Source: Sphaerolaimus hirsutus (Eukaryota; Nematoda; Chromadorea; Monhysterida; Sphaerolaimidae). From it: a DNA stretch of 64,000 nt. Numbering within the stretch: position 1 is the stretch's first letter; each line of letters begins with the position of its first letter. The translations under genes and the position numbers were made by a program. The stretch spans positions 26,795,785 to 26,859,784 of the forward strand of contig OZ038452.1 in assembly GCA_964036195.1 (NCBI GenBank), in the 5' to 3' direction. This document shows positions 1-64,000 of the stretch, piece by piece. Under the pieces are notes generated by a model, which did not search any database, had not been told where the DNA came from, and was given only the letters and a program-made list of their open reading frames with translations.

Positions 1-1680
1 GCCACTTTGAATACCCAACCCCCTTCCAAAAACTGAACCTTGAATAACACCCCTTTGAATAAATCTCTCCTCATTGAGTAATTCCTTGCTTGAGTAAGAT
101 GTGATTGAGATTGATTGGTCTTTGGTTGTTTTTTGTGTGCACGATTCCTGCGTGGTACTTGCAGACAGTGCAAAGAAGTTGTAACTTACATCTCTCTTTG
201 CCAAAATTGATAGAGCTACTGTATTTACTCCATTGTTTCCCTCTCTAACTCCCCCCTGTTAGCTGAGTGTAGAAAAAATAAAAAATACCCACTCCCTCTA
301 AAAAAACCCCACTCCCTGATAGAACTCGTCTCCGATTGATGTCTATGAAAACATTTATGGAAAAAAATATGTTATGTTTGTTTTCTTTTTAGTCATATAT
401 TCTTTTGTCAGTATTATGGGGCTATTTACAGCAGCCCTTATGAGGGGACGGTCCCAGGTGGAAAATAATTGTTTTCAAAAGTCAATAATTTGTGTGTATG
501 GCTTGTATGCATATTAATTATGTTTATCATCACAAAATTTGCATTTGCAAAATTTCTTCAAGATGGTTACATGCGCTGATGTAACATCGTTGGGAGGGTG
601 TATAGAAATTTTTCAATTTGTCTCAATTTTTGTGTGTTTACTTTGATTTGTCTCAATGTGCTTACTTATTCATTTAGTGAGTACGCATGCCAAATTTCAG
701 CTCAGAGCAGTTAGCGGTTCTTATTTTTTAATGCTTTTATTTTTATCAACCACTGTATTTTTGTATAGTGAATGAAATCCCACATGGGACCGGTCCCTGG
801 TGACAACAGAAAGTTCCCCGACGCAGTCCAAACATCCCTGGTGAGAAATTTTTTTCATAAACAAATAATTTTGGTCCCTCATAAGTACCACACATTTTTG
901 TGTGGCACTATGACCGAATGGACTGTGTAAGGGACCAAAATTATTTGTTTATGAAACAAATTTCTCACCAGGGATGTTTGGACTGCGTCTGGGACCTTTC
1001 TGTTCTCACCAGGGACCAGTCCCCAGTGGGATTTTGTTCGCTATACAAAAATACAGTGATTGACAAAAATAAAAAATTTTTAAAATAAGAACCGCTAACT
1101 GCTCTGAGCTGAAGTTTGGCATGCGTACTCAGTAAATGAAGGAGTAAACACATGCCAAAATTGAGACAAATCAAAAAAATTCTATTCACACTCCCAAAGA
1201 ATATGCGTCAGCGCGTGTAACCATCTCGACCGGTCCCTTATAAGGGCTGCTGTAAATAGCCCCATAATACTGACAAAAGAATATATGACTAAAAAGAAAA
1301 CAAACATAACATATTTTTTTCCATGAATGTTTTCATAGACATCAATCAGAGGTGAGTTTTATCAGGGAGTGGGTATTTTTAGAGGGAGCGGGTATTTTTT
1401 CTTTTTTCTACACTTAGCTAACAGGGGGAATTAGAGAGGAAAACAATGGAGTAAATACAGTAGCTCTATCAATTTTTGCAAAGAGAGATGTAAGTTACAA
1501 CTTCTTTGCACTGTCTGCAAGTACCATGCAGGAATTGTGCACAAAATAAACCAACCAAGGACTAATCAATCTCAATCACATCTTACTCAAGCAAGGAATT
1601 ACTCTATGAGGCAAGATTTATTCAAGGGGTGTTATTCAAGGCTCAGTTTTTTGAAGGGGGTGGGGGTATTCAAAGTGGGA
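1..1680. repeat. Giant fold-back repeat, left end outside the window
   Basis: Bases 1-890 pair as an inverted repeat with about 895-1680. For example TAACTTACATCTCTCTTTGC near 182 matches the reverse complement near 1480. The centre is ACACATTTTTGTGT at about 890-905. Frames inside are incidental. Confidence 0.8.
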
Positions 1681-1929
1681 ATTATTCAATTTGAACTATT
1701 TTATCTAAGGGATAGATTTATTCAAGGGGCATTATTCAAGGCCAACTTTATAGAGGAGTTATTTGAGGGAGGTTATTCAATGTTCAGTTTTTCAGGTGGG
1801 GGTGGGGGTATTCAAAGTGGAATTTATTGAGGGCTCAATTGAGTAGCTGTTTCAATTTTGACAATGAAACATGTAGGTTAAAGTTTTCTGCACTTTGTAA
1901 AAGTACCATGCAGAAACCATGTGCCTAGT

Positions 1930-2095
1930 GATGGAAAAAGCGCCAGGTTTTAAGCGCCAAGCGCCAAAAGCACCATGGCGCTTTTCCTGACCATGGCGCC
2001 AAGCGCCAATGGAGCCAGAGCGTTTTAGCGCCAAGCGCCAATGGCACTAGGAGGGTATGGCGCCAAGCACCAATGGTGCCAACTGCCAGCGCCAA
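1930..2095. repeat. GCGCCA hairpin array, copy 1
   Basis: Starts TAGTGATGGAAAAAGCGCC, then GCGCCAAGCGCCAAAAGC and CCATGGCGCTTTTCC, many short self-complementary units. Confidence 0.75.
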
Positions 2096-2433
2096 AGTCA
2101 AAATGTGGTTTTATTAAGTGGCACAATGTCCCAAACAGTATTTTCAGCTATCAATCCCTGGGAGGAGTGATGTGCTATCTACCGAACCCCTGAGAGGAAC
2201 AAAATCCTGGATACCCCTGACTCAGATGATAACCATAATGTAAAGATAAGTGTCCAAATACATTTAAAATATAGATCACATAATAATCCTTGTCCTAATG
2301 TAACTCAGTCATTTTTTTACATGTGTTCTGCATAAGACAGATCACAAAATACAGTTAATTTACATCCTCTTTACACTCATTTTGGGTCTGGGTATTTCCA
2401 GAGGGTATTATTTCCCCAGCTTACTCAGACCTG

Positions 2434-2760
2434 GTGGCAGTCCCAAGCCTTGTTAAGTAAAGTGTCAAATGTAAAATCAGTCAAATGCAAGGTAAAATGT
2501 CAATTGTCATGAAAAGTATCAGATGTAAAGTCAAATCTAAAGTCAAGTCTCAACTGTGTATCAAAATCTTACTTTTGTATCCAAATCTTATTTTCCATAT
2601 AACTACATGAATTATTATTTGGATACAGAAAATAAGATTTGAATACTCAATTGACCCTTTACTTTACATTTGACACTTTGCATGACAATGGACACTTTAC
2701 TTTGCATTTGACTTTACATATGACACTTTACATTATACTTTACAGGGTTTGGGACCACCC
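2434..2760. mobile_element. CWG-TIR element, intergenic
   Basis: Starts GTGGCAGTCCCAAGCCTTG and ends ACAGGGTTTGGGACCACCC. Flanks CTG (2431-2433) and CTC (2761-2763). Interior of TGTAAAGTC/GACTTTACA-type inverted repeats. Confidence 0.7.
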
Positions 2761-3095
2761 CTCAGTATTTTTCATGTTGCCCCCTGGATGTGTTTCATAT
2801 TTCATATATGGTGTATTCCCCCTTGAATAGCCCCGCCCCCTCAGAAACGTCTGACAAAAAACATTCCCGGGGAATTGCTCACCTATATATGGTATTTTTG
2901 AAATTATGTTGAGTATACCATAATTCAGCAAAATTAATTCCGTTTTCTTGAAAATTCATGAATTAGATTGTTGATTTATCTGCATTATTGAATTTTGTAT
3001 AATCATGGCTGGCGCTTTTTGGTGCCATTTGTGATGAAGCCACTGAAGTTAGCGACCTCTGCCACCGATTCCAGCAACTCCAAGACTGTATTGAG

Positions 3096-3667
3096 TAGGG
3101 TGTCAACGAAAACTTTTTGGCGGAAAACGGAAACGGAAACGGAAAAAATTTTGCACTTGCCGGAAAACGGAAACGGAAACGGAAAAAATCTTGCACCTGC
3201 CGGAAAACGGAAAACGGAAAAATGAAAGGCCGGAAAACGGAAACGGAAACGGAAAAATTTTGCTGAAATTATGCCGGAAACGGAAAAAATTTGCTGAAAT
3301 TTTGCCGGAAACGGGAAAAAAATTGCAGAAATTTATCCAGAAATAAAAAAATTGCAGAAATCTTGCTAGAAATAGAAACAATTCACATAATTGAGAACCT
3401 GCATGCATGTTTACCAGTTTGGCTGAAACAGAAAACAGAGAATTGAGCCAGAAAATGAAAAAAAGTTGGAAAAACAGACAATTGAGCCGGAAAACGGAAA
3501 AAAGGCGGAAAAACTTAAATTTTAGCCGGAAAACGGAAAATGAGCCGGAAAAACGGAAACGGAAACGGAAAAAAAATTTAGCAGCCGGAAAACGGAAACG
3601 GAAACGGAAAAAAATTTGCCTGCGGAAAGCGGAAACGGAAAACGGAAAACGGAAAGTTGACACCCTA
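3096..3667 (+). mobile_element. hAT-like MITE filled with GGAAACGG repeats
   Basis: TIR TAGGGTGTCAAC with a perfect 8-bp target duplication GTATTGAG (3088-3095, 3668-3675). The interior is degenerate CGGAAAACGGAAACGG tandems. The long open frames through it are products of the repeat. Confidence 0.88.
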
Positions 3668-4230
3668 GTATTGAGTGACGGTCTTTAGAGTGGTTGGATT
3701 TTCCTTGTAGCCAAACGTTCACTTGCCAGCAGCCAATTATGTTTATTTTGTTGTTGTGTGTTGAAAGAGGTGTTCAAAGTTGTTTCACGTACTTTATTGT
3801 AGATCAGATGCAGCATGAAATACAAAAGCGCAAAGTTAGCAAGCTTCCTAGTCAAAGTTTCTATTGCTAACTTATTTATTCCAAACTCAGGGTCAAAAGA
3901 CTGAAGTAAAAGCTTCCAAAGTTGCAGAAACACGGCAATTTGTATAGAAAACTTGGCTACAATAATTTACTAAATACAATGCACAAATAGGATACATATA
4001 GCCTAAACTGTTGGCTTATGCAGCGCGCGTACACATTCAAACAAGTATGGTAAAGAAATACAGAATACAAATTGGGCGAGAAAGAAACAATTAATCTTGC
4101 GGGGCGCTAAGTTGGCAAACTCAGGCGAGTTACTAATCTATTCCAATTTGTCAGAAAACATTGACGCAGTTTGGAAACTAATTTGATAGAGTTAGAAACT
4201 GTAAATAGTGTTGTAAACTGTTCCTAAATA

Positions 4231-5698
4231 AACACCTTCCCGATCAAGTCTGGCCCCCCATTTTTTATTTTACTTCTGACGTCCTATCTCCAGTTCTAGG
4301 ACGCGCCAGAAGCTGAAACTTGGGGTAGATATTGGCGCAACCCCCCTCTACTTCACATAAATTGGAGGGGTCGTGGCGACCCCCTTCAGGGTGGGTCACC
4401 CTAAGTGCAAAAAATTTCTTGACTTTTTAGTGTCCCACACAGGTCCGGCCCCCACTGACTTCTTGCACTGCGGGTGCCGTACCTCCAGCTGTGGGAGGGG
4501 TAAAAATCTACAATTTTGGGGATGTGTCGCCAACACCCATCCCCTACTATACACTGGCCAGGCGGTTTTTGGCAACTCACCACAGTGTGGGGTGCAGCAT
4601 TCAAAATTTATCAAAACATTACTGTCCCACACAGGTCCAGCAGCCAATCGAATAAAAAAAATAAACACTTTTGTGTTGTTTTAACACTAAAGTGCTTGAT
4701 AATGTCAAATGAGCATTAAATATCCTCTATAAATATCTTATCCCACCGAAAACTGCCCACCACATGAACCAATCCCCTAAAGTGGCTGACAAAAAATCAC
4801 TTTTTACAACTTTTTTATTAGGCACTTGAACAGTTGGTTTACAATATTTTATAGAGGAGGGTTAAGGTTTTAAGTTGTGTAAAAAACCTTAGCTCCAAAA
4901 AGCTTTCATAAGAAAATTTGCTTGGGGTAAATTTAAAATTGTAAATTTTACTTATTTTTGTTCTTGCAATGATCTTATTTTTTCAATTCAAAATTCACCC
5001 CAAGCAAATTTTCTTATGAAGGCATTTTGGAGGTAAGGTTTTTTACACAACTTGAAACCTTGAACTCTCCTCTAAAAATTATTGTAAACCAGCAGTTCAA
5101 GTGTCTAATAAGAAAGTTGTAAAAAGTGATTTTTCGTCAGCCACTGGAGGGATGGGTTCATGTGGTAGGCGGTTTTTGGTGGGATACGATATTTATAGAG
5201 GATATTTCATGCTTATTTGACATTATCAATCACTTTAGTGTTGAAACAACACAAAAGTGCTTATTTTTTAAAATTCAATTGGGTACTGGACCTGTGTGGG
5301 ACAGTAATGTTTTGATAAATTTTGGATGCTGCACCCCACACTGTGGTGAGCTGCCAAAAACCGCCTGGCCAGTGTAAAGTAGGGGAGGGGTGTTGGTGAC
5401 ACATCCCCAAAATTTTAGATTTATATCTGTCCCACAGCTGGAGGTACAGCACCCGCAGTGCAAGAAATCAGTGGGGGCTGGACCTGTGTGGGACACTAAA
5501 AAAGCCACAAAAATTTTTTGCACTTAGGGTGACCCACACTGTAGGGGGTCGCCGCGACCCCTCCAATTCAAGCAAAGTAGAGGGGGGTTGCGCCAATATC
5601 TACCCCAAGTTTCAGCTTCTGGCATGTCCTAGAACTGGAGATAGGACGTCAGAAGTAAAATAAATAATGGGGGGGCCGGACTTGATCGGGAAGGTGTT
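4231..5698. repeat. Giant fold-back MITE, 1.47 kb
   Basis: Ends AACACCTTCCCGATCAAGTC and its reverse complement, then about 700-bp arms meeting near 4960-4985. Divergence between the arms is low. I found no certain target duplication. Mirror-image frames (about 4373-4684 and 5275-5523) follow from the symmetry. Confidence 0.82.
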
Positions 5699-6380
5699 TG
5701 TAAGCAGAGCAGGGTATGAATTAAGTATAATAATCACTTCATAAAAATGTGTATTTGATAGTTGAGCAAATTGGGGTTTAATGAGGTAAATGAATGTCAT
5801 AGTTGAAATTGGCATGAGATTCCATATATAAAACATGTCAAATATATATGTGAATAGAGTATTGCGAAGTTCATTGAATATGTCTATGCCAAGGACTATG
5901 TAAAGTATATGCTAGTCAAATATGCAGGGCACCATATTTCTCTATTAGGATGCTCGTTCAAAGAAGGTATGTAAAGTAAAGTAAAGAAAATATATTATAA
6001 CAAGGTTTGATGCTTCCATTTTACATGTAAACCATACAAATGTATATACATAATAATAACCAGAAAATTATGGCGAGTCGAATGAGCCTAATTTTATATC
6101 CATAAACCTAATTATAACATAATTGACCTTTAAACCTGAATATTCTCAATAATCCTACAATAACTTATAAGACACTTTCTTACTCAAATATTTTCCATGG
6201 AGAAATAATATAGTGTATGAAAACTGAAGATTAGTTGTGGTAAAATAATATAGTGCATGAATAGAAATAGTTTGTGCGGATAAATTACACAGTGCATGAA
6301 ATAAATATGGACAAATTACTCCTAATTGTTATTTCTCTGTATTCTCTATCCATCCATTCCACTACGGTCAACACACCATT
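5699..6380. other. AT-rich sequence, no feature seen
   Basis: Low-complexity AT-rich DNA with short GTAAAGTA and ATAATATAGTG repeats. No open frame with coding character. Confidence 0.5.
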
Positions 6381-6387
6381 TTAAATG

Positions 6388-6583
6388 CTGGCGCCAGGCG
6401 CCAATAGCGCCACCAGAAAATGGCGCCAAGTGCCAAAAGCACCATGGCGCTTTCTCAGATGCCGGCGCCAAGCGCCAATGGCGCCAGAGCATTTTAGCGC
6501 CAAGTGCCAAAAGCGCCATGGCGCTTTTTGCTTTGGTGCTAGCGCCAGGCGCCAAAAGCGCCATAGCGCTTTTCCATCACTAC
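6388..6583. repeat. GCGCCA hairpin array, copy 2
   Basis: Same units; ends GCGCTTTTCCATCACTA, the reverse complement of the copy 1 start. Confidence 0.75.
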
Positions 6584-6925
6584 ATGTGCCTATTATGTTG
6601 GAGCAGAGTAAAACACATGCAAACATCAAATGCTCCACTTGATTAATCGAACATTGACTACTCAATCGCATCAATGTGAACTTTTTCAATTTACAAGTGT
6701 GTCCCATTGCAAAATACAGTTTATGCCACAATAAATACCCCATTGTAAAAAACAATTGTAAGAATAATCTGTCACTTACATAGCCATTTAAAGTAATTAT
6801 TGCTGTGCACCACAGATCATCATAAATCACAATCTCAATCATTTGGAGATCAAAAAATGTTTCTGCAGGCCATATGCAAAAATATAATAGTGTGTAAACT
6901 AGAAATGGGCATAGACCACATGCTG

Positions 6926-7294
6926 GGGGCACTCCCAGACCCTTTAAAAGACCCTGTAAAGTGTCAAAGACCCTGTAAAATGTCATGTGTCATGTAAAAC
7001 CCTGTAAAGCATCATGTGTCATGTAAAAGACCCAGTTAGTTGTCAAATGTCATGTAAGAGACCCTGTAAAGTACCATGTGTATCCAAATCTTATGTTTTT
7101 GTATCCAAATCTTATGTTTTTGTATCCAAATCTTATGTGAATGGTAAGATTTGGATACAAAAACATAAGATTTGGATATGATAAGAAAAGATTTGGATAC
7201 ACATGACACTTTACAGGGTATTTTACATCACACATGACATTTTACAGGGTTTTTGACACTTTTCAGGGTCTTTTACAGGGTCTAGGAATGGCAG
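6926..7294. mobile_element. CWG-TIR element, intergenic (CTG target)
   Basis: Starts GGGGCACTCCCAGACCC and ends GGTCTAGGAATGGCAG. CTG at 6923-6925 and 7295-7297, perfect. Interior of CCTGTAAAGTGTCA-type repeats and a short TCCAAATCTTATG tandem. Confidence 0.78.
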
Positions 7295-7297
7295 CTG

Positions 7298-9239
7298 AGA
7301 ATCAGAACATAAATATGGAAGCTCCAGGTGATTATGATCATTTTAAGTATTTATTGGTGAAAATCGGTTGAGAAATGGCTGAGATATTGAGTTCTGAAAT
7401 TGCATGCATTTTCATTCAACTGGATCAAATCAGCATATGAAATTTACACATCACTAATCCAACCACAAAAAATTGAATCTGCACGCTGTCCTGGTGATTT
7501 TAAGTGTTGACCAATCCAAAACAGCCCATAAATGACCAACTTTTTAAGCTTCAAAATCAATGTCCAGATTAGGCATACAAAATGAACACCTTTGTATAGA
7601 CCCCCCTTATCTCAGGACTGGGGGATTATTTGAGCAAACAATAATTTTTGGTCATAGCCCAGACCCCAAACCCCAACATACTTTAATGACATCAAAATCG
7701 GCCAATGTACAACAGCATGTAAAAAGTCCCTGGACAGTGTTTGCCGTTCGCTATGGTCATAAAATCGTAACACGTTAATATATAAGGTGTTTTGAGTTTT
7801 CATCCAAAATTTCACCCATCTAGCTCCACCCACTGCGGAACTGTGGGGGTTACAATTTCGGTCATTTTGTACTGATGTACACATGGTGCTCTAGCTCAAC
7901 GCTGCTTTAAGTTGTGATCATGAAACTTTGGCTAGTGTAAGCCACCAGTGTTGGCAATGTGCCAGCACTAAACAACATTATCTATGATATCATCAGCCTA
8001 TATCATCATTTTGCATGCACACTGCTGTTGAACACAGGTAATGTGTCCAGTACAGATTAGTAATGAAACACAAATGAAATTCAATTGACATAATTATTTA
8101 CTGCACACTTCAAAACAACATTAAAATCACTGCAAAAGAATATGATCTCAGATGATTACCAAAACATCCATCACAGTTCCCACGTTTCTTGCACATCACC
8201 CTGATTTGCATATTAATTTTAATAAACTTATCCATAAGTTTTCCATAACTTATTTGTGTGCGGATCCAAAGGTGATCCACCAGTTGATCACATTTTTTCA
8301 TTCGAATGACGATCATGACGAATGGACCTTGTAATGTCCAAAAATTCTCTGTGTACTGAAAAAATAACTGATAAAAATACTGACAAAAACCACAAAGCAT
8401 CAAAAAGTGCCATAAATTTTCGTGTGGTACTGGGGTAGTGATGTAAAAAGCGCCGGAGTGTTGGCGCCAAACGCCAAAAGCGCCATGGCGCTTTTCCATG
8501 TCCGGCGCCAAGCGCCAATGGCGCCAGACGATTTTAGCGCCAAGCGCCAATAGCGCCAGCGCCAAGAATTTGTTGGCCGATTTCTGATTATGTATTTACA
8601 TGTATTTTGTATATGGATTGAACTGGATGCTAAACACACAAAGCTGTTCCTCCATTTGTTGAACGATACATGAAAATTTGTGCACCAAATTTACCCGCAG
8701 TGAGGGATATAAGCAAAGTATAAAAGTATACCGTGAAGGACGTTTTGGTTTTTGCCCAGTTCTGATAAGCATCCCAAAAATGAGCACCTTTCAGAAGATA
8801 TAATTTATGAAAATTGTGAAAATCTCTGAAAAGCTCCAAAAAATGTTATTTACCTATCTGGAAAAACCTACAACATTTATGAGTAGCGAAATTTGGGAAT
8901 TTTATTTTTCTTATAATTGAAACATATAAATCTCCAACATTTTTTACATTCCTTAATGTGATAAGCATTGATTTTTTGAGCAGTATAGGATTTTTTATTT
9001 TTACACTTTGGCCAGTATTTTCCAGAGACATTGAATTATAGTTTCTATTTGAGAGAATTTTGGGGTGAATTACCTAAGTTTCAATGGATGAAATCTGCTA
9101 TTTATTTATCAATGGAAAACGGATATGTGATGAACCATAACTGTTAGGTGAATCCGAATATATTTGATTGAACAAAAAACAACAATTATTTCATATTTTG
9201 ATGGCATATTTGATGCCATCCGTCGAAAATGTACATAGA
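7298..9239. other. Gene-free unique-looking sequence around GCGCCA copy 3
   Basis: No frame shows coding character or splice-linked exons. It may be the body of further unassigned MITEs. 8436-8567 is listed apart. Confidence 0.45.
8436..8567. repeat. GCGCCA hairpin array, copy 3
   Basis: Starts TAGTGATGTAAAAAGCGCC; shorter, same units. Confidence 0.72.
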
Positions 9240-9242
9240 TGG

Positions 9243-9397
9243 TATGGCGCTTTTCTGGCGCTTTTAAAAGTGTTAGCGCCAAAGCGCCAATGGCGCCACG
9301 GCAAAAAGGCGCCAAAAGCGCCATGGCGCTTTTTGGTTTGGCGCTAGCGCCAGGTCCCAGCGCCAGGCGCCAGCGCCATGGCGCTTTTACATCACTA
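9243..9397. repeat. GCGCCA hairpin array, copy 4
   Basis: Same units; ends GCGCTTTTACATCACTA. Confidence 0.72.
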
Positions 9398-9402
9398 TAC
9401 TG

Positions 9403-9660
9403 GGGCCAAACGACCCCGGTCGGGGACCAAAATTTGTTGTATACCGAAAAAAAAATTTCTCACCGGGGTCGTTTGGCCCCGACCGGGGACAATAACCACA
9501 AAGCACCAAAAAGTGCCATAAATTTTTGTGTGGTACCGGGGCCAAACGACCCCGGTCGGGGACCAAAATTTGTTGTATACTGAAAAAAAAATTTTCTTAC
9601 CGGGGTCGTTTGGCCCCGACAGGGGACCTTTCGATATTGCCGGGGACCGGACCCCGGCAA
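9403..9660. repeat. GGGGCCAAACGACCCCGGTC inverted-repeat cluster
   Basis: Four GGCCAAACGACCCCGGTC or reverse-complement blocks surround GGGACCAAAATTTGTTGTAT. It is related to the centre of the 1-1680 fold-back (GGGACCAAAATTATTTGT). Confidence 0.6.
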
Positions 9661-10410
9661 GATTACATGCACTATAGAAGAATACAGTGATTAACAAAAA
9701 TAATAGCGTTAAAAAAATAAGAACCGCTTATCGCCCTGAGCTGAAATTTTGCATGCACACTCACTACATGCAGGAGTACGTGCATGCAAAAATTCAGACA
9801 AATCGAACAAAAATTTGACACTCCCGCAACGAAAATACATCAGAGCATGTAACCATCTTGCGAAAATTTTGTGCATGCTAATTTGGTGATAATTCACCTA
9901 ATCAACATGCAAAAAACCCATGGACACCAATTATCAACTTTTGAAAAAATTTATTTTTTGCCGGGTCCCGGTCCCCGGCCGGGACCTGTGTAAATAGCCA
10001 AAAAAATGTGAAAAAAATACATAAAAATCGATTTTTTTCAAAAGATTCAAAAAGACTTTTCAAATTTTTTAGGTAATTCGAGGCATTGATATGTATCGAT
10101 ATGTTCATTGATATGTTCAACGTTCTAAATCAATTAACAATTGACTGGCCGTGTGTCTGAGCTGTAATAAAGACGGAAAACGTTGAGTTCCGGGTTCAAT
10201 TAAGTTTTGAATAAAAATTTTTCCAAAAAATTCAAAAACTACTTTAAAAAATTCGAAAACTACCCAAAAAAATTCGAAAACTACCAAAAAATTCGAAAAC
10301 TACCAAAAAAGTCGAAAATTCGAAAACTAAATTCAAAAATTCGATAACTGTTTTGGGGGTTTTCGGCTACACACTCTAGTTTGCACCGTGACTTGGTGAA
10401 AACTCAAATA

Positions 10411-10797
10411 CCGTATTTCCTCGAAATATCCCCCCTCGAAATACCCCGCTCGAAATACCTCCCTCAAAATGGACACTATGAATTTATAAACACTTACTCG
10501 AAATACCCCCCCCCCCCCAATTTAGTGTATAGAGAACGTAAATGACTGTGTAAATAAATATGTTGGAACATGGTTTATACCGTCTACGTACTGATATAAG
10601 TCTATACAGTCTTAAACATGGTGGTTTTTGTTGCATTTTTCGATGTCTGTGTATGTTACAAACAACTATTTAGTACTGGGATTTCAAAAAAATTCTGGCG
10701 AAATAATAAACCCCCTTGAAATATCCCCCTCGCTTAACTGCCCTCAAAATTTCCACTCTTAAAAAATAAACCCCGGGGGTAATATGAGGATATACGG
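10411..10797. mobile_element. CCGTATT MITE (TA target, mariner-like)
   Basis: Ends CCGTATTTCCTCGAAATA and ATATACGG, flanked by TA on both sides (10409-10410, 10798-10799). Confidence 0.7.
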
Positions 10798-11560
10798 TAG
10801 CGAGATGTTGCCGTCCAGAGTACAATTATTGTATGCCATATGTAACGATGGCAAACCTGCCAGAAAAAAGTATTTAAATTTTTAAGTGTTCTTTCTAAAT
10901 TGAATTTTCGAATTTTTGAATTTTTCCCCAAATTAATTTTCGAATTTCGAATTTAATTTTCGAATTTTCAAATCTTTTTTTGGCAATTTTCGAATTTTTT
11001 AAGAAAGATATGGAATTTGAAGCTTAAAACACAGTATTTGGACTGTTTTCATGTTTTCCTTTAAACCTTAATTTCACTGTAATGAAGCATGGCATGCCAA
11101 TTTCACTTCACTTTAACATAACAAATGGTAGAAACACTTATGTGGATCAGTTTGCACCATTTTCGCTGGGGCTGAATGCTTTCCAAAAAACATTTGTGTG
11201 ACTGCCCCTCGGAAGACCCGCGAGAGATTTTTTGATTGACCAGCGTCTGTATCCGCGGAAGTAGAGCGCCGCGGTTCTAATTGTTTGAGCAGCTCCATTC
11301 CTAAACGGATGTGATGGGGTCAATGATGGAAAAAACACAGAAATTGAACACAGAAACTCATTGAGTTTCTGTGTTTTTGTTTTACACAGAAACACGGAAA
11401 CTCATAAATTTTGAAAAACTCAAAACTCAAATGAGTTATTTTTGGAGAACACAGAAACACAGAAACACGGAAACACAGAAAAGTTTTTTGAGTTTTTGTG
11501 TTTTTTTCAGCGAAGCGGTTGAATGCACATTAATTCAGTTAAACTAAACAAAATAAGATA

Positions 11561-11981
11561 CCGTATTACCTCGAAATACCCCCAGGGGGTTTATTATTTC
11601 GCCAGCAAAATTTGAGGGGGGGATAATTCGAGGGGGGGTTTATTCGAGGGGGGGGTCTATTATTTCGCCAAAAATTTTCGGAAATTCCCCATACGCAGAC
11701 GTAGAAAAATCGAACAATCACATAGATTTATATGTGTTTATAGGCATATATTACTGTATATACACAAAAACCATTCCCTAACGTCACTTAATCATCAGTT
11801 TTAACGTTTGTTCTGCATAGTACAGATTACAAACTGCGGTATTGTCATGTACGTTCACGTTACACCTAATTTTAGGGGGGTATTTCGAGGGGGGGTTTAT
11901 TATTTCCTCAGCCGAAATTTAGGGGGGGTATTTCGAGGGGGGGGTTAATTCAAGGGGGGGGGATAATTCGAGGTAATACGG
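11561..11981. mobile_element. CCGTATT MITE (TA target)
   Basis: Ends CCGTATTACCTCGAAATACC and TTCGAGGTAATACGG; TA on both sides. G-rich interior tracts. Confidence 0.78.
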
Positions 11982-12109
11982 TATGCATGTAAAGTATGTA
12001 AATATGTACATAATGTATTCACATTTTATAATGGTACAAAAAAGAAATTAAAGATGGCATGCACATCTCATGGTGGATTTGACAATTTAAGTTTCGACAT
12101 TTAAGTATA

Positions 12110-12415
12110 CCTTATTACCTCAAATTAACCCCTGCAAAATGGGCTGATGAAATAATAACCCCCCCCCCCCCCCTGGGATGATGTACATCATGTATCCAAT
12201 GTAAATACATGGTGTATTTATTACTGCTAATTTGCATCGCAACTGCACAGACTGTACTAGGTTGTGTAGCTATCTACATGTTTATTTCAAATATATCCTG
12301 TTTGTATGCATTTATAACCTGTTTTGGGTATGTAAATGCCTACTATTTTCTATGATCCTTACAAAACTTTCTAACGAAATAATAAACCCTCATGGGGGTA
12401 TTTCGAGGTATTATG
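12110..12415. mobile_element. CCGTATT-family MITE, diverged
   Basis: Ends CCTTATTACCTCAAAT and TTTCGAGGTATTATG between TA dinucleotides. Confidence 0.6.
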
Positions 12416-14528
12416 TAGTTGTAGTTCAAATCAATTCCATAGTCTTCCATACAGTGCACATCCATTGAAGAATTTTGGAGTACTGTGTAAATTGTCATTC
12501 TGGGCATTTTGTTGCTGGTGTTGTGATGTTGATGTCCTCATTGTGGACCTTTTTATAGAGTTTTTCACACTTGAATGAATACACAAATGTTATGTGGGGT
12601 TAAAACATGTGCAAAACCAATATTTTATAAGAAAACCACTGTTTCCAGATCAAAATGATGTAACTCAGAATTTTGGGGGGGGGAAACCCGGATTTTTTGG
12701 AAAAAACTCAAGTTTTTAGAAAAAAAACTCAAAGAACTCAAGTTTTTTTTACAAAAAAAAACACAGAAATAAAAACAGAGTTACTCAAGTTTTTTTCGAG
12801 AAAAAACTCAAAACACAGGTATTCATTTTTGAAAAATTCAAAACACGGAAAGTGTTTTTTATTGGAGAACTTACCCATCGTTGGACGGGGTCCGCCGCTG
12901 TGCCGCGGATGTCATTTCAATGTTGTTGTTTTTTTCTGTTACATAGACTTTTTCAGACCCACCGCATATCAATTGTCACTTTATTTAGCACACTGAACTT
13001 AAGACTGCGTGTTGTCGCTTTGAATTCCCTGAAAAATTCGAAAACTATTTTCTAATTTTCGAATTTTCGAATTTTCAAATTTTAAAAAAAAATAAATCGA
13101 TTTTAAAGTGTTTTTCAGGGGTGAAATAAAAATTTGAAAATTATGAAAAAATTCGAAATTTTTTTCAAATTTTTGAATCTTTTTTTTGCCATCGTTAGCC
13201 ATATGTGCTTAAGTTATCAAATTTTCAAAGTTAAACTTTCATGTATTTGAATAAAAGTTTAAATTAAATCAAATCATTCAACTGAGTTGATTCACTTGCA
13301 TTTGAAAAAATCCAGTTTTCACCGAAGTAACTGTGCAAACTATTGTGCGTTGGCATATTGTAGGACAGCGGCGCCCCGACGGACCATCCCCCCACCATAG
13401 TTGTTAAAACCAGTGTTGTTAAAATACTGGTATTTTTGGAAAACGTAAACATAAACATAAATACCTTTTCCAAATTAAAAGTATTATTACTAATATGTAA
13501 GGTATTTTGAAAATACCAAGGAATACATAAGAAAAAACGTAAACGTAAAAAATTTATACCCATACTATTTTCCATTGTGCTTTAGAAAAGTTACCTTTAG
13601 ATGTGTGAAACACTGATTTCTATGCAACATCTTCATGTTTTTAGCACTGTTGCAAAGCCCAATGAGCAGTAGAACTTTACTTGACTAGGTTGACTTCTGT
13701 TTCCAATTTCCAAGGGAGAATTTACATTTGCATATATTTATTCAGTTAGATACAGTTGGATAGGTTAAACAGTAATACAGGTTACAGCAGTTAATACAGT
13801 TTACATGATTACATATAATTACTGAAGATTAGAGAAGTTTACAGAAGATAATTCATGTACCTAAGACTTGCCTTACTCAATATTTCTTGAAACAACAAGT
13901 TTGCTGGTTCAACATTACATTTTCCTAGAACACAAAAACCTAAAACAAAGCATGAAACCAAAACCTGTAAGATTTATGTTTCAATGAACAGCCAGTACTG
14001 TGGAAAATCAGGTACTTAGAAACAATGTCTTATGTGATGGAATCCCATCACAACAGCACGACATGCTTACTGTATTTCTTTTAATAGAAGGGTGTCTCTA
14101 ATGGAAGGGCAGGTAATAAAGTTGACAAAAAAGATAGAAGGGTGCCCTTTGCAGTCACTTTTTATACACCCTCTTTCTTTTTCTATACATTTTACATTTT
14201 TGCAAATATTTATGTAAGAATTTTGTTTGCGGCAGGTGTTGCGGACATTTTGAACATGTGAATGTGTGATCGATCGGAAATTTTTTATGTTTTTTCTAGT
14301 ATCCAGGTATTTCGCTCAGGAATACGTAACAATATGTAAAGGTATTTTCCAAATACGTAAACATAAATGTAAGGATAAATACCAAAATACCCGGGTATTG
14401 CGGGCAAACGTAAATATGCTTTTGTAACACTTGTTAAAACGTATTTACATTTACTCGATAAATACGTACACTCGAGTACTGTGTAAATATGTTTATGTTT
14501 CCTCCCGCAAAAATACCGGTACTCACAA

Positions 14529-14900
14529 TGTTGTAGTGCCACTACATTGTATTATTTACATGTATTTACTCTGCAGTTGAGTAGGTTCTGGGTTCACTTC
14601 TGAACCCCTAAACTTCATGTTTCAGCCAATCCTTTATAAGTGGCTGTTTGTGTGTATTAACCAGTTCAGTTCTTTTGCCTGTTCTCTTTTGCACTTCAGT
14701 AAATGAAGTTTATTAACAACCTGAGGAATGTGTCGCATGGCGACGGTGCCCAAATAACAATTTAAAAGCGCACTCTGAATGCCTCCACTCCTCACTCTTG
14801 TTGGCAGCAGGTGACCTCGGCTCCGCATTGCTGAGGCTCACAAAGTCGAATAGCACCCCGGGTACAGACTGCCATTGCTCTGAGCCCCGTGGGTGCAACA
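14529..14900 (+). repeat. 5' long terminal repeat
   Basis: It starts TGTTG and ends CAACA, perfect inverted ends. It matches 18147-18519 almost base for base, with one visible 1-bp indel near 14713. Confidence 0.92.
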
Positions 14901-14918
14901 TGGTGATCGTACGAGTTT
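14901..14918 (+). other. Candidate primer-binding site
   Basis: TGGTGATCGTACGAG follows the LTR directly, where the primer tRNA should pair. TGG matches a tRNA CCA end. The opening TGGTGA recalls tRNA-Trp-primed elements, but the remainder does not match a tRNA I can name. Confidence 0.45.
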
Positions 14919-15080
14919 AATATAAGCCAACGCAAACCCGCCCCAAACTGTCCCCCGGCGACATCGGTGGCACCCACCCCAGTTGGCGGCAGCACCGTTA
15001 GCAAAGTAGCGGCCCCCGCCCTGCCGTCCAGAACCAGCGACGTGCAAAGTGTGCCACACGAGCGACAGAAGTGACACAAG

Positions 15081-15731
15081 ATGTCAGCAGATAAAACCCC
15101 AGCAGCGGGAATGGTAGAGGCGACCACACACCACCAAGTGACATACACAGAGCGTGAATTCAGCGAGATGGTCACACAATGGGGTGACAGGCGACAAAGG
15201 AAGTCCCTCATCAATGCGATTGAATCGATCAACAAGTATCGAGGAACGGACTGGCCGAAAGGCACAGTAGCTGCCAAAGACAGCAATGCAATGCTTGCCC
15301 GCCGCCTCCTGCGCCTTGCTGACAAATACTTCAAATCAGTCTCAGTGGACCAGATCGTCATGGATGACCCCGACCGCACAGATAGCGAACTCAGCAAGGA
15401 CAGTGAGGATGGTGACAAAACAAACAACCAGCCAGTAATATGCCCCACAAGAGACCCACATGACTCAATATCCCCCACCCCATTCGCCAAAATGAAGGCC
15501 CAGACATCAGACCTTGCCGCCATGGCATCTCTATTCCAACAGCAGTTTGAACAGCAGCAGAGGCAGGCAGAGCAACAGGACAGGCGCATGGAGCAACAAG
15601 ACAGGCGCATGGAGCAACTGACCCGAATGGTTGCAAATGTCACAACAACGACCCATCACAAACCCCAGGCCAGCAGAGACGCAATGAAGATCCATGGAAA
15701 TGGACATCAGAGGACCGCCTGGCAATGCTGA
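15081..15731 (+). CDS. Retrotransposon ORF1, 216 aa, coiled-coil protein
   Basis: First long frame after the 5' LTR, starting MSADKTPAAGM. The N-terminal half is mixed and charged (EREFSEMVTQWGDRRQRKSL). The C-terminal half has a Gln-rich coiled coil with a repeated QQDRRMEQ. Its stop overlaps the start of ORF2 in ATGCTGA (15725-15731), so ORF2 may be reached by re-initiation or frameshifting. It may be an N-terminal Gag segment. I recognise no conserved domain. Confidence 0.75.
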   Translation: MSADKTPAAGMVEATTHHQVTYTEREFSEMVTQWGDRRQRKSLINAIESINKYRGTDWPKGTVAAKDSNAMLARRLLRLADKYFKSVSVDQIVMDDPDRTDSELSKDSEDGDKTNNQPVICPTRDPHDSISPTPFAKMKAQTSDLAAMASLFQQQFEQQQRQAEQQDRRMEQQDRRMEQLTRMVANVTTTTHHKPQASRDAMKIHGNGHQRTAWQC

Positions 15732-17458
15732 CACAGGGACCATTGCTCAACCAGATGATTGAGTATATGGAAAAGTTTGTTATTGCGCCAGAAGATGGAC
15801 TGCAGCCCCTGTCCACTATCCACCCCCCACGAGACAAGGTCGGCGTTGGCCATGTGGCGACCACTGCAAGCAAACAGCTCAAATTTGATGGCGACAAAAG
15901 CAATAACACAGGCCCATTCAGGTTCTGGCTCCACATGGTCATACAGCAGGCCATGGGTATCCCCAAATGTCAACAGCAGCTGTTTTGGAACCACGTGTTT
16001 GCACAGTGCCTCACCGGAGATGCCCAGAACAAGTACCGCGCGATCCGCGTCAACAAACGCCACGACATCCTATACGTGGTGGACAACCTGGTGGAGGCGT
16101 ACCGATTTGAACACACTGTGCATGCAGTATCAGAATGGTATAACCTCAAACCAGAAACTGGAGAATCTGCATCTGAGTTCCACACACGCCTGTGTGCCAA
16201 TTTCCACCATGTCAGTGAGACAATGTCAGACTATGACCGGCAACGCATGATCGGGGACAAGTTCTTCGCAGAAGCCCCAAAATTGGCACCTGTCAGCTGC
16301 TGGTATATGTGGCGCACAAGATGGCAAGAAGGCGGCTGCACATTGAACATGGCAATTGCCAACATGGATGCAGCCAGGAAGGAAGCAGACCAGACCCGCG
16401 CCCAGCGGCGAGAAGAGCAACGGGATAGGCGGGGCCGACCACGCCACAATACAAATTGGTATGCTGAGCCAGAGGCAGAAAGTGCAAGTGGTGAAACTGA
16501 AAGCACCAGAGCCACATTTGACCCAAAGTCCCACAAAGGCCCATGGTGCACATTTTACATGCATCGCGCTCCCATGCCCCACAACCCCACAAAGTGCTAC
16601 ATCAACAACAAATCACCTGAGTACCAGGTGGACAGGGCTGAAAGAGTCAAGCAGTCCTTGGCACGGCAAGGCAAAACCAAGAGTGATGCCAAGCGCAACA
16701 TGGAGCAAAAATGCAGAGAGCTGGGGATCCCATACAAAGAAAAAGCCCCAGCCAGCCGATGCACAAAAGAAGAGTATGAAGAAGACAACGAGTCATGGGC
16801 AGGCTGTACAGAGGATGAAGATGAAAAAGTGGAAGCTCTTCTCGAGGGTTGGATGCCAACTGTGGCAAGTGCCAGAGAAAAAACCATGCAAATTCCCAAA
16901 ACAAACCCCGACCCAATTGCCACGATCATCTTTATGGGGGTTCCATTCATTGGGCGCATTGACACGGGATGCAGCATTGGCTTGTTTGTTGAAGACACGG
17001 CACTGGAAAATATTTGGAAAAATGCCAAAGCCAACCCGACAGAAGAACAGGCAAAATTCCGCACATATACAAATGGCCATATTTGTACCTCAGGACACAT
17101 AATAAAACAAGATTGCTTACGCGTCTATGATATGACAGTCAAGCATCAAACACCAGATGGCCAGTGGCACAACGACACCCTGCCAGCAATAGTGAAACTC
17201 ATGGCATCCCTCCCAGCAGGACACCCACTCCTGATTGGAGGAGCGGCAATTTGGGGACCACTGCAGATAGTGCGCACTGCCCACTGCGAGTTGGACAGAT
17301 GGTCACATGAATACACAGAGACACCAACAAACTGCGGGGAACACGTGAAGACCATTACCAACTGGAATCCCACAACTCAACCCATCGCAAAGGTACCCAG
17401 CCCCAGGTATCGTACCAACTCCAGTCCACATACTCGCAAGCCCAACTACAAAATTTAA
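15725..17458 (+). CDS. gag-pro: Retrotransposon Gag-protease polyprotein, 577 aa
   Basis: A retrotransposon-Gag capsid domain lies at about residues 55-200: LKFDGDKSNN, FRFWLHMVIQQA, CLTGDAQNKYRAIRV, TGESASEFHTRLCANFH. A basic linker follows (RAQRREEQRDRRGRPRHN). Next is a CHHC zinc knuckle of form C-x4-H-x5-H-x4-C (CTFYMHRAPMPHNPTKCY). The aspartic protease signature GRIDTGCSIGLFV lies near residues 410-422. The frame then ends without reverse transcriptase. Gag packages the RNA and the protease would mature the polyprotein. For replication the element must borrow reverse transcriptase and integrase from a relative. Confidence 0.85.
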   Translation: MLTQGPLLNQMIEYMEKFVIAPEDGLQPLSTIHPPRDKVGVGHVATTASKQLKFDGDKSNNTGPFRFWLHMVIQQAMGIPKCQQQLFWNHVFAQCLTGDAQNKYRAIRVNKRHDILYVVDNLVEAYRFEHTVHAVSEWYNLKPETGESASEFHTRLCANFHHVSETMSDYDRQRMIGDKFFAEAPKLAPVSCWYMWRTRWQEGGCTLNMAIANMDAARKEADQTRAQRREEQRDRRGRPRHNTNWYAEPEAESASGETESTRATFDPKSHKGPWCTFYMHRAPMPHNPTKCYINNKSPEYQVDRAERVKQSLARQGKTKSDAKRNMEQKCRELGIPYKEKAPASRCTKEEYEEDNESWAGCTEDEDEKVEALLEGWMPTVASAREKTMQIPKTNPDPIATIIFMGVPFIGRIDTGCSIGLFVEDTALENIWKNAKANPTEEQAKFRTYTNGHICTSGHIIKQDCLRVYDMTVKHQTPDGQWHNDTLPAIVKLMASLPAGHPLLIGGAAIWGPLQIVRTAHCELDRWSHEYTETPTNCGEHVKTITNWNPTTQPIAKVPSPRYRTNSSPHTRKPNYKI

Positions 17459-17509
17459 CCAGCATCGGGAATTGGCGGCAGTAACGACAAAGGAGACCCC
17501 CCTAACCCA

Positions 17510-17992
17510 ATGACTGCTGAAGCCAGGCTGTGGAAAGAATGCAACCAACTACGCCAGATGGTCAAGGTGTTGGAAGCAAAACTGCAAGTGTTACAGGAAA
17601 AGAAAAAGTTGGAACAAATGTTTGCAGCCACCGGGGACAACAGCAGCAGGCACCCATGGCAACAGTCGGCGGACCAAATTATTTCAGCGTGCCTGACCCC
17701 GCAGCATGACCGAGCACTGAAGGGCTCTGCGAGGAGTGGCTGTCCAGACCCAATGCAGACACCAGTTGCAGTAACCCATTTTGAGGCAGCACTGGAAAAG
17801 TCCCCCCCTGCCACCCCACCATCGACAATCAGCACATCAATCAACCAAGTACCATGTCACTCTGACCAACTGCAGCATGCAGGAGACATATTGACCAATG
17901 GACAATTTCAAGTCCATCCACTAGCCAGGATGTCCAATGGACAAAGAAATCGCAAGAAGAAACGCAAGAAAAACTCCAAATCTGGACGATAA
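17510..17992 (+). CDS. Retrotransposon ORF3, 160 aa, coiled coil with basic tail
   Basis: A short frame after Gag-protease. It starts with a heptad-like coiled coil (ECNQLRQMVKVLEAKLQVLQ) and ends with a Lys/Arg-rich tail (NRKKKRKKNSKSGR) that could bind nucleic acid or act as a nuclear-localisation signal. I know no family for it. Its function in the element is unknown, and it could be a remnant of a longer frame. Confidence 0.55.
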   Translation: MTAEARLWKECNQLRQMVKVLEAKLQVLQEKKKLEQMFAATGDNSSRHPWQQSADQIISACLTPQHDRALKGSARSGCPDPMQTPVAVTHFEAALEKSPPATPPSTISTSINQVPCHSDQLQHAGDILTNGQFQVHPLARMSNGQRNRKKKRKKNSKSGR

Positions 17993-18136
17993 GGCATGAT
18001 TGTGACATCTTCCATTTGGTGTGATATTTGGTGAAAAATTTGTATTTTGATGTGCTGTTTACTACTTTTTGTTTTTTCAATTTTGCTGGATTTTGATGGG
18101 TTTTTTTCTTGTCAGTTCCCCCCTGTAGGGTGAACT

Positions 18137-18146
18137 TGGGGGGGAC
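18137..18146 (+). other. Polypurine tract before the 3' LTR
   Basis: TTGGGGGGGAC stands directly before the 3' LTR, where plus-strand priming is expected in LTR elements. Confidence 0.6.
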
Positions 18147-18519
18147 TGTTGTAGTGCCACTACATTGTATTATTTACATGTATTTACTCTGCAGTTGAGT
18201 AGGTTCTGGGTTCACTTCTGAACCCCTAAACTTCATGTTTCAGCCAATCCTTTATAAGTGGCTGTTTGTGTGTATTAACCAGTTCAGTTCTTTTGCCTGT
18301 TCTCTTTTGCACTTCAGTAAATGAAGTTTATCTAACAACCTGAGGAACGTGTCGCATGGCGACGGTGCCCAAATAACAATTTAAAAGCGCACTCTGAACG
18401 CCTCCACTCCTCACTCTTGTTGGCAGCAGGTGACCTCGGCTCCGCATTGCTGAGGCTCACAAAGTCGAATAGCACCCCGGGTACAGACTGCCATTGCTCT
18501 GAGCCCCGTGGGTGCAACA
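18147..18519 (+). repeat. 3' long terminal repeat
   Basis: Almost identical to 14529-14900. It starts TGTTG and ends CAACA. Confidence 0.92.
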
Positions 18520-19290
18520 ACATACTTGTGTACATTTTGAAAGTACACGAGTACCGAAAATGTATTTTAATGGGAGATATAAAGTGCCAAACATAGGTTA
18601 TTTCCCTAAGGAATTTGTATCAGGATAAAAAAAACATTTGAAGTATTCCCAAGAAAAAATTCAAAAAAACTAACATTTACGTTTTCTGTGTGAGAAAATA
18701 CTCAATTTTACATTTTCTGTGAGGAAAATACTCACTTTTACGTTTTTTGTGAGGAAAAATACTCACTTTTACGTTTTCTGTGAGGAAATATACCCACTTT
18801 TACGTTTTCCCAGGAAAAAAGTATTTTACTCACCTTTCTCAAAGTGTAAAAGTAAAAAATATTACTTTACATTTTCTGTACTCAGCTGTGAGTAAAATAA
18901 AAATACTTTACGTTTACGTTGTCTTTGAAAAAAGTTCAGTACTTATAACAACTGTGGCCCCCACTGCCGCTGGTAAAGTGCTTTGTGTGCAGACAGATGA
19001 TTTTTTGAGCTACCAATCAACTGATTTACCAGACCAGTGACGCCAGACCGGTCGCATTAAGCCAAATATAAGCAGTTATAAAAGAAAACAGCTGCCTAAT
19101 CGCACAAAAATCGCGGCAAATCCACTTTGCGCACTTCTGAAACGCATAAACATCTGTCATGCTCAGTCAAAGTCAAAGAACATTCAAACTTTCCATTTTT
19201 CACAGTCGCCCGAACGTAGCGACACGTCGAACTTCACAGAAAGTGCCGCAGTTGGTAGCTTTCCTTCATGTCGCTATGTTAACGGACCTA

Positions 19291-19492
19291 GTGATGGAAA
19301 AAGCGCCAGGCTTTCAGCGCCAAGCGCCAAAAGCGCCATGGCGCTTTTCCTACTTACAGCGCCAAGCGCCAATGGCGCCAGAGCAAAATAGCGCCAAGCG
19401 CCAAAAGCGCCATGGCGCTTTTCTGGACCTCAGCGCCAAGCGCCAATGGCGCCAGAGGGTAATGGCGCCAAGCGCCAATAGCGCCAGCGCCA
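19291..19492. repeat. GCGCCA hairpin array, copy 5
   Basis: Starts TAGTGATGGAAAAAGCGCC and holds two full AAAAGCGCCATGGCGCTTTT palindromes. Confidence 0.75.
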
Positions 19493-20000
19493 AAAAAATT
19501 TTCTTCAATTCGTTTTTAGAGTTATGAATACATAACTGTGACGTACTGCTGATGTCGATGTAGTCTATTTAACTTTGGCCATCAATGTTCAATCAACCAT
19601 GTAAGGGGGAAGGGAAATTCTGGAAGGGGATTCAGTGATTAGAAAAAATCCATTTTCTTGAAATCAATCATCTATTGTGTCTTAATCATCAATGTTTATC
19701 AGTTGAGGCTTAAAATTAATAAAGGAGGATACAATACCAGTACATTTTTGTGAGAACTAAGGTATTTAAACAAATATGAGGACCTTTGAAAAGAGCACCA
19801 TTTTACACCTTTGATTGAATTCGATGTAAATAAAGTTGTCTCCTGATATTAATCAATCTTTTATAAATAATGTAAAATTGTAAAATAATAAATCACCTCT
19901 TACAACACCCTTACATGAATCAAAATTCATTTAGTTGCCCTCAAAGTTGATCAACTGGAGTTTCAATTTCACAGTATCATAGCAATTTTTACAATCAAGG

Positions 20001-20221
20001 TTGGCGCTTTTTTGGCGCCATTTAAAATGCCGGCGCCAGGCGCCAATAGCGCCACCAGAAAATGGCGCCAAGCGCCAAAAGCGCCATGGCGCTTTCTGAG
20101 ATCCCGGCGCCAAGCGCCAATGGCGCCAGAGCGTTTTAGCGCCAAGCGCCAAAAGCGCCATGGCGCTTTTTGCTTTGGCGCTAGCGCCAGGCGCCAGCGC
20201 CATGGCGCTTTTCCATCACTA
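20001..20221. repeat. GCGCCA hairpin array, copy 6
   Basis: Inverted relative to copy 5; ends GCGCTTTTCCATCACTA, about 325 bp before the MPPED start codon. Confidence 0.75.
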
Positions 20222-20545
20222 AACGGACCCATTGGCCGGGTCATAATTGTGTCCTATTTACATCCATTAACGCACCTATAAAAGAAAAGAACAGGCAAAA
20301 AGTTCTGTTGCAAAAAGGTACATATTGGTACATAAAAAGGTACCAAGGCAAGGCATACAACATCGGGCCGGATAGACGGCACCATAAAGACAATGCGGCA
20401 GTCATAGAACGGAAAGGCGACGCTTTTGCGAGGCACCAGCGGCAGAAAGAATTGCTGCGGCGCCCTCACTTCACCGCAGGTAAGTCGCGCGCGCGGCGGC
20501 GCCCAAACGCACTGGCCGTTGCAACGTATCATCGCCGCCGAGCAC

Positions 20546-23500
20546 ATGGACGCGCCCGTGAGAAAGAAGTCGTCGCGTCGCGACGGCGGCAAGAAGTCGC
20601 GCAGCCACACCTCGGCCGACAAGACGCCGGTGCGCCACAGGCAGCCAATGCAGCTGGGTCGATTGTGCACCGGCCCCACTCCCACGCAGGCGCCTGCTGA
20701 GCCAGTGGAAGCGAGCGGGCAGCAGGCGCAGTCGCGCGGCTCGTCGCTGGCGCGCGCCATCGGCAGGTTGATCTTGCGCACCGGCGCCAGCGGCACTGCC
20801 GCCGGTGAGTGCTTGCAGCGGTGCGGCTCACGTCAAGTGTCAAGTGTCAAGTTTCAAGTGCCGCCGCAGGCACGGAGACGATGGCGCCGGCGACGAGCCG
20901 CGAGGGCGACGGCGCGCGGGTCGTCCACGCGCACAGGTACACGGACGAGCCGAGCGTCGCCTGGGAGATGCTCAAGGCGCGCAGACCCGTCAAGCCGGTC
21001 AGGCCCATGCCGCTGGACACGCCCGTGCGTAACTCTGACGCATCACATTTTGCCGCACAGGAGTTTCTCACAGCGGCCGCGTACCGAGGGCAGTCCGGGA
21101 CCTGTAAAGTGTTAAGTAAAATGTAAAATGCCACGCAAAGTGTCAATTGACAAATGTAAAGTGAAGGCAAGTGTCAATTGCCATGTAAAGTTCAGTAATA
21201 AAATCTTTTATTTTCTTGTTTTGATTGATATTTTACATGACATTTGACACTTTACTTGACAATTTACATGGGTCATGGGACTGCCACCAGTACGCAACTG
21301 AAAGGTGATTCGCTTCATGGCAGGTGCGCCGCGACGCGGTGCGTTTCGTGTGCGTGTCGTGCACGCACAACGGCGCCGTGCAGCTGGAGCTGGGCGGCGG
21401 CAGCTTAGACGACGACGGCGGGCGCGGGCTGGCCATCCCCGACGGCGACGTACTGCTCGTGGGCGGCGACTTCACCAGCATGGGTCTGCCCGAGGAGGTG
21501 CGCACCTTCGACGACGCCCTAGGTCGGTGCAGGGCGGAGAGTGCCTATTCTGACGGCACAACGTCAACTGAATAGACCTTGAATAATTCCCCCTCAAAAA
21601 GTCTGACGAAAATATGATTCCCCAGGGGAACTATTCAAGCAAATACGGTAAGTTGATTCTGAATTCTATGCCGGTAATGCACCTGCAATGCTCACTTACT
21701 ATTGTAAAGTTCCAAATGTTGATTATAAAGTCTGAAATTTCCCGCCTCTGCTCTCAACGTACCGTATTACCTCGAAATACCCCCATGGGGGTTTATTATT
21801 TCGCCAGCCCATTTTGAGGGGGGGTTAATTCGAGTGGGGGGTTAATTCGAGTGGGGGGTGAATTCAAGTGGGGGATAATTCGAGGTAATACGGTACATGG
21901 GAACGGTGGAGTTTCCACAAAATGACTTTGCACAGGCACAAAAAGCATCGCTAGCGGGTTCTAAGGGGTCAGCCAAATCCGTGTCGACTGCCCAGGACGG
22001 CTGCCGCACGCGGTCAAGATCGTCGTGGCCGGCCACAAGGAGTACTCGCTGGACGAGTCGTTCATCAAAGCCAAGGTGTCGTCGTCGAGCGGCGGGGCGG
22101 CGGCGGCGGCGGCGGGCGGCAAGGACACGGCGGGGGTGCGGCAGGCGATCAGCGCGTCGCTGGGCGCGCAGCGGCTGACCACCGCCCGGTCGCTGTTCAC
22201 CAACGCCGTCTACCTGCAGGACGACCTGTGCGACGCGTTCGACTTGGCCGTCTACGGGGCGCCCTGGTGCGTGCGTTCGCTCGCTAGCTAGAGTTGTTCC
22301 AAACTCATCGTGTTTACCAAAGTTCAGTGAAAAATAGCTGTAAATAGGCGAAAAACTCACATGAACTAGCGAATTTGAATGTGAAAATGGTATGAAAATT
22401 AGCGATTTTGAGTGAAACTTGGGGGAAGATTTCTAAAAATACTCACTTGTTTTCTGTAAAATAAATTTCTTAACGTCTTCTGTAGGTATTCAAGGAGTGA
22501 GTAAAAAACTTTACGCTTACGTATTCATTAAAAAAATTCGGCACTTTTACCAACGCTGAGAAGTGGAAGCCTGAAACCTATGAGCGTAACCACGATAGAA
22601 AACGTGGTGGCGTTGCGTTCGCGCAGGCTGCCGCTGTCGGACTCGTGCGGCGCGTTCGGCTTGGCCAGGGGCAAGCAGCTGCTGGACAAGTGGAACCTGA
22701 TCCCCAGCGGCGTCGACGTGCTGCTGACGCACGGACCCCCGCTAGGTTGGCACAACCAAATTACCATATTTACTCGAATAATCCCCCAGGTAATTATTTT
22801 TTCGTCAGACTTTTTCGAGGGGAGGGGTATTCGAGGGGGGGGATTATTCAAGGGAGGGACTGATTATTTCGTCAAAAATTTTAAGCATGTTTCTATTAAC
22901 TGATTTCGTGAAACATGCTTTATTTACTAAATAGGTAACCTGCAAGTTTTGTCGAAATTGGATGCAAAAACATAAATATCGTTTGCCTAACGGGGTGGCG
23001 GGGGGTATTCGAGGGGGTATATTTTTCCTCACACTCCTAAGAGGGGGGAATTATTCAAGGGGGGTTATTCATGGGGGAATATTCAAGACGGGGGAATTAT
23101 TCGAGTATGTACGGTATGCTGTGTGTGTGGTAACAGTTTGTAAAGCTGTAAAAAAAACGATGTAAATATTCAAAATTTAGCAGAAAAATTCGAAAATGCC
23201 ATAATTTAGAGGAAAAAGATTCACAAAATTCGAAAACTATTCAAAAAAAAGTTTTCAAAAAAACTCACAAATTCAAAAACAGTTTTCACAAAACTTGGAA
23301 ATTTGAAAGGTCATTTTAGAAAACCACTTACCAATCTAAATACTTTTTTCTATAAGGTTATCCATCGTTGCAGGCCACGGCGACACGAACAAGGAGCAGC
23401 TGCACGTGGGCGACGTGGAGCTGCTCAACACCGTGTGCAAGCGCGTCAGACCCAAGTACCACGTGTTCGGACACGTGCATCAAGGTCCGCACAAGGATCT

Positions 23501-24286
23501 CACTTTGAATTGAGATGGGAACACTAACATTGATTTTTTTGAGTTTTATTATTAAGCTCTAATTACGAAATTAATTTTGATTAATAATTTAATGAAACCG
23601 TTAAAAATATAAAAAATATATTAATTGGAACTTTTTTCGGGAAAAAACTCGAAAATTGGAAAAAGTATTGTCGAAAAATTTTTCACAACATTTTCAAACA
23701 GTCTGCCATCGTAAGGCATCTCTAAACGTTCACTCGTCTCAATGTCGCTCAGGCTACGGGTGCACGACGGACGGCTACACGAAGTACATCAACAGCTCGG
23801 TGTGCGACTCGCGCGGCCGCCGCCGGCACAAGCCCATCATATTCGACGTGCCCGTCGACCCGGCGCACAAGCAGCTCTGCTACGCGCAGCTGCAGCACAA
23901 GCGCTCGCGCACCAAGCCCGCGCCCGGCGCCGCCGTCGACAGGTGGCGCTACCGGACCCTGGAAAGTGCCCTGGATGATGTCTTATGTCGTGCAAAGTGT
24001 CTGAAGTCAAGCAAAGTGTCTGAAGTCAAGCAAAGTGTCTGAAGTCAAGCGAAATGACCTGGAAATGGCAGCAAGGCGTGTCATTTTCCAGTGCATTTTA
24101 AATGGTTTTTGACACTTTGCCTGACATTTTACATTTAAAGGCCATTTTACATGATTTTTTACTCTGGGTGGCATTTTACATTTCTAGTGCATTTTTCATG
24201 ACTTTTGACACTTTGCATGGTATTTGACATTTTACAGGGCATTTTACAGAGTCTGGGAGTGCCCCAGGAAACACACTGTCTGCTGA
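20546..24286 (+). CDS. MPPED: MPPED1/MPPED2-like metallophosphoesterase (UPF0046), 8 exons, about 440 aa
   Basis: Exons: 20546-20804, 20870-21024, 21324-21522, 21996-22266, 22627-22745, 23374-23484, 23753-23942, 24268-24286 (stop TGA). All have GT-AG borders and the phases close (1323 nt). Residues 1-138 are a basic, low-complexity N-terminus ending in PVRPMPLDTP. The phosphoesterase core follows: VRFVCVSCTH (about 144-153), GGDFTSMGLPEEV (D187), VVAGHKE (about 214-220), LLDKWNLIPSGVDVLLTHGPPLG (H330), VELLNTVCKRVRPKYHVFGHVHQG (H368, H370) and YGCTTDGYTKYINSSVC. The family are metal-dependent cyclic-nucleotide phosphodiesterases of animals. Here the first motif is CTH where DTH is usual, and GNHE reads GHKE, so catalysis may be weak or lost. 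The last intron is a CWG transposon. If it is not spliced, exon 7 reads to a stop at 24040-24042. A GTAAGT donor at 20479 suggests an upstream non-coding exon. The start is the first in-frame ATG of the first coding exon and is tentative. Confidence 0.88.
21089..21287. mobile_element. CWG-TIR element in MPPED intron 2
   Basis: Starts about GGGCAGTCCGGGACCTG and ends CATGGGACTGCCAC followed by CAG (21288-21290). The left target copy is degraded. Internally it shows TGTAAAGTG/CACTTTAC-type inverted repeats. Confidence 0.6.
21762..21893. mobile_element. CCGTATT MITE in MPPED intron 3
   Basis: Ends CCGTATTACCTCGAAATACC and TTCGAGGTAATACGG; TA on both sides. It ends 102 bp before exon 4. Confidence 0.78.
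22764..23114. mobile_element. CCGTATT-family MITE in MPPED intron 5
   Basis: Starts CCATATTTACTCGAATAATC and ends TTATTCGAGTATGTACGG; TA on both sides. Confidence 0.7.
23943..24264. mobile_element. CWG-TIR element forming the last MPPED intron (CAG target)
   Basis: Starts GTGGCGCTACCGGACCCTGG and ends GTCTGGGAGTGCCC. Flanking CAG copies are at 23940-23942 and 24265-24267. The first two bases are the donor GT and the second CAG gives the acceptor. Splicing yields GAC AGG AAA CAC in frame. Confidence 0.8.
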
Positions 24287-24289
24287 ACG

Positions 24290-25306
24290 CTGCCACACAT
24301 GGACACATTCAAAATTTCTGTGTGACTCGGGCTGATTCTATTTCATCTTTTTGCTTTAAAGGATGTTATTTCTATTGTAAATAGAGTGTGGAGAGCTGAA
24401 CAGTCTTTTTGTCCTTCTTAGTTGCTCATAGACATTTGGTGACTTTCAGTCACTTTCATGTTTGACATTTTGCTGAGGGAATGTTGTAACCTGAAACACT
24501 GGCTTTTTCAACAACATTTTATGCAGTAATATTCATAAAATAGTCATGTGGTAAACAGTCTTCCCGTGGGCGCTGTGTATTTTGTGCCTGCAGACATCTG
24601 CCGAGCTAAATACTCTTCGCGTAATACGCACAGCGCACAAAACTTGGCAAACTGCCAGTCAAGGGGCAGTAACCGGAAGTACATTGACCCCATCCCCGTA
24701 GGCGGTATGACGAAATAATAAATAAAATTGTATGAGCATGAAGTTATAGAAAAATAAATGGAAGTGCGTTGACTAACGTTGAATAAAAAACGCTTCGGTT
24801 GCAACGATCTATAAACATCGAGTTTCGTCTGTTGTTGTACAATCAGCAACGCAGAAACTTCTCAGTGAAGCGCAGTGCGTGCCGCTCTTTCGGTCTGCAG
24901 GTGTGCAAAGGCATATAAAACTAGCCAGATCGCCTCGGGATGTGTGTATTTGACAGATCGTATGTGAAATTGGCTAACGTCCAAGTTTGTATTGGATACG
25001 GTTGGATACAATTGGATATTGTAGGAACGAGAGTCACTGACGTAGAATTTCGTTTCGCGTCACCGATAATGGCCGAAGAATGCGATTAAGCAAACGAAAA
25101 TTGTCGCTAATAGCAGCCCACAAACTAGGCGACAGATTGTGACGTATGTGTACAAACGGTGTATCCAAACGGAACTTTTGGACAGCTGCCAATAAAGGCT
25201 GCTTTCACATAAGGGTTATCGCCAGAGTTGACCACATAACGGAACTGCCGGCGTGTAAATAGTGTCTCTCGGTAGCTACACAGGGGCTGATCGCCGCAGC
25301 GCAGCG
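24290..25306. promoter_or_regulatory. MPPED-SLC12A9 intergenic region and SLC12A9 5' flank
   Basis: Overlapping AATAAA words at 24717-24726 could end MPPED transcripts. The last 90 bp before ATG 25307 are GC-richer and probably 5' UTR. I see no TATA box. Confidence 0.4.
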
Positions 25307-28300
25307 ATGAGCGCCAACCCGAGCTCGCTGGGCGGCGCGCAGGGCAGCGGGCCCGACGTGCAGTTCCGCGCCGCCGTGCCCACCTACGGGTGAGTCACCG
25401 CCGCGACATTTCACAATCCTTATCCTTGTAAGTCAGTGGGCAACTTGTTTCTGTCGGGCCACAGCACGGGGCCGGGCGACGCGGACGCGGTGCCGGTGGA
25501 CCCGGCCGCCAACGGCATCAACAGTACAAACCAGACGGATGAGCAGCTGGCGCCGCGCCAGGGCGGCTTCAAGCGACGCAAGATTGATAAGACTCCGCTG
25601 TTGCACTGTGAGTTGGCACTTTCAGTGTTGTGTGCGTGACAAGAATCTTTTAAAGGTAGAATTTTGGTCATTTTTAAGTTACAAATTTGTTTTTACGTTG
25701 AGTTTGACTATAACATCTGATATTTTGGCAAATAGTAAAGTGCCAGCGAATAGCAAGCAACTACCTGTATTTTGTAAGCCAAACAATTTATTTTATATTA
25801 CTTACAAACATCTTATGTCTTTCCAATTAAAAAAACATAACAGTGACCGCAACGCAACTGCTCGGAACAGTGCGAACCCCCTCAAAAGGCCACCCCCGTT
25901 GTAACCACAACTTTATGTCTAAAATCTCTCCTACCGTCGCAGCGGACTCTATGAACGAGATGTCCGGGGGGTCGCTGGCGCCAGTCACCAACCCGCACGG
26001 CCTGTCCACCTTCTCGGGGGTGTTCGCGCCCGTGGCGCTGTCCATGTTCTCAGTGCTGCTCTTCCTGCGCATGGGCTTCGTCGTGGGCCAGGTGCCACTT
26101 CTGGACGCTGGAAAATGTCCTGTGAATTGTAAAGTGTCGTGTAAAGTGGCTGAAGTTATGGAAAATGTCCTGGATAATGTTGACTAGTTGACAGTTCGTG
26201 TGTACTAAATTTTGGTTGATTATATCGTTTCAATTTTCCTATGTGATAGAGCCAGGGACGTACGCAGGATTTTTGAGCGGGGGGGGCGGATTGTATACGG
26301 AGCCCGGCGAACGGGGGGGGCGGCGCCCCCCCCCCTAAATTTTGGGCCTCTAGTAAAGGAATGGAGCCGTGGCGCTGGCGCCATTTGTAGGCGCCAGCGC
26401 CATGGCAGTATTGGCGTTGGCGCCAACGTCTACTATATAGGTATCTATTTATACCTATATATATAGTAATATTACCATTTTCGGTACTTTTTAATGCTCT
26501 TAAACCGTAGAAACATACATATTGGATGACGGGGTGGGGATTTGCGCGCTTGCGCGCAAAATTTTTTAAAAGTGACTACAAAATCGGTTAAGAAAAGTGC
26601 CATTCCTGGCAAATTTTTATGCCCGGCCCGGGAACGGGGGGGGCGGCCGCCCCCCCCGCCCCCCCCCTGCGTACGCCCTTGGATAGAGCACTGTTAATTT
26701 TATATCCCGACACTTAATTATCATTGTTTCTGTTAAGTGTGATGATGTGATCAAAGAATTTTTCAGTTATTTAGTTGACATTCAGTTGACACGAATTTGC
26801 GATGTCAACTAGTCTGCGGGACCAAGATGCAATTTTCAAGCGTCACTTGTCACTTTGCGTGACATTGGACATTTCCCAGGGCGTTTAACAGTGTTCGGAA
26901 GTGGCCCCAGGCGGGCGTGTGGCTGACGCTGCTGCAGCTCTTGATCGCCTACGGCATCGTGCTGCTCACGGTGCTCAGCCTGTGCGCCATCAGCACCAAC
27001 GGGGCGCTGGAGAGCGGCGGCGTGTATTGTGCGTTTTGGGGGCGATTTCAGACAATGTGAAATGACATGTAAAGTGGTAACGCCTGTAATGTCCTGCAAG
27101 GTGTAAACGTCATATAAAATGTCAAACTTTATTTTAATTTTTTGGGGTCCCGGATGACGATGCCAGCGATTGTTTGGAGCGATTTGAAAAAGTAGGGCAG
27201 GTTAAAAAATATTGATTTTTTTTCCAACCCTAGTTGGAGGTAGGGTTGAAAAAACCTAATTGTTTTTTTTTCAAACGCCAACCTTTTTTAATAAAATGTA
27301 CTCGCAGACATGATATCGCGCGCATTGGGCCCAGAGTTCGGCGGCGCCATCGGGCTGTTGTTCTTCCTGGCCAACGTGTTCTCCTGCGCACTCTACCTGT
27401 CCGGCTTCACCGAGGTGCTGCTCAGCAACTTCGGACCGAATGGTTCGTTTCATCTACCTTTCCGTTGCTCGACCAGGGGGCAGTCCCGGATAGGGTTGGG
27501 GAACCGAACCGACCCGAACCGAACCGAGAACCGAGCACTATTTTGGAACCGAGAACCGGAACCGAGCTTGAGAACCGAACCGGAACCGAGAACCGGCACT
27601 TATACCCGGAACTGAAGTAAATACCCGAAAGAACCGAAATTTTGTAAGAATCTTTCCAAGTTTTTGAACAGCGTTTTTTCAACACCTACATCTAAGCCTT
27701 TAAACAGCAGCTGAACATCTTGGTGCGTGTTCAGAATTGCAAAATTCATCTGTTTGCAAAATGATTGCGCGTAATTTCGTGTAATTTCACATATACTCCA
27801 GCGACATTACACCTTACAATGAAATCTACCATATCCCACCTGAATAAAAGAACAAACATAAACAATTCCCATCATATTTATCAAATTGCTTTGATAAATA
27901 TTATGAAATTTTTTTATGTATGTTCGTTTATTCAGATGGGATATGGTAGATTTCATTGTAAGGTGTAATTAGGGTTCAAACGGGACAGCAGTCCCGGTAC
28001 CTGGTTCGGCAAAAAAGTTGGGACTGGGGTGGTCCCGGTCCCGACACCCCAGTCCCGGTCCCAGTCCCTGTCCCGACATTCAAATTATCCTGGTCCCGGT
28101 CACGACCACCCAGTCCCGGTCCCGGAATTGTTCAGTGGTCCCGACTTTGACGATATGCGATGGAAAAAAATCTCGTTTTTACCATCCCTTCTACAAATTT
28201 TTTTCCAGCACTCCTAAATATAGTTGCGAGTAAACAAATACAGGTGTACGAGACACGCGGTAGTAGTTTATGATGTTATGTATGTATAGCATTATAACAG

Positions 28301-31300
28301 GTGATTTCTGGCAAAAAATACATGTCTAACGACCCAGACCCGGTCCCGGTCCCGATAATCCCAGTCCCGGTCCCGACAGTCCAGTCCCGGTCCCGACATT
28401 GGAAAATTTCTGGTCCCGGTCCCGAAAACTGGTCCCGTTTGAACCCTAGGTGTAATGTCGCTGCAGTATACACATTATCACTGGTAGTAGTTTTCATTGG
28501 TTTTGTGGCAGTTTTAACCGTAGTTGGCAAAAGTTATTTATGTTTGTACTCAAAATAATACGCGTACTCACTCGCGTACTACATAAATACATTTACGTTT
28601 CCTCCAGAAAAAATACCAGTACTCATTTACTCGTGTACTTTTTGAAAGTACGCGAGTACAGAAAACGTATATGTTTGCTTTTACACTTTTTTAAATACCA
28701 GTATTCTTATAACAACTCTGATTTCTGCATTCTACCATGAAATAATAAGCTGTGATATGCTCCTGTAGTATGAAATATCCAACCAATGTACCTCAATACA
28801 CATGTAAACTTGGGTATATTGTTTTTCTGTTGTTCAGCCGATTATTACCCGATACCCGGTTATTTTATTACCCGGAACCGAAATTTTGATCATTTTAGAA
28901 CCGAAAGAACCGAACCGGAACCGAGTTTAAGAACCGAACCGAGAACCGGAACCGAAAATTTTCAGGAACCGAGAACCGATACCCGAACCGAAATCTTTTG
29001 GAACCGAGAACCGGAACCGAAAATTTTGAAATTCCCAACCCTAGTCCTGGACCCTGTGAAAGAGTAAAAGTATCTGTAAAATGTCATGTGTCATGTAAGA
29101 CCCTGTAAAGTGTCATGGATTTGGATACAAATTCATAAAATTTGGATACGATTAGGGTGTCAACTTTCCGTTTTCCGTTTTCCGTTTCCGCTTTCCGCAG
29201 GCAAATTTTTTTCCGTTTCCGTTTTCCGGCTGCTAAATTTTTTTTCCGTTTCCGTTTTTCCGGCTCATTTTCCGTTTTCCGGCAATTTTTTTCAATTGTT
29301 CTGCCTTTTTCCGTTTTCCGGTTCAATTGTCTGTTTTTCCAACTTTTTTCAACTTTCCAGCTCAATTTTCTGTTTTCTGTTTCAGCCAAACTTGTAAAAA
29401 TGCATAGAGGTTCTCAATGAAGTGAATTGTTCCTATTTCTAGTGAGATTTCTGCAAATTTTTTTAATTCAGGATAAATTTCTGCAAATTTTTTTCCGTTT
29501 CCGGCAAAATTTCAGCAAATTTTTTCCGTTTCCGGCATAATTTCAGCAAATTTTTCCGTTTCCGTTTCCGTTTTCCGGCCTTCCATTTTTCCGTTTTCCG
29601 TTTTCCGGCAAGTGCAAAATTTTTTCCGTTTCCGTTTTCCGGCATGTGCAAAAATTTTTCCGTTTCCGTTTCCGTTTTCCGCCAAAAAGTTTTTGTTGAC
29701 ACCCTAGATACGATACAATATCATTTAGATACACATGACACTTCGCAGGGTCTTTTACAGGACACCTGATACCTGCCATTTTACAGGGTCTGGAACTATG
29801 ACATATTTAACTGGAACATGACATGTTTATGACATTTTACAGGGTCTTAACTGGCTGGCACCAGGGCGTTTAGCCGTGTTTTCCACACGTATTTAACTAG
29901 CGACAACCGTTTAAAAAACGATTTCATTCATACTAATAAAAAACCCAGTTTTCCCACCCAAAACGGCCCGACCAACCCTTCCCGCAGGCTACAGTCTGCC
30001 CGACGACTCTGCGGGCGTGCTGCCCGACAGCTACGGGTTCCGCCTGCTGTACGGCTGCGCCGCCGCCTTGCTCATGCTGCTCGTGCTCATGGTGGGCAGT
30101 GGCGCCTTTGCGAAGCTCTCGGTCGCCTTCCTGGCGCTGTTGGCGCTGTGCTACGCCAACTTCGTGTGCAGCTGTTTGTTCTCCGGCGCCAAGCAGATCG
30201 CCATTCCCAAGGTGCGCGTGTGCGGAGATTTAGCGCGCGTCGTTTGCGCTTGAGTGTTGGGTTCAAACGGGATCGACTTTTTGAGATCGGGATTTTTTTT
30301 TGAATTTTCGGGATCGGGATTAGGGTCTGGATCGGGATCAATTTTAGTACAAAATTCTGGTATTTCAGTTTTTTCTTTAATTTTTCACAAAAAAGGTCGA
30401 AAATGGCACTTGGATAGGAGAGAAGTGGCATAAAATGCACATTGGCCGTTTCCATTCACATTTCTCAGTGAATAGAAAGTTATTTGGCAAATTATTTCGG
30501 GATCTGGTTTGGGGAAATTTGGGATTGGGATTTAAAAATTTTCGGGATCGGGATCCCGTTAAAATCCTACTTGACTGTACCTTGTCGACCGTAGACCGAC
30601 GACTACGTGTACACGTGGCTGGACGACAACGGCACGCAGCACCGCTACAACGAGACCCAGTACCGCAACTACACCGGGCTGTCGTAAGTGGGGCCTGTCA
30701 CATTTCACCTTGACACTGGGTTAGGTGTAGGGTGTCAACTTTCCGTTTTCCGTTTTCCGTTTCCGCTTTCCGCAGGCAAATTTTTTTCCGTTTCCGTTTC
30801 CGTTTTCCGGCTGCTAAATTTTTTTTCCGTTTCCGTTTCCGTTTTTCCGGCTCATTTTCCGTTTTCCGGCTAAAATTTCAGTTTTTCCGCCTTTTTTCCG
30901 TTTTCCGGCTCAATTGTCTGTATTTCCAACTTTTTTTCATTTTCTGGCTCAATTCTCTGTTTTCTGTTTCAGCCAAACTGGTAAACATGCATGCAGGTTC
31001 TCAATTATGTGAATTGTTTCTATTTCTAGCAAGATTTCTGCAAATTTTTTGATTTCTGGATAAATTTCTGCAAACTTTTTCCCATTTCCGGCAAAATTTC
31101 AGCAATTTTTTTCCGTTTCCGGCATAATTTCAGCAAATTTTTCCGTTTCCGTTTCCGTTTTCCGGCCATTCATTTTTCCGTTTTCCGTTTTCCGGCAGGT
31201 GCAAGATTTTTTCCGTTTCCGTTTCCGTTTTCCGGCAAGTGCAAAATTTTTTCCGTTTCCGTTTCCGTTTTCCGCCAAAAAGTTTTTGTTGGCACCCTAG

Positions 31301-34300
31301 TTAGGTGAGGGGTTGGGAAAAACGCCTTGATTGGAAAATATCAATTTAAAACATTGATTTTTTAAAACTAAAATCAATTTTTTTCCAAAATTGTCCAAAA
31401 TTGCAGTATAGAGCAAAAATAAGTGTAAATATGTTAAGTCTCGAATAATGTTATGTCTATGTGGTTATATTATGACTGGAGTCATGGGATAGCGTTATAA
31501 GCAGTGACCTCACTGTCAATCTGCAAGTGAAATTGCGCGATTGAAATCAGATTTTTTCAAATAAATTCAGTTAAGAAAAAAATCAAGCGCCATCCTTGTG
31601 TCGTTTTGTACTCAACGCACCCCTCGCTCGCAGCGCGGCCACATTCGCGGGCAACACGCGCTTCAACGGCACGTTCACGCACGACTACACGACCAACGGC
31701 GAGATGAGCTTCGCCACCGTGTTCGCCATCGTGTTCAGCGGCGTGACGGGCATCATGGCCGGCGCGAACATGTCCGGCGAGCTGAAGCAGCCCAGCGTGT
31801 CCATCCCCAAGGGCACGCTGCAGGCGGTCGGCGCCACTTTCCTGGTGACACTCCCGGAGCCTGTGAAATGCCCTGTAATGTCTAATGTCGTGTCAAATGT
31901 GAAAGACATGGAAAATGTTCCGCTAAATGGCAAACGTCATAGAAAATACCCTGCAAAATGGCCAACGAAAGTTTGCCACTTTGCCTTCCACGACTTCCGA
32001 CACCTTCCATGACATTCGACATTTCCCCGGGCATTTTACATGACCCGAGAGTGCCGCCCGGTCTACGTGCTGACCACTTTCCTGCTGGGAGCGACGTGCA
32101 CGCGCGAGCTGTTGCAGAACAACAACGTGGTGGCGCAGGAGATCAACTACCCCAGCTTGGTGATCGTGCTGGCCACGCTCGTGACCACGTTCTACGCGGC
32201 CATGTCGAACTTGCTCGGGGCCAGCCGCGTCATGCTCAGACTGGCCGAAGATAGGATATTCGGTGTGTATTTACTTGCGTGGCGCTTTTCGTGGCTCTTT
32301 TAATTGTTTTTTTTAAAACGAGTTAATATCGATTGAAAGTCTTCTAGTCCGCTTCTTAGGGATAGAAGCAACTTCTTTACGCGACCCTGTTTCTTGAGAA
32401 TGTTTTTCTAATTGTCAAACGTCATTACAAATTTGGAAAAAATCAAATTAAGGAAAACATTGTTTAAATAAACTGGATCATTAAAAACAACATTAGATAT
32501 ATTTACTACTCGTGTTAGCATGCTCAAATCATACTCTGCCAACATGAGGCAACTCTCACTGTGGCTCTTAGGCGACATGACGTCCCCGCTGGCGTACACG
32601 GTGGGCAACCGGAACCCCGTGTTCTCGGTGCTGCTCGCCTGGCTGCTCGTGGTCGGCATGCTCGCCATCGGCTCGCTCAACAGAATCGCCAAGATCGCAT
32701 CCATTTTCTTCCTCCTGTCCTACATGGGCGTCAACTTGGCCTGTCTCGCCCTGGACCTCGCCTCCGCGCCCAATTTTAGGTATTTTTTTTGGGTTTTGTG
32801 CTTTTTTTGTATTTTTTGAGAATGGTGTCGCTTGACAAGTCTAATTTCGCCTTGGGTCCACGCCTTAGTTGACATCAAAATTAGTATTAACTAAGTTTTG
32901 GTTATTATGTAATTTCAACTTTTCTACGTGATAGAGCAAAGTGAGTTTTTTACCAGGACATTGATTTTCATTGTTTCTGTCAAGTGCGATGCTTCACAAT
33001 TTTTTGTGTTATGCAGTCGACATTCAGTTGACATTTATTTGAAGCGATGTCAACTAGGCGCTCTATAGGCCCCTGTCGTTGCTACAACCAGTGCACTAAC
33101 CCCTGGCCACGTCGCCCACGGGCAGGCCGCGCTTCAAGCTGTTCTCGTGGCACCTGTCGCTGGCTGGGGCGCTGAGCGCGGTGGCCATGTGCTTCGCCAT
33201 CGAGGACATGATGGCCGGCGTGGCGCTGGTGCTGCTCCTGCTGCTGCTCATGCTGCTCCATTACAAGGTGGCGTGGTGGCCTGAGCCACAGGTCCATGTC
33301 TGCCCCGCACGCTTTAGCTGCGCCGGGCCCCATTGCGAAGTTCTACTCGTTGTGTTGGCGCGCTCGATTTCGGCGTTGAGCAGTGAAACCCATGAGCGGA
33401 TGACGTAACTAGGGATGGAAATGAACGATTTTTTATCAATCCCGTCTATTGAAAACAACTTTTCGTCAACTTAAAAAAACTTTAAAACTTTTTGAGCCAC
33501 CCAGTAATGAGTCAACCTAAAAATATACATACCGTATTACCTCGAAATACCCCCATGGGGATTTATTATTTCGCCAGCTAAATTTGAGGGGGGGGGTAAT
33601 TCGAGGGGGGGGGGTTTATTCGAGGTTTTTTTTATTATTTCGTCAGAAATTTTCGTAGGGATCTTCGTCAGAAACAGGTGATAAATGTGTCCAAACGGGG
33701 TATATTTTGACATAAAAACGTAGATAGCTACACAAACTAGTATATGTGTAGCTGCAATGCAAATTAGCAGTAACATACATCATGTACATGACGTACATTA
33801 TTCCGAGGGGGGTGTTTCGAGGAGGGTTATTATTTCCCCAGCCCATTTTGAGGGGGGGGGGTTAATTCGAGGGGGGATAATTCGAGGTAATCGGTAGATC
33901 CGCCCAATGTGCAATTTATCGATTTTTCCCACAAAAGGAGTACTCAATTTATTAACTTTTTGCTGTATGCCACACACCGCGTGCACTTTCTTCGACAAGA
34001 TGCATTCGCTCACGTGTTTGCTCATGTTTGTGAAGCTTTTTAAGTTGACAAATATCATAATCGTAAATTCAAACATTCAAAATTTAAGTCGGTTTTTATT
34101 TTTTTCTAAAATGCAAACATTCGTGACTAATTTATTTAGTAAATGTATTTGATGCGGGTGTCGCACGCGGTAGAACTTTGCGCTGGCCAGTTTCCCGTAA
34201 ATAGCACACTGAACATTGTCTAACGGTACGCTGGTGTGACGCGCAGGCGCCGGCCGCCTCGTGGGGGTCGATCTCGCAGGCGCTCATCTTCCATCAGGTG

Positions 34301-37300
34301 CCTGTCCCAGACCCTGTAAAATGCCATGTAAAATGTAAAATGTCATGTAAAGTGTCAAAAGTCGTGGAAAATGCCCTGCAAAATGGCAACAGTTGCCATT
34401 TTGCAGGGCATTTTCCACGACTTTTGACACTTTGCATGACATTTTACATTTCACATGGCATTTTACAGGGTCTGGGACTTGCACCAGGTGCGCAAGTACC
34501 TGCTGCTGCTCGACGTGCGCAAGGAGCACGTCAAGTACTGGCGGCCGCAGATGCTGCTCATGGTGAAGTCGCCCAGCACGTGCGCGCCCCTCATCGACTT
34601 CGTGAACGACCTCAAGAAGAGCGGCTTGTACGTTATTGGTGGGTGGGTGGGTGTGGGTTGGTTGACTGGAGTGTGGGTTTTTTCAAGGATTCTGATTAGG
34701 GATGACACTTTATTTTTTCAACTGATTTTTATTTAAAAATTCGGATTTTGATATAAAAATCGGATTTTGATTAAAAATTGACATATAAAAAAATCAAGAT
34801 GTTTGAAGAAATTTTTTTTCCTACCCTCATCCCGATTTGTCTTGATATGTCTAATTACTCAATTTCCATGATGAAGTCTGAATGAGTATAAATATGTTCT
34901 ATTTGCCTATACCGAGTCGAAAACCCACCTCACTACCTTTCTGAATAAATGTTTGTGCAATTCCCGCCCCAAGGTCTAAATCGTGGCGACTTTTTAGAAT
35001 ATTGACTAAATAGATTATAGATTGGCTAGTGTATTACCATGTAGTTTTGTAGTTTTTAGATATAAAATTGTGATTTATTGTAACTTTTTGAAGAATAAAA
35101 CGACTCGCCCTTTTCTTCATAACCCTGTACAACCCTAAACGCAACTACCGCATCACGCCAGGGCACGTGCGCGGCGGGACTTTGGACGACTTCTCGGTGG
35201 ACCCGCTGCACGAGAACTACCCGTTCTGGCTGTCGCTGGTCGACTACCTGAAGGTGAAGGCGTTCGTGGAGCTCACGCTGGCGCCCAGCGTGCGCCACGG
35301 CGTCGCCCAGCTCGCCAGGCTCGCCGGGCTGGGCGCCATGAAGCCCAACACCGTCGTGGTCGGCTTCCCGCACCACCAGCCCGTGGGTTTACTGTTGTGG
35401 TGCCCTCACATTGACGGGGTGTTCTTGTGTTAGATGCCTAGTGAGCTATTTATCTTTCTGTGCCTGGGGTAGGTTCGACAATTTGAGGAGTAAAAATCTA
35501 ATTTAGAATAATTATTATGAAATAATTTTTTTCCTTTCAACTTTTTTCTTTTTGAATGTTTACGTCTCACTTCTCAATGTTTTTTTTTATATTTCACAAC
35601 TTGCGGAATTGGCCCGGGGGTATAAGTGCTTAAAAACTGAAATATTTCTGATCAATTCTTTATATCAAATGTAAAAGTGAGAAATATGGATGAGGAGAGC
35701 TCCATTCTAAATCACACAAATATTTTGATCTTTTGATCTTCCTATAAGTCACTCACTAAATAAATTAATGCATGTATACGGTGCATAAAACAAATAGCGA
35801 CACTTCCCCCTTATATCATTTGGAAGTGAAAGATCAAATTCGACTACTTCTCATGGAATTACAGCCATTTTTCCATGTAAAAATTAATGCACTGAGCCGA
35901 TACCAGAAACCACTTTCCAACTACTGGATATTCATGAATTAGAAAAACGGGTGTCTTTACCCACACTACCCAAGCTTAATTTTTTTTTGTATTTAATTCA
36001 GAAATGACCAAATTGCTGCATAAATTTTTAAATGCATAAATGATCAACAGGGCTATCTGTCATGGAATTCTGATGGTGTCATACTGTGTAAGAATTTGAT
36101 GAACAACGCTCATCGAAAACAAACTGTTTAGTTGAGGGGGGAGGTTGTGTTGCTCTTGAAGCCTCGGAGAAAAAGTGAACCCCTTTCAAACAGTCCTTAC
36201 TTTGTGCAAACATTGACAAAAAATGAAAACTGAAATGAATTCCACAATCGCTGACAAATTGTTTGCGTCTACGCAAATATTTATCGAAGAAAAAAAATTC
36301 ATGGCGTCAATTAATCACACAAAAAATGTTACATTTCTGAACGCTACCTGTATAGATTATTGTAAACCTAATTTGCTGCAGGTGGAAAACACGTTGGACC
36401 AGAGCAAGCTGCTGAAGAAGCTCAAGTTCGCCAAGTTGGAGCGGCAGGAAGTGGTCGAGTATTTCACCGCCAGTCAACTGCCGCCGGCCGCCGTGAGTTG
36501 ACGAAATACTCTATGTGCTGCTCTTTCGTTGAACTGGGTCGGATCGAGACAAGCTGCAATTTAGTTGCAATTTGACTATTGACATGTTGGCAATTAAATA
36601 ACAGGAGTACAGTAGCCGAAATGGATAGAAAATTCCTACAAATATTTATACAACCATGTATAAAGCCAAAAATAGCTAGTTCGAAGATGACACTTGGTAA
36701 AATGGATTAAAAATTAAAAATTTTCTGTGAAATTGGGGAAGGATTGCCCAAAATTTGCTCCACATAGATGGCTGTGCGATTTTAGGGGAGGGGGGTGCTC
36801 CCCTAGCCCCCCAATTAAGACCCCTGGAAAAACCAGATCCCAACCACTGAAAAACTAAAAAGCGGTGGGAAAACGTGGAACGTGACTCGCAGCCGAGCTC
36901 GAGCGATAGCGGCGGCGCGCCCAAGCTGAGCGCCAGCGAGTACGTGTCCATGCTGGTGGACGTGTTGAAGCTGAACAAGAACCTGGTCGTTGCCAGGCAC
37001 TTCGACAAGTTCGACAAGGCAGACACCTTCCAGTCTGTTTTGCTTTTACCTGGAAAACGTGTTAAATTGTCTTAAAAAGTTAAATTGTCTTTTATGTTAA
37101 AAAGTGTTTTTCCAAAGCGACTTCTTTTTTTCAAAAATGGTTTTCGAATTTTGGAATCTTTTTGATTACTTCGATTTTCGAAATTTCCTTTGCCATCGTT
37201 AAGGTAGACCTACCCAGCGTGCTTCGCAGGGCGTCTAGCCGCACGGCGCAGTACATCGACGTGTGGCCGGTGGACGTGGTGCGGCCGACCGAGACGAGCT

Positions 37301-38260
37301 TCGGCTGGGACAACAGCTGCTTGTTCGTGCTCCAGCTCGCCTGCATACTGAACATGAGCCACGGCTGGAAGACGCACACCAAGCTCAGGGTGTTCTTGTG
37401 CGTCAACAGCTTGCAGGTGCGTTCTGGGGGTAGTGTCCTGTAAAATGTCAAATGTCACGCAAAGTGAAAAGTCATGTAAAATGCCCTGAAAAATGGCAAA
37501 CGTTTGCCATTTTGCAGGGAATTTTACATGACTTTTCACACTTTGCGTGACATTTGACATTTTACACGGTCTGGGATTGGCACCTGCTCGTCAGCCCAAC
37601 TAGGACACTAGCGCCACTGCAACGCTTCTCGCCCGTTTCGCAGGACATGCAGCGGCGCGAGCGCCAACTGCGCCAGGTGCTCAGCCAGCTGCGCATCAAG
37701 GCTCGTTCATTGGTCGTGCCCTGGGACCACGTGGTGTGCCACCTGGCGCCCCAGGCCGACTCGGCCGAGGACATCGAGCCGGTGGGCAACGCGGCCGACC
37801 TGCCGCACGCGTACGTGGCCGCGCTCAACGACATGATCAAGCGGCACAGCGCAAACAGCGCCGTCGTGTTCGTCAACCTGCCGCCGCCGCCCGCAGAGGT
37901 GAGTGGGTGTGCAGCCGGTGCCTGGGCCCTTTGCAATTCTGGGTCGTTGAAAGTACTGGACTTCTTTTCAAAGTAAACTTAAAAACAAAGTTTTTTTTGG
38001 AGAAGTATTTTAGCAACGCGAGTAAGTGAGCACCGGTATTTTTCGGGAGGAAACGTAAACGTATTTACGCAGCACTCGAGTATACGTATTTATTGAGTAA
38101 ACGTAAATATGTTTTAACAACTACGCTTTGCACAGCAGTAGAGTCTCTGCAGGCGTCGTCGCACGAACGCTACCTGGGCGTGCTGTCGGAGCTGAGCGCC
38201 GAGCTGCCGCCCACGGTGATGGTGCACGGGCTGAGCAGCGTCATTTCCACGGCGCTCTGA
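25307..38260 (+). CDS. SLC12A9: SLC12A9-like cation-chloride cotransporter family protein, about 19 exons, about 950-980 aa
   Basis: Exons: 25307-25389 (tentative), 25437-25607, 25943-26091, 26911-27028, 27308-27442, 29988-30211, 30595-30683, 31634-31844, 32052-32262, 32572-32779, 33126-33267, 34247-34297, 34488-34638, 35162-35382, 36382-36492, 36893-37008, 37230-37416, 37644-37898, 38153-38260 (TGA). Phases close from exon 2 to the stop; exon 1 to exon 2 does not close with consensus sites. The exon 16 donor (GTTCGA) is weak. Landmarks match SLC12A9: [20 protein letters not shown] (TM1), [121 protein letters not shown] and a C-terminal [14 protein letters not shown]. The family are 12-helix membrane proteins with a long cytosolic C-terminal domain; SLC12A9 is an orphan member. 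Exon 7 carries likely N-glycosylation sites (NGT, NET, NYT) in an extracellular loop. Introns 3, 8 and 12 are CWG transposons end to end. Confidence 0.92.
26092..26907. mobile_element. CWG-TIR element forming SLC12A9 intron 3 (CAG target), with nested MITEs
   Basis: Starts GTGCCACTTCTGGACGCTGG and ends TTCGGAAGTGGCC(C). CAG stands on both sides (26089-26091, 26908-26910). The exons join as FVVGQ|AGVWL, continuous in the family. It has been enlarged by a GTTGAC-type MITE that itself contains the hAT-like MITE 26253-26681. Confidence 0.82.
26253..26681. mobile_element. hAT-like MITE, CAGGGACGTACGC family, in SLC12A9 intron 3
   Basis: Ends CAGGGACGTACGCAGG and CCTGCGTACGCCCTTG; perfect 8-bp duplication GATAGAGC (26245-26252, 26682-26689). 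A diverged relative lies near 59285-59430. Confidence 0.85.
27790..28475. mobile_element. Palindromic MITE nested in 27491-29043
   Basis: Arm GACATTACACCTTACAATG near 27801 pairs with CATTGTAAGGTGTAAT and TGTCGC near 27950-28460. Its right arm is split by MITE 27970-28448. Confidence 0.65.
27970..28448. mobile_element. hAT-like MITE filled with GGTCCCGGTCCCG repeats
   Basis: TIR TAGGGTTCAAACGGGA; perfect 8-bp duplication GGTGTAAT (27962-27969, 28449-28456). It is the innermost of the nest. Confidence 0.88.
29153..29706 (-). mobile_element. hAT-like MITE, GGAAACGG family, in SLC12A9 intron 5
   Basis: TIR TAGGGTGTCAAC; 8-bp duplication GATACGAT (29145-29152, 29707-29714). Opposite orientation to 3096-3667. 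Confidence 0.88.
30257..30569. mobile_element. hAT-like MITE, GGGTTCAAACGGGA family, filling SLC12A9 intron 6
   Basis: Starts TTGGGTTCAAACGGGATCG; ends GGGATCCCGTTAAAATCCTA. Duplication CTTGAGTG/CTTGACTG (30249-30256, 30570-30577). It leaves only 45 bp after exon 6 and 25 bp before exon 7. Confidence 0.75.
30728..31299 (-). mobile_element. hAT-like MITE, GGAAACGG family, in SLC12A9 intron 7
   Basis: Begins TAGGGTGTCAAC; 8-bp duplication GTTAGGTG (30720-30727, 31300-31307). Confidence 0.88.
31845..32057. mobile_element. CWG-TIR element in SLC12A9 intron 8 (CTG target)
   Basis: Starts GTGACACTCCCGGAGCCTG and ends CGAGAGTGCCGC. Flanks are CTG (31842-31844) and CCG (32058-32060). There is no AG at the right junction. 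The only phase-keeping AG is inside the TIR at 32050-32051. Confidence 0.78.
32857..33073. mobile_element. GTTGAC MITE in SLC12A9 intron 10
   Basis: Starts GGGTCCACGCCTTAGTTGAC and ends GATGTCAACTAGGCGCTCTA. Same family as 52796-53019. Confidence 0.6.
33532..33894. mobile_element. CCGTATT MITE in SLC12A9 intron 11
   Basis: Ends CCGTATTACCTCGAAATACC and TTCGAGGTAATCGG; TA on both sides. Confidence 0.78.
34298..34484. mobile_element. CWG-TIR element forming SLC12A9 intron 12 (CAG target), 187-bp palindrome
   Basis: Starts GTGCCTGTCCCAGACCCTG and ends GGGTCTGGGACTTGCAC. CAG flanks both sides (34295-34297, 34485-34487). Almost the whole element is one inverted repeat centred near 34391. Exons join as [12 protein letters not shown], continuous in SLC12A9. 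Confidence 0.88.
35395..36380. other. SLC12A9 intron 14, AT-rich, nothing recognised
   Basis: About 1 kb between exons 14 and 15 without recognisable TIRs or coding sequence. Confidence 0.5.
37427..37583. mobile_element. CWG-TIR element in SLC12A9 intron 17 (CTG target)
   Basis: Starts GGGGTAGTGTCCTGTAAAATG minus its last base and ends TCTGGGATTGGCAC. CTG copies at 37424-37426 and 37584-37586. It is inserted 10 bp after the donor of exon 17. The arms are near-perfect inverted repeats. Confidence 0.75.
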
Positions 38261-38676
38261 GTTGGCGCTGTGCCAACTGCAGCCAGTAGTACGGACGCTG
38301 GCCAGTAGTACGGACGCTGGCCAGAATCTATACTTTAAGTATTTCGGTGTCGGGTGGTGACTGGTCGCGGGCACTTGCGTGGTGCAGCGCTTGAACACAA
38401 CCTTTTTCTTTGCCTCCTACCGCGTTTGACTTCTGTTTACGCTTTGCAGAATAAGTTAAGTATTTACCTAAATATGCACAGAAAGTTTGGATTTGCTCGA
38501 GTTTCGTATCCTTGTTTCCATTCACATTTCAGTTTCTACTTTCAACCACGATCATTGCGTTCCCTGGACATCAAAAAGTTTTTTCGCTGATCTGCCCGTG
38601 GGCGGGGGGGGGGGCGTGGTCGCAAACACTAGAGGCAACTGCCCCCCCCCCGATACTGCGTGCAAGTCTGCTGTGT

Positions 38677-38826
38677 AGGGTTGGGACGATGTGACTTTTC
38701 GATATCGATATCCGATAATCGATATCGAAAATTGTCAATATTCGACATAAAAATAGTTGATATTCGATATTTTTTGCAAAATTTTCGATATAGATATGTA
38801 AAATAGTCGATATTATCGTCCCAATC
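38677..38826. mobile_element. Small MITE with GATATCGATATC core, 3' of SLC12A9
   Basis: Starts TAGGGTTGGGACGAT and ends ATCGTCCCAATCA. The interior is ATCGATATCGAAAAT-type alternation. hAT-like ends; duplication unclear. Confidence 0.55.
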
Positions 38827-39286
38827 ATGTGACACTTTACGGTATGATTTTTTAAATCATTATTTAGTTCACTAACCTATTTTCTCTATGTTTCGACACG
38901 GGCCGTTTCATTGTCCAACAATTCACTCCCAGACGCTGTAAAATGCACAATTAGGTTAGAGATTGGATTGTATTGTATTTAACCGACATTTTATGGAGTC
39001 TTGGAGGGCCACATAAAGTCCCGTGTATTTTTTCTTTTTTGACGTACACGCTGTGGTGCAGCTCTATGTGGTTGTCGAAATGAAAATGTTTTTCCGTCTT
39101 GACGTTACTGAAATCGTTGGAACCTACTTTAAAGTTACGACCGTGCGTAACTAAAAACGTTCGAACTCACATTGCCAATTGTGACACTTGCGCACCACGG
39201 CGTGTCTAGTGCACCGCTGAAAATCAGCTCTGGCCTCTATACTTCCAACAAAGTATACACGAAAGGGGTAGCAATTTTCATGTTTG

Positions 39287-39862
39287 GGGCCAGTCCCGCA
39301 CCCAGTGAAGTGTAAAGTGGTATGGCAAATCTCATAAAAATTTGTCAATTTGCTAAATGGCGCTCCACATGCTGGAAACGCTGGAATGTCAACTGGTTTG
39401 GAGTCAACTCATTTTAGCTGAATTAAGGTAGCAGTATTTATTTCAAGTGCATATGTGGCAATGTCGAAAAGGAATCAATATTGCCATGTGCATTTGAACA
39501 TGGTTTCGCGACCCATAAACGAAAATCTAGAGGAAAACCATTCGGCCAGTTGACATTGGGATGTCAACTGATGTCAACTGCACCAACCGGTTTTCATCAA
39601 GATTTCAGTTTATGGGTTGCGAAACCATGTTCAAATACACATGGCTATATTGATTCCGTTTCGACATTGCCGCATGTGCACTTGAAATTGTCATGCAACC
39701 AAAATTGAGCTGAAATCGAGTTGACACTGAAACCAGTTGATATTCCAGCATGTGGAGCGCCAATGTCGAAATCTCAGTAACAAATTTTTTTTAAATAATG
39801 ACGGTCATTTTACATGACATTTGACCCCTTTCTATACATTTAACTGGGTTCGGGACTGCCCC
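39287..39862. mobile_element. CWG-TIR element downstream of SLC12A9, with nested MITE
   Basis: Starts GGGCCAGTCCCGCACCC and ends GTTCGGGACTGCCCC. Flanks TTG and CTG (39284-39286, 39863-39865). Contains the GGCGCT-ended MITE 39359-39761. Confidence 0.65.
39359..39761. mobile_element. GGCGCT-ended MITE
   Basis: Ends GGCGCTCCACATGCTGG and CCAGCATGTGGAGCGCC, flanked by AAT (39356-39358, 39762-39764). Same family as 42014-43713. The interior is a second inverted repeat. Confidence 0.7.
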
Positions 39863-41010
39863 CTGATGATTATGTGATACCTATATGCGTTTTAATGTGT
39901 ATATATTTTCTCATAATGGTGATAGATGTGCCTTTGGCCTGACAGCGCTCGGTGTTCTGAGACATAGACACTCGACGTTCATAATATTTCAATAGCTTAC
40001 AACTGGAACACCTGTGATACACTTCAGTCGCATTAACCCATATTTACGATTTTTCATTCCTTTCTTCGATATGCAATTTGCTTGTATGTTAAAATATGTT
40101 ACCTTTCCCTTACATAAAATCTGTATGTTTGTATTCGTTTGCGTGTGCACGCAGGGGGTTGTAGCCAGTAATTTATCCTTCGGGATAGATAGATAGCCTG
40201 TCGATTTGGGGGGGTGACCCCCACCCATTGGAGACCCCTGTGGACGCCTGTGTATTGTATCTGCGCGAGGTTGAATTTTAAAATTGCTTTTTTTTAAATG
40301 TTAACTTTGATTTTAAAATGGGCTAAAAGTAGGGGGTATAGACCCTAGTTTACAAGTTAAATTTCGAAAGCGTTTAACAAACATTATAAAAAAGCATTGA
40401 TCACGTCTCGGGTTACCGGAATTAGACTACTGTTGACGGACGTGACACGCAAAAATGACTCGTTCCGCTAAAATCAAATGCGTTCAAAGCCGATAAATGA
40501 GTTTTTCAAATTTCGGTTGGCGGTGTGTGTAGGCAAATCGAATCATAAAAAATGTTCATGCATTTATTATGTTGTCTACTGTGGACTTTGTTTATGTGAA
40601 ATCCATTTTTTTTTTGTCAACTTGTTCGCATATTACCATACATCGAATGTTGTGACTTCAACGAATGAAATTGGCATTGAATAGTGCTTCATTTCAAAAC
40701 TTCATTTCATAAAGACTATTGGCTTTCACTAACGAATTTGCTGCAATAAAGTTGATTAATTCGGAAGCAGCTTTCTTAATCTTCTATAATACTCTAAAAT
40801 ATCACGGCGTATTATTAAATATATGGTAGCGTAGAGAACAAGGTGCATGAAGGTTTGTCACTGAAAATACCAATTGCATTAAAAAAACATTGAACAAGAC
40901 GGCCGTTCCTAGCTTGCACGCTTTAATTGCAAAATAAAATACATTTGATCAATTCTGTTGAAAAGTGAGATTTGAGAACAAATCTGATAGCCCCAATTGA
41001 TTTTTTTATA

Positions 41011-41338
41011 CCGTGTTACCTCGAAATACCCCCATGGGGTTTATCATTTCGCCAGCAAAGTTTGAGGGGAGGGTAATTCGAGGGGGGGTATTATTTCATC
41101 AGAAATTTCCGTAAAGATCGTAGTAAATAGTAGGCATTTTCGTACCCAAAATAGGTAACAAATGTGTCCAAACACAATGTATTTGGACATAAAAACGTTG
41201 ATAGCTACACAAACTAGTCTGTGTGTAGCTGTAATACAAATTAGCAGTAATAAATGCATCATGTACATTGCATACATGATGTACATCATTCCGGGGGGGT
41301 TATTCAAGGGGGAGGGGGCGTAATTCGAGGTAATACGA
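41011..41338. mobile_element. CCGTATT MITE, intergenic
   Basis: Ends CCGTGTTACCTCGAAATACC and TTCGAGGTAATACGA; TA on both sides. Confidence 0.75.
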
Positions 41339-41596
41339 TAATGATGCCACTCACTGTGGCGCCTTTGTGCGCACATTTTTTTGTACAGCTATGATTATAT
41401 ATATTTAATTGGTTTGGCGAATAAGTAATTTACACGAAAAATGTGTGAATATTTCTTTCATTGGTGTTGGTGTGGATGTAATAAAGCTACATGTTTGCGC
41501 TGTTTGTCTATGAACTAATCTCTATGAGCGCCGGGTGTAGCTGCCCCAATTGCCAGAGGGGTCTCCACGCTGTGTTGCCGCTGTTTCATGTCATAG

Positions 41597-41826
41597 TTGT
41601 TAAAACGTATTTACGTTTACTCGATAAATACGTATACTCGAGTACTGCGTAAATACGTTTACGTTTTCTCCCAAAAGATACCGGTACTCACTTACTCGCG
41701 TACTTTTCGAAAGTACTTTACACGTAAAAAATAAATTTTGGCTTTCTTTACTCGGCGGTGATTAAAAATAAAATACTTTACATTTACGTTTACTTTGGAA
41801 AAGTTTAGTACGTTCAACAACTCTGT
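41597..41826. mobile_element. TAGTTGTTAAAACG MITE, intact copy
   Basis: Starts TAGTTGTTAAAACG and ends GTTCAACAACTC. Interior of TACGTTTACTCGATAAATAC and TACTCGCGTACTT units. Confidence 0.6.
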
Positions 41827-41873
41827 TTCATACAGCTGTAAAACTGCGGCGCGCTGTGTGCAAACGCATGCTG

Positions 41874-43786
41874 GGGCCATTCCTAGACATTGTAAAACCT
41901 GTAAGCCCTGGAAAACTAGTTTGCCATTTTCCGGGGCGTTTTACATGACTTTGAACACCGCGTGACATAGACACTAGGGCATTTTACATGACTTGCACCG
42001 TATTTGCCATTATGGCGCTGCACACGCTAGTTGACATAGATTCCAGCGTCAACTCAGAGTCAACTCCATTTAGTTGACGCAACCTATTTCTTAGTAGACA
42101 TTTACGCAACTGCGTATGTGTAAACCTGTTTTTGTTATTTTTTTGGTAGTTAGGTCTGATTGTCAAATGATATTGTCAACTGCGAAAAATACATTTTCAG
42201 AAATGAGTTGACCCAGCATTCTTTGATGCTATTTGTGTGATTCAAATGTTACTATGTTATTAAGCAAAATTCATTTGTTATTGTGACACTCAATTGTTCA
42301 TGTTAAAGTAAAGTATGATAATTTTAAAATTTATTTTCTTGTTACACATTGAAAAAATTTTAATTTGTGACATGTGTAATTATGTGAATATTGTTTTGGT
42401 GATTCATGTAGTATTAATATAGGGCAATTTTTTGAATTAACAAAATGTTTAAATGATGCCTTCATGATAGAGGAAAAAATTATTTTGCATCAAACCAAAA
42501 TTTATTTTTCATTGAACACAACAAATGTATATCATATTGCTAACAGTACCAGCAGAAAAATAAAAAAAATTAGAACATAGTGATCTCTGAACAAAAAGAA
42601 ATGCATACAGGAAACAAAATATACAATTTTTGGAAAATTCAATGTTAAAAAATTTTAAAGTTATGTTTTTACTGCAATTTAAATTGTGGCATACATGTCA
42701 TTTGATGGAGGAAAAATATTAAAACATATTTTTTTTAATTGTTAGGAATGGAAACATATTTGACTTTCAATAATGATTTTTGAAAATGAGTGAATAATTG
42801 CTGAGTTGAGCATGAAGTCATGAATTTGACAAATACAATCACAATGATATGTCAATTGAGCAATTTGGCCATTTTATCCATGACAGTCTGCAATCACCAG
42901 TCTTTATCCACTTTTTCATCTTTTCCCTCACTACTCTAGCATCAAATTACATTTTTAGTAAGTTTTGTGACAAAATTTTTTTTGAAGTTGACAATGTTAA
43001 AAATTAATGGTTGTCAAGTGAGTGTGTGTGTACAATCAGTACAAAAATCTGATGTCAACTCAAGCAAAAAATTTGGACAAAAATGTTTTTCAAAACTTAA
43101 TTATAATTTTTCATGCAAAAAGTTCTTCTATGAAAGATGGAGTAAATTTTTCTCTATCAGAGTCTCAAATTCCATACATTTTCAATTAAAAATGAATGAA
43201 TAAAGGTACTTTTAGAAAGTCGGCGAGTGCTGTGTCAACTAGTGAAAAAACATACTTTTTCATACATTTTTGGGCAGTTGACAATGAAGAGTGACTACTT
43301 GTGTCGATTGAATTTCTGTAAAATGAAAATGTCAACTAAAAACATACACTTACAGGCACTACATACACATTTTTCACTAGTTGACATTTTGACTATAAAA
43401 ATCAGTTATTTGTGTGCATCAAAAATGTCAACTGAAGTTGATTTTTGCCTAATAAAATCACCCAATTGACAAAGGTGATCATCAAGATATGTCAACTGTA
43501 TGAAAAACGTACACTTTTTAGTGCACGCGTGTCATTTTAGTTGACTTGTCATTTTCTCAAAATTGTCAACTGTCCAAATTTTTCAGTTGACAACAAAAAA
43601 AGTGCGCATGTTTTCAACCAAATAGGTTCTGGGGTCAACTAAAAAAAAACAGTTGACTCTGAGTTGACTCAATTGACTTCTAAAAAGTAGCGTCAACCAC
43701 CGTGTGGAGCGCCTATACAGGGCATTTTACATGACATTTTACATTATACATGACTTATAACATTTCACAGAGTCTGGGAGTGGTAC
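41874..43786. mobile_element. CWG-TIR element, intergenic (CTG target), with a 1.7-kb nested element
   Basis: Starts GGGCCATTCCTAGACATTG and ends GTCTGGGAGTGGTAC. CTG at 41871-41873 and 43787-43789. Without the nested 42014-43713 element it would be about 210 bp, the family's usual size. Confidence 0.75.
42014..43713. mobile_element. GGCGCT-ended MITE, 1.7 kb, rich in GTCAAC/GTTGAC
   Basis: Ends GGCGCTGCACACGC and CGTGTGGAGCGCC, flanked by TAT on both sides (42011-42013, 43714-43716). Short GTTGAC/GTCAAC words recur throughout. No coding region seen. Confidence 0.65.
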
Positions 43787-44023
43787 CTGAATATAGCCTT
43801 AATAAACAAGCCCCTCGCGCACACACGAGCAATTTTTCCAGTTATCAAATGCGATGCAGAAAAGCGGCGCGAGTTGCGAGCGTTGGAGATCCCCGCTTGC
43901 GGCCATACTGTCTGCGTGCTAAGCGTGCGCAATTTGTTCGGTAATTGGTCGCGGGTGCGGCTCAAAACATGCATCATTTTTGCTTCCGCGTGAATCCAAC
44001 CAATTTTCCGCGCACAAATGTCC

Positions 44024-44164
44024 CTACACACGCTAGTTGACATCGACACACAATGTCAACTGGTTCCGTTCCTAATTCCGTTCGTCCACTCGTCGACGAG
44101 CTTTGGATCGGGATCGGCACCAGTTGACATTTTGTGTCGATGTCAACTAGCGTGTGTGAGCCCA
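44024..44164. mobile_element. Compact GTTGAC MITE 120 bp upstream of the TMCO4 start codon
   Basis: CACACGCTAGTTGACATCGA at the left pairs with TCGATGTCAACTAGCGTGTG at the right. An inner CAACTGGTT/ACCAGTTGACA pair is present. It lies in the likely promoter or 5' UTR. Confidence 0.65.
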
Positions 44165-44283
44165 ATGTCAGCAGTTATGTTTTTAGAGTTCAAAAGACAA
44201 CCGCAGCGCGGCCGCCGAGTGCGAACGCCATGTGAGCGACGGCGCGGCAGCTTTTGATTAGACTCTGTGCCGCCTCCTGCGTG

Positions 44284-47200
44284 ATGGACGATGCGGCGAA
44301 AGCGTCGCCCGACTGCAGCCCGTCCCAGCGCGAAACTGGTGCGTTGCCCGTATCAACAGAGCCCGCGAAATTCCCTGTGAAATGTCCTGTAAGATGTCAA
44401 AGTCGTGGTAAAATCCCTGGGAAATGGCAAACTAGTTTGCCGTTTGCCATTTCGCAGGGCATTTTCCATGATCAGGCACTTTGCATGACATTCGACGTGT
44501 CACACAGCCGGCGAGCGGCAGCAACCGTAACAAAAACTTAAACCCAACCCCGCCCTTACACTCAGATCGCCAGCGCGGCTACTCTCACCTGTCCGAGGGC
44601 GTGGACGCGCTCGACGTGTCCGACCACCACGACGCCCCCACCGATGTGCCCCTGGGCGTGCAGCCGGTGCAGGTGGTGTCCGTGGACGACGGCCTCAGCG
44701 TGCGCTGCGTCCAGCTGGCCGAGCAGCTCGACTGCCCCGCAAAGTACTCGCTGTGCGAGCTGGTCGCCGCCGTGCTCGCCATGGACTTTCTCGACAAGCA
44801 GCCGTATAATAGGTGCGCTCAATGGCGGTCACTCTTGGCTGTGGGCTGGGCTAGGAGAAATTTTTCTTCTTTAAAAAATCGCATTCTTTGACTATTCATT
44901 GGCACGGTTCCAACGTCGGACGTAAATCCGTGCGAGTGTAGAGTATCGAGTTGGCAGAATATAGGTCGGTGCTCTCACGCAGGCAGTTCTGCACCGGGGC
45001 CCTGTCCGCCTTCGCGAAACACCTTCAGCTGCCCGACAAGGTGCGTCGGGCCCGCACCAACGCTAGGAATACCTTTTTACAAAATGCCCTTTATGCCAAA
45101 AATGTTGGCTGGCTTTTTCTTATCAAACGTTTGGTACCTGGTGCTGGTATTATTTAAAAACGACTGCCAACTCTGATTGTTATAGTGCAAAACTTTTTGT
45201 GAATATACCAATAAATGTATTTTTACCGAATAGAAAGACCAACTTGGTCGAGATATAAAGTTGCTGCCCACACTAGTTTTCTAATGAATTTTCTAAAACT
45301 TAGTAAATTCATAAATCAGTCTTGAACGAATTTGAGTTGACTGGAATGTTTTTTTTGCCTCCCCGTCAACCGTAGCTGACATGCACCCAACTGCAGTAAA
45401 CTCAAATGCCATTCAAAGCTGATTTATGAGTTTCTCAAAATTGTAGTTCTGTGAACTAGTGTGTACCCACTTCTTGTGCACATTGTGACTCTCTGAACAC
45501 TCGGATGCATGTGATGCACACGCATGTAATCGCTGTGCACACGTCTCGCCTTGGTCGCAGGCGACGCAGGCGCTGCAGCGGCAGATGCACGTGTGCGCCG
45601 AGGGCCCGCCGTCCGACGGGCCGCGCAGGGGCAAGCGTAGCGGCGACAGGGCGGCAGAGTGGCCGCGCCCCGTCACCGACGTGCTGGTCGAGGTGCGCCA
45701 GCTGCGCCCGCTCGAGAAGTACGGCATCCAGGTGCTCGTGGCCGACATGGTCGCCCTGTTCGTCACTGGAGGTTAGTGCCGGCTGTGCGCCGTTGCGATG
45801 ACATATAGTGTTGAATATCGAGCATCACTTTCTTCCGGGGGTATTCCAGATTTTGCCCTACCGGAGGATAGCATAATAAATAGATAGATAGCCTAGATAA
45901 ATATCTGAATTTTTTCTGGGGGGTGGGGGGCCCTCCCGTCAACCCCCAACCCTGCTTTCTACCCAAATTCAATCATTGCAACGAAGGCTTCTAATCGGGT
46001 ACGCAATAAGGTGTCCTTTTTATGCTTGAGAACAGTGTCGGTATACGGCCACTGCAAGAGCTCAAAGTATACTCCGCGTACATGATACTCTGCCCTCGCA
46101 CTGATTTATGTCTCGTGTTGGAAGTGTGCCAATTATTGTTAAATCATGCGATTTCCATAAAAAGATGTAAAAAATTATCGATGTGAATGTTATAATGAAA
46201 AACATTTTTCTAACAATCAACTTTGTCATGTTTTTATGAAACTCGCGCCCGTTAACCATCGTTGGCACACTTCCAGCGGGAACCACGCGTGCAAGGTGTA
46301 AAGTATCTGGAGTATACCCGCGCTCAAAACCAAGTACAAAAACGTCTTTAGAGAAAACTTAACAACTTTACTCGTTTGCACCCCAAAAATCATCGGCTTG
46401 AAGAAGATCGCATGAGGATCGCATGAATTCACGCGTAGACGGGTCGCGCCTTGATCGGCTTGTCTTGCAAGAGGGGGTTGCAGCCGCACGCGAGCATGGC
46501 GGCCAGGCCGGCGAAGGCGATCGCGCACAGCAGCGTCAGGCCCGCCAGCAGCGCCAGTACGAATACGAGTATCTGCGTGCCCGACTCTCTGTAATAGGCG
46601 GTTTTCCACCGCTGTGCAATGCACGTTGGGGGGGGGGTCCACAAGACCTTTGCGTCTCCCCATTTTGTTGTATACTCCGCGGGCCGCATGCTATGCATTT
46701 TTCTGAATGAAACACTAGTCATGACGTAATCGTTAATAAATAGCAATTGTCCCCCCAAAAGAAGAGAAAAAACTGTTCAGACAAAAATTTGTCGCATGTT
46801 TGCCTTTGACTAACTTTTTATTTTTATTGATAATTTTTTGGTGAAAGTGCGTGCATAAGTATCGTCCCCGCGCGTTATCGACTAAGACATAAGTTAAGGT
46901 CAGACCTGAGCACCGTGTAGCTTCATGAGAAAGGGTCCTAACCCCGACGAAATTAGGATGAACGAAATCGTGGTGGACCACCCCCCCTGAAATTGTTGCA
47001 ACGTTTGTGCTGCATGCCGACCTGGTCCACCTCCATCTTGCTGCCCTTCGTCGACGTGTCCTTGCGCGGCCTGAAGTCGTTCTGCGTTTCGGTGAGAAAT
47101 GGTACAAGCCCTAAATAAATGGGCCGCCGCGCTGTATAATGTTCTTGCATAATGCTGGCACCAATTTCTGACATGGACAAGTCACTTAAAAAGTAGTTGG

Positions 47201-50200
47201 TGATGATTCAAGTGACCATTATAGCATTACTGACAAGCAATTTTTTATCACATAAAATGCCCTGTGGAATGTCATACAAAGTGTCAAATGTCAAAAGTTA
47301 TGTAAAATGCCCTGTTAAATGTAAAAAATATATTTTCACTGGTAGTTTCAAATTTTACCGTTTATTTTACACAACTTTTGACACTTGACACTTTGCATGG
47401 CATTTGACATTTTTCAGGGCATTTTACGGGGTCTTGGAATGGCTCCAGGTGCACGCATGCGACTGGCAACTCACGGACACTGTGGACACCATTGCCATTG
47501 ATGTCATGCTAACGCCTGTTGTGGTCATACTTGACGCACTCTGAAAAGTTGATCAAAAGTTAATCTGAAAAATTTAATAAATCAAATTTAATCACGGGTG
47601 AGGCATCAAAATCAGGAATAAAGATAACAATTTATTATGTTGCGATTTTTTATTATTTTATCTTTAAAATGATGACTTTGCTGAGTTTTGTTATTTTGAA
47701 TGTCGAAAAAATTGGCTGCAGTAAATTTCTATATCACTTATAAAAATCAACTACAAAATTATAATCATCAATAACAAGTAAATCTAATACCCCCATTGCG
47801 GACCGCCACATAGCTCCACTCATTTACAAGTTATTCACGCAAATGCGTAATTGTCACTTTTCCACCACCTCGCTTTACGACCAATTACGCAAGTGCCCGC
47901 CGATTTCCTTATGGGCATAGCGAATTTGTGGCGGGCGTGCACGCATTGAGGGCTTGAGGCACGCCGCTGCAAAAAAAACAAACAGAAAAAACAAACAAAT
48001 AAAAACAATCCCGATCCCAATATCGGTCCCGAAAAGTCAATTCTATTTGAATCCTATTACGAGGTGGTGGTAAAGTGACAATTACGCGTTTGCGTGAATA
48101 ACTTGTAAACGAGTGGAGCTATCGCATTCATATTTTCAGGTATCCTTTCCTATATAGTTGTTAATGTTGACTTAAAATTTGTCGTGAATCCGACCACCCA
48201 GTGACAAGTTATTCGAAATCTAGAGCGTACGTCCATATTGCCGCACCCTGTAGATTCTATAAGTGTAAATACTTGCATTGAGAGTTTACATGCGCTGACA
48301 GTTTCACCCGTCAGCTGCCACACCCAGACCCTGTAAAATGCCTTATACAATGTCAAATATAATGCAGTGTCACAAGTCATGTAAAATGCCCGGTAGGTAA
48401 AATATAAAATTTTCTTTTATTTTTTTACTGGTCATTTCTCATTTTTCCAGACATTTTCCATGACACTTTGCTAAGGTTCAAACGGGACTGACTTTTCGGG
48501 ATTGGCTTTTTGAGCTTTCGGGATCGGGATCGGCATTGGGCTTTCGGGATCGGGATTGGTATTCTGAGATTTCGGGATTGGGCTTTCGGAATTGGCATTT
48601 TTTCGGGATCGGGATTGGGATCTTTGAAAAAGTTATCATATTGAAGGATTTTCTCAAATTTACTGTAAAATTAGGTCTAAAAACACGCACAAATGCCGGA
48701 AAAGTGCCGTAAATTGGACATTGGAGGTTCCTGGTCACATTTCTAGTGCAAAAATGTTGTTGAAAAAAGTTGGCAAATTTTCCGGGATCGGGATTGTGTC
48801 AAAATTTTCGGGATCGGGATTGGGATTTCAAAAGTTTCGGGATCGGGATCCGGATTCGTTTTTTGAGATTTCAGGATCGGGATTGAAGTTTCGGGATCAG
48901 GATCGGGACCACAAAATCCCGAAATTTCTCGGGATTGGGGATCGGGATCCCGTTTGAACCTTACACTTTGCATGATGCTAGACATTTTACAGGGTGTGGG
49001 ACTGGACCCAGGTGCACGCAAGCGACTGGCAACTCACGGACACTGTGGACACTGTACCCATTGATGTCGTGCTATCGCTAGCTGTACTCCTGCTCGTAGA
49101 TTGGCTCCCTGTCGTGACCGTGTTTGCTGCCCTCTGAAACATTTATAATTTGAAAGCTTCAGTGGTTTGAAACACTAGCTTTTTTACATTTGTTGTTTGA
49201 AATTGCCCTAGTGGTTTCTCGAAACACTTTGTAAAAAATCAGAAAAAGAAGTTTCAATAAAAGTTTGCGTACTCCGCTTACAGCACGGTGTGCAGCAACC
49301 GCACATCGTATATCTTACGCGCAAACGCGTTAACGCGTTAATTGCACTGGCGATTGCACAAACGCGCACACACCATCACTTGATAAAATATTTATAAAAA
49401 AGTAAAAAGCTGAATTGTAAGCCTTTACGTAGTGGGAAGAGACATGTCTTTGCTTTACCACCTTTTAGTACAATTTGACATTTGAAGAAACTTGACATCA
49501 CGCCCCATTGTGCATCTGTTTTTGCACTTTTTAAATTGCACAACAGCAGCACTTTACTGTTCAGCACAGTGTTTGATTGAAAGGCAATCGTTTGAAGGCG
49601 GAATCAACAGATTATGTTTCGCGCCTGAAACCATTTTTTCCTTTTTTGGAACTATTTATTATGGCGTCATGATTATGATTTTGGCCAGAAATATATGCAT
49701 AGCATGCGGTCTGCGGAGTATAGACCAAGATTATACCCTCGAAATTTCCTCGAATTACCCCCTGGGTTAATTTTTTCAGAGTGTTAATTTTGAGGGGGGG
49801 GGGGGGTAAACGAGCGGGGTTATTATTTCGCCAGAACTTTTTTGAAATCCCAGTACTAAATTGTTGTTTGTAACGTACACATACGTTGAAAAATGCAACA
49901 GAAACCGCCATAGACTTAGGTATATAAGTACGTAGACGGAAAAAACCCTGTTCTAACATAGACAGTCATTGTTTTTAACGTGTGTTCTGCGTTTCCCGGA
50001 TCACAAACCGTAGCTTTTGTCATTTACACTATATCTGGGGGGTATTTCGGGGAGAGGTTTATAAATTCATAGTGTCCATTTTGAGGGAGGGGGTATTTCG
50101 AGGGAGGGGGTATTTCGAGGAAATACGGAATTATAATTAACCGGATTTCGCGTGTCGTATAACAAGTTGGCATAAATGACACTTCGACATTCACCCTCCC

Positions 50201-53200
50201 TGACATTTGCTGAGGCTATTTTTAGTTTGTAATACATTGTCGGAAACATTCTGATATATGTAGCAGGGGTTTAGTGGGGGGGGGGGGAATCCGCCAGCTA
50301 TCTAACTATCCCGGAGGCCCGATCAGCTATCTATCTATCCCGGAGGCAAAATTTTGGGTTACTTTCCCCTAACCCCCCCCCCCCCCCAAATCGGCCAGCT
50401 ATCGATCTATCTGAGCGATTTTAAAGAAATTTTGCCCCAATTTCCGCTCAAAATCGCAAATTTTCTTATCTTTTTATAGTTTTTCACCTTCGAAATTCTT
50501 ATCCATGTTCAGTATTGCCTATTTTCGGCTGTTATTTTTGTACTTTATGTACTTATATACCTGTTTTTAGCTGTTTTTCTCATAATTTTAGCGATTTTTT
50601 TCCCATGTTCTTCCTTCTATACCTCGGAAAAGCCTATATACTGAACCCCCGCGAGCCCCCCAAACCCCCTCCCCAAATTTTTTTCAGCTATTCTATCCCT
50701 ACGGAGGAACGATTTACTATCTATATGAACCCCCGCGGGGGTCCAAATCTACAAAACCCTTGATATGTAGATAATAATGGTATGGCAAAACTGGTAAGTT
50801 ACCGAGCTTTTCACATCACTAGTTTTGTTGTTGCTTTCAGAAAATTTGGCAAATGTCCAGTGATGGTGATTGCCCAAGGTCCATTGATGCAAACCGCATC
50901 GGTCTCAGTGTAAGTATATGTACGGGTAGAGGCCTGCAATTTTATTATGATTAAGGATTCCAAAAAAGTGGATAGTTTGAAGAGAAGAATAAGTGAAATG
51001 TAATGATTCCAGAAAACCTCTGAAGAAAATATTTACTTGAAACACTGTTAGAAAAGCTGGAAAAAATATAAATAACTTTGTTTTCTGATATTTTAAAAAT
51101 TGCCTTAAAACTATTTAAATGTCGCTGGAAAAGCCCGGCGGAAAATATCAGTATAAAAAATAATATATTCTACATTAAAGAATATATACCTGATTCACTC
51201 AAGACTTCTGGAATGCTATTTTTAATTGGGGGTGAAATCGGTGATCGGTAGAGATCTGATCTCAGATGCATGTTCAATTAAATCTTTAAAGGAATTTTTG
51301 ACTACTTGTTTGAGTATTAAACAATGAAAATGTTAGAAATGGCTGAGATATCCAGTCTCGGAGATAGATCATTCGGTTGTTTTAACGGAAATTTCTACGC
51401 CTAGAAATTTCTGGATGTTTTATTTACCTCACCCCAGCCCCACGTTGTGTAGTTTTACCCCCCCCCCTAAATCCCCCCCAACTAAATCTGGCCACATAAA
51501 TTTATGTCAGAAACAAACACCGTCAAATATATCGACTTACGTGGCAGCAACCACGACAGCCATCGTCATTGAATAAAGCAAGCTTTGCATATTAGGAAAT
51601 TTTACTTTTCTTTGTTTTGCAATTATGTTTATGTCGCCAGTGCCCCACGGGTCTGTGCTAAATAGCGATACGTGCATTACTAAAAATGCTCCAGTGAGTG
51701 CTCGCTGTGCGCCATTTTGGGTCACATAAATTGTCCTGCGAGCTTATCAACTTCTGGGGTTTATTTCGCAAGTTGAGAAGGAAAAAAAAATTCAGAAGTG
51801 GGAAGTAAAAATTTTAATTACTGTATTACCTCGAAATACCCCCATGGGGGTTTATTATTTCGCCAGCAAAATTTGAGGGGGGTTTATTCGAGAGGGAGGT
51901 CTATTATTTCGTCAGAAATTTTCGTAAGGATCGTAGTAAATAGTAGGCATTTTCGTACCAAAACAGGTAATAAATGTGTCCAAAAACAGGATATATTTGG
52001 ACATAAAAACGTAGATAGCTACACAAACTAGTCTTATCTGTAGCTGCAATACAAATTAGCAGTAATAAATACATCGTGTACATTGCATACATGATGTTCA
52101 TCATTCCGGGGGGTATTTTGAGGGGGGTTTATTGTTTCCCCAGCCCATTTTGAGGAGGGGGGGGGTTAATTCAAGGGGGGGTAATAAGAGGTAATATGGT
52201 ATTTTTCTGACAAGTTTTTACTTCACATCATCATTTTACTTCACTTTTCAATGTTTATTTCACTTTGAGCCACTTTTATATCAGCAGCGATATCTTGCAT
52301 ATCGTCTCGTTAAACATGTTCAAAAGATGTAAGAATATTTTATTTGAGCAAATTTTGCTGGACGTAGTTTCTCTTTGGGAAGGACAGCTATTGCGTGGCG
52401 TACCTGAATGGGATCTAGTGTGAAAATGAGTGTCAATCCTAGACCGTGTCAAATGTCACGTTTCATTTTATTTTTCAACCAGTTTAACATTTTTATGACA
52501 TTACACACTTCGCACGACATTTGACATTTTACACCGTCTGGCAGTGCCCCCAGAAGTTCTAGTATAAATACATCGAGTGCCGAGTACGTTTCAAAAAGTG
52601 CCCACTGCACACCTATCCTTTTGTCCGCAGGCGTGTACGACAGCCGTTCGCGGGCGCTCGTGCGGCACGTGGCCGCGCTGCTCGGCTCCGGCGCCGACTG
52701 CCTCGACCAGATCGAGTTGAGCGTCGCCCACATGCTCGTCGAGGAGACTTACATCGAGTCCGAGTAGGTCCCTTTCGGGACTCGGCCCCTTTGGGTCCGC
52801 GCATGCGGGTTGACATCGAAATTCGGGTCAACTGAATTCAACTGGTTACTAATTATTATTAGCATTTCAGGTCGATATGTGGTACAGCATGGTTAATTTT
52901 ATATCGTGACACTTAATTTTCATTGTTTCTGTTAAGTGTGATGCTTGAATTTTTTGGGGGTTTTAGTAATCATTCAGTTGACACGAATTTGCGATGTCAA
53001 CTAGTGTGTGCGGGCCCATTGCACTCGCTGCACTTCCTAGGGCTTCTTTCATTCAGACATCTTAGCGTGTCTGAACTTTGACTCTGCCGCCAATTCCGCC
53101 AGTGTAGAAGTGTCAAGTGCTTAGCAACGAGTAAAATTGCGGGGCAGGCCTGATACGCACACGTGCCCGATACGCACATATGCCCGTTTTTTTCACTTGA

Positions 53201-56200
53201 CAATTTTCAAGTGATTTTCAGATATGAGTAAAGTGAAAAAAAGTTGCGCACTGACATTAGTGAACTTTTTTCACTTCACTCATATCTGAAAATCACTTGA
53301 AAATGTGTCAAGTGAAAAAAACAGTGAAAAATAGCCATTTTTCACTGTTTTTCATTTGACACATTTTCAAGTGTTTTTCAGATATGAGTGAAGTGAAAAA
53401 AGTTTACTTATGTCATTGCGCAACTTTTTTTCACTTTACTCATATCTGAAAATCACTTGAAAAAGTGTCAAGTGAAAAAACGGGCATATGTGCGTATCGG
53501 GCACGTGTGCGTATCAGTGCACCCCCTAAAATTGCAACTGCCAAGTCAAATGATTCCCGTCTCACTAGGGTTCAAACGGGATCCCGATCCCGAATTACGA
53601 AAAATTACGGGATATTATGGTCCCGATCCCGACCCCGTGTCTCTAATCACGATCCCGATCCCGAAAACCCGACGAAAAAACAATCCAGATTCCGAAAAAT
53701 CAATCTCGTCCGTACACTACTTGTCACTTACCACTTTAATTGTCACTTGTCAACTGGCGGAATTGGTCCCTGGCGGAGCCCACCGTGGACGCCTACGTGT
53801 GTACACTTTTCACTGCGCAGCACCAAAGGGTTGGTAAGGCGGCACGCCGGTGACTGTGACTGTTCCGTGCTCGCTTGCAGTGTTGTACAGTCGTATTTTT
53901 TTAGTTGCGTTTGCACATTCCCGTGTATTTTGCGCACAATGTGCACATTTTGCGTTTGAGTGTCATCTCTTTGAGTATACACGACTTGGGTTTTTTTGGT
54001 GTCGCGTGTGTGTGTGTGTATTTACGTGTGTGAGTGTGCGTAATTAGGACAAAAGTGCGTTCGTACAACACTCGTCGCTTTTGTACAACTGTGGTATAAA
54101 TATATGCATTCATCATATTTTTAATACCGTTAAACATTCAAGACGATATGTAGGCCCGATGGCAGAACCGCGCCCTGTAAAGTTTCAAATGTGGTGCAAA
54201 ATGTCAAATGTTCAGCAATAAAGTCATTTTTGTTTTCATATTATTTGGCACTGAGTGTTGTACGAATGGAATTTTGTCCTAATCTGATACTCCCTGTGTG
54301 TGTCCTGCGGTGCACTTTGAGCGGCGAGTTCTTTACATGTCGCAGGGCCGCCGTGGCGGACAGACAGCGCAAGGCGCGACGGACCAAGTACAAGCGCTGG
54401 GCGCTCGTCGGCGCCACCGGCGCTGTGGGCGGCGTGCTCATTGGTCAGTGCCGTTGCCAAACCCCGCCCCCTGCCCCGCCCCATTTGCAGTTTTGCATGT
54501 ATAATACACCCCTATTTATAATTCGAAATTCGAAATAAGAAGTCTAGTTACCGCAGGAATGTTTTTAAAATGTTAGGGCAAAGACATTGTAAATAGATAC
54601 GGTATTTCCTCGAATTAGCCCCACCACCTTGAATTGGATTTTTTTAGTTTAGGTATTATTGGTTACTCTCAAATTTTTCAACAAAAAAATACAAAAACAC
54701 TTGGGTGCTAGAGAACGGGCATTAAACGCAGGTTTCCATTAGCATGTCACAGTGCAAAAAGTCATTTGGCAGATTTGGCCAATTCTTCAGGGATTGGGAT
54801 TGGGGAAATTTTATTCGAATCACCATAAGGATTTGAAAATTATCGCGATTCCTGGTGCCACTCCCAGACCCTGTAAAATGTCCTGTAAAATGTCAATGTC
54901 ATGCAAAGAGTCAAAACCCTTTGCCAGTTTGCCAATTCAGGGCATTTAACATGACTTTTGACACTTAGCTTGACATTTGACATTTTGCAGGGCATTTTAC
55001 AGGGTCTGGGAGTGTCCCCTGATCGGGATGCTTCCCATTCGAACGCCAATCTGCCGCCGACGCGCGCGCCCTCTATCGCAGGCCTGACGGGCGGGCTGGC
55101 GGCGCCGATGGTGGCCGCGGGTGCGGGCGCTGTTATCGGCGGCACGGCGGCCGGCATAGCCACCACGGCGGGCGCGGCCGTCATCGGCACCCTGTTCGGC
55201 GTGGGCGGCGCCGGCCTGGCCGGCTACAAGATGTCCAGACGCGTCGGCGCCCTGAGCGAGTTCGTGGTCGAGACCTTGACTGACGGACAGGTACGAGCGC
55301 GCGTTGACGCTACTGCGCTAGTTCGCGAGGCATCACTGGTCAACTGGTTCCCATCCCAATTCAAAGCTTGCTCACGAGAGCCGACCAACGACCTTCAAAT
55401 GTAAAAGTGTTAAATTATGTTGTAAATAAAGCTGTAATGTTCAACAAATTTGCAATGTGCAAGGCCGTATGAAGTATTTACATGTGTATACAATATAGTA
55501 CGTAGTGTTACCCGTGAGCAAGCTTTGAATTAGGATGGGAACTAGTTGACATTCAGTGTCTTTGTCAACTAGTGTGCGAGACCATTGCGGTCACACGGCT
55601 GGTCGCTGCAGAACGTGACACTTTGCGTCGCGTCGCAGTCTCTGCACGCGTGCATCGCCTTATCCGGCTGGGTGACCAGGGACGACTCGCTGGCGTTCAA
55701 GGACCCCTGGCGGCACCTGCGCTGCTCGTCCGAGCAGTACACGGTGCGCTACGAGTCGCAGCACCTGCTCGAGCTCGGCCGCGCCATGGATTACTTCATG
55801 AGCTCGGCGGTCACCTTCGCCATACACCAGACGCTCATGGAGACGGCGCTCGCCGGTGCGCGCTTCTTTTTGGGCCTTGTTTGGTCTCTCGAGTTGATAG
55901 TTCAGTTTGGTGCCAATCTCAGACCCTGTGTATAGGGTGGCAGAATTTACCGTACCGTACCATACCGCATTTTTGGGAAAATTACCGTACCGTACCTTTT
56001 ACCGCAATTTTATAAATTTACCGTACCGTACCGCGTACCGCATTTTCCAAAATTTACCGTACTGTACCGCGTACCGCACTCATTTACCGCATTTTATGCG
56101 TAAATTTTACTCAGATTTACCTTACATTTTTCAACATATTGATGACAATTGATGTGGTGTTCTGCAAATTTTTTGCGCACAAGTGCGCAATATTCACAAC

Positions 56201-59200
56201 ATTTTCACTGATTTTCAGCCCTTTCACATGCTATATTGTTCCCAAATTGCATTCATGCCTTATGGCTTATTTTCAGCTATTTTTTTACTAAATATGCCAT
56301 TATATACCTATTTTTCAACTATTTAGCAAATTTTCACCCATATTTACCTATTTTCTCTCTTTTCTTCCTTCTACACTTCTAAAAAGCCTATATATTGAGC
56401 CCCTGCATTGTGGGTAATTTAATTTTATGTCATCACACTGTTATTTTGTTTTTAAGTCCATTATTGAAAGTGATACATTTCTGACAATCGGAAATTTACC
56501 GTACCGTACCGCATACCGCACTTTTCAGATTTACCGTACCGTTTACCGCAAAATGGAACATTTACCGTACCGTACCGTTTACCGCAAAATAGAAAATTTA
56601 ACGTACCGTACGGTTTACCGCAAGGCCGTACCGTCTGCCACCCTACCTGTGAAGTGTAAAGTAAAGTGTCAAAAGCCACGTAAAATGTCATGCAAAGTTC
56701 AGTAATATTTTTTTGTTTCTATTTGCGTGAATATTATTTCGTTTTTTTAGAGAGTTTCTGAGATTTTTTAGAAGTAAATATCAGAAAACATAGAAATATC
56801 ATATTTATATTGATATCATATTGTATATTTCCAAGTTGTACCGAAGATTATATTTTCCCAAAATCAACTATTTTTCCCAACACTAGTCGTGCCTGGGCGC
56901 AGGTCTGGTGACGGCGGTGGCGTGGCCGGCTGCGCTGCTGGGCGTCGCATCGGCGCTGGACAACCCCTGGTCGGTGTGCGTGCACCGGTCGGCGCTGGTC
57001 GGCCGGCACCTGGCGCAGCTGCTGCTCAGACGGCAGCACGGCCGCAGACCCGTCTCGCTGCTCGGCTTCGGCCTGGGCGCGCGCGTCATCTACCACTGCC
57101 TGCGCGAGATGCTCGACAGCGACGACGCCTACGGTACGCACCACAGGGGTCTCCAGGATTTTGGCCCTCGCGGGGGCTGGATAGATAGCAAATCGCTCCT
57201 CCGGAGGGATAGATAGCTGGAAAATTTTTCTGGGGGGGCTGGGGGGGGGCTTGGGGGGGTGGGCTGGCGGGGGCACAATATGTAGGCTTTTTCAAGGTTA
57301 AGAAGGCAGAAAGGGGAAAAAATCGCTAATAATCAGTTAAAAGTAGCCAAAAGTGGGTATAAAATGGCTAAAAATAGCTGTATAACCGGGGCAGGCCTGA
57401 TACGCACACGTGCCCGATACGCACATATGCCCGTTTTTTTCACTTGACACTTTTTCAAGTGATTTTCAGATATGAGTGAAGTGAAAAAAGTTCACTAATG
57501 TCATTGCGCAATGACATTAGTAAACTTTTTCACTTCACTCATATCTGAAAATCACTTGAAAATGTGTCAAATGAAAAACAGTGAAAAATGGCTATTTTTC
57601 AGTTTTTTTTTCACTTCACACATTTTCAAGTGATTTTCAGATATGAGTGAAGTGAAAAAAGTTCACTAATGTCATTGCGCAACTTTTTTTCACTTTACTC
57701 ATATCTGAAAATCACTTGAAAAAGTGTCAAGTGAAAAAAACGGGCATATGTGCGTATCGGGCACGTGTGCGTATCAGTGCACGCCCGTATAACCATGTAT
57801 ATAGCCGGAAAGCACGATTTTGAAGGTGAAAAACTATAAAAAGGTGTGAAAATTGGTGATTTTGTGCGAAAATTAGGGCAAAATTTCTCAAAAACCACTC
57901 CAGATAGATAGATAGCTGAGCGATTTGGGGGGGGGGGTCTTTGGGGGTAGTAGCCAAAAATTTTGCCTCGGGATAGATAGATAGCTGAGCGGCCTCCGGG
58001 ATAGATAGCTGGCCGATTTAGGGGGGGCAGCCCCCCCCAGCCCCCCCCCCCTAGGAGACCCCTGACGCACCAACACCATCTATCTGATCGTGAATAGCGG
58101 TAGCCATACACACATACTAGTTGACAAGGACACCAGGTCAACTGGTTCCCATCCCAATTCAAAACTTGCTGGCGACTAACACTACGCATTATTGTATTTA
58201 TGTACATTTATTTTATGCCGTTCTCGTATTTTTTTACACTGCACTTGACCCAATATTTACTTCAGCACTACAGCTTCATTTGCAACATTTAGAACGTCGT
58301 TGGTCGGGTCGCCAGCAAGCTTCAAATTGGGATGGGAACCAGTAGACATTTAGTATCCTCATCAACTATCGTTTACCTCCATCGCACTGTGACCGCAGGC
58401 ATCGTGGACAACGTGTACCTGCTGGGCGCGCCGGTGGCTGGCAGCGCGGCCGAGTGGCACCGCCTGTCGTCGCTGGTCGGCGGCAGACTCATTAACGGCT
58501 ACTGCCGCTCCGACTGGCTGCTCAAGTTCCTCTACAGGACTATGAATGCACAGTTTAGCATTGCTGGTTGGTGGGGGGGGGGGGTGGAAGGGGGAGATTA
58601 CCTAGGGGTGTTGTGGCAAATAATATGTGTTGACTATGGGTGGCAGGCTTTTTTAAACTTTGTTTTGAAAAAACACAAGCATCAATAGCGTGTAAACAAT
58701 TTTTTTTAGTAGTAATTTAGTAATATGTTAGTACTTTGACATTATTTATTGCTTCAATTGAACATATTTACACATTTCCATTGGTGGTTGTTTCCATGGT
58801 AATTTCCATGTAACGGTTCGACATAACAAATTTATTAATATCGCTTTGCCCACTGATTTATCACCAAAGTGTTTTTAAAAGCCTAAGGAATAACGTTTTT
58901 TCGTCTAGGGTTCAAAAGAGATCGACTTTTCGTGATCAGGATTGGCATTTTCTGTGATCGGGATTAAGGTCTCAGGATCAAGATCTATTTGCATCCCTAC
59001 TACTTACACACTACACTGACGCAGGCACCGCCCCAGTCACCCTACCGCCGCACGTGTGCACGGGCAAGGTGCTCAACGTGAACCTGTCGCACATCGTCAA
59101 GGGCCACCTCGACTACAACAACAAGCTGCGCGAGTGCCTGGAGGCGTGCGGCGTGCGCGTCGCCATGCGCAGGGACGAGAGCGTTCTGCTGGACAGCGAG

Positions 59201-59849
59201 CAATTGACCCAGCAGCCAGACGACACGGCTCAGGAGCACACCGATGGCGATCCAAAGGAGCCCGGGTAAGTGATGCGAGTCAACGACGTATACAGGGGGG
59301 TTTGCAGCGGTGGCGCCATTCCGTCACCCTACAGGCAAAATTTAAGGGCTCAGCCCCCCCCCCCGTTCGCGGCGCCCCGTAAACAAACAGCCGCCCGCTC
59401 AAAAATCCTGGATACGTCCATGCTGCGGGTTGTAGGGCAAACGGTGTGCCTTTGCGGTAAATGGTATGGTACGGTAAATCCAAAATTTTGCGGTAAACCG
59501 TACGATACGGAATCCGAAAATTGCGGTAAACGGTACGGTAAATATTCCAAATTTGCGGTAAATTCATCCACTCTAGCTGCGCGTGACTTTTTGTATTTAC
59601 CGCACCGCTTTCACAAAGTCAATTGGGCAGTCCGGTTTGTACAAACAGTCACTTTTCGCCACTTGGCTGACAGTAGGTAGTTTTTAGAGTGGGGGGGGGG
59701 GGTTGTTCGAGTATTTACGGCTTTCAAATCTGTTCCCTTTGGTGGCCTGTTCAAAGTGCGTTTGCCAGTGCAGAAGCAACGCCGACGACAAAGGTGCTGT
59801 AGAGGCGGCTGGCCAAGGCTCTGCGCAGGAGTGCAGCCAGCCGCTGTGA
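44284..59849 (+). CDS. TMCO4: TMCO4-like DUF726 alpha/beta-hydrolase membrane protein, 12 exons, 647 aa
   Basis: Exons: 44284-44338, 44566-44812, 44983-45040, 45561-45771, 52631-52763, 54346-54443, 55082-55290, 55639-55855, 56903-57133, 58399-58566, 59025-59265, 59774-59849. All borders are GT-AG and the phases close (1944 nt). Length is close to the vertebrate protein. The middle holds a glycine-rich hydrophobic stretch, ALVGATGAVGGVLIGLTGGL then APMVAAGAGAVIGGTAAGIA, typical of TMCO4 membrane segments. Further landmarks are GYKMSRRVGALSEF, VASALDNPWSVCVHRSALVG, LLGFGLGARVIYHCLREML, VYLLGAPVAG and GGRLINGYCRSDWLL. DUF726 proteins have an alpha/beta-hydrolase fold with a GFSLG elbow. Here residue 466 is Gly, so the predicted nucleophile Ser is missing. 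The C-terminal tail is acidic and weakly conserved. Intron 4 is 6.9 kb and full of repeats; most others hold MITEs. A candidate AATAAA lies at 60570-60575. Confidence 0.92.
44360..44512. mobile_element. Eroded CWG-TIR-like element in TMCO4 intron 1
   Basis: CCCTGTGAAATGTCCTGTAA faces GGGCATTTTCCATGA and TGACATTCGACGTGT across a TTTGCC/GGCAAA centre. The outermost ends are no longer recognisable. Confidence 0.45.
46429..47081 (-). CDS. Possible 3' end of a small membrane-protein gene nested in TMCO4 intron 4
   Basis: Two GC-rich blocks, read on the minus strand, look coding. Block 47081-47022 follows a CGCAG acceptor and gives NDFRPRKDTSTKGSKMEVDQ, then a GTCGGC donor. Block 46584-46429 gives SGTQILVFVLALLAGLTLLC, AIAFAGLAAMLACGCNPLL and QDKPIKARPVYA, then TGA. 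The two join in phase. The second has one or two hydrophobic helices and a cysteine-rich boundary, as in a small membrane protein. I do not recognise the family and see no upstream exons. The acceptor at 46585 is one of three overlapping AGs. It could also be a retained gene fragment. Confidence 0.4.
47248..47442. mobile_element. Partial CWG-TIR element in TMCO4 intron 4
   Basis: The right end GGTCTTGGAATGGCTC is followed by CAG (47443-47445). The left end begins near AAAATGCCCTGTGGAATG; the terminal bases are gone. Confidence 0.5.
47805..48122. mobile_element. MITE with ATAGCTCCACTC ends in TMCO4 intron 4
   Basis: ATAGCTCCACTCATTTACAA at the left pairs with TTGTAAACGAGTGGAGCTAT at the right. 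The inner arms carry ACGCAAATGCGTAATTGTCA. Confidence 0.65.
48315..49008. mobile_element. CWG-TIR element in TMCO4 intron 4 (CAG target), with nested hAT-like MITE
   Basis: Starts CTGCCACACCCAGACCCTG and ends GTGGGACTGGACC. CAG at 48312-48314 and 49009-49011. Split by MITE 48472-48963. Confidence 0.75.
48472..48963. mobile_element. hAT-like MITE, GGGTTCAAACGGGA family
   Basis: Starts TAAGGTTCAAACGGGA; perfect duplication CACTTTGC (48464-48471, 48964-48971). Interior of TTCGGGATCGGGATTGG tandems. Confidence 0.85.
49150..51800. other. Middle of TMCO4 intron 4: degenerate MITE pieces
   Basis: 49725-50135 resembles a CCGTATT MITE without clean ends. 50270-50760 has GATAGATAG and CCCCCGCGAGCCCCC tracts like 57144-58064. 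50810-51800 is AT-rich without recognisable features. Confidence 0.45.
51821..52199. mobile_element. CCGTATT MITE in TMCO4 intron 4
   Basis: Starts CTGTATTACCTCGAAATACC and ends GAGGTAATATGG; TA on both sides. Shares a TACACAAACTAGTCT interior with 33532 and 41011. Confidence 0.75.
52431..52550. mobile_element. CWG-TIR element in TMCO4 intron 4
   Basis: Starts TGTCAATCCTAGACCGTG and ends CACCGTCTGGCAGTGCCCC. Flanks GAG and CAG (52428-52430, 52551-52553). Confidence 0.6.
52796..53019. mobile_element. GTTGAC MITE in TMCO4 intron 5
   Basis: Starts GGGTCCGCGCATGCGGGTTG and ends CTAGTGTGTGCGGGCCC. Interior ATTTTCATTGTTTCTGTTAA is shared with 26694-26760 and 32958-32980. Confidence 0.65.
53145..53525. 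mobile_element. Hairpin-rich palindromic element, copy 1 (TMCO4 intron 5)
   Basis: Long TIR containing CTGATACGCACACGTGCCCG and its reverse complement. The interior is four alternating CAAGTGATTTTCAGATATGA arms that can pair with each other. Confidence 0.75.
54855..55018. mobile_element. CWG-TIR element in TMCO4 intron 6 (CTG target)
   Basis: Starts GTGCCACTCCCAGACCCTG and ends GGGTCTGGGAGTGTCCC with CTG at 54852-54854 and 55019-55021. It has split a GGGATCGGGATT-type repeat, part of which continues after it. Confidence 0.82.
55312..55588. mobile_element. GTTGAC-type MITE in TMCO4 intron 7
   Basis: GGTTCCCATCCCAATTCAAA near 55345 faces TTTGAATTAGGATGGGAAC near 55525; the ends are CACTGGTCAAC and GTCAACTAGTGTG. 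A relative occupies 58100-58385 in intron 9. Confidence 0.6.
55933..56645. mobile_element. hAT-like MITE filled with ACCGTACCG repeats, TMCO4 intron 8
   Basis: TIR TAGGGTGGCAGA; duplication CCTGTGTA/CCTGTGAA (55925-55932, 56646-56653). It interrupts a CWG-type element that begins GTGCCAATCTCAGACCCTG at 55910. Confidence 0.8.
57144..58064. mobile_element. hAT-like MITE, CAGGGGTCTCC ends, in TMCO4 intron 9
   Basis: Ends CAGGGGTCTCC and GGAGACCCCTG; perfect 8-bp duplication ACGCACCA (57136-57143, 58065-58072). The left copy begins at base +3 of the exon 9 donor. It contains GATAGATAG tracts and the nested element 57388-57785. Confidence 0.88.
57388..57785. mobile_element. Hairpin-rich palindromic element, copy 2 (TMCO4 intron 9)
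   Basis: Nearly identical to 53145-53525, inside the hAT-like MITE 57144-58064. Confidence 0.75.
58100..58385. mobile_element. GTTGAC-type MITE in TMCO4 intron 9
   Basis: GGTTCCCATCCCAATTCAAA and its near reverse complement TTCAAATTGGGATGGGAACC form the arms. It directly precedes exon 10 (58399). Confidence 0.6.
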
Positions 59850-60720
59850 GGTCGCTGGAATGGCCAAGTGCAACCAGACCAGACTTTTGAGCTACCCTTC
59901 CTCCCCTTGCTAACTCTGATTCACTTCGCACACGTTGACAATCTGGATGATTTCTATTTTTGTCATTTAGGTATGACATATTTATTTTTAACCTGTCGTC
60001 AGTGATTGCGTTTTTGTTCTTTGAATTGATTTATGTTAGAGAAGCTTAATGTTGTGCTTGAATTGACGCAGCCTATTAAGTATAAAATACTATTTATTTA
60101 GACTATTTATTTATTTATTTAAGCTTGTCAGTTTCCCCCGATTTGTCTTGGGCGCCACTCCCAAACATTGTAAAATGTCTAATTGTCATGCACCTGTGAA
60201 ATGTAAAAATAGCATTTTACAGGGTCTGGGGTGTCGCAGTGCGGAGTGTGATATGCCGGGGCATGTCTGCCCTGTAAAAACCTGTGATTCACTGCGTTCG
60301 TTGTTCTCTGTGCATCTGAAAGTCTGTCTCAGCTCGTGCTTTTACGCGTTTAATTCCAAAATCGCCACTGCGTGGGCTGTTTCCGTACGCTGGAAAGATT
60401 CTAATAAAATTAGTGTCGTCGGGAGCGTCGTTTAAAATGTGAAATGTCCTGTAGTTTGAAGTTTATTTTCGTTTGCTCCGATTTTTTGTTGACATTTGAG
60501 ACTGCTAATGAATTGTCACTATACATGAGTCTCATCGGATCCTAAATTAAAGCTAAATGTACCATGAATAATAAACGCGAAATTTACATGAATTTACATA
60601 AATGTATCAATGTACAAATCACGGGACAATGTCCACCGTAGTCCGCGAGGAGTGTCGATGTATCGATCAGCCGGCGCGGTGTAGAAGCGTCGAAAGGAGA
60701 GCCATAATCAACTCTCGAAG
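59850..60720. other. TMCO4 3' flank
   Basis: Holds TTATTTATTTATTTA (60105-60120), a short CWG-type element, and AATAAA at 60570. No gene seen. Confidence 0.4.
60151..60237. mobile_element. Short CWG-TIR element 3' of TMCO4
   Basis: Starts GGCGCCACTCCCAAACATTG and ends CAGGGTCTGGGGTGTCG. Flanks TTG and CAG do not match; strongly shortened. Confidence 0.5.
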
Positions 60721-60727
60721 ATATCCC

Positions 60728-61801
60728 TTATGTGCGGGAGTCGGCGCTGTTCGATGCACGCATACACTGCCAAGCGCAGTGTTTAATTCGTTTGGCGATG
60801 AATCGCAAAATTACCTCGCGATGTTTGTGGCAGCGATTCTCTGCTGTGAGCCAATGTAATTTGGCTGTTGCCCCCGGTGTCGCCGAAAAATTACACCGGC
60901 AGTTTGCACCCTGTTTCTCTGTTAGGGATTTTATTTCCGCCCTATGATGCAAGCAGGTGACCAGCACATGCATGGCTGTCAGTAACGCACCTCCTTGTGC
61001 TTTGTTGCAGTCCATGCATCGGACTCCGCTTGGTACTTTTATCATATTGTACCGCGCCTGCAGCCACCGTGCATGCAGATTTCGATAATTTCTTAGTTGG
61101 AGGGTGTCATCAACATTCATTGCCCTCAGCGCCATGCTGTCTCTATTTTTCAGCGCGGCGTTTTGTCTTTCGACACATCGTAGTCGAATTAATTTGTTCA
61201 TCCACCACTTTTTCATCGTTACCAAGCTTGAAAATTCAGTGCCGTAACTCTCGCCATAAATTTTGGCCCGGTCTGGGATACACGTTCCCATCAGATCTCT
61301 GCCGGCCATATTTACGCGCCTTGGCAGGTTTTCACTCATGAAAAGGTAGGCATCTTTTGTCAGCCCTTTTTCCAATTGATGTAAATAACCACAATACATC
61401 ATTGTGTGTTTTTTAATTCTGTCGGAGGGCCGTGTCGAGCCCACATCGTGTCAGATCGCGTCACTGCACGTTGTTTTTTGCACGGACAAACTTATTTTGA
61501 CCGCTTTTAGGAATGCCCTATCTATGGCCTCTAATTGAGGTTTCCTTATTCCCGTTACCTCCAATCCGTAGCTAACGGCGCTTTCGATGTACTGCTTCCA
61601 AACGAAATCCACGCACCAAAATTTTGCGTCTGTCAATTGGGTGGATTTTAAAGCTAAAGCAGCCAATCTTTCTGCTTTTGCAACCGATTGTTTCCGGTGC
61701 TCTTCGAATGTGTCTCGGGCACTCGAGATAGTGACACCAAGATATTTTATGGTGTTTGTTTCAGAAATATACATGTCTTCTCTTTTGTGGGTTTTTCCCA
61801 A
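60728..61801 (-). pseudogene. LINE (non-LTR retrotransposon) C-terminal fragment with an in-frame stop
   Basis: On the minus strand the first 116 codons hold the end of a reverse transcriptase: TIKYLGVTISSARDTF, SYGLEVTGIRKPQLEAID and RAFLKAV. A TGA at 61453-61451 interrupts the frame. The same frame continues to 60728 with VKMRSTRP-like basic sequence and a CCHC zinc finger (CMDCNKAQ, MHVLVTC), then RCHKHREVILRFIAKRI. A C-terminal CCHC finger followed by a basic segment is usual in LINEs with a restriction-like endonuclease (R2/R4 types). The 5' part of the element is missing. A dead, 5'-truncated copy. Confidence 0.7.
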
Positions 61802-62345
61802 GCGCCACTTTTTGGCAGCTATTGCTTTTTGTCCCCATCTAAGGGAAAAATGTCCCCATCTCTGTAAAACGGGAAAAATTTACCGGCGTTCAACATCCCA
61901 CGTGACGTTTGTGTCATTTTCTATATGACATTTTCTGGACTTACTGGTTCGTTACTGGGCTGTCTGTGCGTTTCTCCTTGTTCCTTCTGTGATTTGCAAC
62001 CTTGTATCCAAATGTTGAGTAGACAAATAAATGGAATGACTGAGAAGTTGGCAGCTAGCCAAAAGTTTCGTAATCGCTATAAATATACATAAAATGGGTA
62101 AATAACCATGATATAGACAAAAAATAGTAATTATGAAAGTGAAAATTGGCAATATGGAGCAAATTTTAACCTTCACTTCAGCGGGGCCAGCTTTCACTCT
62201 CCTTCGTACAATACACAATCTGTAGCTTGGACGTGGGCCAACTTCACATATATGACCCGATCCGGTGAAAGGGCAATTTGGCTGGAAAAGTGCCAAAGAT
62301 TTGAGTAAAGTCGGTGTTAGTGAGCGTTGCGGGCACCGGGCAGAG

Positions 62346-63826
62346 ATGCGCAGGGCGGGCGTGCTAGCGCCGCCGCTGGACGATCTGGTGGGCTTTTTGA
62401 ATTTGGGTTTGTTCTCTATTAAATTTTTTCCTTTGTCTAACTTCGTTGCGTCGCGTGTTACGTTAATTCATTTCCACATGCAAATTGTCTTGCGACGCGT
62501 CAACTAAAATCAAATCAACATGGAAGCCAGTTGACAATGTGTGCGTAGCGTCTTTCTATACGTTATTGACCCTCCCATACGTTTGCGCTCACTGCCGCTC
62601 AGCCGTGCCAGCGACGCATGGAGTTCGCATCGAGCGTGGCGTCTTTCGCCGCCGGCACTGGCGCCTCATTGCTGCTGTGCACGTGGCGCGGCGACGTCCT
62701 GTCGCCGGTGCTGTGCGGCTGCGGCGCCGTCGCTGCGGGCGGCAGTGTGCTGCTCGTGCTCAGAGGTGTCTACTCGAAGGGCGACGCGTGGAAGAAGGGG
62801 GTTTTGGTTGGTGAAATGGACTGGCTTATTGCTGTATTTACTATTTTGGACCAGTTACTCGCTATAGATAGGGATGGTACGCCACCAAATTTGATGCAAA
62901 AGTCATCGCAACAAGCACCGCGGTTACTATATTTGCTCGAATATTTCCCCTGTAAATTATTTTTTTGTCAGACTTCAGGGGGGAACTGTTAAATTATTCA
63001 GGGGGGAATTATTATTTCGTCAAGTTTTCAAAGCATGTTTCTTTCAAATCATCTCATAAAATATGCTTTATAACGAGAATAGCATGCCATTTTTGTTTTT
63101 ATTGAACCCAGGCCAGGGACACATCAAATGTACACTATGCCTAAAAGGGAATTTGTCGATGAGGAAATATTCCATATGCGAAACTGGACTGGTAAAGCTT
63201 GCGAGCAATTTTTTTAACCATTTTACCTGGTGCATAAATACCGGTCCTTTTTTGCTAACCCATAACAGTTTTTGCTAAAGATCCTTTTTTAAATCAAAAC
63301 TTGAAAATCGCTCACCACCTTTAATGGGTGCATAGCAGGTTTCAAAAACACGCATCGCTCGCAGGCCCCATGCGTGACCAGCGCGGTGCTGGGCGCTGTG
63401 GTCGGCTGCTCTGCCACCTTCTGCTTGACCGGCACCGAATCGCCGCCGCCGCTGCTGCAGCTGGGCGACGGGCGCAGCGTGCCGCTGCAGCGCGACCTGT
63501 TCGTGCCGCTGTCCGTGTTCGCGCTGCTGGTGCCACTCCCAGACCCTGTAAATGCCCTGTAACATGTCAAATGTCATGCAAAGTGTCAAAAGTCATGAAA
63601 AATGCCCGTCATTTTGTCATGAAAAAGTGGCAAACGTGGGCACTTTATAGGGTCTGGGAGTGCCCCCTGGCGAGCGTGTTCCATTTTGGCGAGTACGCGG
63701 CTATGGCGCTGATCCGCGAGCGTCAACTCAGCTGGGACTCGTTCGTGATCAACCACTCGCGCGAGTACGGCCTCGCCCTGCTGGCTGCTTTGGTTGAGTA
63801 CTGCCTGCTGGCGTACTTTGCTCCTG
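62346..63826 (+). CDS. ICMT: ICMT-like isoprenylcysteine carboxyl methyltransferase, 5' part, runs off the window
   Basis: Exons: 62346-62387 (tentative), 62603-62806, 63365-63529, 63661-63826, then a GTGCGT donor with the rest beyond the window. Phases close. The product begins MRRAGVLAPPLDDL, then a hydrophobic helix-rich part (FASSVASFAAGTGASLLLC, LSPVLCGCGAVAAGGSVLLV, TSAVLGAVVGCSATFCL), then SVFHFGEYAAMALIRERQLS and DSFVINHSREYGLALLAALV. The last stretch matches the FHYSEY and SLDSFLLNHSLEYT region of animal ICMT, the ER-membrane enzyme that methylates prenylated CaaX C-termini. The catalytic SAM-binding C-terminal half is outside the window. If the first small exon is wrong, the start is ATG 62618. 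The intron 63530-63660 is a CWG transposon with a CTG target; the predicted acceptor adds Cys-Pro-Leu before ASVFHFGEY. Confidence 0.85.
63530..63666. mobile_element. CWG-TIR element in ICMT (CTG target), 137 bp
   Basis: Starts GTGCCACTCCCAGACCCTG and ends GGGTCTGGGAGTGCCCC, with CTG on both sides (63527-63529, 63667-63669). The usable acceptor AG is within the TIR at 63659-63660. Confidence 0.82.
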
Positions 63827-64000
63827 GTGCGTTTTGTAGTTCTTCAGACTAGGGTTGGCACTTGATTTTTTTTAAACTGATTTTTTTTTAATTTGATTTT
63901 TTTTTATCAAAGGGGGGAAACTGATTTTAATTTTTTTAAATCAGAAGGCAAAATTTCTGGTAGACTTGCACTAGGTATTTTGCAATTTTTTGGCGCGCAA

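Follow-up and report, generated by a model that had tools for sequence, protein, structure and literature searches.

Among the closest described systems are the algal introners of Aureococcus and Micromonas, which Huff et al. reportedly described in 2016 as TIR elements forming flush introns, with a splice site taken partly from the target copy; the target copies are said to measure 8 bp in Aureococcus. In the tunicate Fritillaria, non-canonical introns may derive from DNA transposons, as Henriet et al. are said to have proposed in 2019. A broader survey depicts introners as repeated, mostly non-autonomous DNA transposons with TIRs, target copies of 3-9 bp, and exonic insertions (Gozashti et al. 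2022, PMC9860276). According to the same account, in some families the element provides one splice site and the target copy the other, and some introners add codons, as in an Aureococcus case with 12 additional nucleotides (PMC9860276). The origin of introns is an old question, and the 2022 survey presents introners as rare in animals: across animals and land plants it reports them from no more than two groups, each of them animal, and the word nematode is absent from its main text (PMC9860276). The NuwaI group of PHIS (PIF/Harbinger-ISL2EU-Spy) transposons, found mainly in animals, is characterized by a 3-bp 5'-CWG-3' target duplication, and the parts of that paper drawn on here make no mention of an intron-forming role (PMC4482050).

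The window analyzed here, a stretch of 64,000 nt from Sphaerolaimus hirsutus (GCA_964036195.1, OZ038452.1, 26,795,785 to 26,859,784, forward strand), holds copies of a TIR family that can be read as an introner-like element in a nematode, its flush exonic copies being putative introns (Table 1). The explanation favored here, which appears quite probable on sequence grounds, is that a CWG-targeting TIR element in a coding exon, if its GTGCC end faces 5' in the sense direction, is removed as an intron by the spliceosome. A CWG-targeting TIR family interrupting coding exons flush, in an animal, was also the core of an earlier, sequence-only reading of this DNA, and this core stands.

Table 1. Family copies (e1-e5 and others) and host exons in the window; flanks are given as left/right.
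Feature	Position	Strand	Length	Flanks	Remarks
e1, family copy	23943..24264	+		CAG/CAG	beyond conserved 3' end of MPPED2-like gene
SLC12A9 host gene, exons read	25941..37898	+			limits by eye
SLC12A9 exons, about	25941-26091, 26911-27029, 31634-31844, 32061-32264, 34249-34297, 34488-34640, 37642-37898	+			by eye
e2, exonic	26092..26907	+	816 bp	CAG/CAG	other repeats nested inside; joins VVGQ to AGVW; exact GT-AG pair
e3, exonic	31845..32057	+	213 bp	CTG/CCG	joins ATFL to VYVL; without exact GT-AG pair
e4, exonic	34298..34484	+	187 bp	CAG/CAG	near-perfect fold-back; joins IFHQ to VRKY; exact GT-AG pair
e5, exonic	63530..63666	+	137 bp	CTG/CTG	joins FALL to ASVF; without exact GT-AG pair
ICMT-like host exons flanking e5	63366..63828	+			limits by eye
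Family copy	6926..7294	+		CTG/CTG	flanks non-coding by score
Family copy in ordinary SLC12A9 intron	37427..37583	+		CTG/CTG	10 nt behind donor
Family copy	48315..49008	+		CAG/CAG	enlarged by nested repeat
Family copy	54855..55018	+		CTG/CTG	about 60 nt before ordinary-looking acceptor

The assignment of e1-e5 to one TIR family, already made in the sequence-only reading, is borne out by 19-mer matches, TIR scores, and BLAST. The 348 Mb assembly contains 1,399 exact copies of the TIR 19-mer (reversed control: 0), and the window contains 14 matches with up to three mismatches, compared with 0 in 100 shuffles; within the window, exact 19-mers are confined to e5 and the non-exonic copy at 54855. 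In a 23-mer comparison, the ends of e1, e2, and e4 show 2-6 mismatches. The left end of e3 has 4 mismatches to the 23-mer and its right end 6 to a GGGGC variant; this right end is absent among the 23-mer matches with up to six mismatches, and a search of e3 for an ungapped inverted repeat found none. Membership of e3 in the family is accepted because of its TIR score and its BLAST match to e4 (75% over 140).

Beyond the window, 28 loci (8 + 20) were drawn from the first 100 listed of the 1,399 exact 19-mer matches, all of them on one contig (C1) and with the GT end exact by selection; one locus without a mate end (L015) was dropped. The remaining 27 focal copies have both ends and span 116-377 bp. 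The two ends of the element differ, a feature absent from the sequence-only reading. Their flanks are CAG/CAG or CTG/CTG in 18 cases, mixed CAG and CTG in five, with one CGG in two, and other in two, so that 25 of the 27 have CNG on both sides. The 3-bp CWG targets proposed from the sequence thus hold for these 18 focal copies as well as for e1, e2, and e4 (CAG/CAG) and e5 (CTG/CTG), e3 having CTG/CCG. Among mixed flanks of script-found copies, CTG on the left with CAG on the right outnumbers the reverse by 7 to 1 (two-sided P 0.07). The script accepted elements of 70-420 bp with CNG flanks only; it missed e2 and also lacks e1 and the copy at 37427-37583.

The family is thus one high-copy TIR family with 3-bp, mostly CWG, flanks. 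It combines the features of a MITE (short length, TIRs, target copies, and high copy number) with the 3-bp CWG target duplication of the NuwaI group of the PIF/Harbinger superfamily. It is apparently a non-autonomous TIR transposon and perhaps a PIF/Harbinger-type (NuwaI-like) MITE, a kinship read from the target, in which case a PIF/Harbinger-like transposase would have moved it. A search for a transposase among long window ORFs, seven of the 131 listed, gave no Pfam family below E 0.08.

The family does not consist of introns only, as it lands in exons and elsewhere. The earlier claim that its insertions are introns is not supported for the whole family: 34 of the 40 script-found copies lack a coding-like result by a codon score that was trained on window exons (circular for e2-e5, not for L018 and L019, see below). 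At the sampled loci, three of 35 copies are exonic, compared with 103 of 2,414 CWG sites; the exonic fraction is no lower among copies than among CWG sites, as expected if insertions cost little.

The positions of e2, e3, and e4 flush in the coding sequence of SLC12A9 are supported by homology. When the three are exactly removed, no inserted residue appears relative to any of 120 homologues (the best 120 listed, of 813; beside e2, gaps occur in 13 of these rows), and the rejoined protein aligns to solved KCC2 without a gap. If kept in the mRNA, e2 and e3 place in-frame stops in the host frame, and e4 (187 + 3 nt) shifts it. Removal of e5 rejoins the ICMT-like gene, whose frame would otherwise meet an in-frame stop; the homology match begins at the junction, and flushness is more weakly backed here than at e2-e4. 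The claim of flush insertion at exon borders with continuous frames thus survives for e2-e4 and, less firmly, for e5. It does not extend to e1: the MPPED2-like protein match covers residues 9-73 of 108, e1 lies beyond this conserved end, the downstream flank is not coding-like, and the joined flanks score -15.0, so that e1 was rejected as an intron. The three genes named earlier are indeed three, but e2-e4 all lie in one.

Three further exonic copies were found beyond the window: a chondroitin-synthase-like gene (L018) contains two of them and an adhesion-type GPCR (L019) the third; their removal rejoins conserved domains, CHGN twice and 7tm_2 once. In total, at least seven exonic copies interrupt four unrelated genes flush with the element ends, a lower bound since some joined ORFs were left out (e.g., L003, L007, L008, L010, and L014). 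The protein is conserved across the junction at e2, e3, and e4, as well as at the first copy in L018 and the one in L019; at e5 and the second L018 copy, it is mainly the open frame that supports one of the two sides. Joined ORFs from L016, L027, and the L019 focal copy gave no match in a Pfam search, the last also lacking a solved-structure match, and these were kept out of the exonic count.

In the proposed mechanism, the high-copy element would target a CWG trinucleotide, duplicate 3 bp, and insert in exons and elsewhere; with its GTGCC end at the sense 5' side of an exon, the spliceosome would excise it as an intron whose donor is the first GT of the TIR. A right target copy CAG would provide the acceptor and restore the coding sequence exactly. 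With CTG or CCG on the right, the likeliest acceptor would be the AG of the right TIR (GAG before TGCC, +9 nt), and where this AG is lost, a nearby exonic AG might be used. The numbers behind this mechanism are small. Six exonic copies have unlike ends, and each of them carries the GT end 5' in the sense direction (P 0.016, in a test devised post hoc, after the data had been inspected). The donor GTGCC is a poor fit to the usual U1 consensus.

An exact flush GT-AG pair with 0 extra nucleotides is present in four of the seven exonic copies, all with a right CAG flank, and absent from e3, e5, and L018b (CTG/CCG copies). The exact GT...CAG removal proposed earlier has a suitable pair at e2 and e4, where splicing is putative, and is impossible at e3 and e5, a limit that the earlier reading did not see. 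Some in-frame, stop-free GT-AG pair exists in all seven within the limits searched, though such pairs may be common by chance. The options are +9 or +27 nt at e3 and a product of +9, +27, -6, or -24 nt at e5; +9 nt at e3 would mean a three-residue insertion in a conserved stretch, seen in none of the 120 homologues (best of 813). In the second L018 copy, which has a CTG target and has lost the right-TIR AG, every in-frame pair depends on an AG located 18 nt into the exon. Four of the seven (e4, both L018 copies, and L019) also hold TTTTACAG, which looks like a better acceptor and is situated 19 nt upstream of the flush border; its use would shift the frame (hand count).

The flushness might be only apparent had the elements landed in pre-existing introns near splice sites. 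Two window copies that the sequence-only reading did not note do occupy such places: 37427-37583 sits in an ordinary intron just behind the donor (an ordinary acceptor about 60 nt downstream led to its rejection as another flush intron), and 54855-55018 is close upstream of an acceptor. No intron remnant was found, however, on either side of e2, e3, e4, e5, or the three locus copies, codons reach the 3-bp flanks, open frames rejoin, and the protein is conserved across five junctions; pre-existing introns were rejected as the source of e2-e5, and this origin is very improbable. Exonic copies could instead be disabling insertions in broken genes or a broken haplotype, with no splicing at all, as the lack of a simple in-frame AG in the second L018 copy and of exact GT-AG pairs in e3 and e5 might indicate. 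Such damage is hard to square with one conserved gene carrying three copies and a second gene carrying two, or with SLC12A9 exons that read open and conserved although e2 and e3 look old from their diverged ends; it also fails to account for the GT-end bias or for the four copies with exact pairs, and is quite improbable.

Two other possibilities overlap with spliceosomal removal as favored here and concern the sites used. The TIR core (CTGTAAAATG / CATTTTACAG) contains a donor-like and an acceptor-like motif, so that an inner donor, GTAAAA after CCT, might be spliced to CAG or to a different AG, in which case the protein would keep residues encoded by the TIR. With the flush CAG, this donor gives an in-frame addition of 18 nt in e4, L018a, and L019b; but at e4 it would add residues where 0 of the 120 homologues (best of 813) have any, e2 has lost it (GGAAAA), and pairing it with TTTTACAG leaves 37 nt (hand count) and shifts the frame. 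Removal through the inner sites is unlikely. Removal could also be exact at the borders whatever the target base, through a non-AG acceptor or guidance by a TIR hairpin: at e3, e5, and L018b the removal that rejoins the frame corresponds exactly to no GT-AG pair, the rejoined protein at e3 is conserved, and the predicted RNA folds of e5 and e3 bring the ends together (z -9.2 and -6.9). Any TIR would yield such a hairpin anyway. Where ordinary introns of the window could be delimited by eye, their borders are GT and AG, and the GT-end bias speaks for the spliceosome. This route is unlikely. Equally unlikely is a joint scenario with very many exonic introns (hundreds, by extrapolation), near-neutral exonic insertion, and exact removal of CTG-target copies via a non-AG or hairpin-guided acceptor; if true, splicing in this nematode would accept insertions of the family whatever the target base.

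Removal by the spliceosome, if correct, suggests that the putative introns are a direct way for a genome to gain introns. The presence of flush exonic beside non-exonic copies offers a within-genome comparison of orientation, target base, and element age against splicing, and the CAG/CTG split amounts to a natural experiment on 3' splice site recognition.

Compared with the introners of Huff et al., the S. hirsutus family resides in an animal rather than in algae, and has shorter target copies and other TIRs. Compared with Fritillaria, the ordinary introns read by eye here have GT and AG, and non-AG acceptors are only possible. With NuwaI, the family shares the CWG target, from which their possible kinship is read (PMC4482050). 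The introners of the 2022 survey, as its text presents them, are defined by annotated introns, whereas the present case is drawn from DNA letters, most script-found copies are non-coding, and the host is a nematode; the two are alike in their TIRs, short target copies, exonic insertion, and perhaps, for the CAG copies, in putative splice sites from element and target (PMC9860276).

The 19-mer GTGCCACTCCCAGACCCTG matches the window 14 times at up to three mismatches (none in 100 shuffles), and a BLAST search with the five named copies (e1-e5, Table) recovered additional relatives there, so that many copies of one TIR element are present in the window. The 348 Mb genome containing the window (762 contigs) holds 698 forward and 701 reverse occurrences of the exact 19-mer, against 0 of the reversed control pattern. 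Flanks and lengths were obtained for 27 of 28 sampled copies (the remaining one has no mate end), a small and non-random sample. These elements are 116-377 bp long, and their left/right flanks are CAG/CAG (10), CTG/CTG (8), CTG/CAG (4), CAG/CTG (1), CTG/CGG (1), CGG/CTG (1), and other (2). GTGCC at one end of each is fixed by the way the copies were sampled; the free end starts with GGGGC in 14 of the 27, and thus two unlike ends, one of them GT-starting, tend to mark the element. Among the script-found copies with unlike CAG/CTG flanks, seven have CTG as the left flank and CAG as the right one (L006, L007, L011, L017, L018, L019, and L026) and one the reverse (L023). This excess extends the element's inverted symmetry, and should not be expected from a plain 3-bp duplication.

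The gene SLC12A9 is interrupted by three copies: e2, e3, and e4. Upon removal of the elements, with one target copy retained at each, its alignment with KCC2 is gapless across the junctions, and none of the 120 homologues compared (the best 120 of 813) has extra residues there, 13 rows being gapped beside e2. The top 11 of these by bit score are from nematodes (56-64% identity over ~308 residues; this one gene only), and the animal is therefore probably a nematode or belongs to a closely related sister lineage. Retention of e2 or e3 leads to stops; e4 with its target copy amounts to 190 nt and shifts the frame when kept. Copy e4 is a near-perfect fold-back, with 99-nt arms (94% complementary) and a 1-nt gap, a structure not shared by e2, e3, and e5. 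ICMT is interrupted by e5, the retention of which also produces stops; the left side of e5 is supported by an open frame, since the match to the solved enzyme begins at the junction. Copy e1 is found downstream of the region of an MPPED2-like gene that is conserved (the match ends at residue 73 of 108), and its joined flanks are non-coding by codon score.

The codon score of joined flanks (threshold >5) was computed for 40 script-found copies, 35 in the 28 loci outside the window and five within it. Six exceed the threshold: e3, e4, and e5 in the window, plus two L018 copies and one from L019; e2, which is beyond the finder's length range, was scored separately (18.2). Both L018 copies reside in a chondroitin-synthase-like gene, with PF05679 spanning both junctions; the surroundings of the first are gapless against the solved chondroitin synthase 2, and local similarity at the second is poor. 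The L019 copy falls within helix 1 of a GPCR of the adhesion type (7tm_2), gapless against latrophilin-3. By codon score, 3 of the 35 copies in the loci are exonic and 103 of 2,414 CWG sites there are coding-looking (229 of 1,962 in the window); exonic copies are thus not depleted in this small sample, which is what one would expect if they were masked by splicing.

A script listed the in-frame GT-AG pairs around the ends of the seven exonic copies, some of which may arise by chance; in four copies (e2, e4, and the first L018 and the L019 copies) the element's first GT and the right CAG flank form a pair that is flush with the borders and adds 0 nt. In e3, with CCG as its right flank, in-frame pairs add 9 or 27 nt, and in e5 (CTG flank) they give +9, +27, -6, or -24 nt. 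The second L018 copy (CTG) has lost the GAG of its right TIR, and its sole usable AG is an exonic one, 18 nt beyond the border. All six exonic copies with unlike ends are oriented with the GT end at the 5' side of the sense strand (P 0.016, post hoc), and in e4 both ends carry GT. Ordinary introns of the window have GT and AG borders, where readable by eye.

Family copies and neighboring features of the window
Feature	Position	Remark
e1	23943-24264	
e2	26092-26907	
e3	31845-32057	
e4	34298-34484	
e5	63530-63666	
Second repeat family, ends like TAGTTGACA..TGTCAACTA	26180-26800	by eye; nested in e2
Same repeat	32830-33060	by eye; SLC12A9 intron
Stretches resembling it	about 43550-44150 and 55540	by eye
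Possible TMCO4-like exons	44569-59300	+ strand; resemblance by eye
Two very similar stretches (CAGGTGCACGCA.GCGACTGGCAACTCACGGACACTGTGGACAC...)	47446-47541 and 49009-49134	each directly behind a family copy's right end; each a short stop-terminated open frame; may stem from duplication of last exons or of a segment
Family copy	54855-55018	shortly upstream of one TMCO4-resembling exon
Family copy	from 55910	interrupted by TACCGTACCG-rich repeat (55935-56650)

On sequence grounds, we take the family to be a CWG-targeting MITE, the copies of which would act as putative introners when sense-oriented in exons. Meloidogyne is a nematode genus; its appearance in one literature passage is taken as a slip of name, because the passage says fungus. 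No description of a nematode introner family was found in the literature covered (listings and abstracts, and passages of PMC9169325), and this is weak evidence of novelty, since that coverage falls short of most subscription papers and preprints. The main text of PMC9860276, species tables aside, lacks the word "nematode"; it names two animal groups with introners. Among known introners, there are cases in which the target copy provides the acceptor and cases in which codons are added (PMC9860276). The CWG target is common to the family and the NuwaI group of PIF/Harbinger-type elements, as described in passages of PMC4482050; by this target, the family may be akin to that group.
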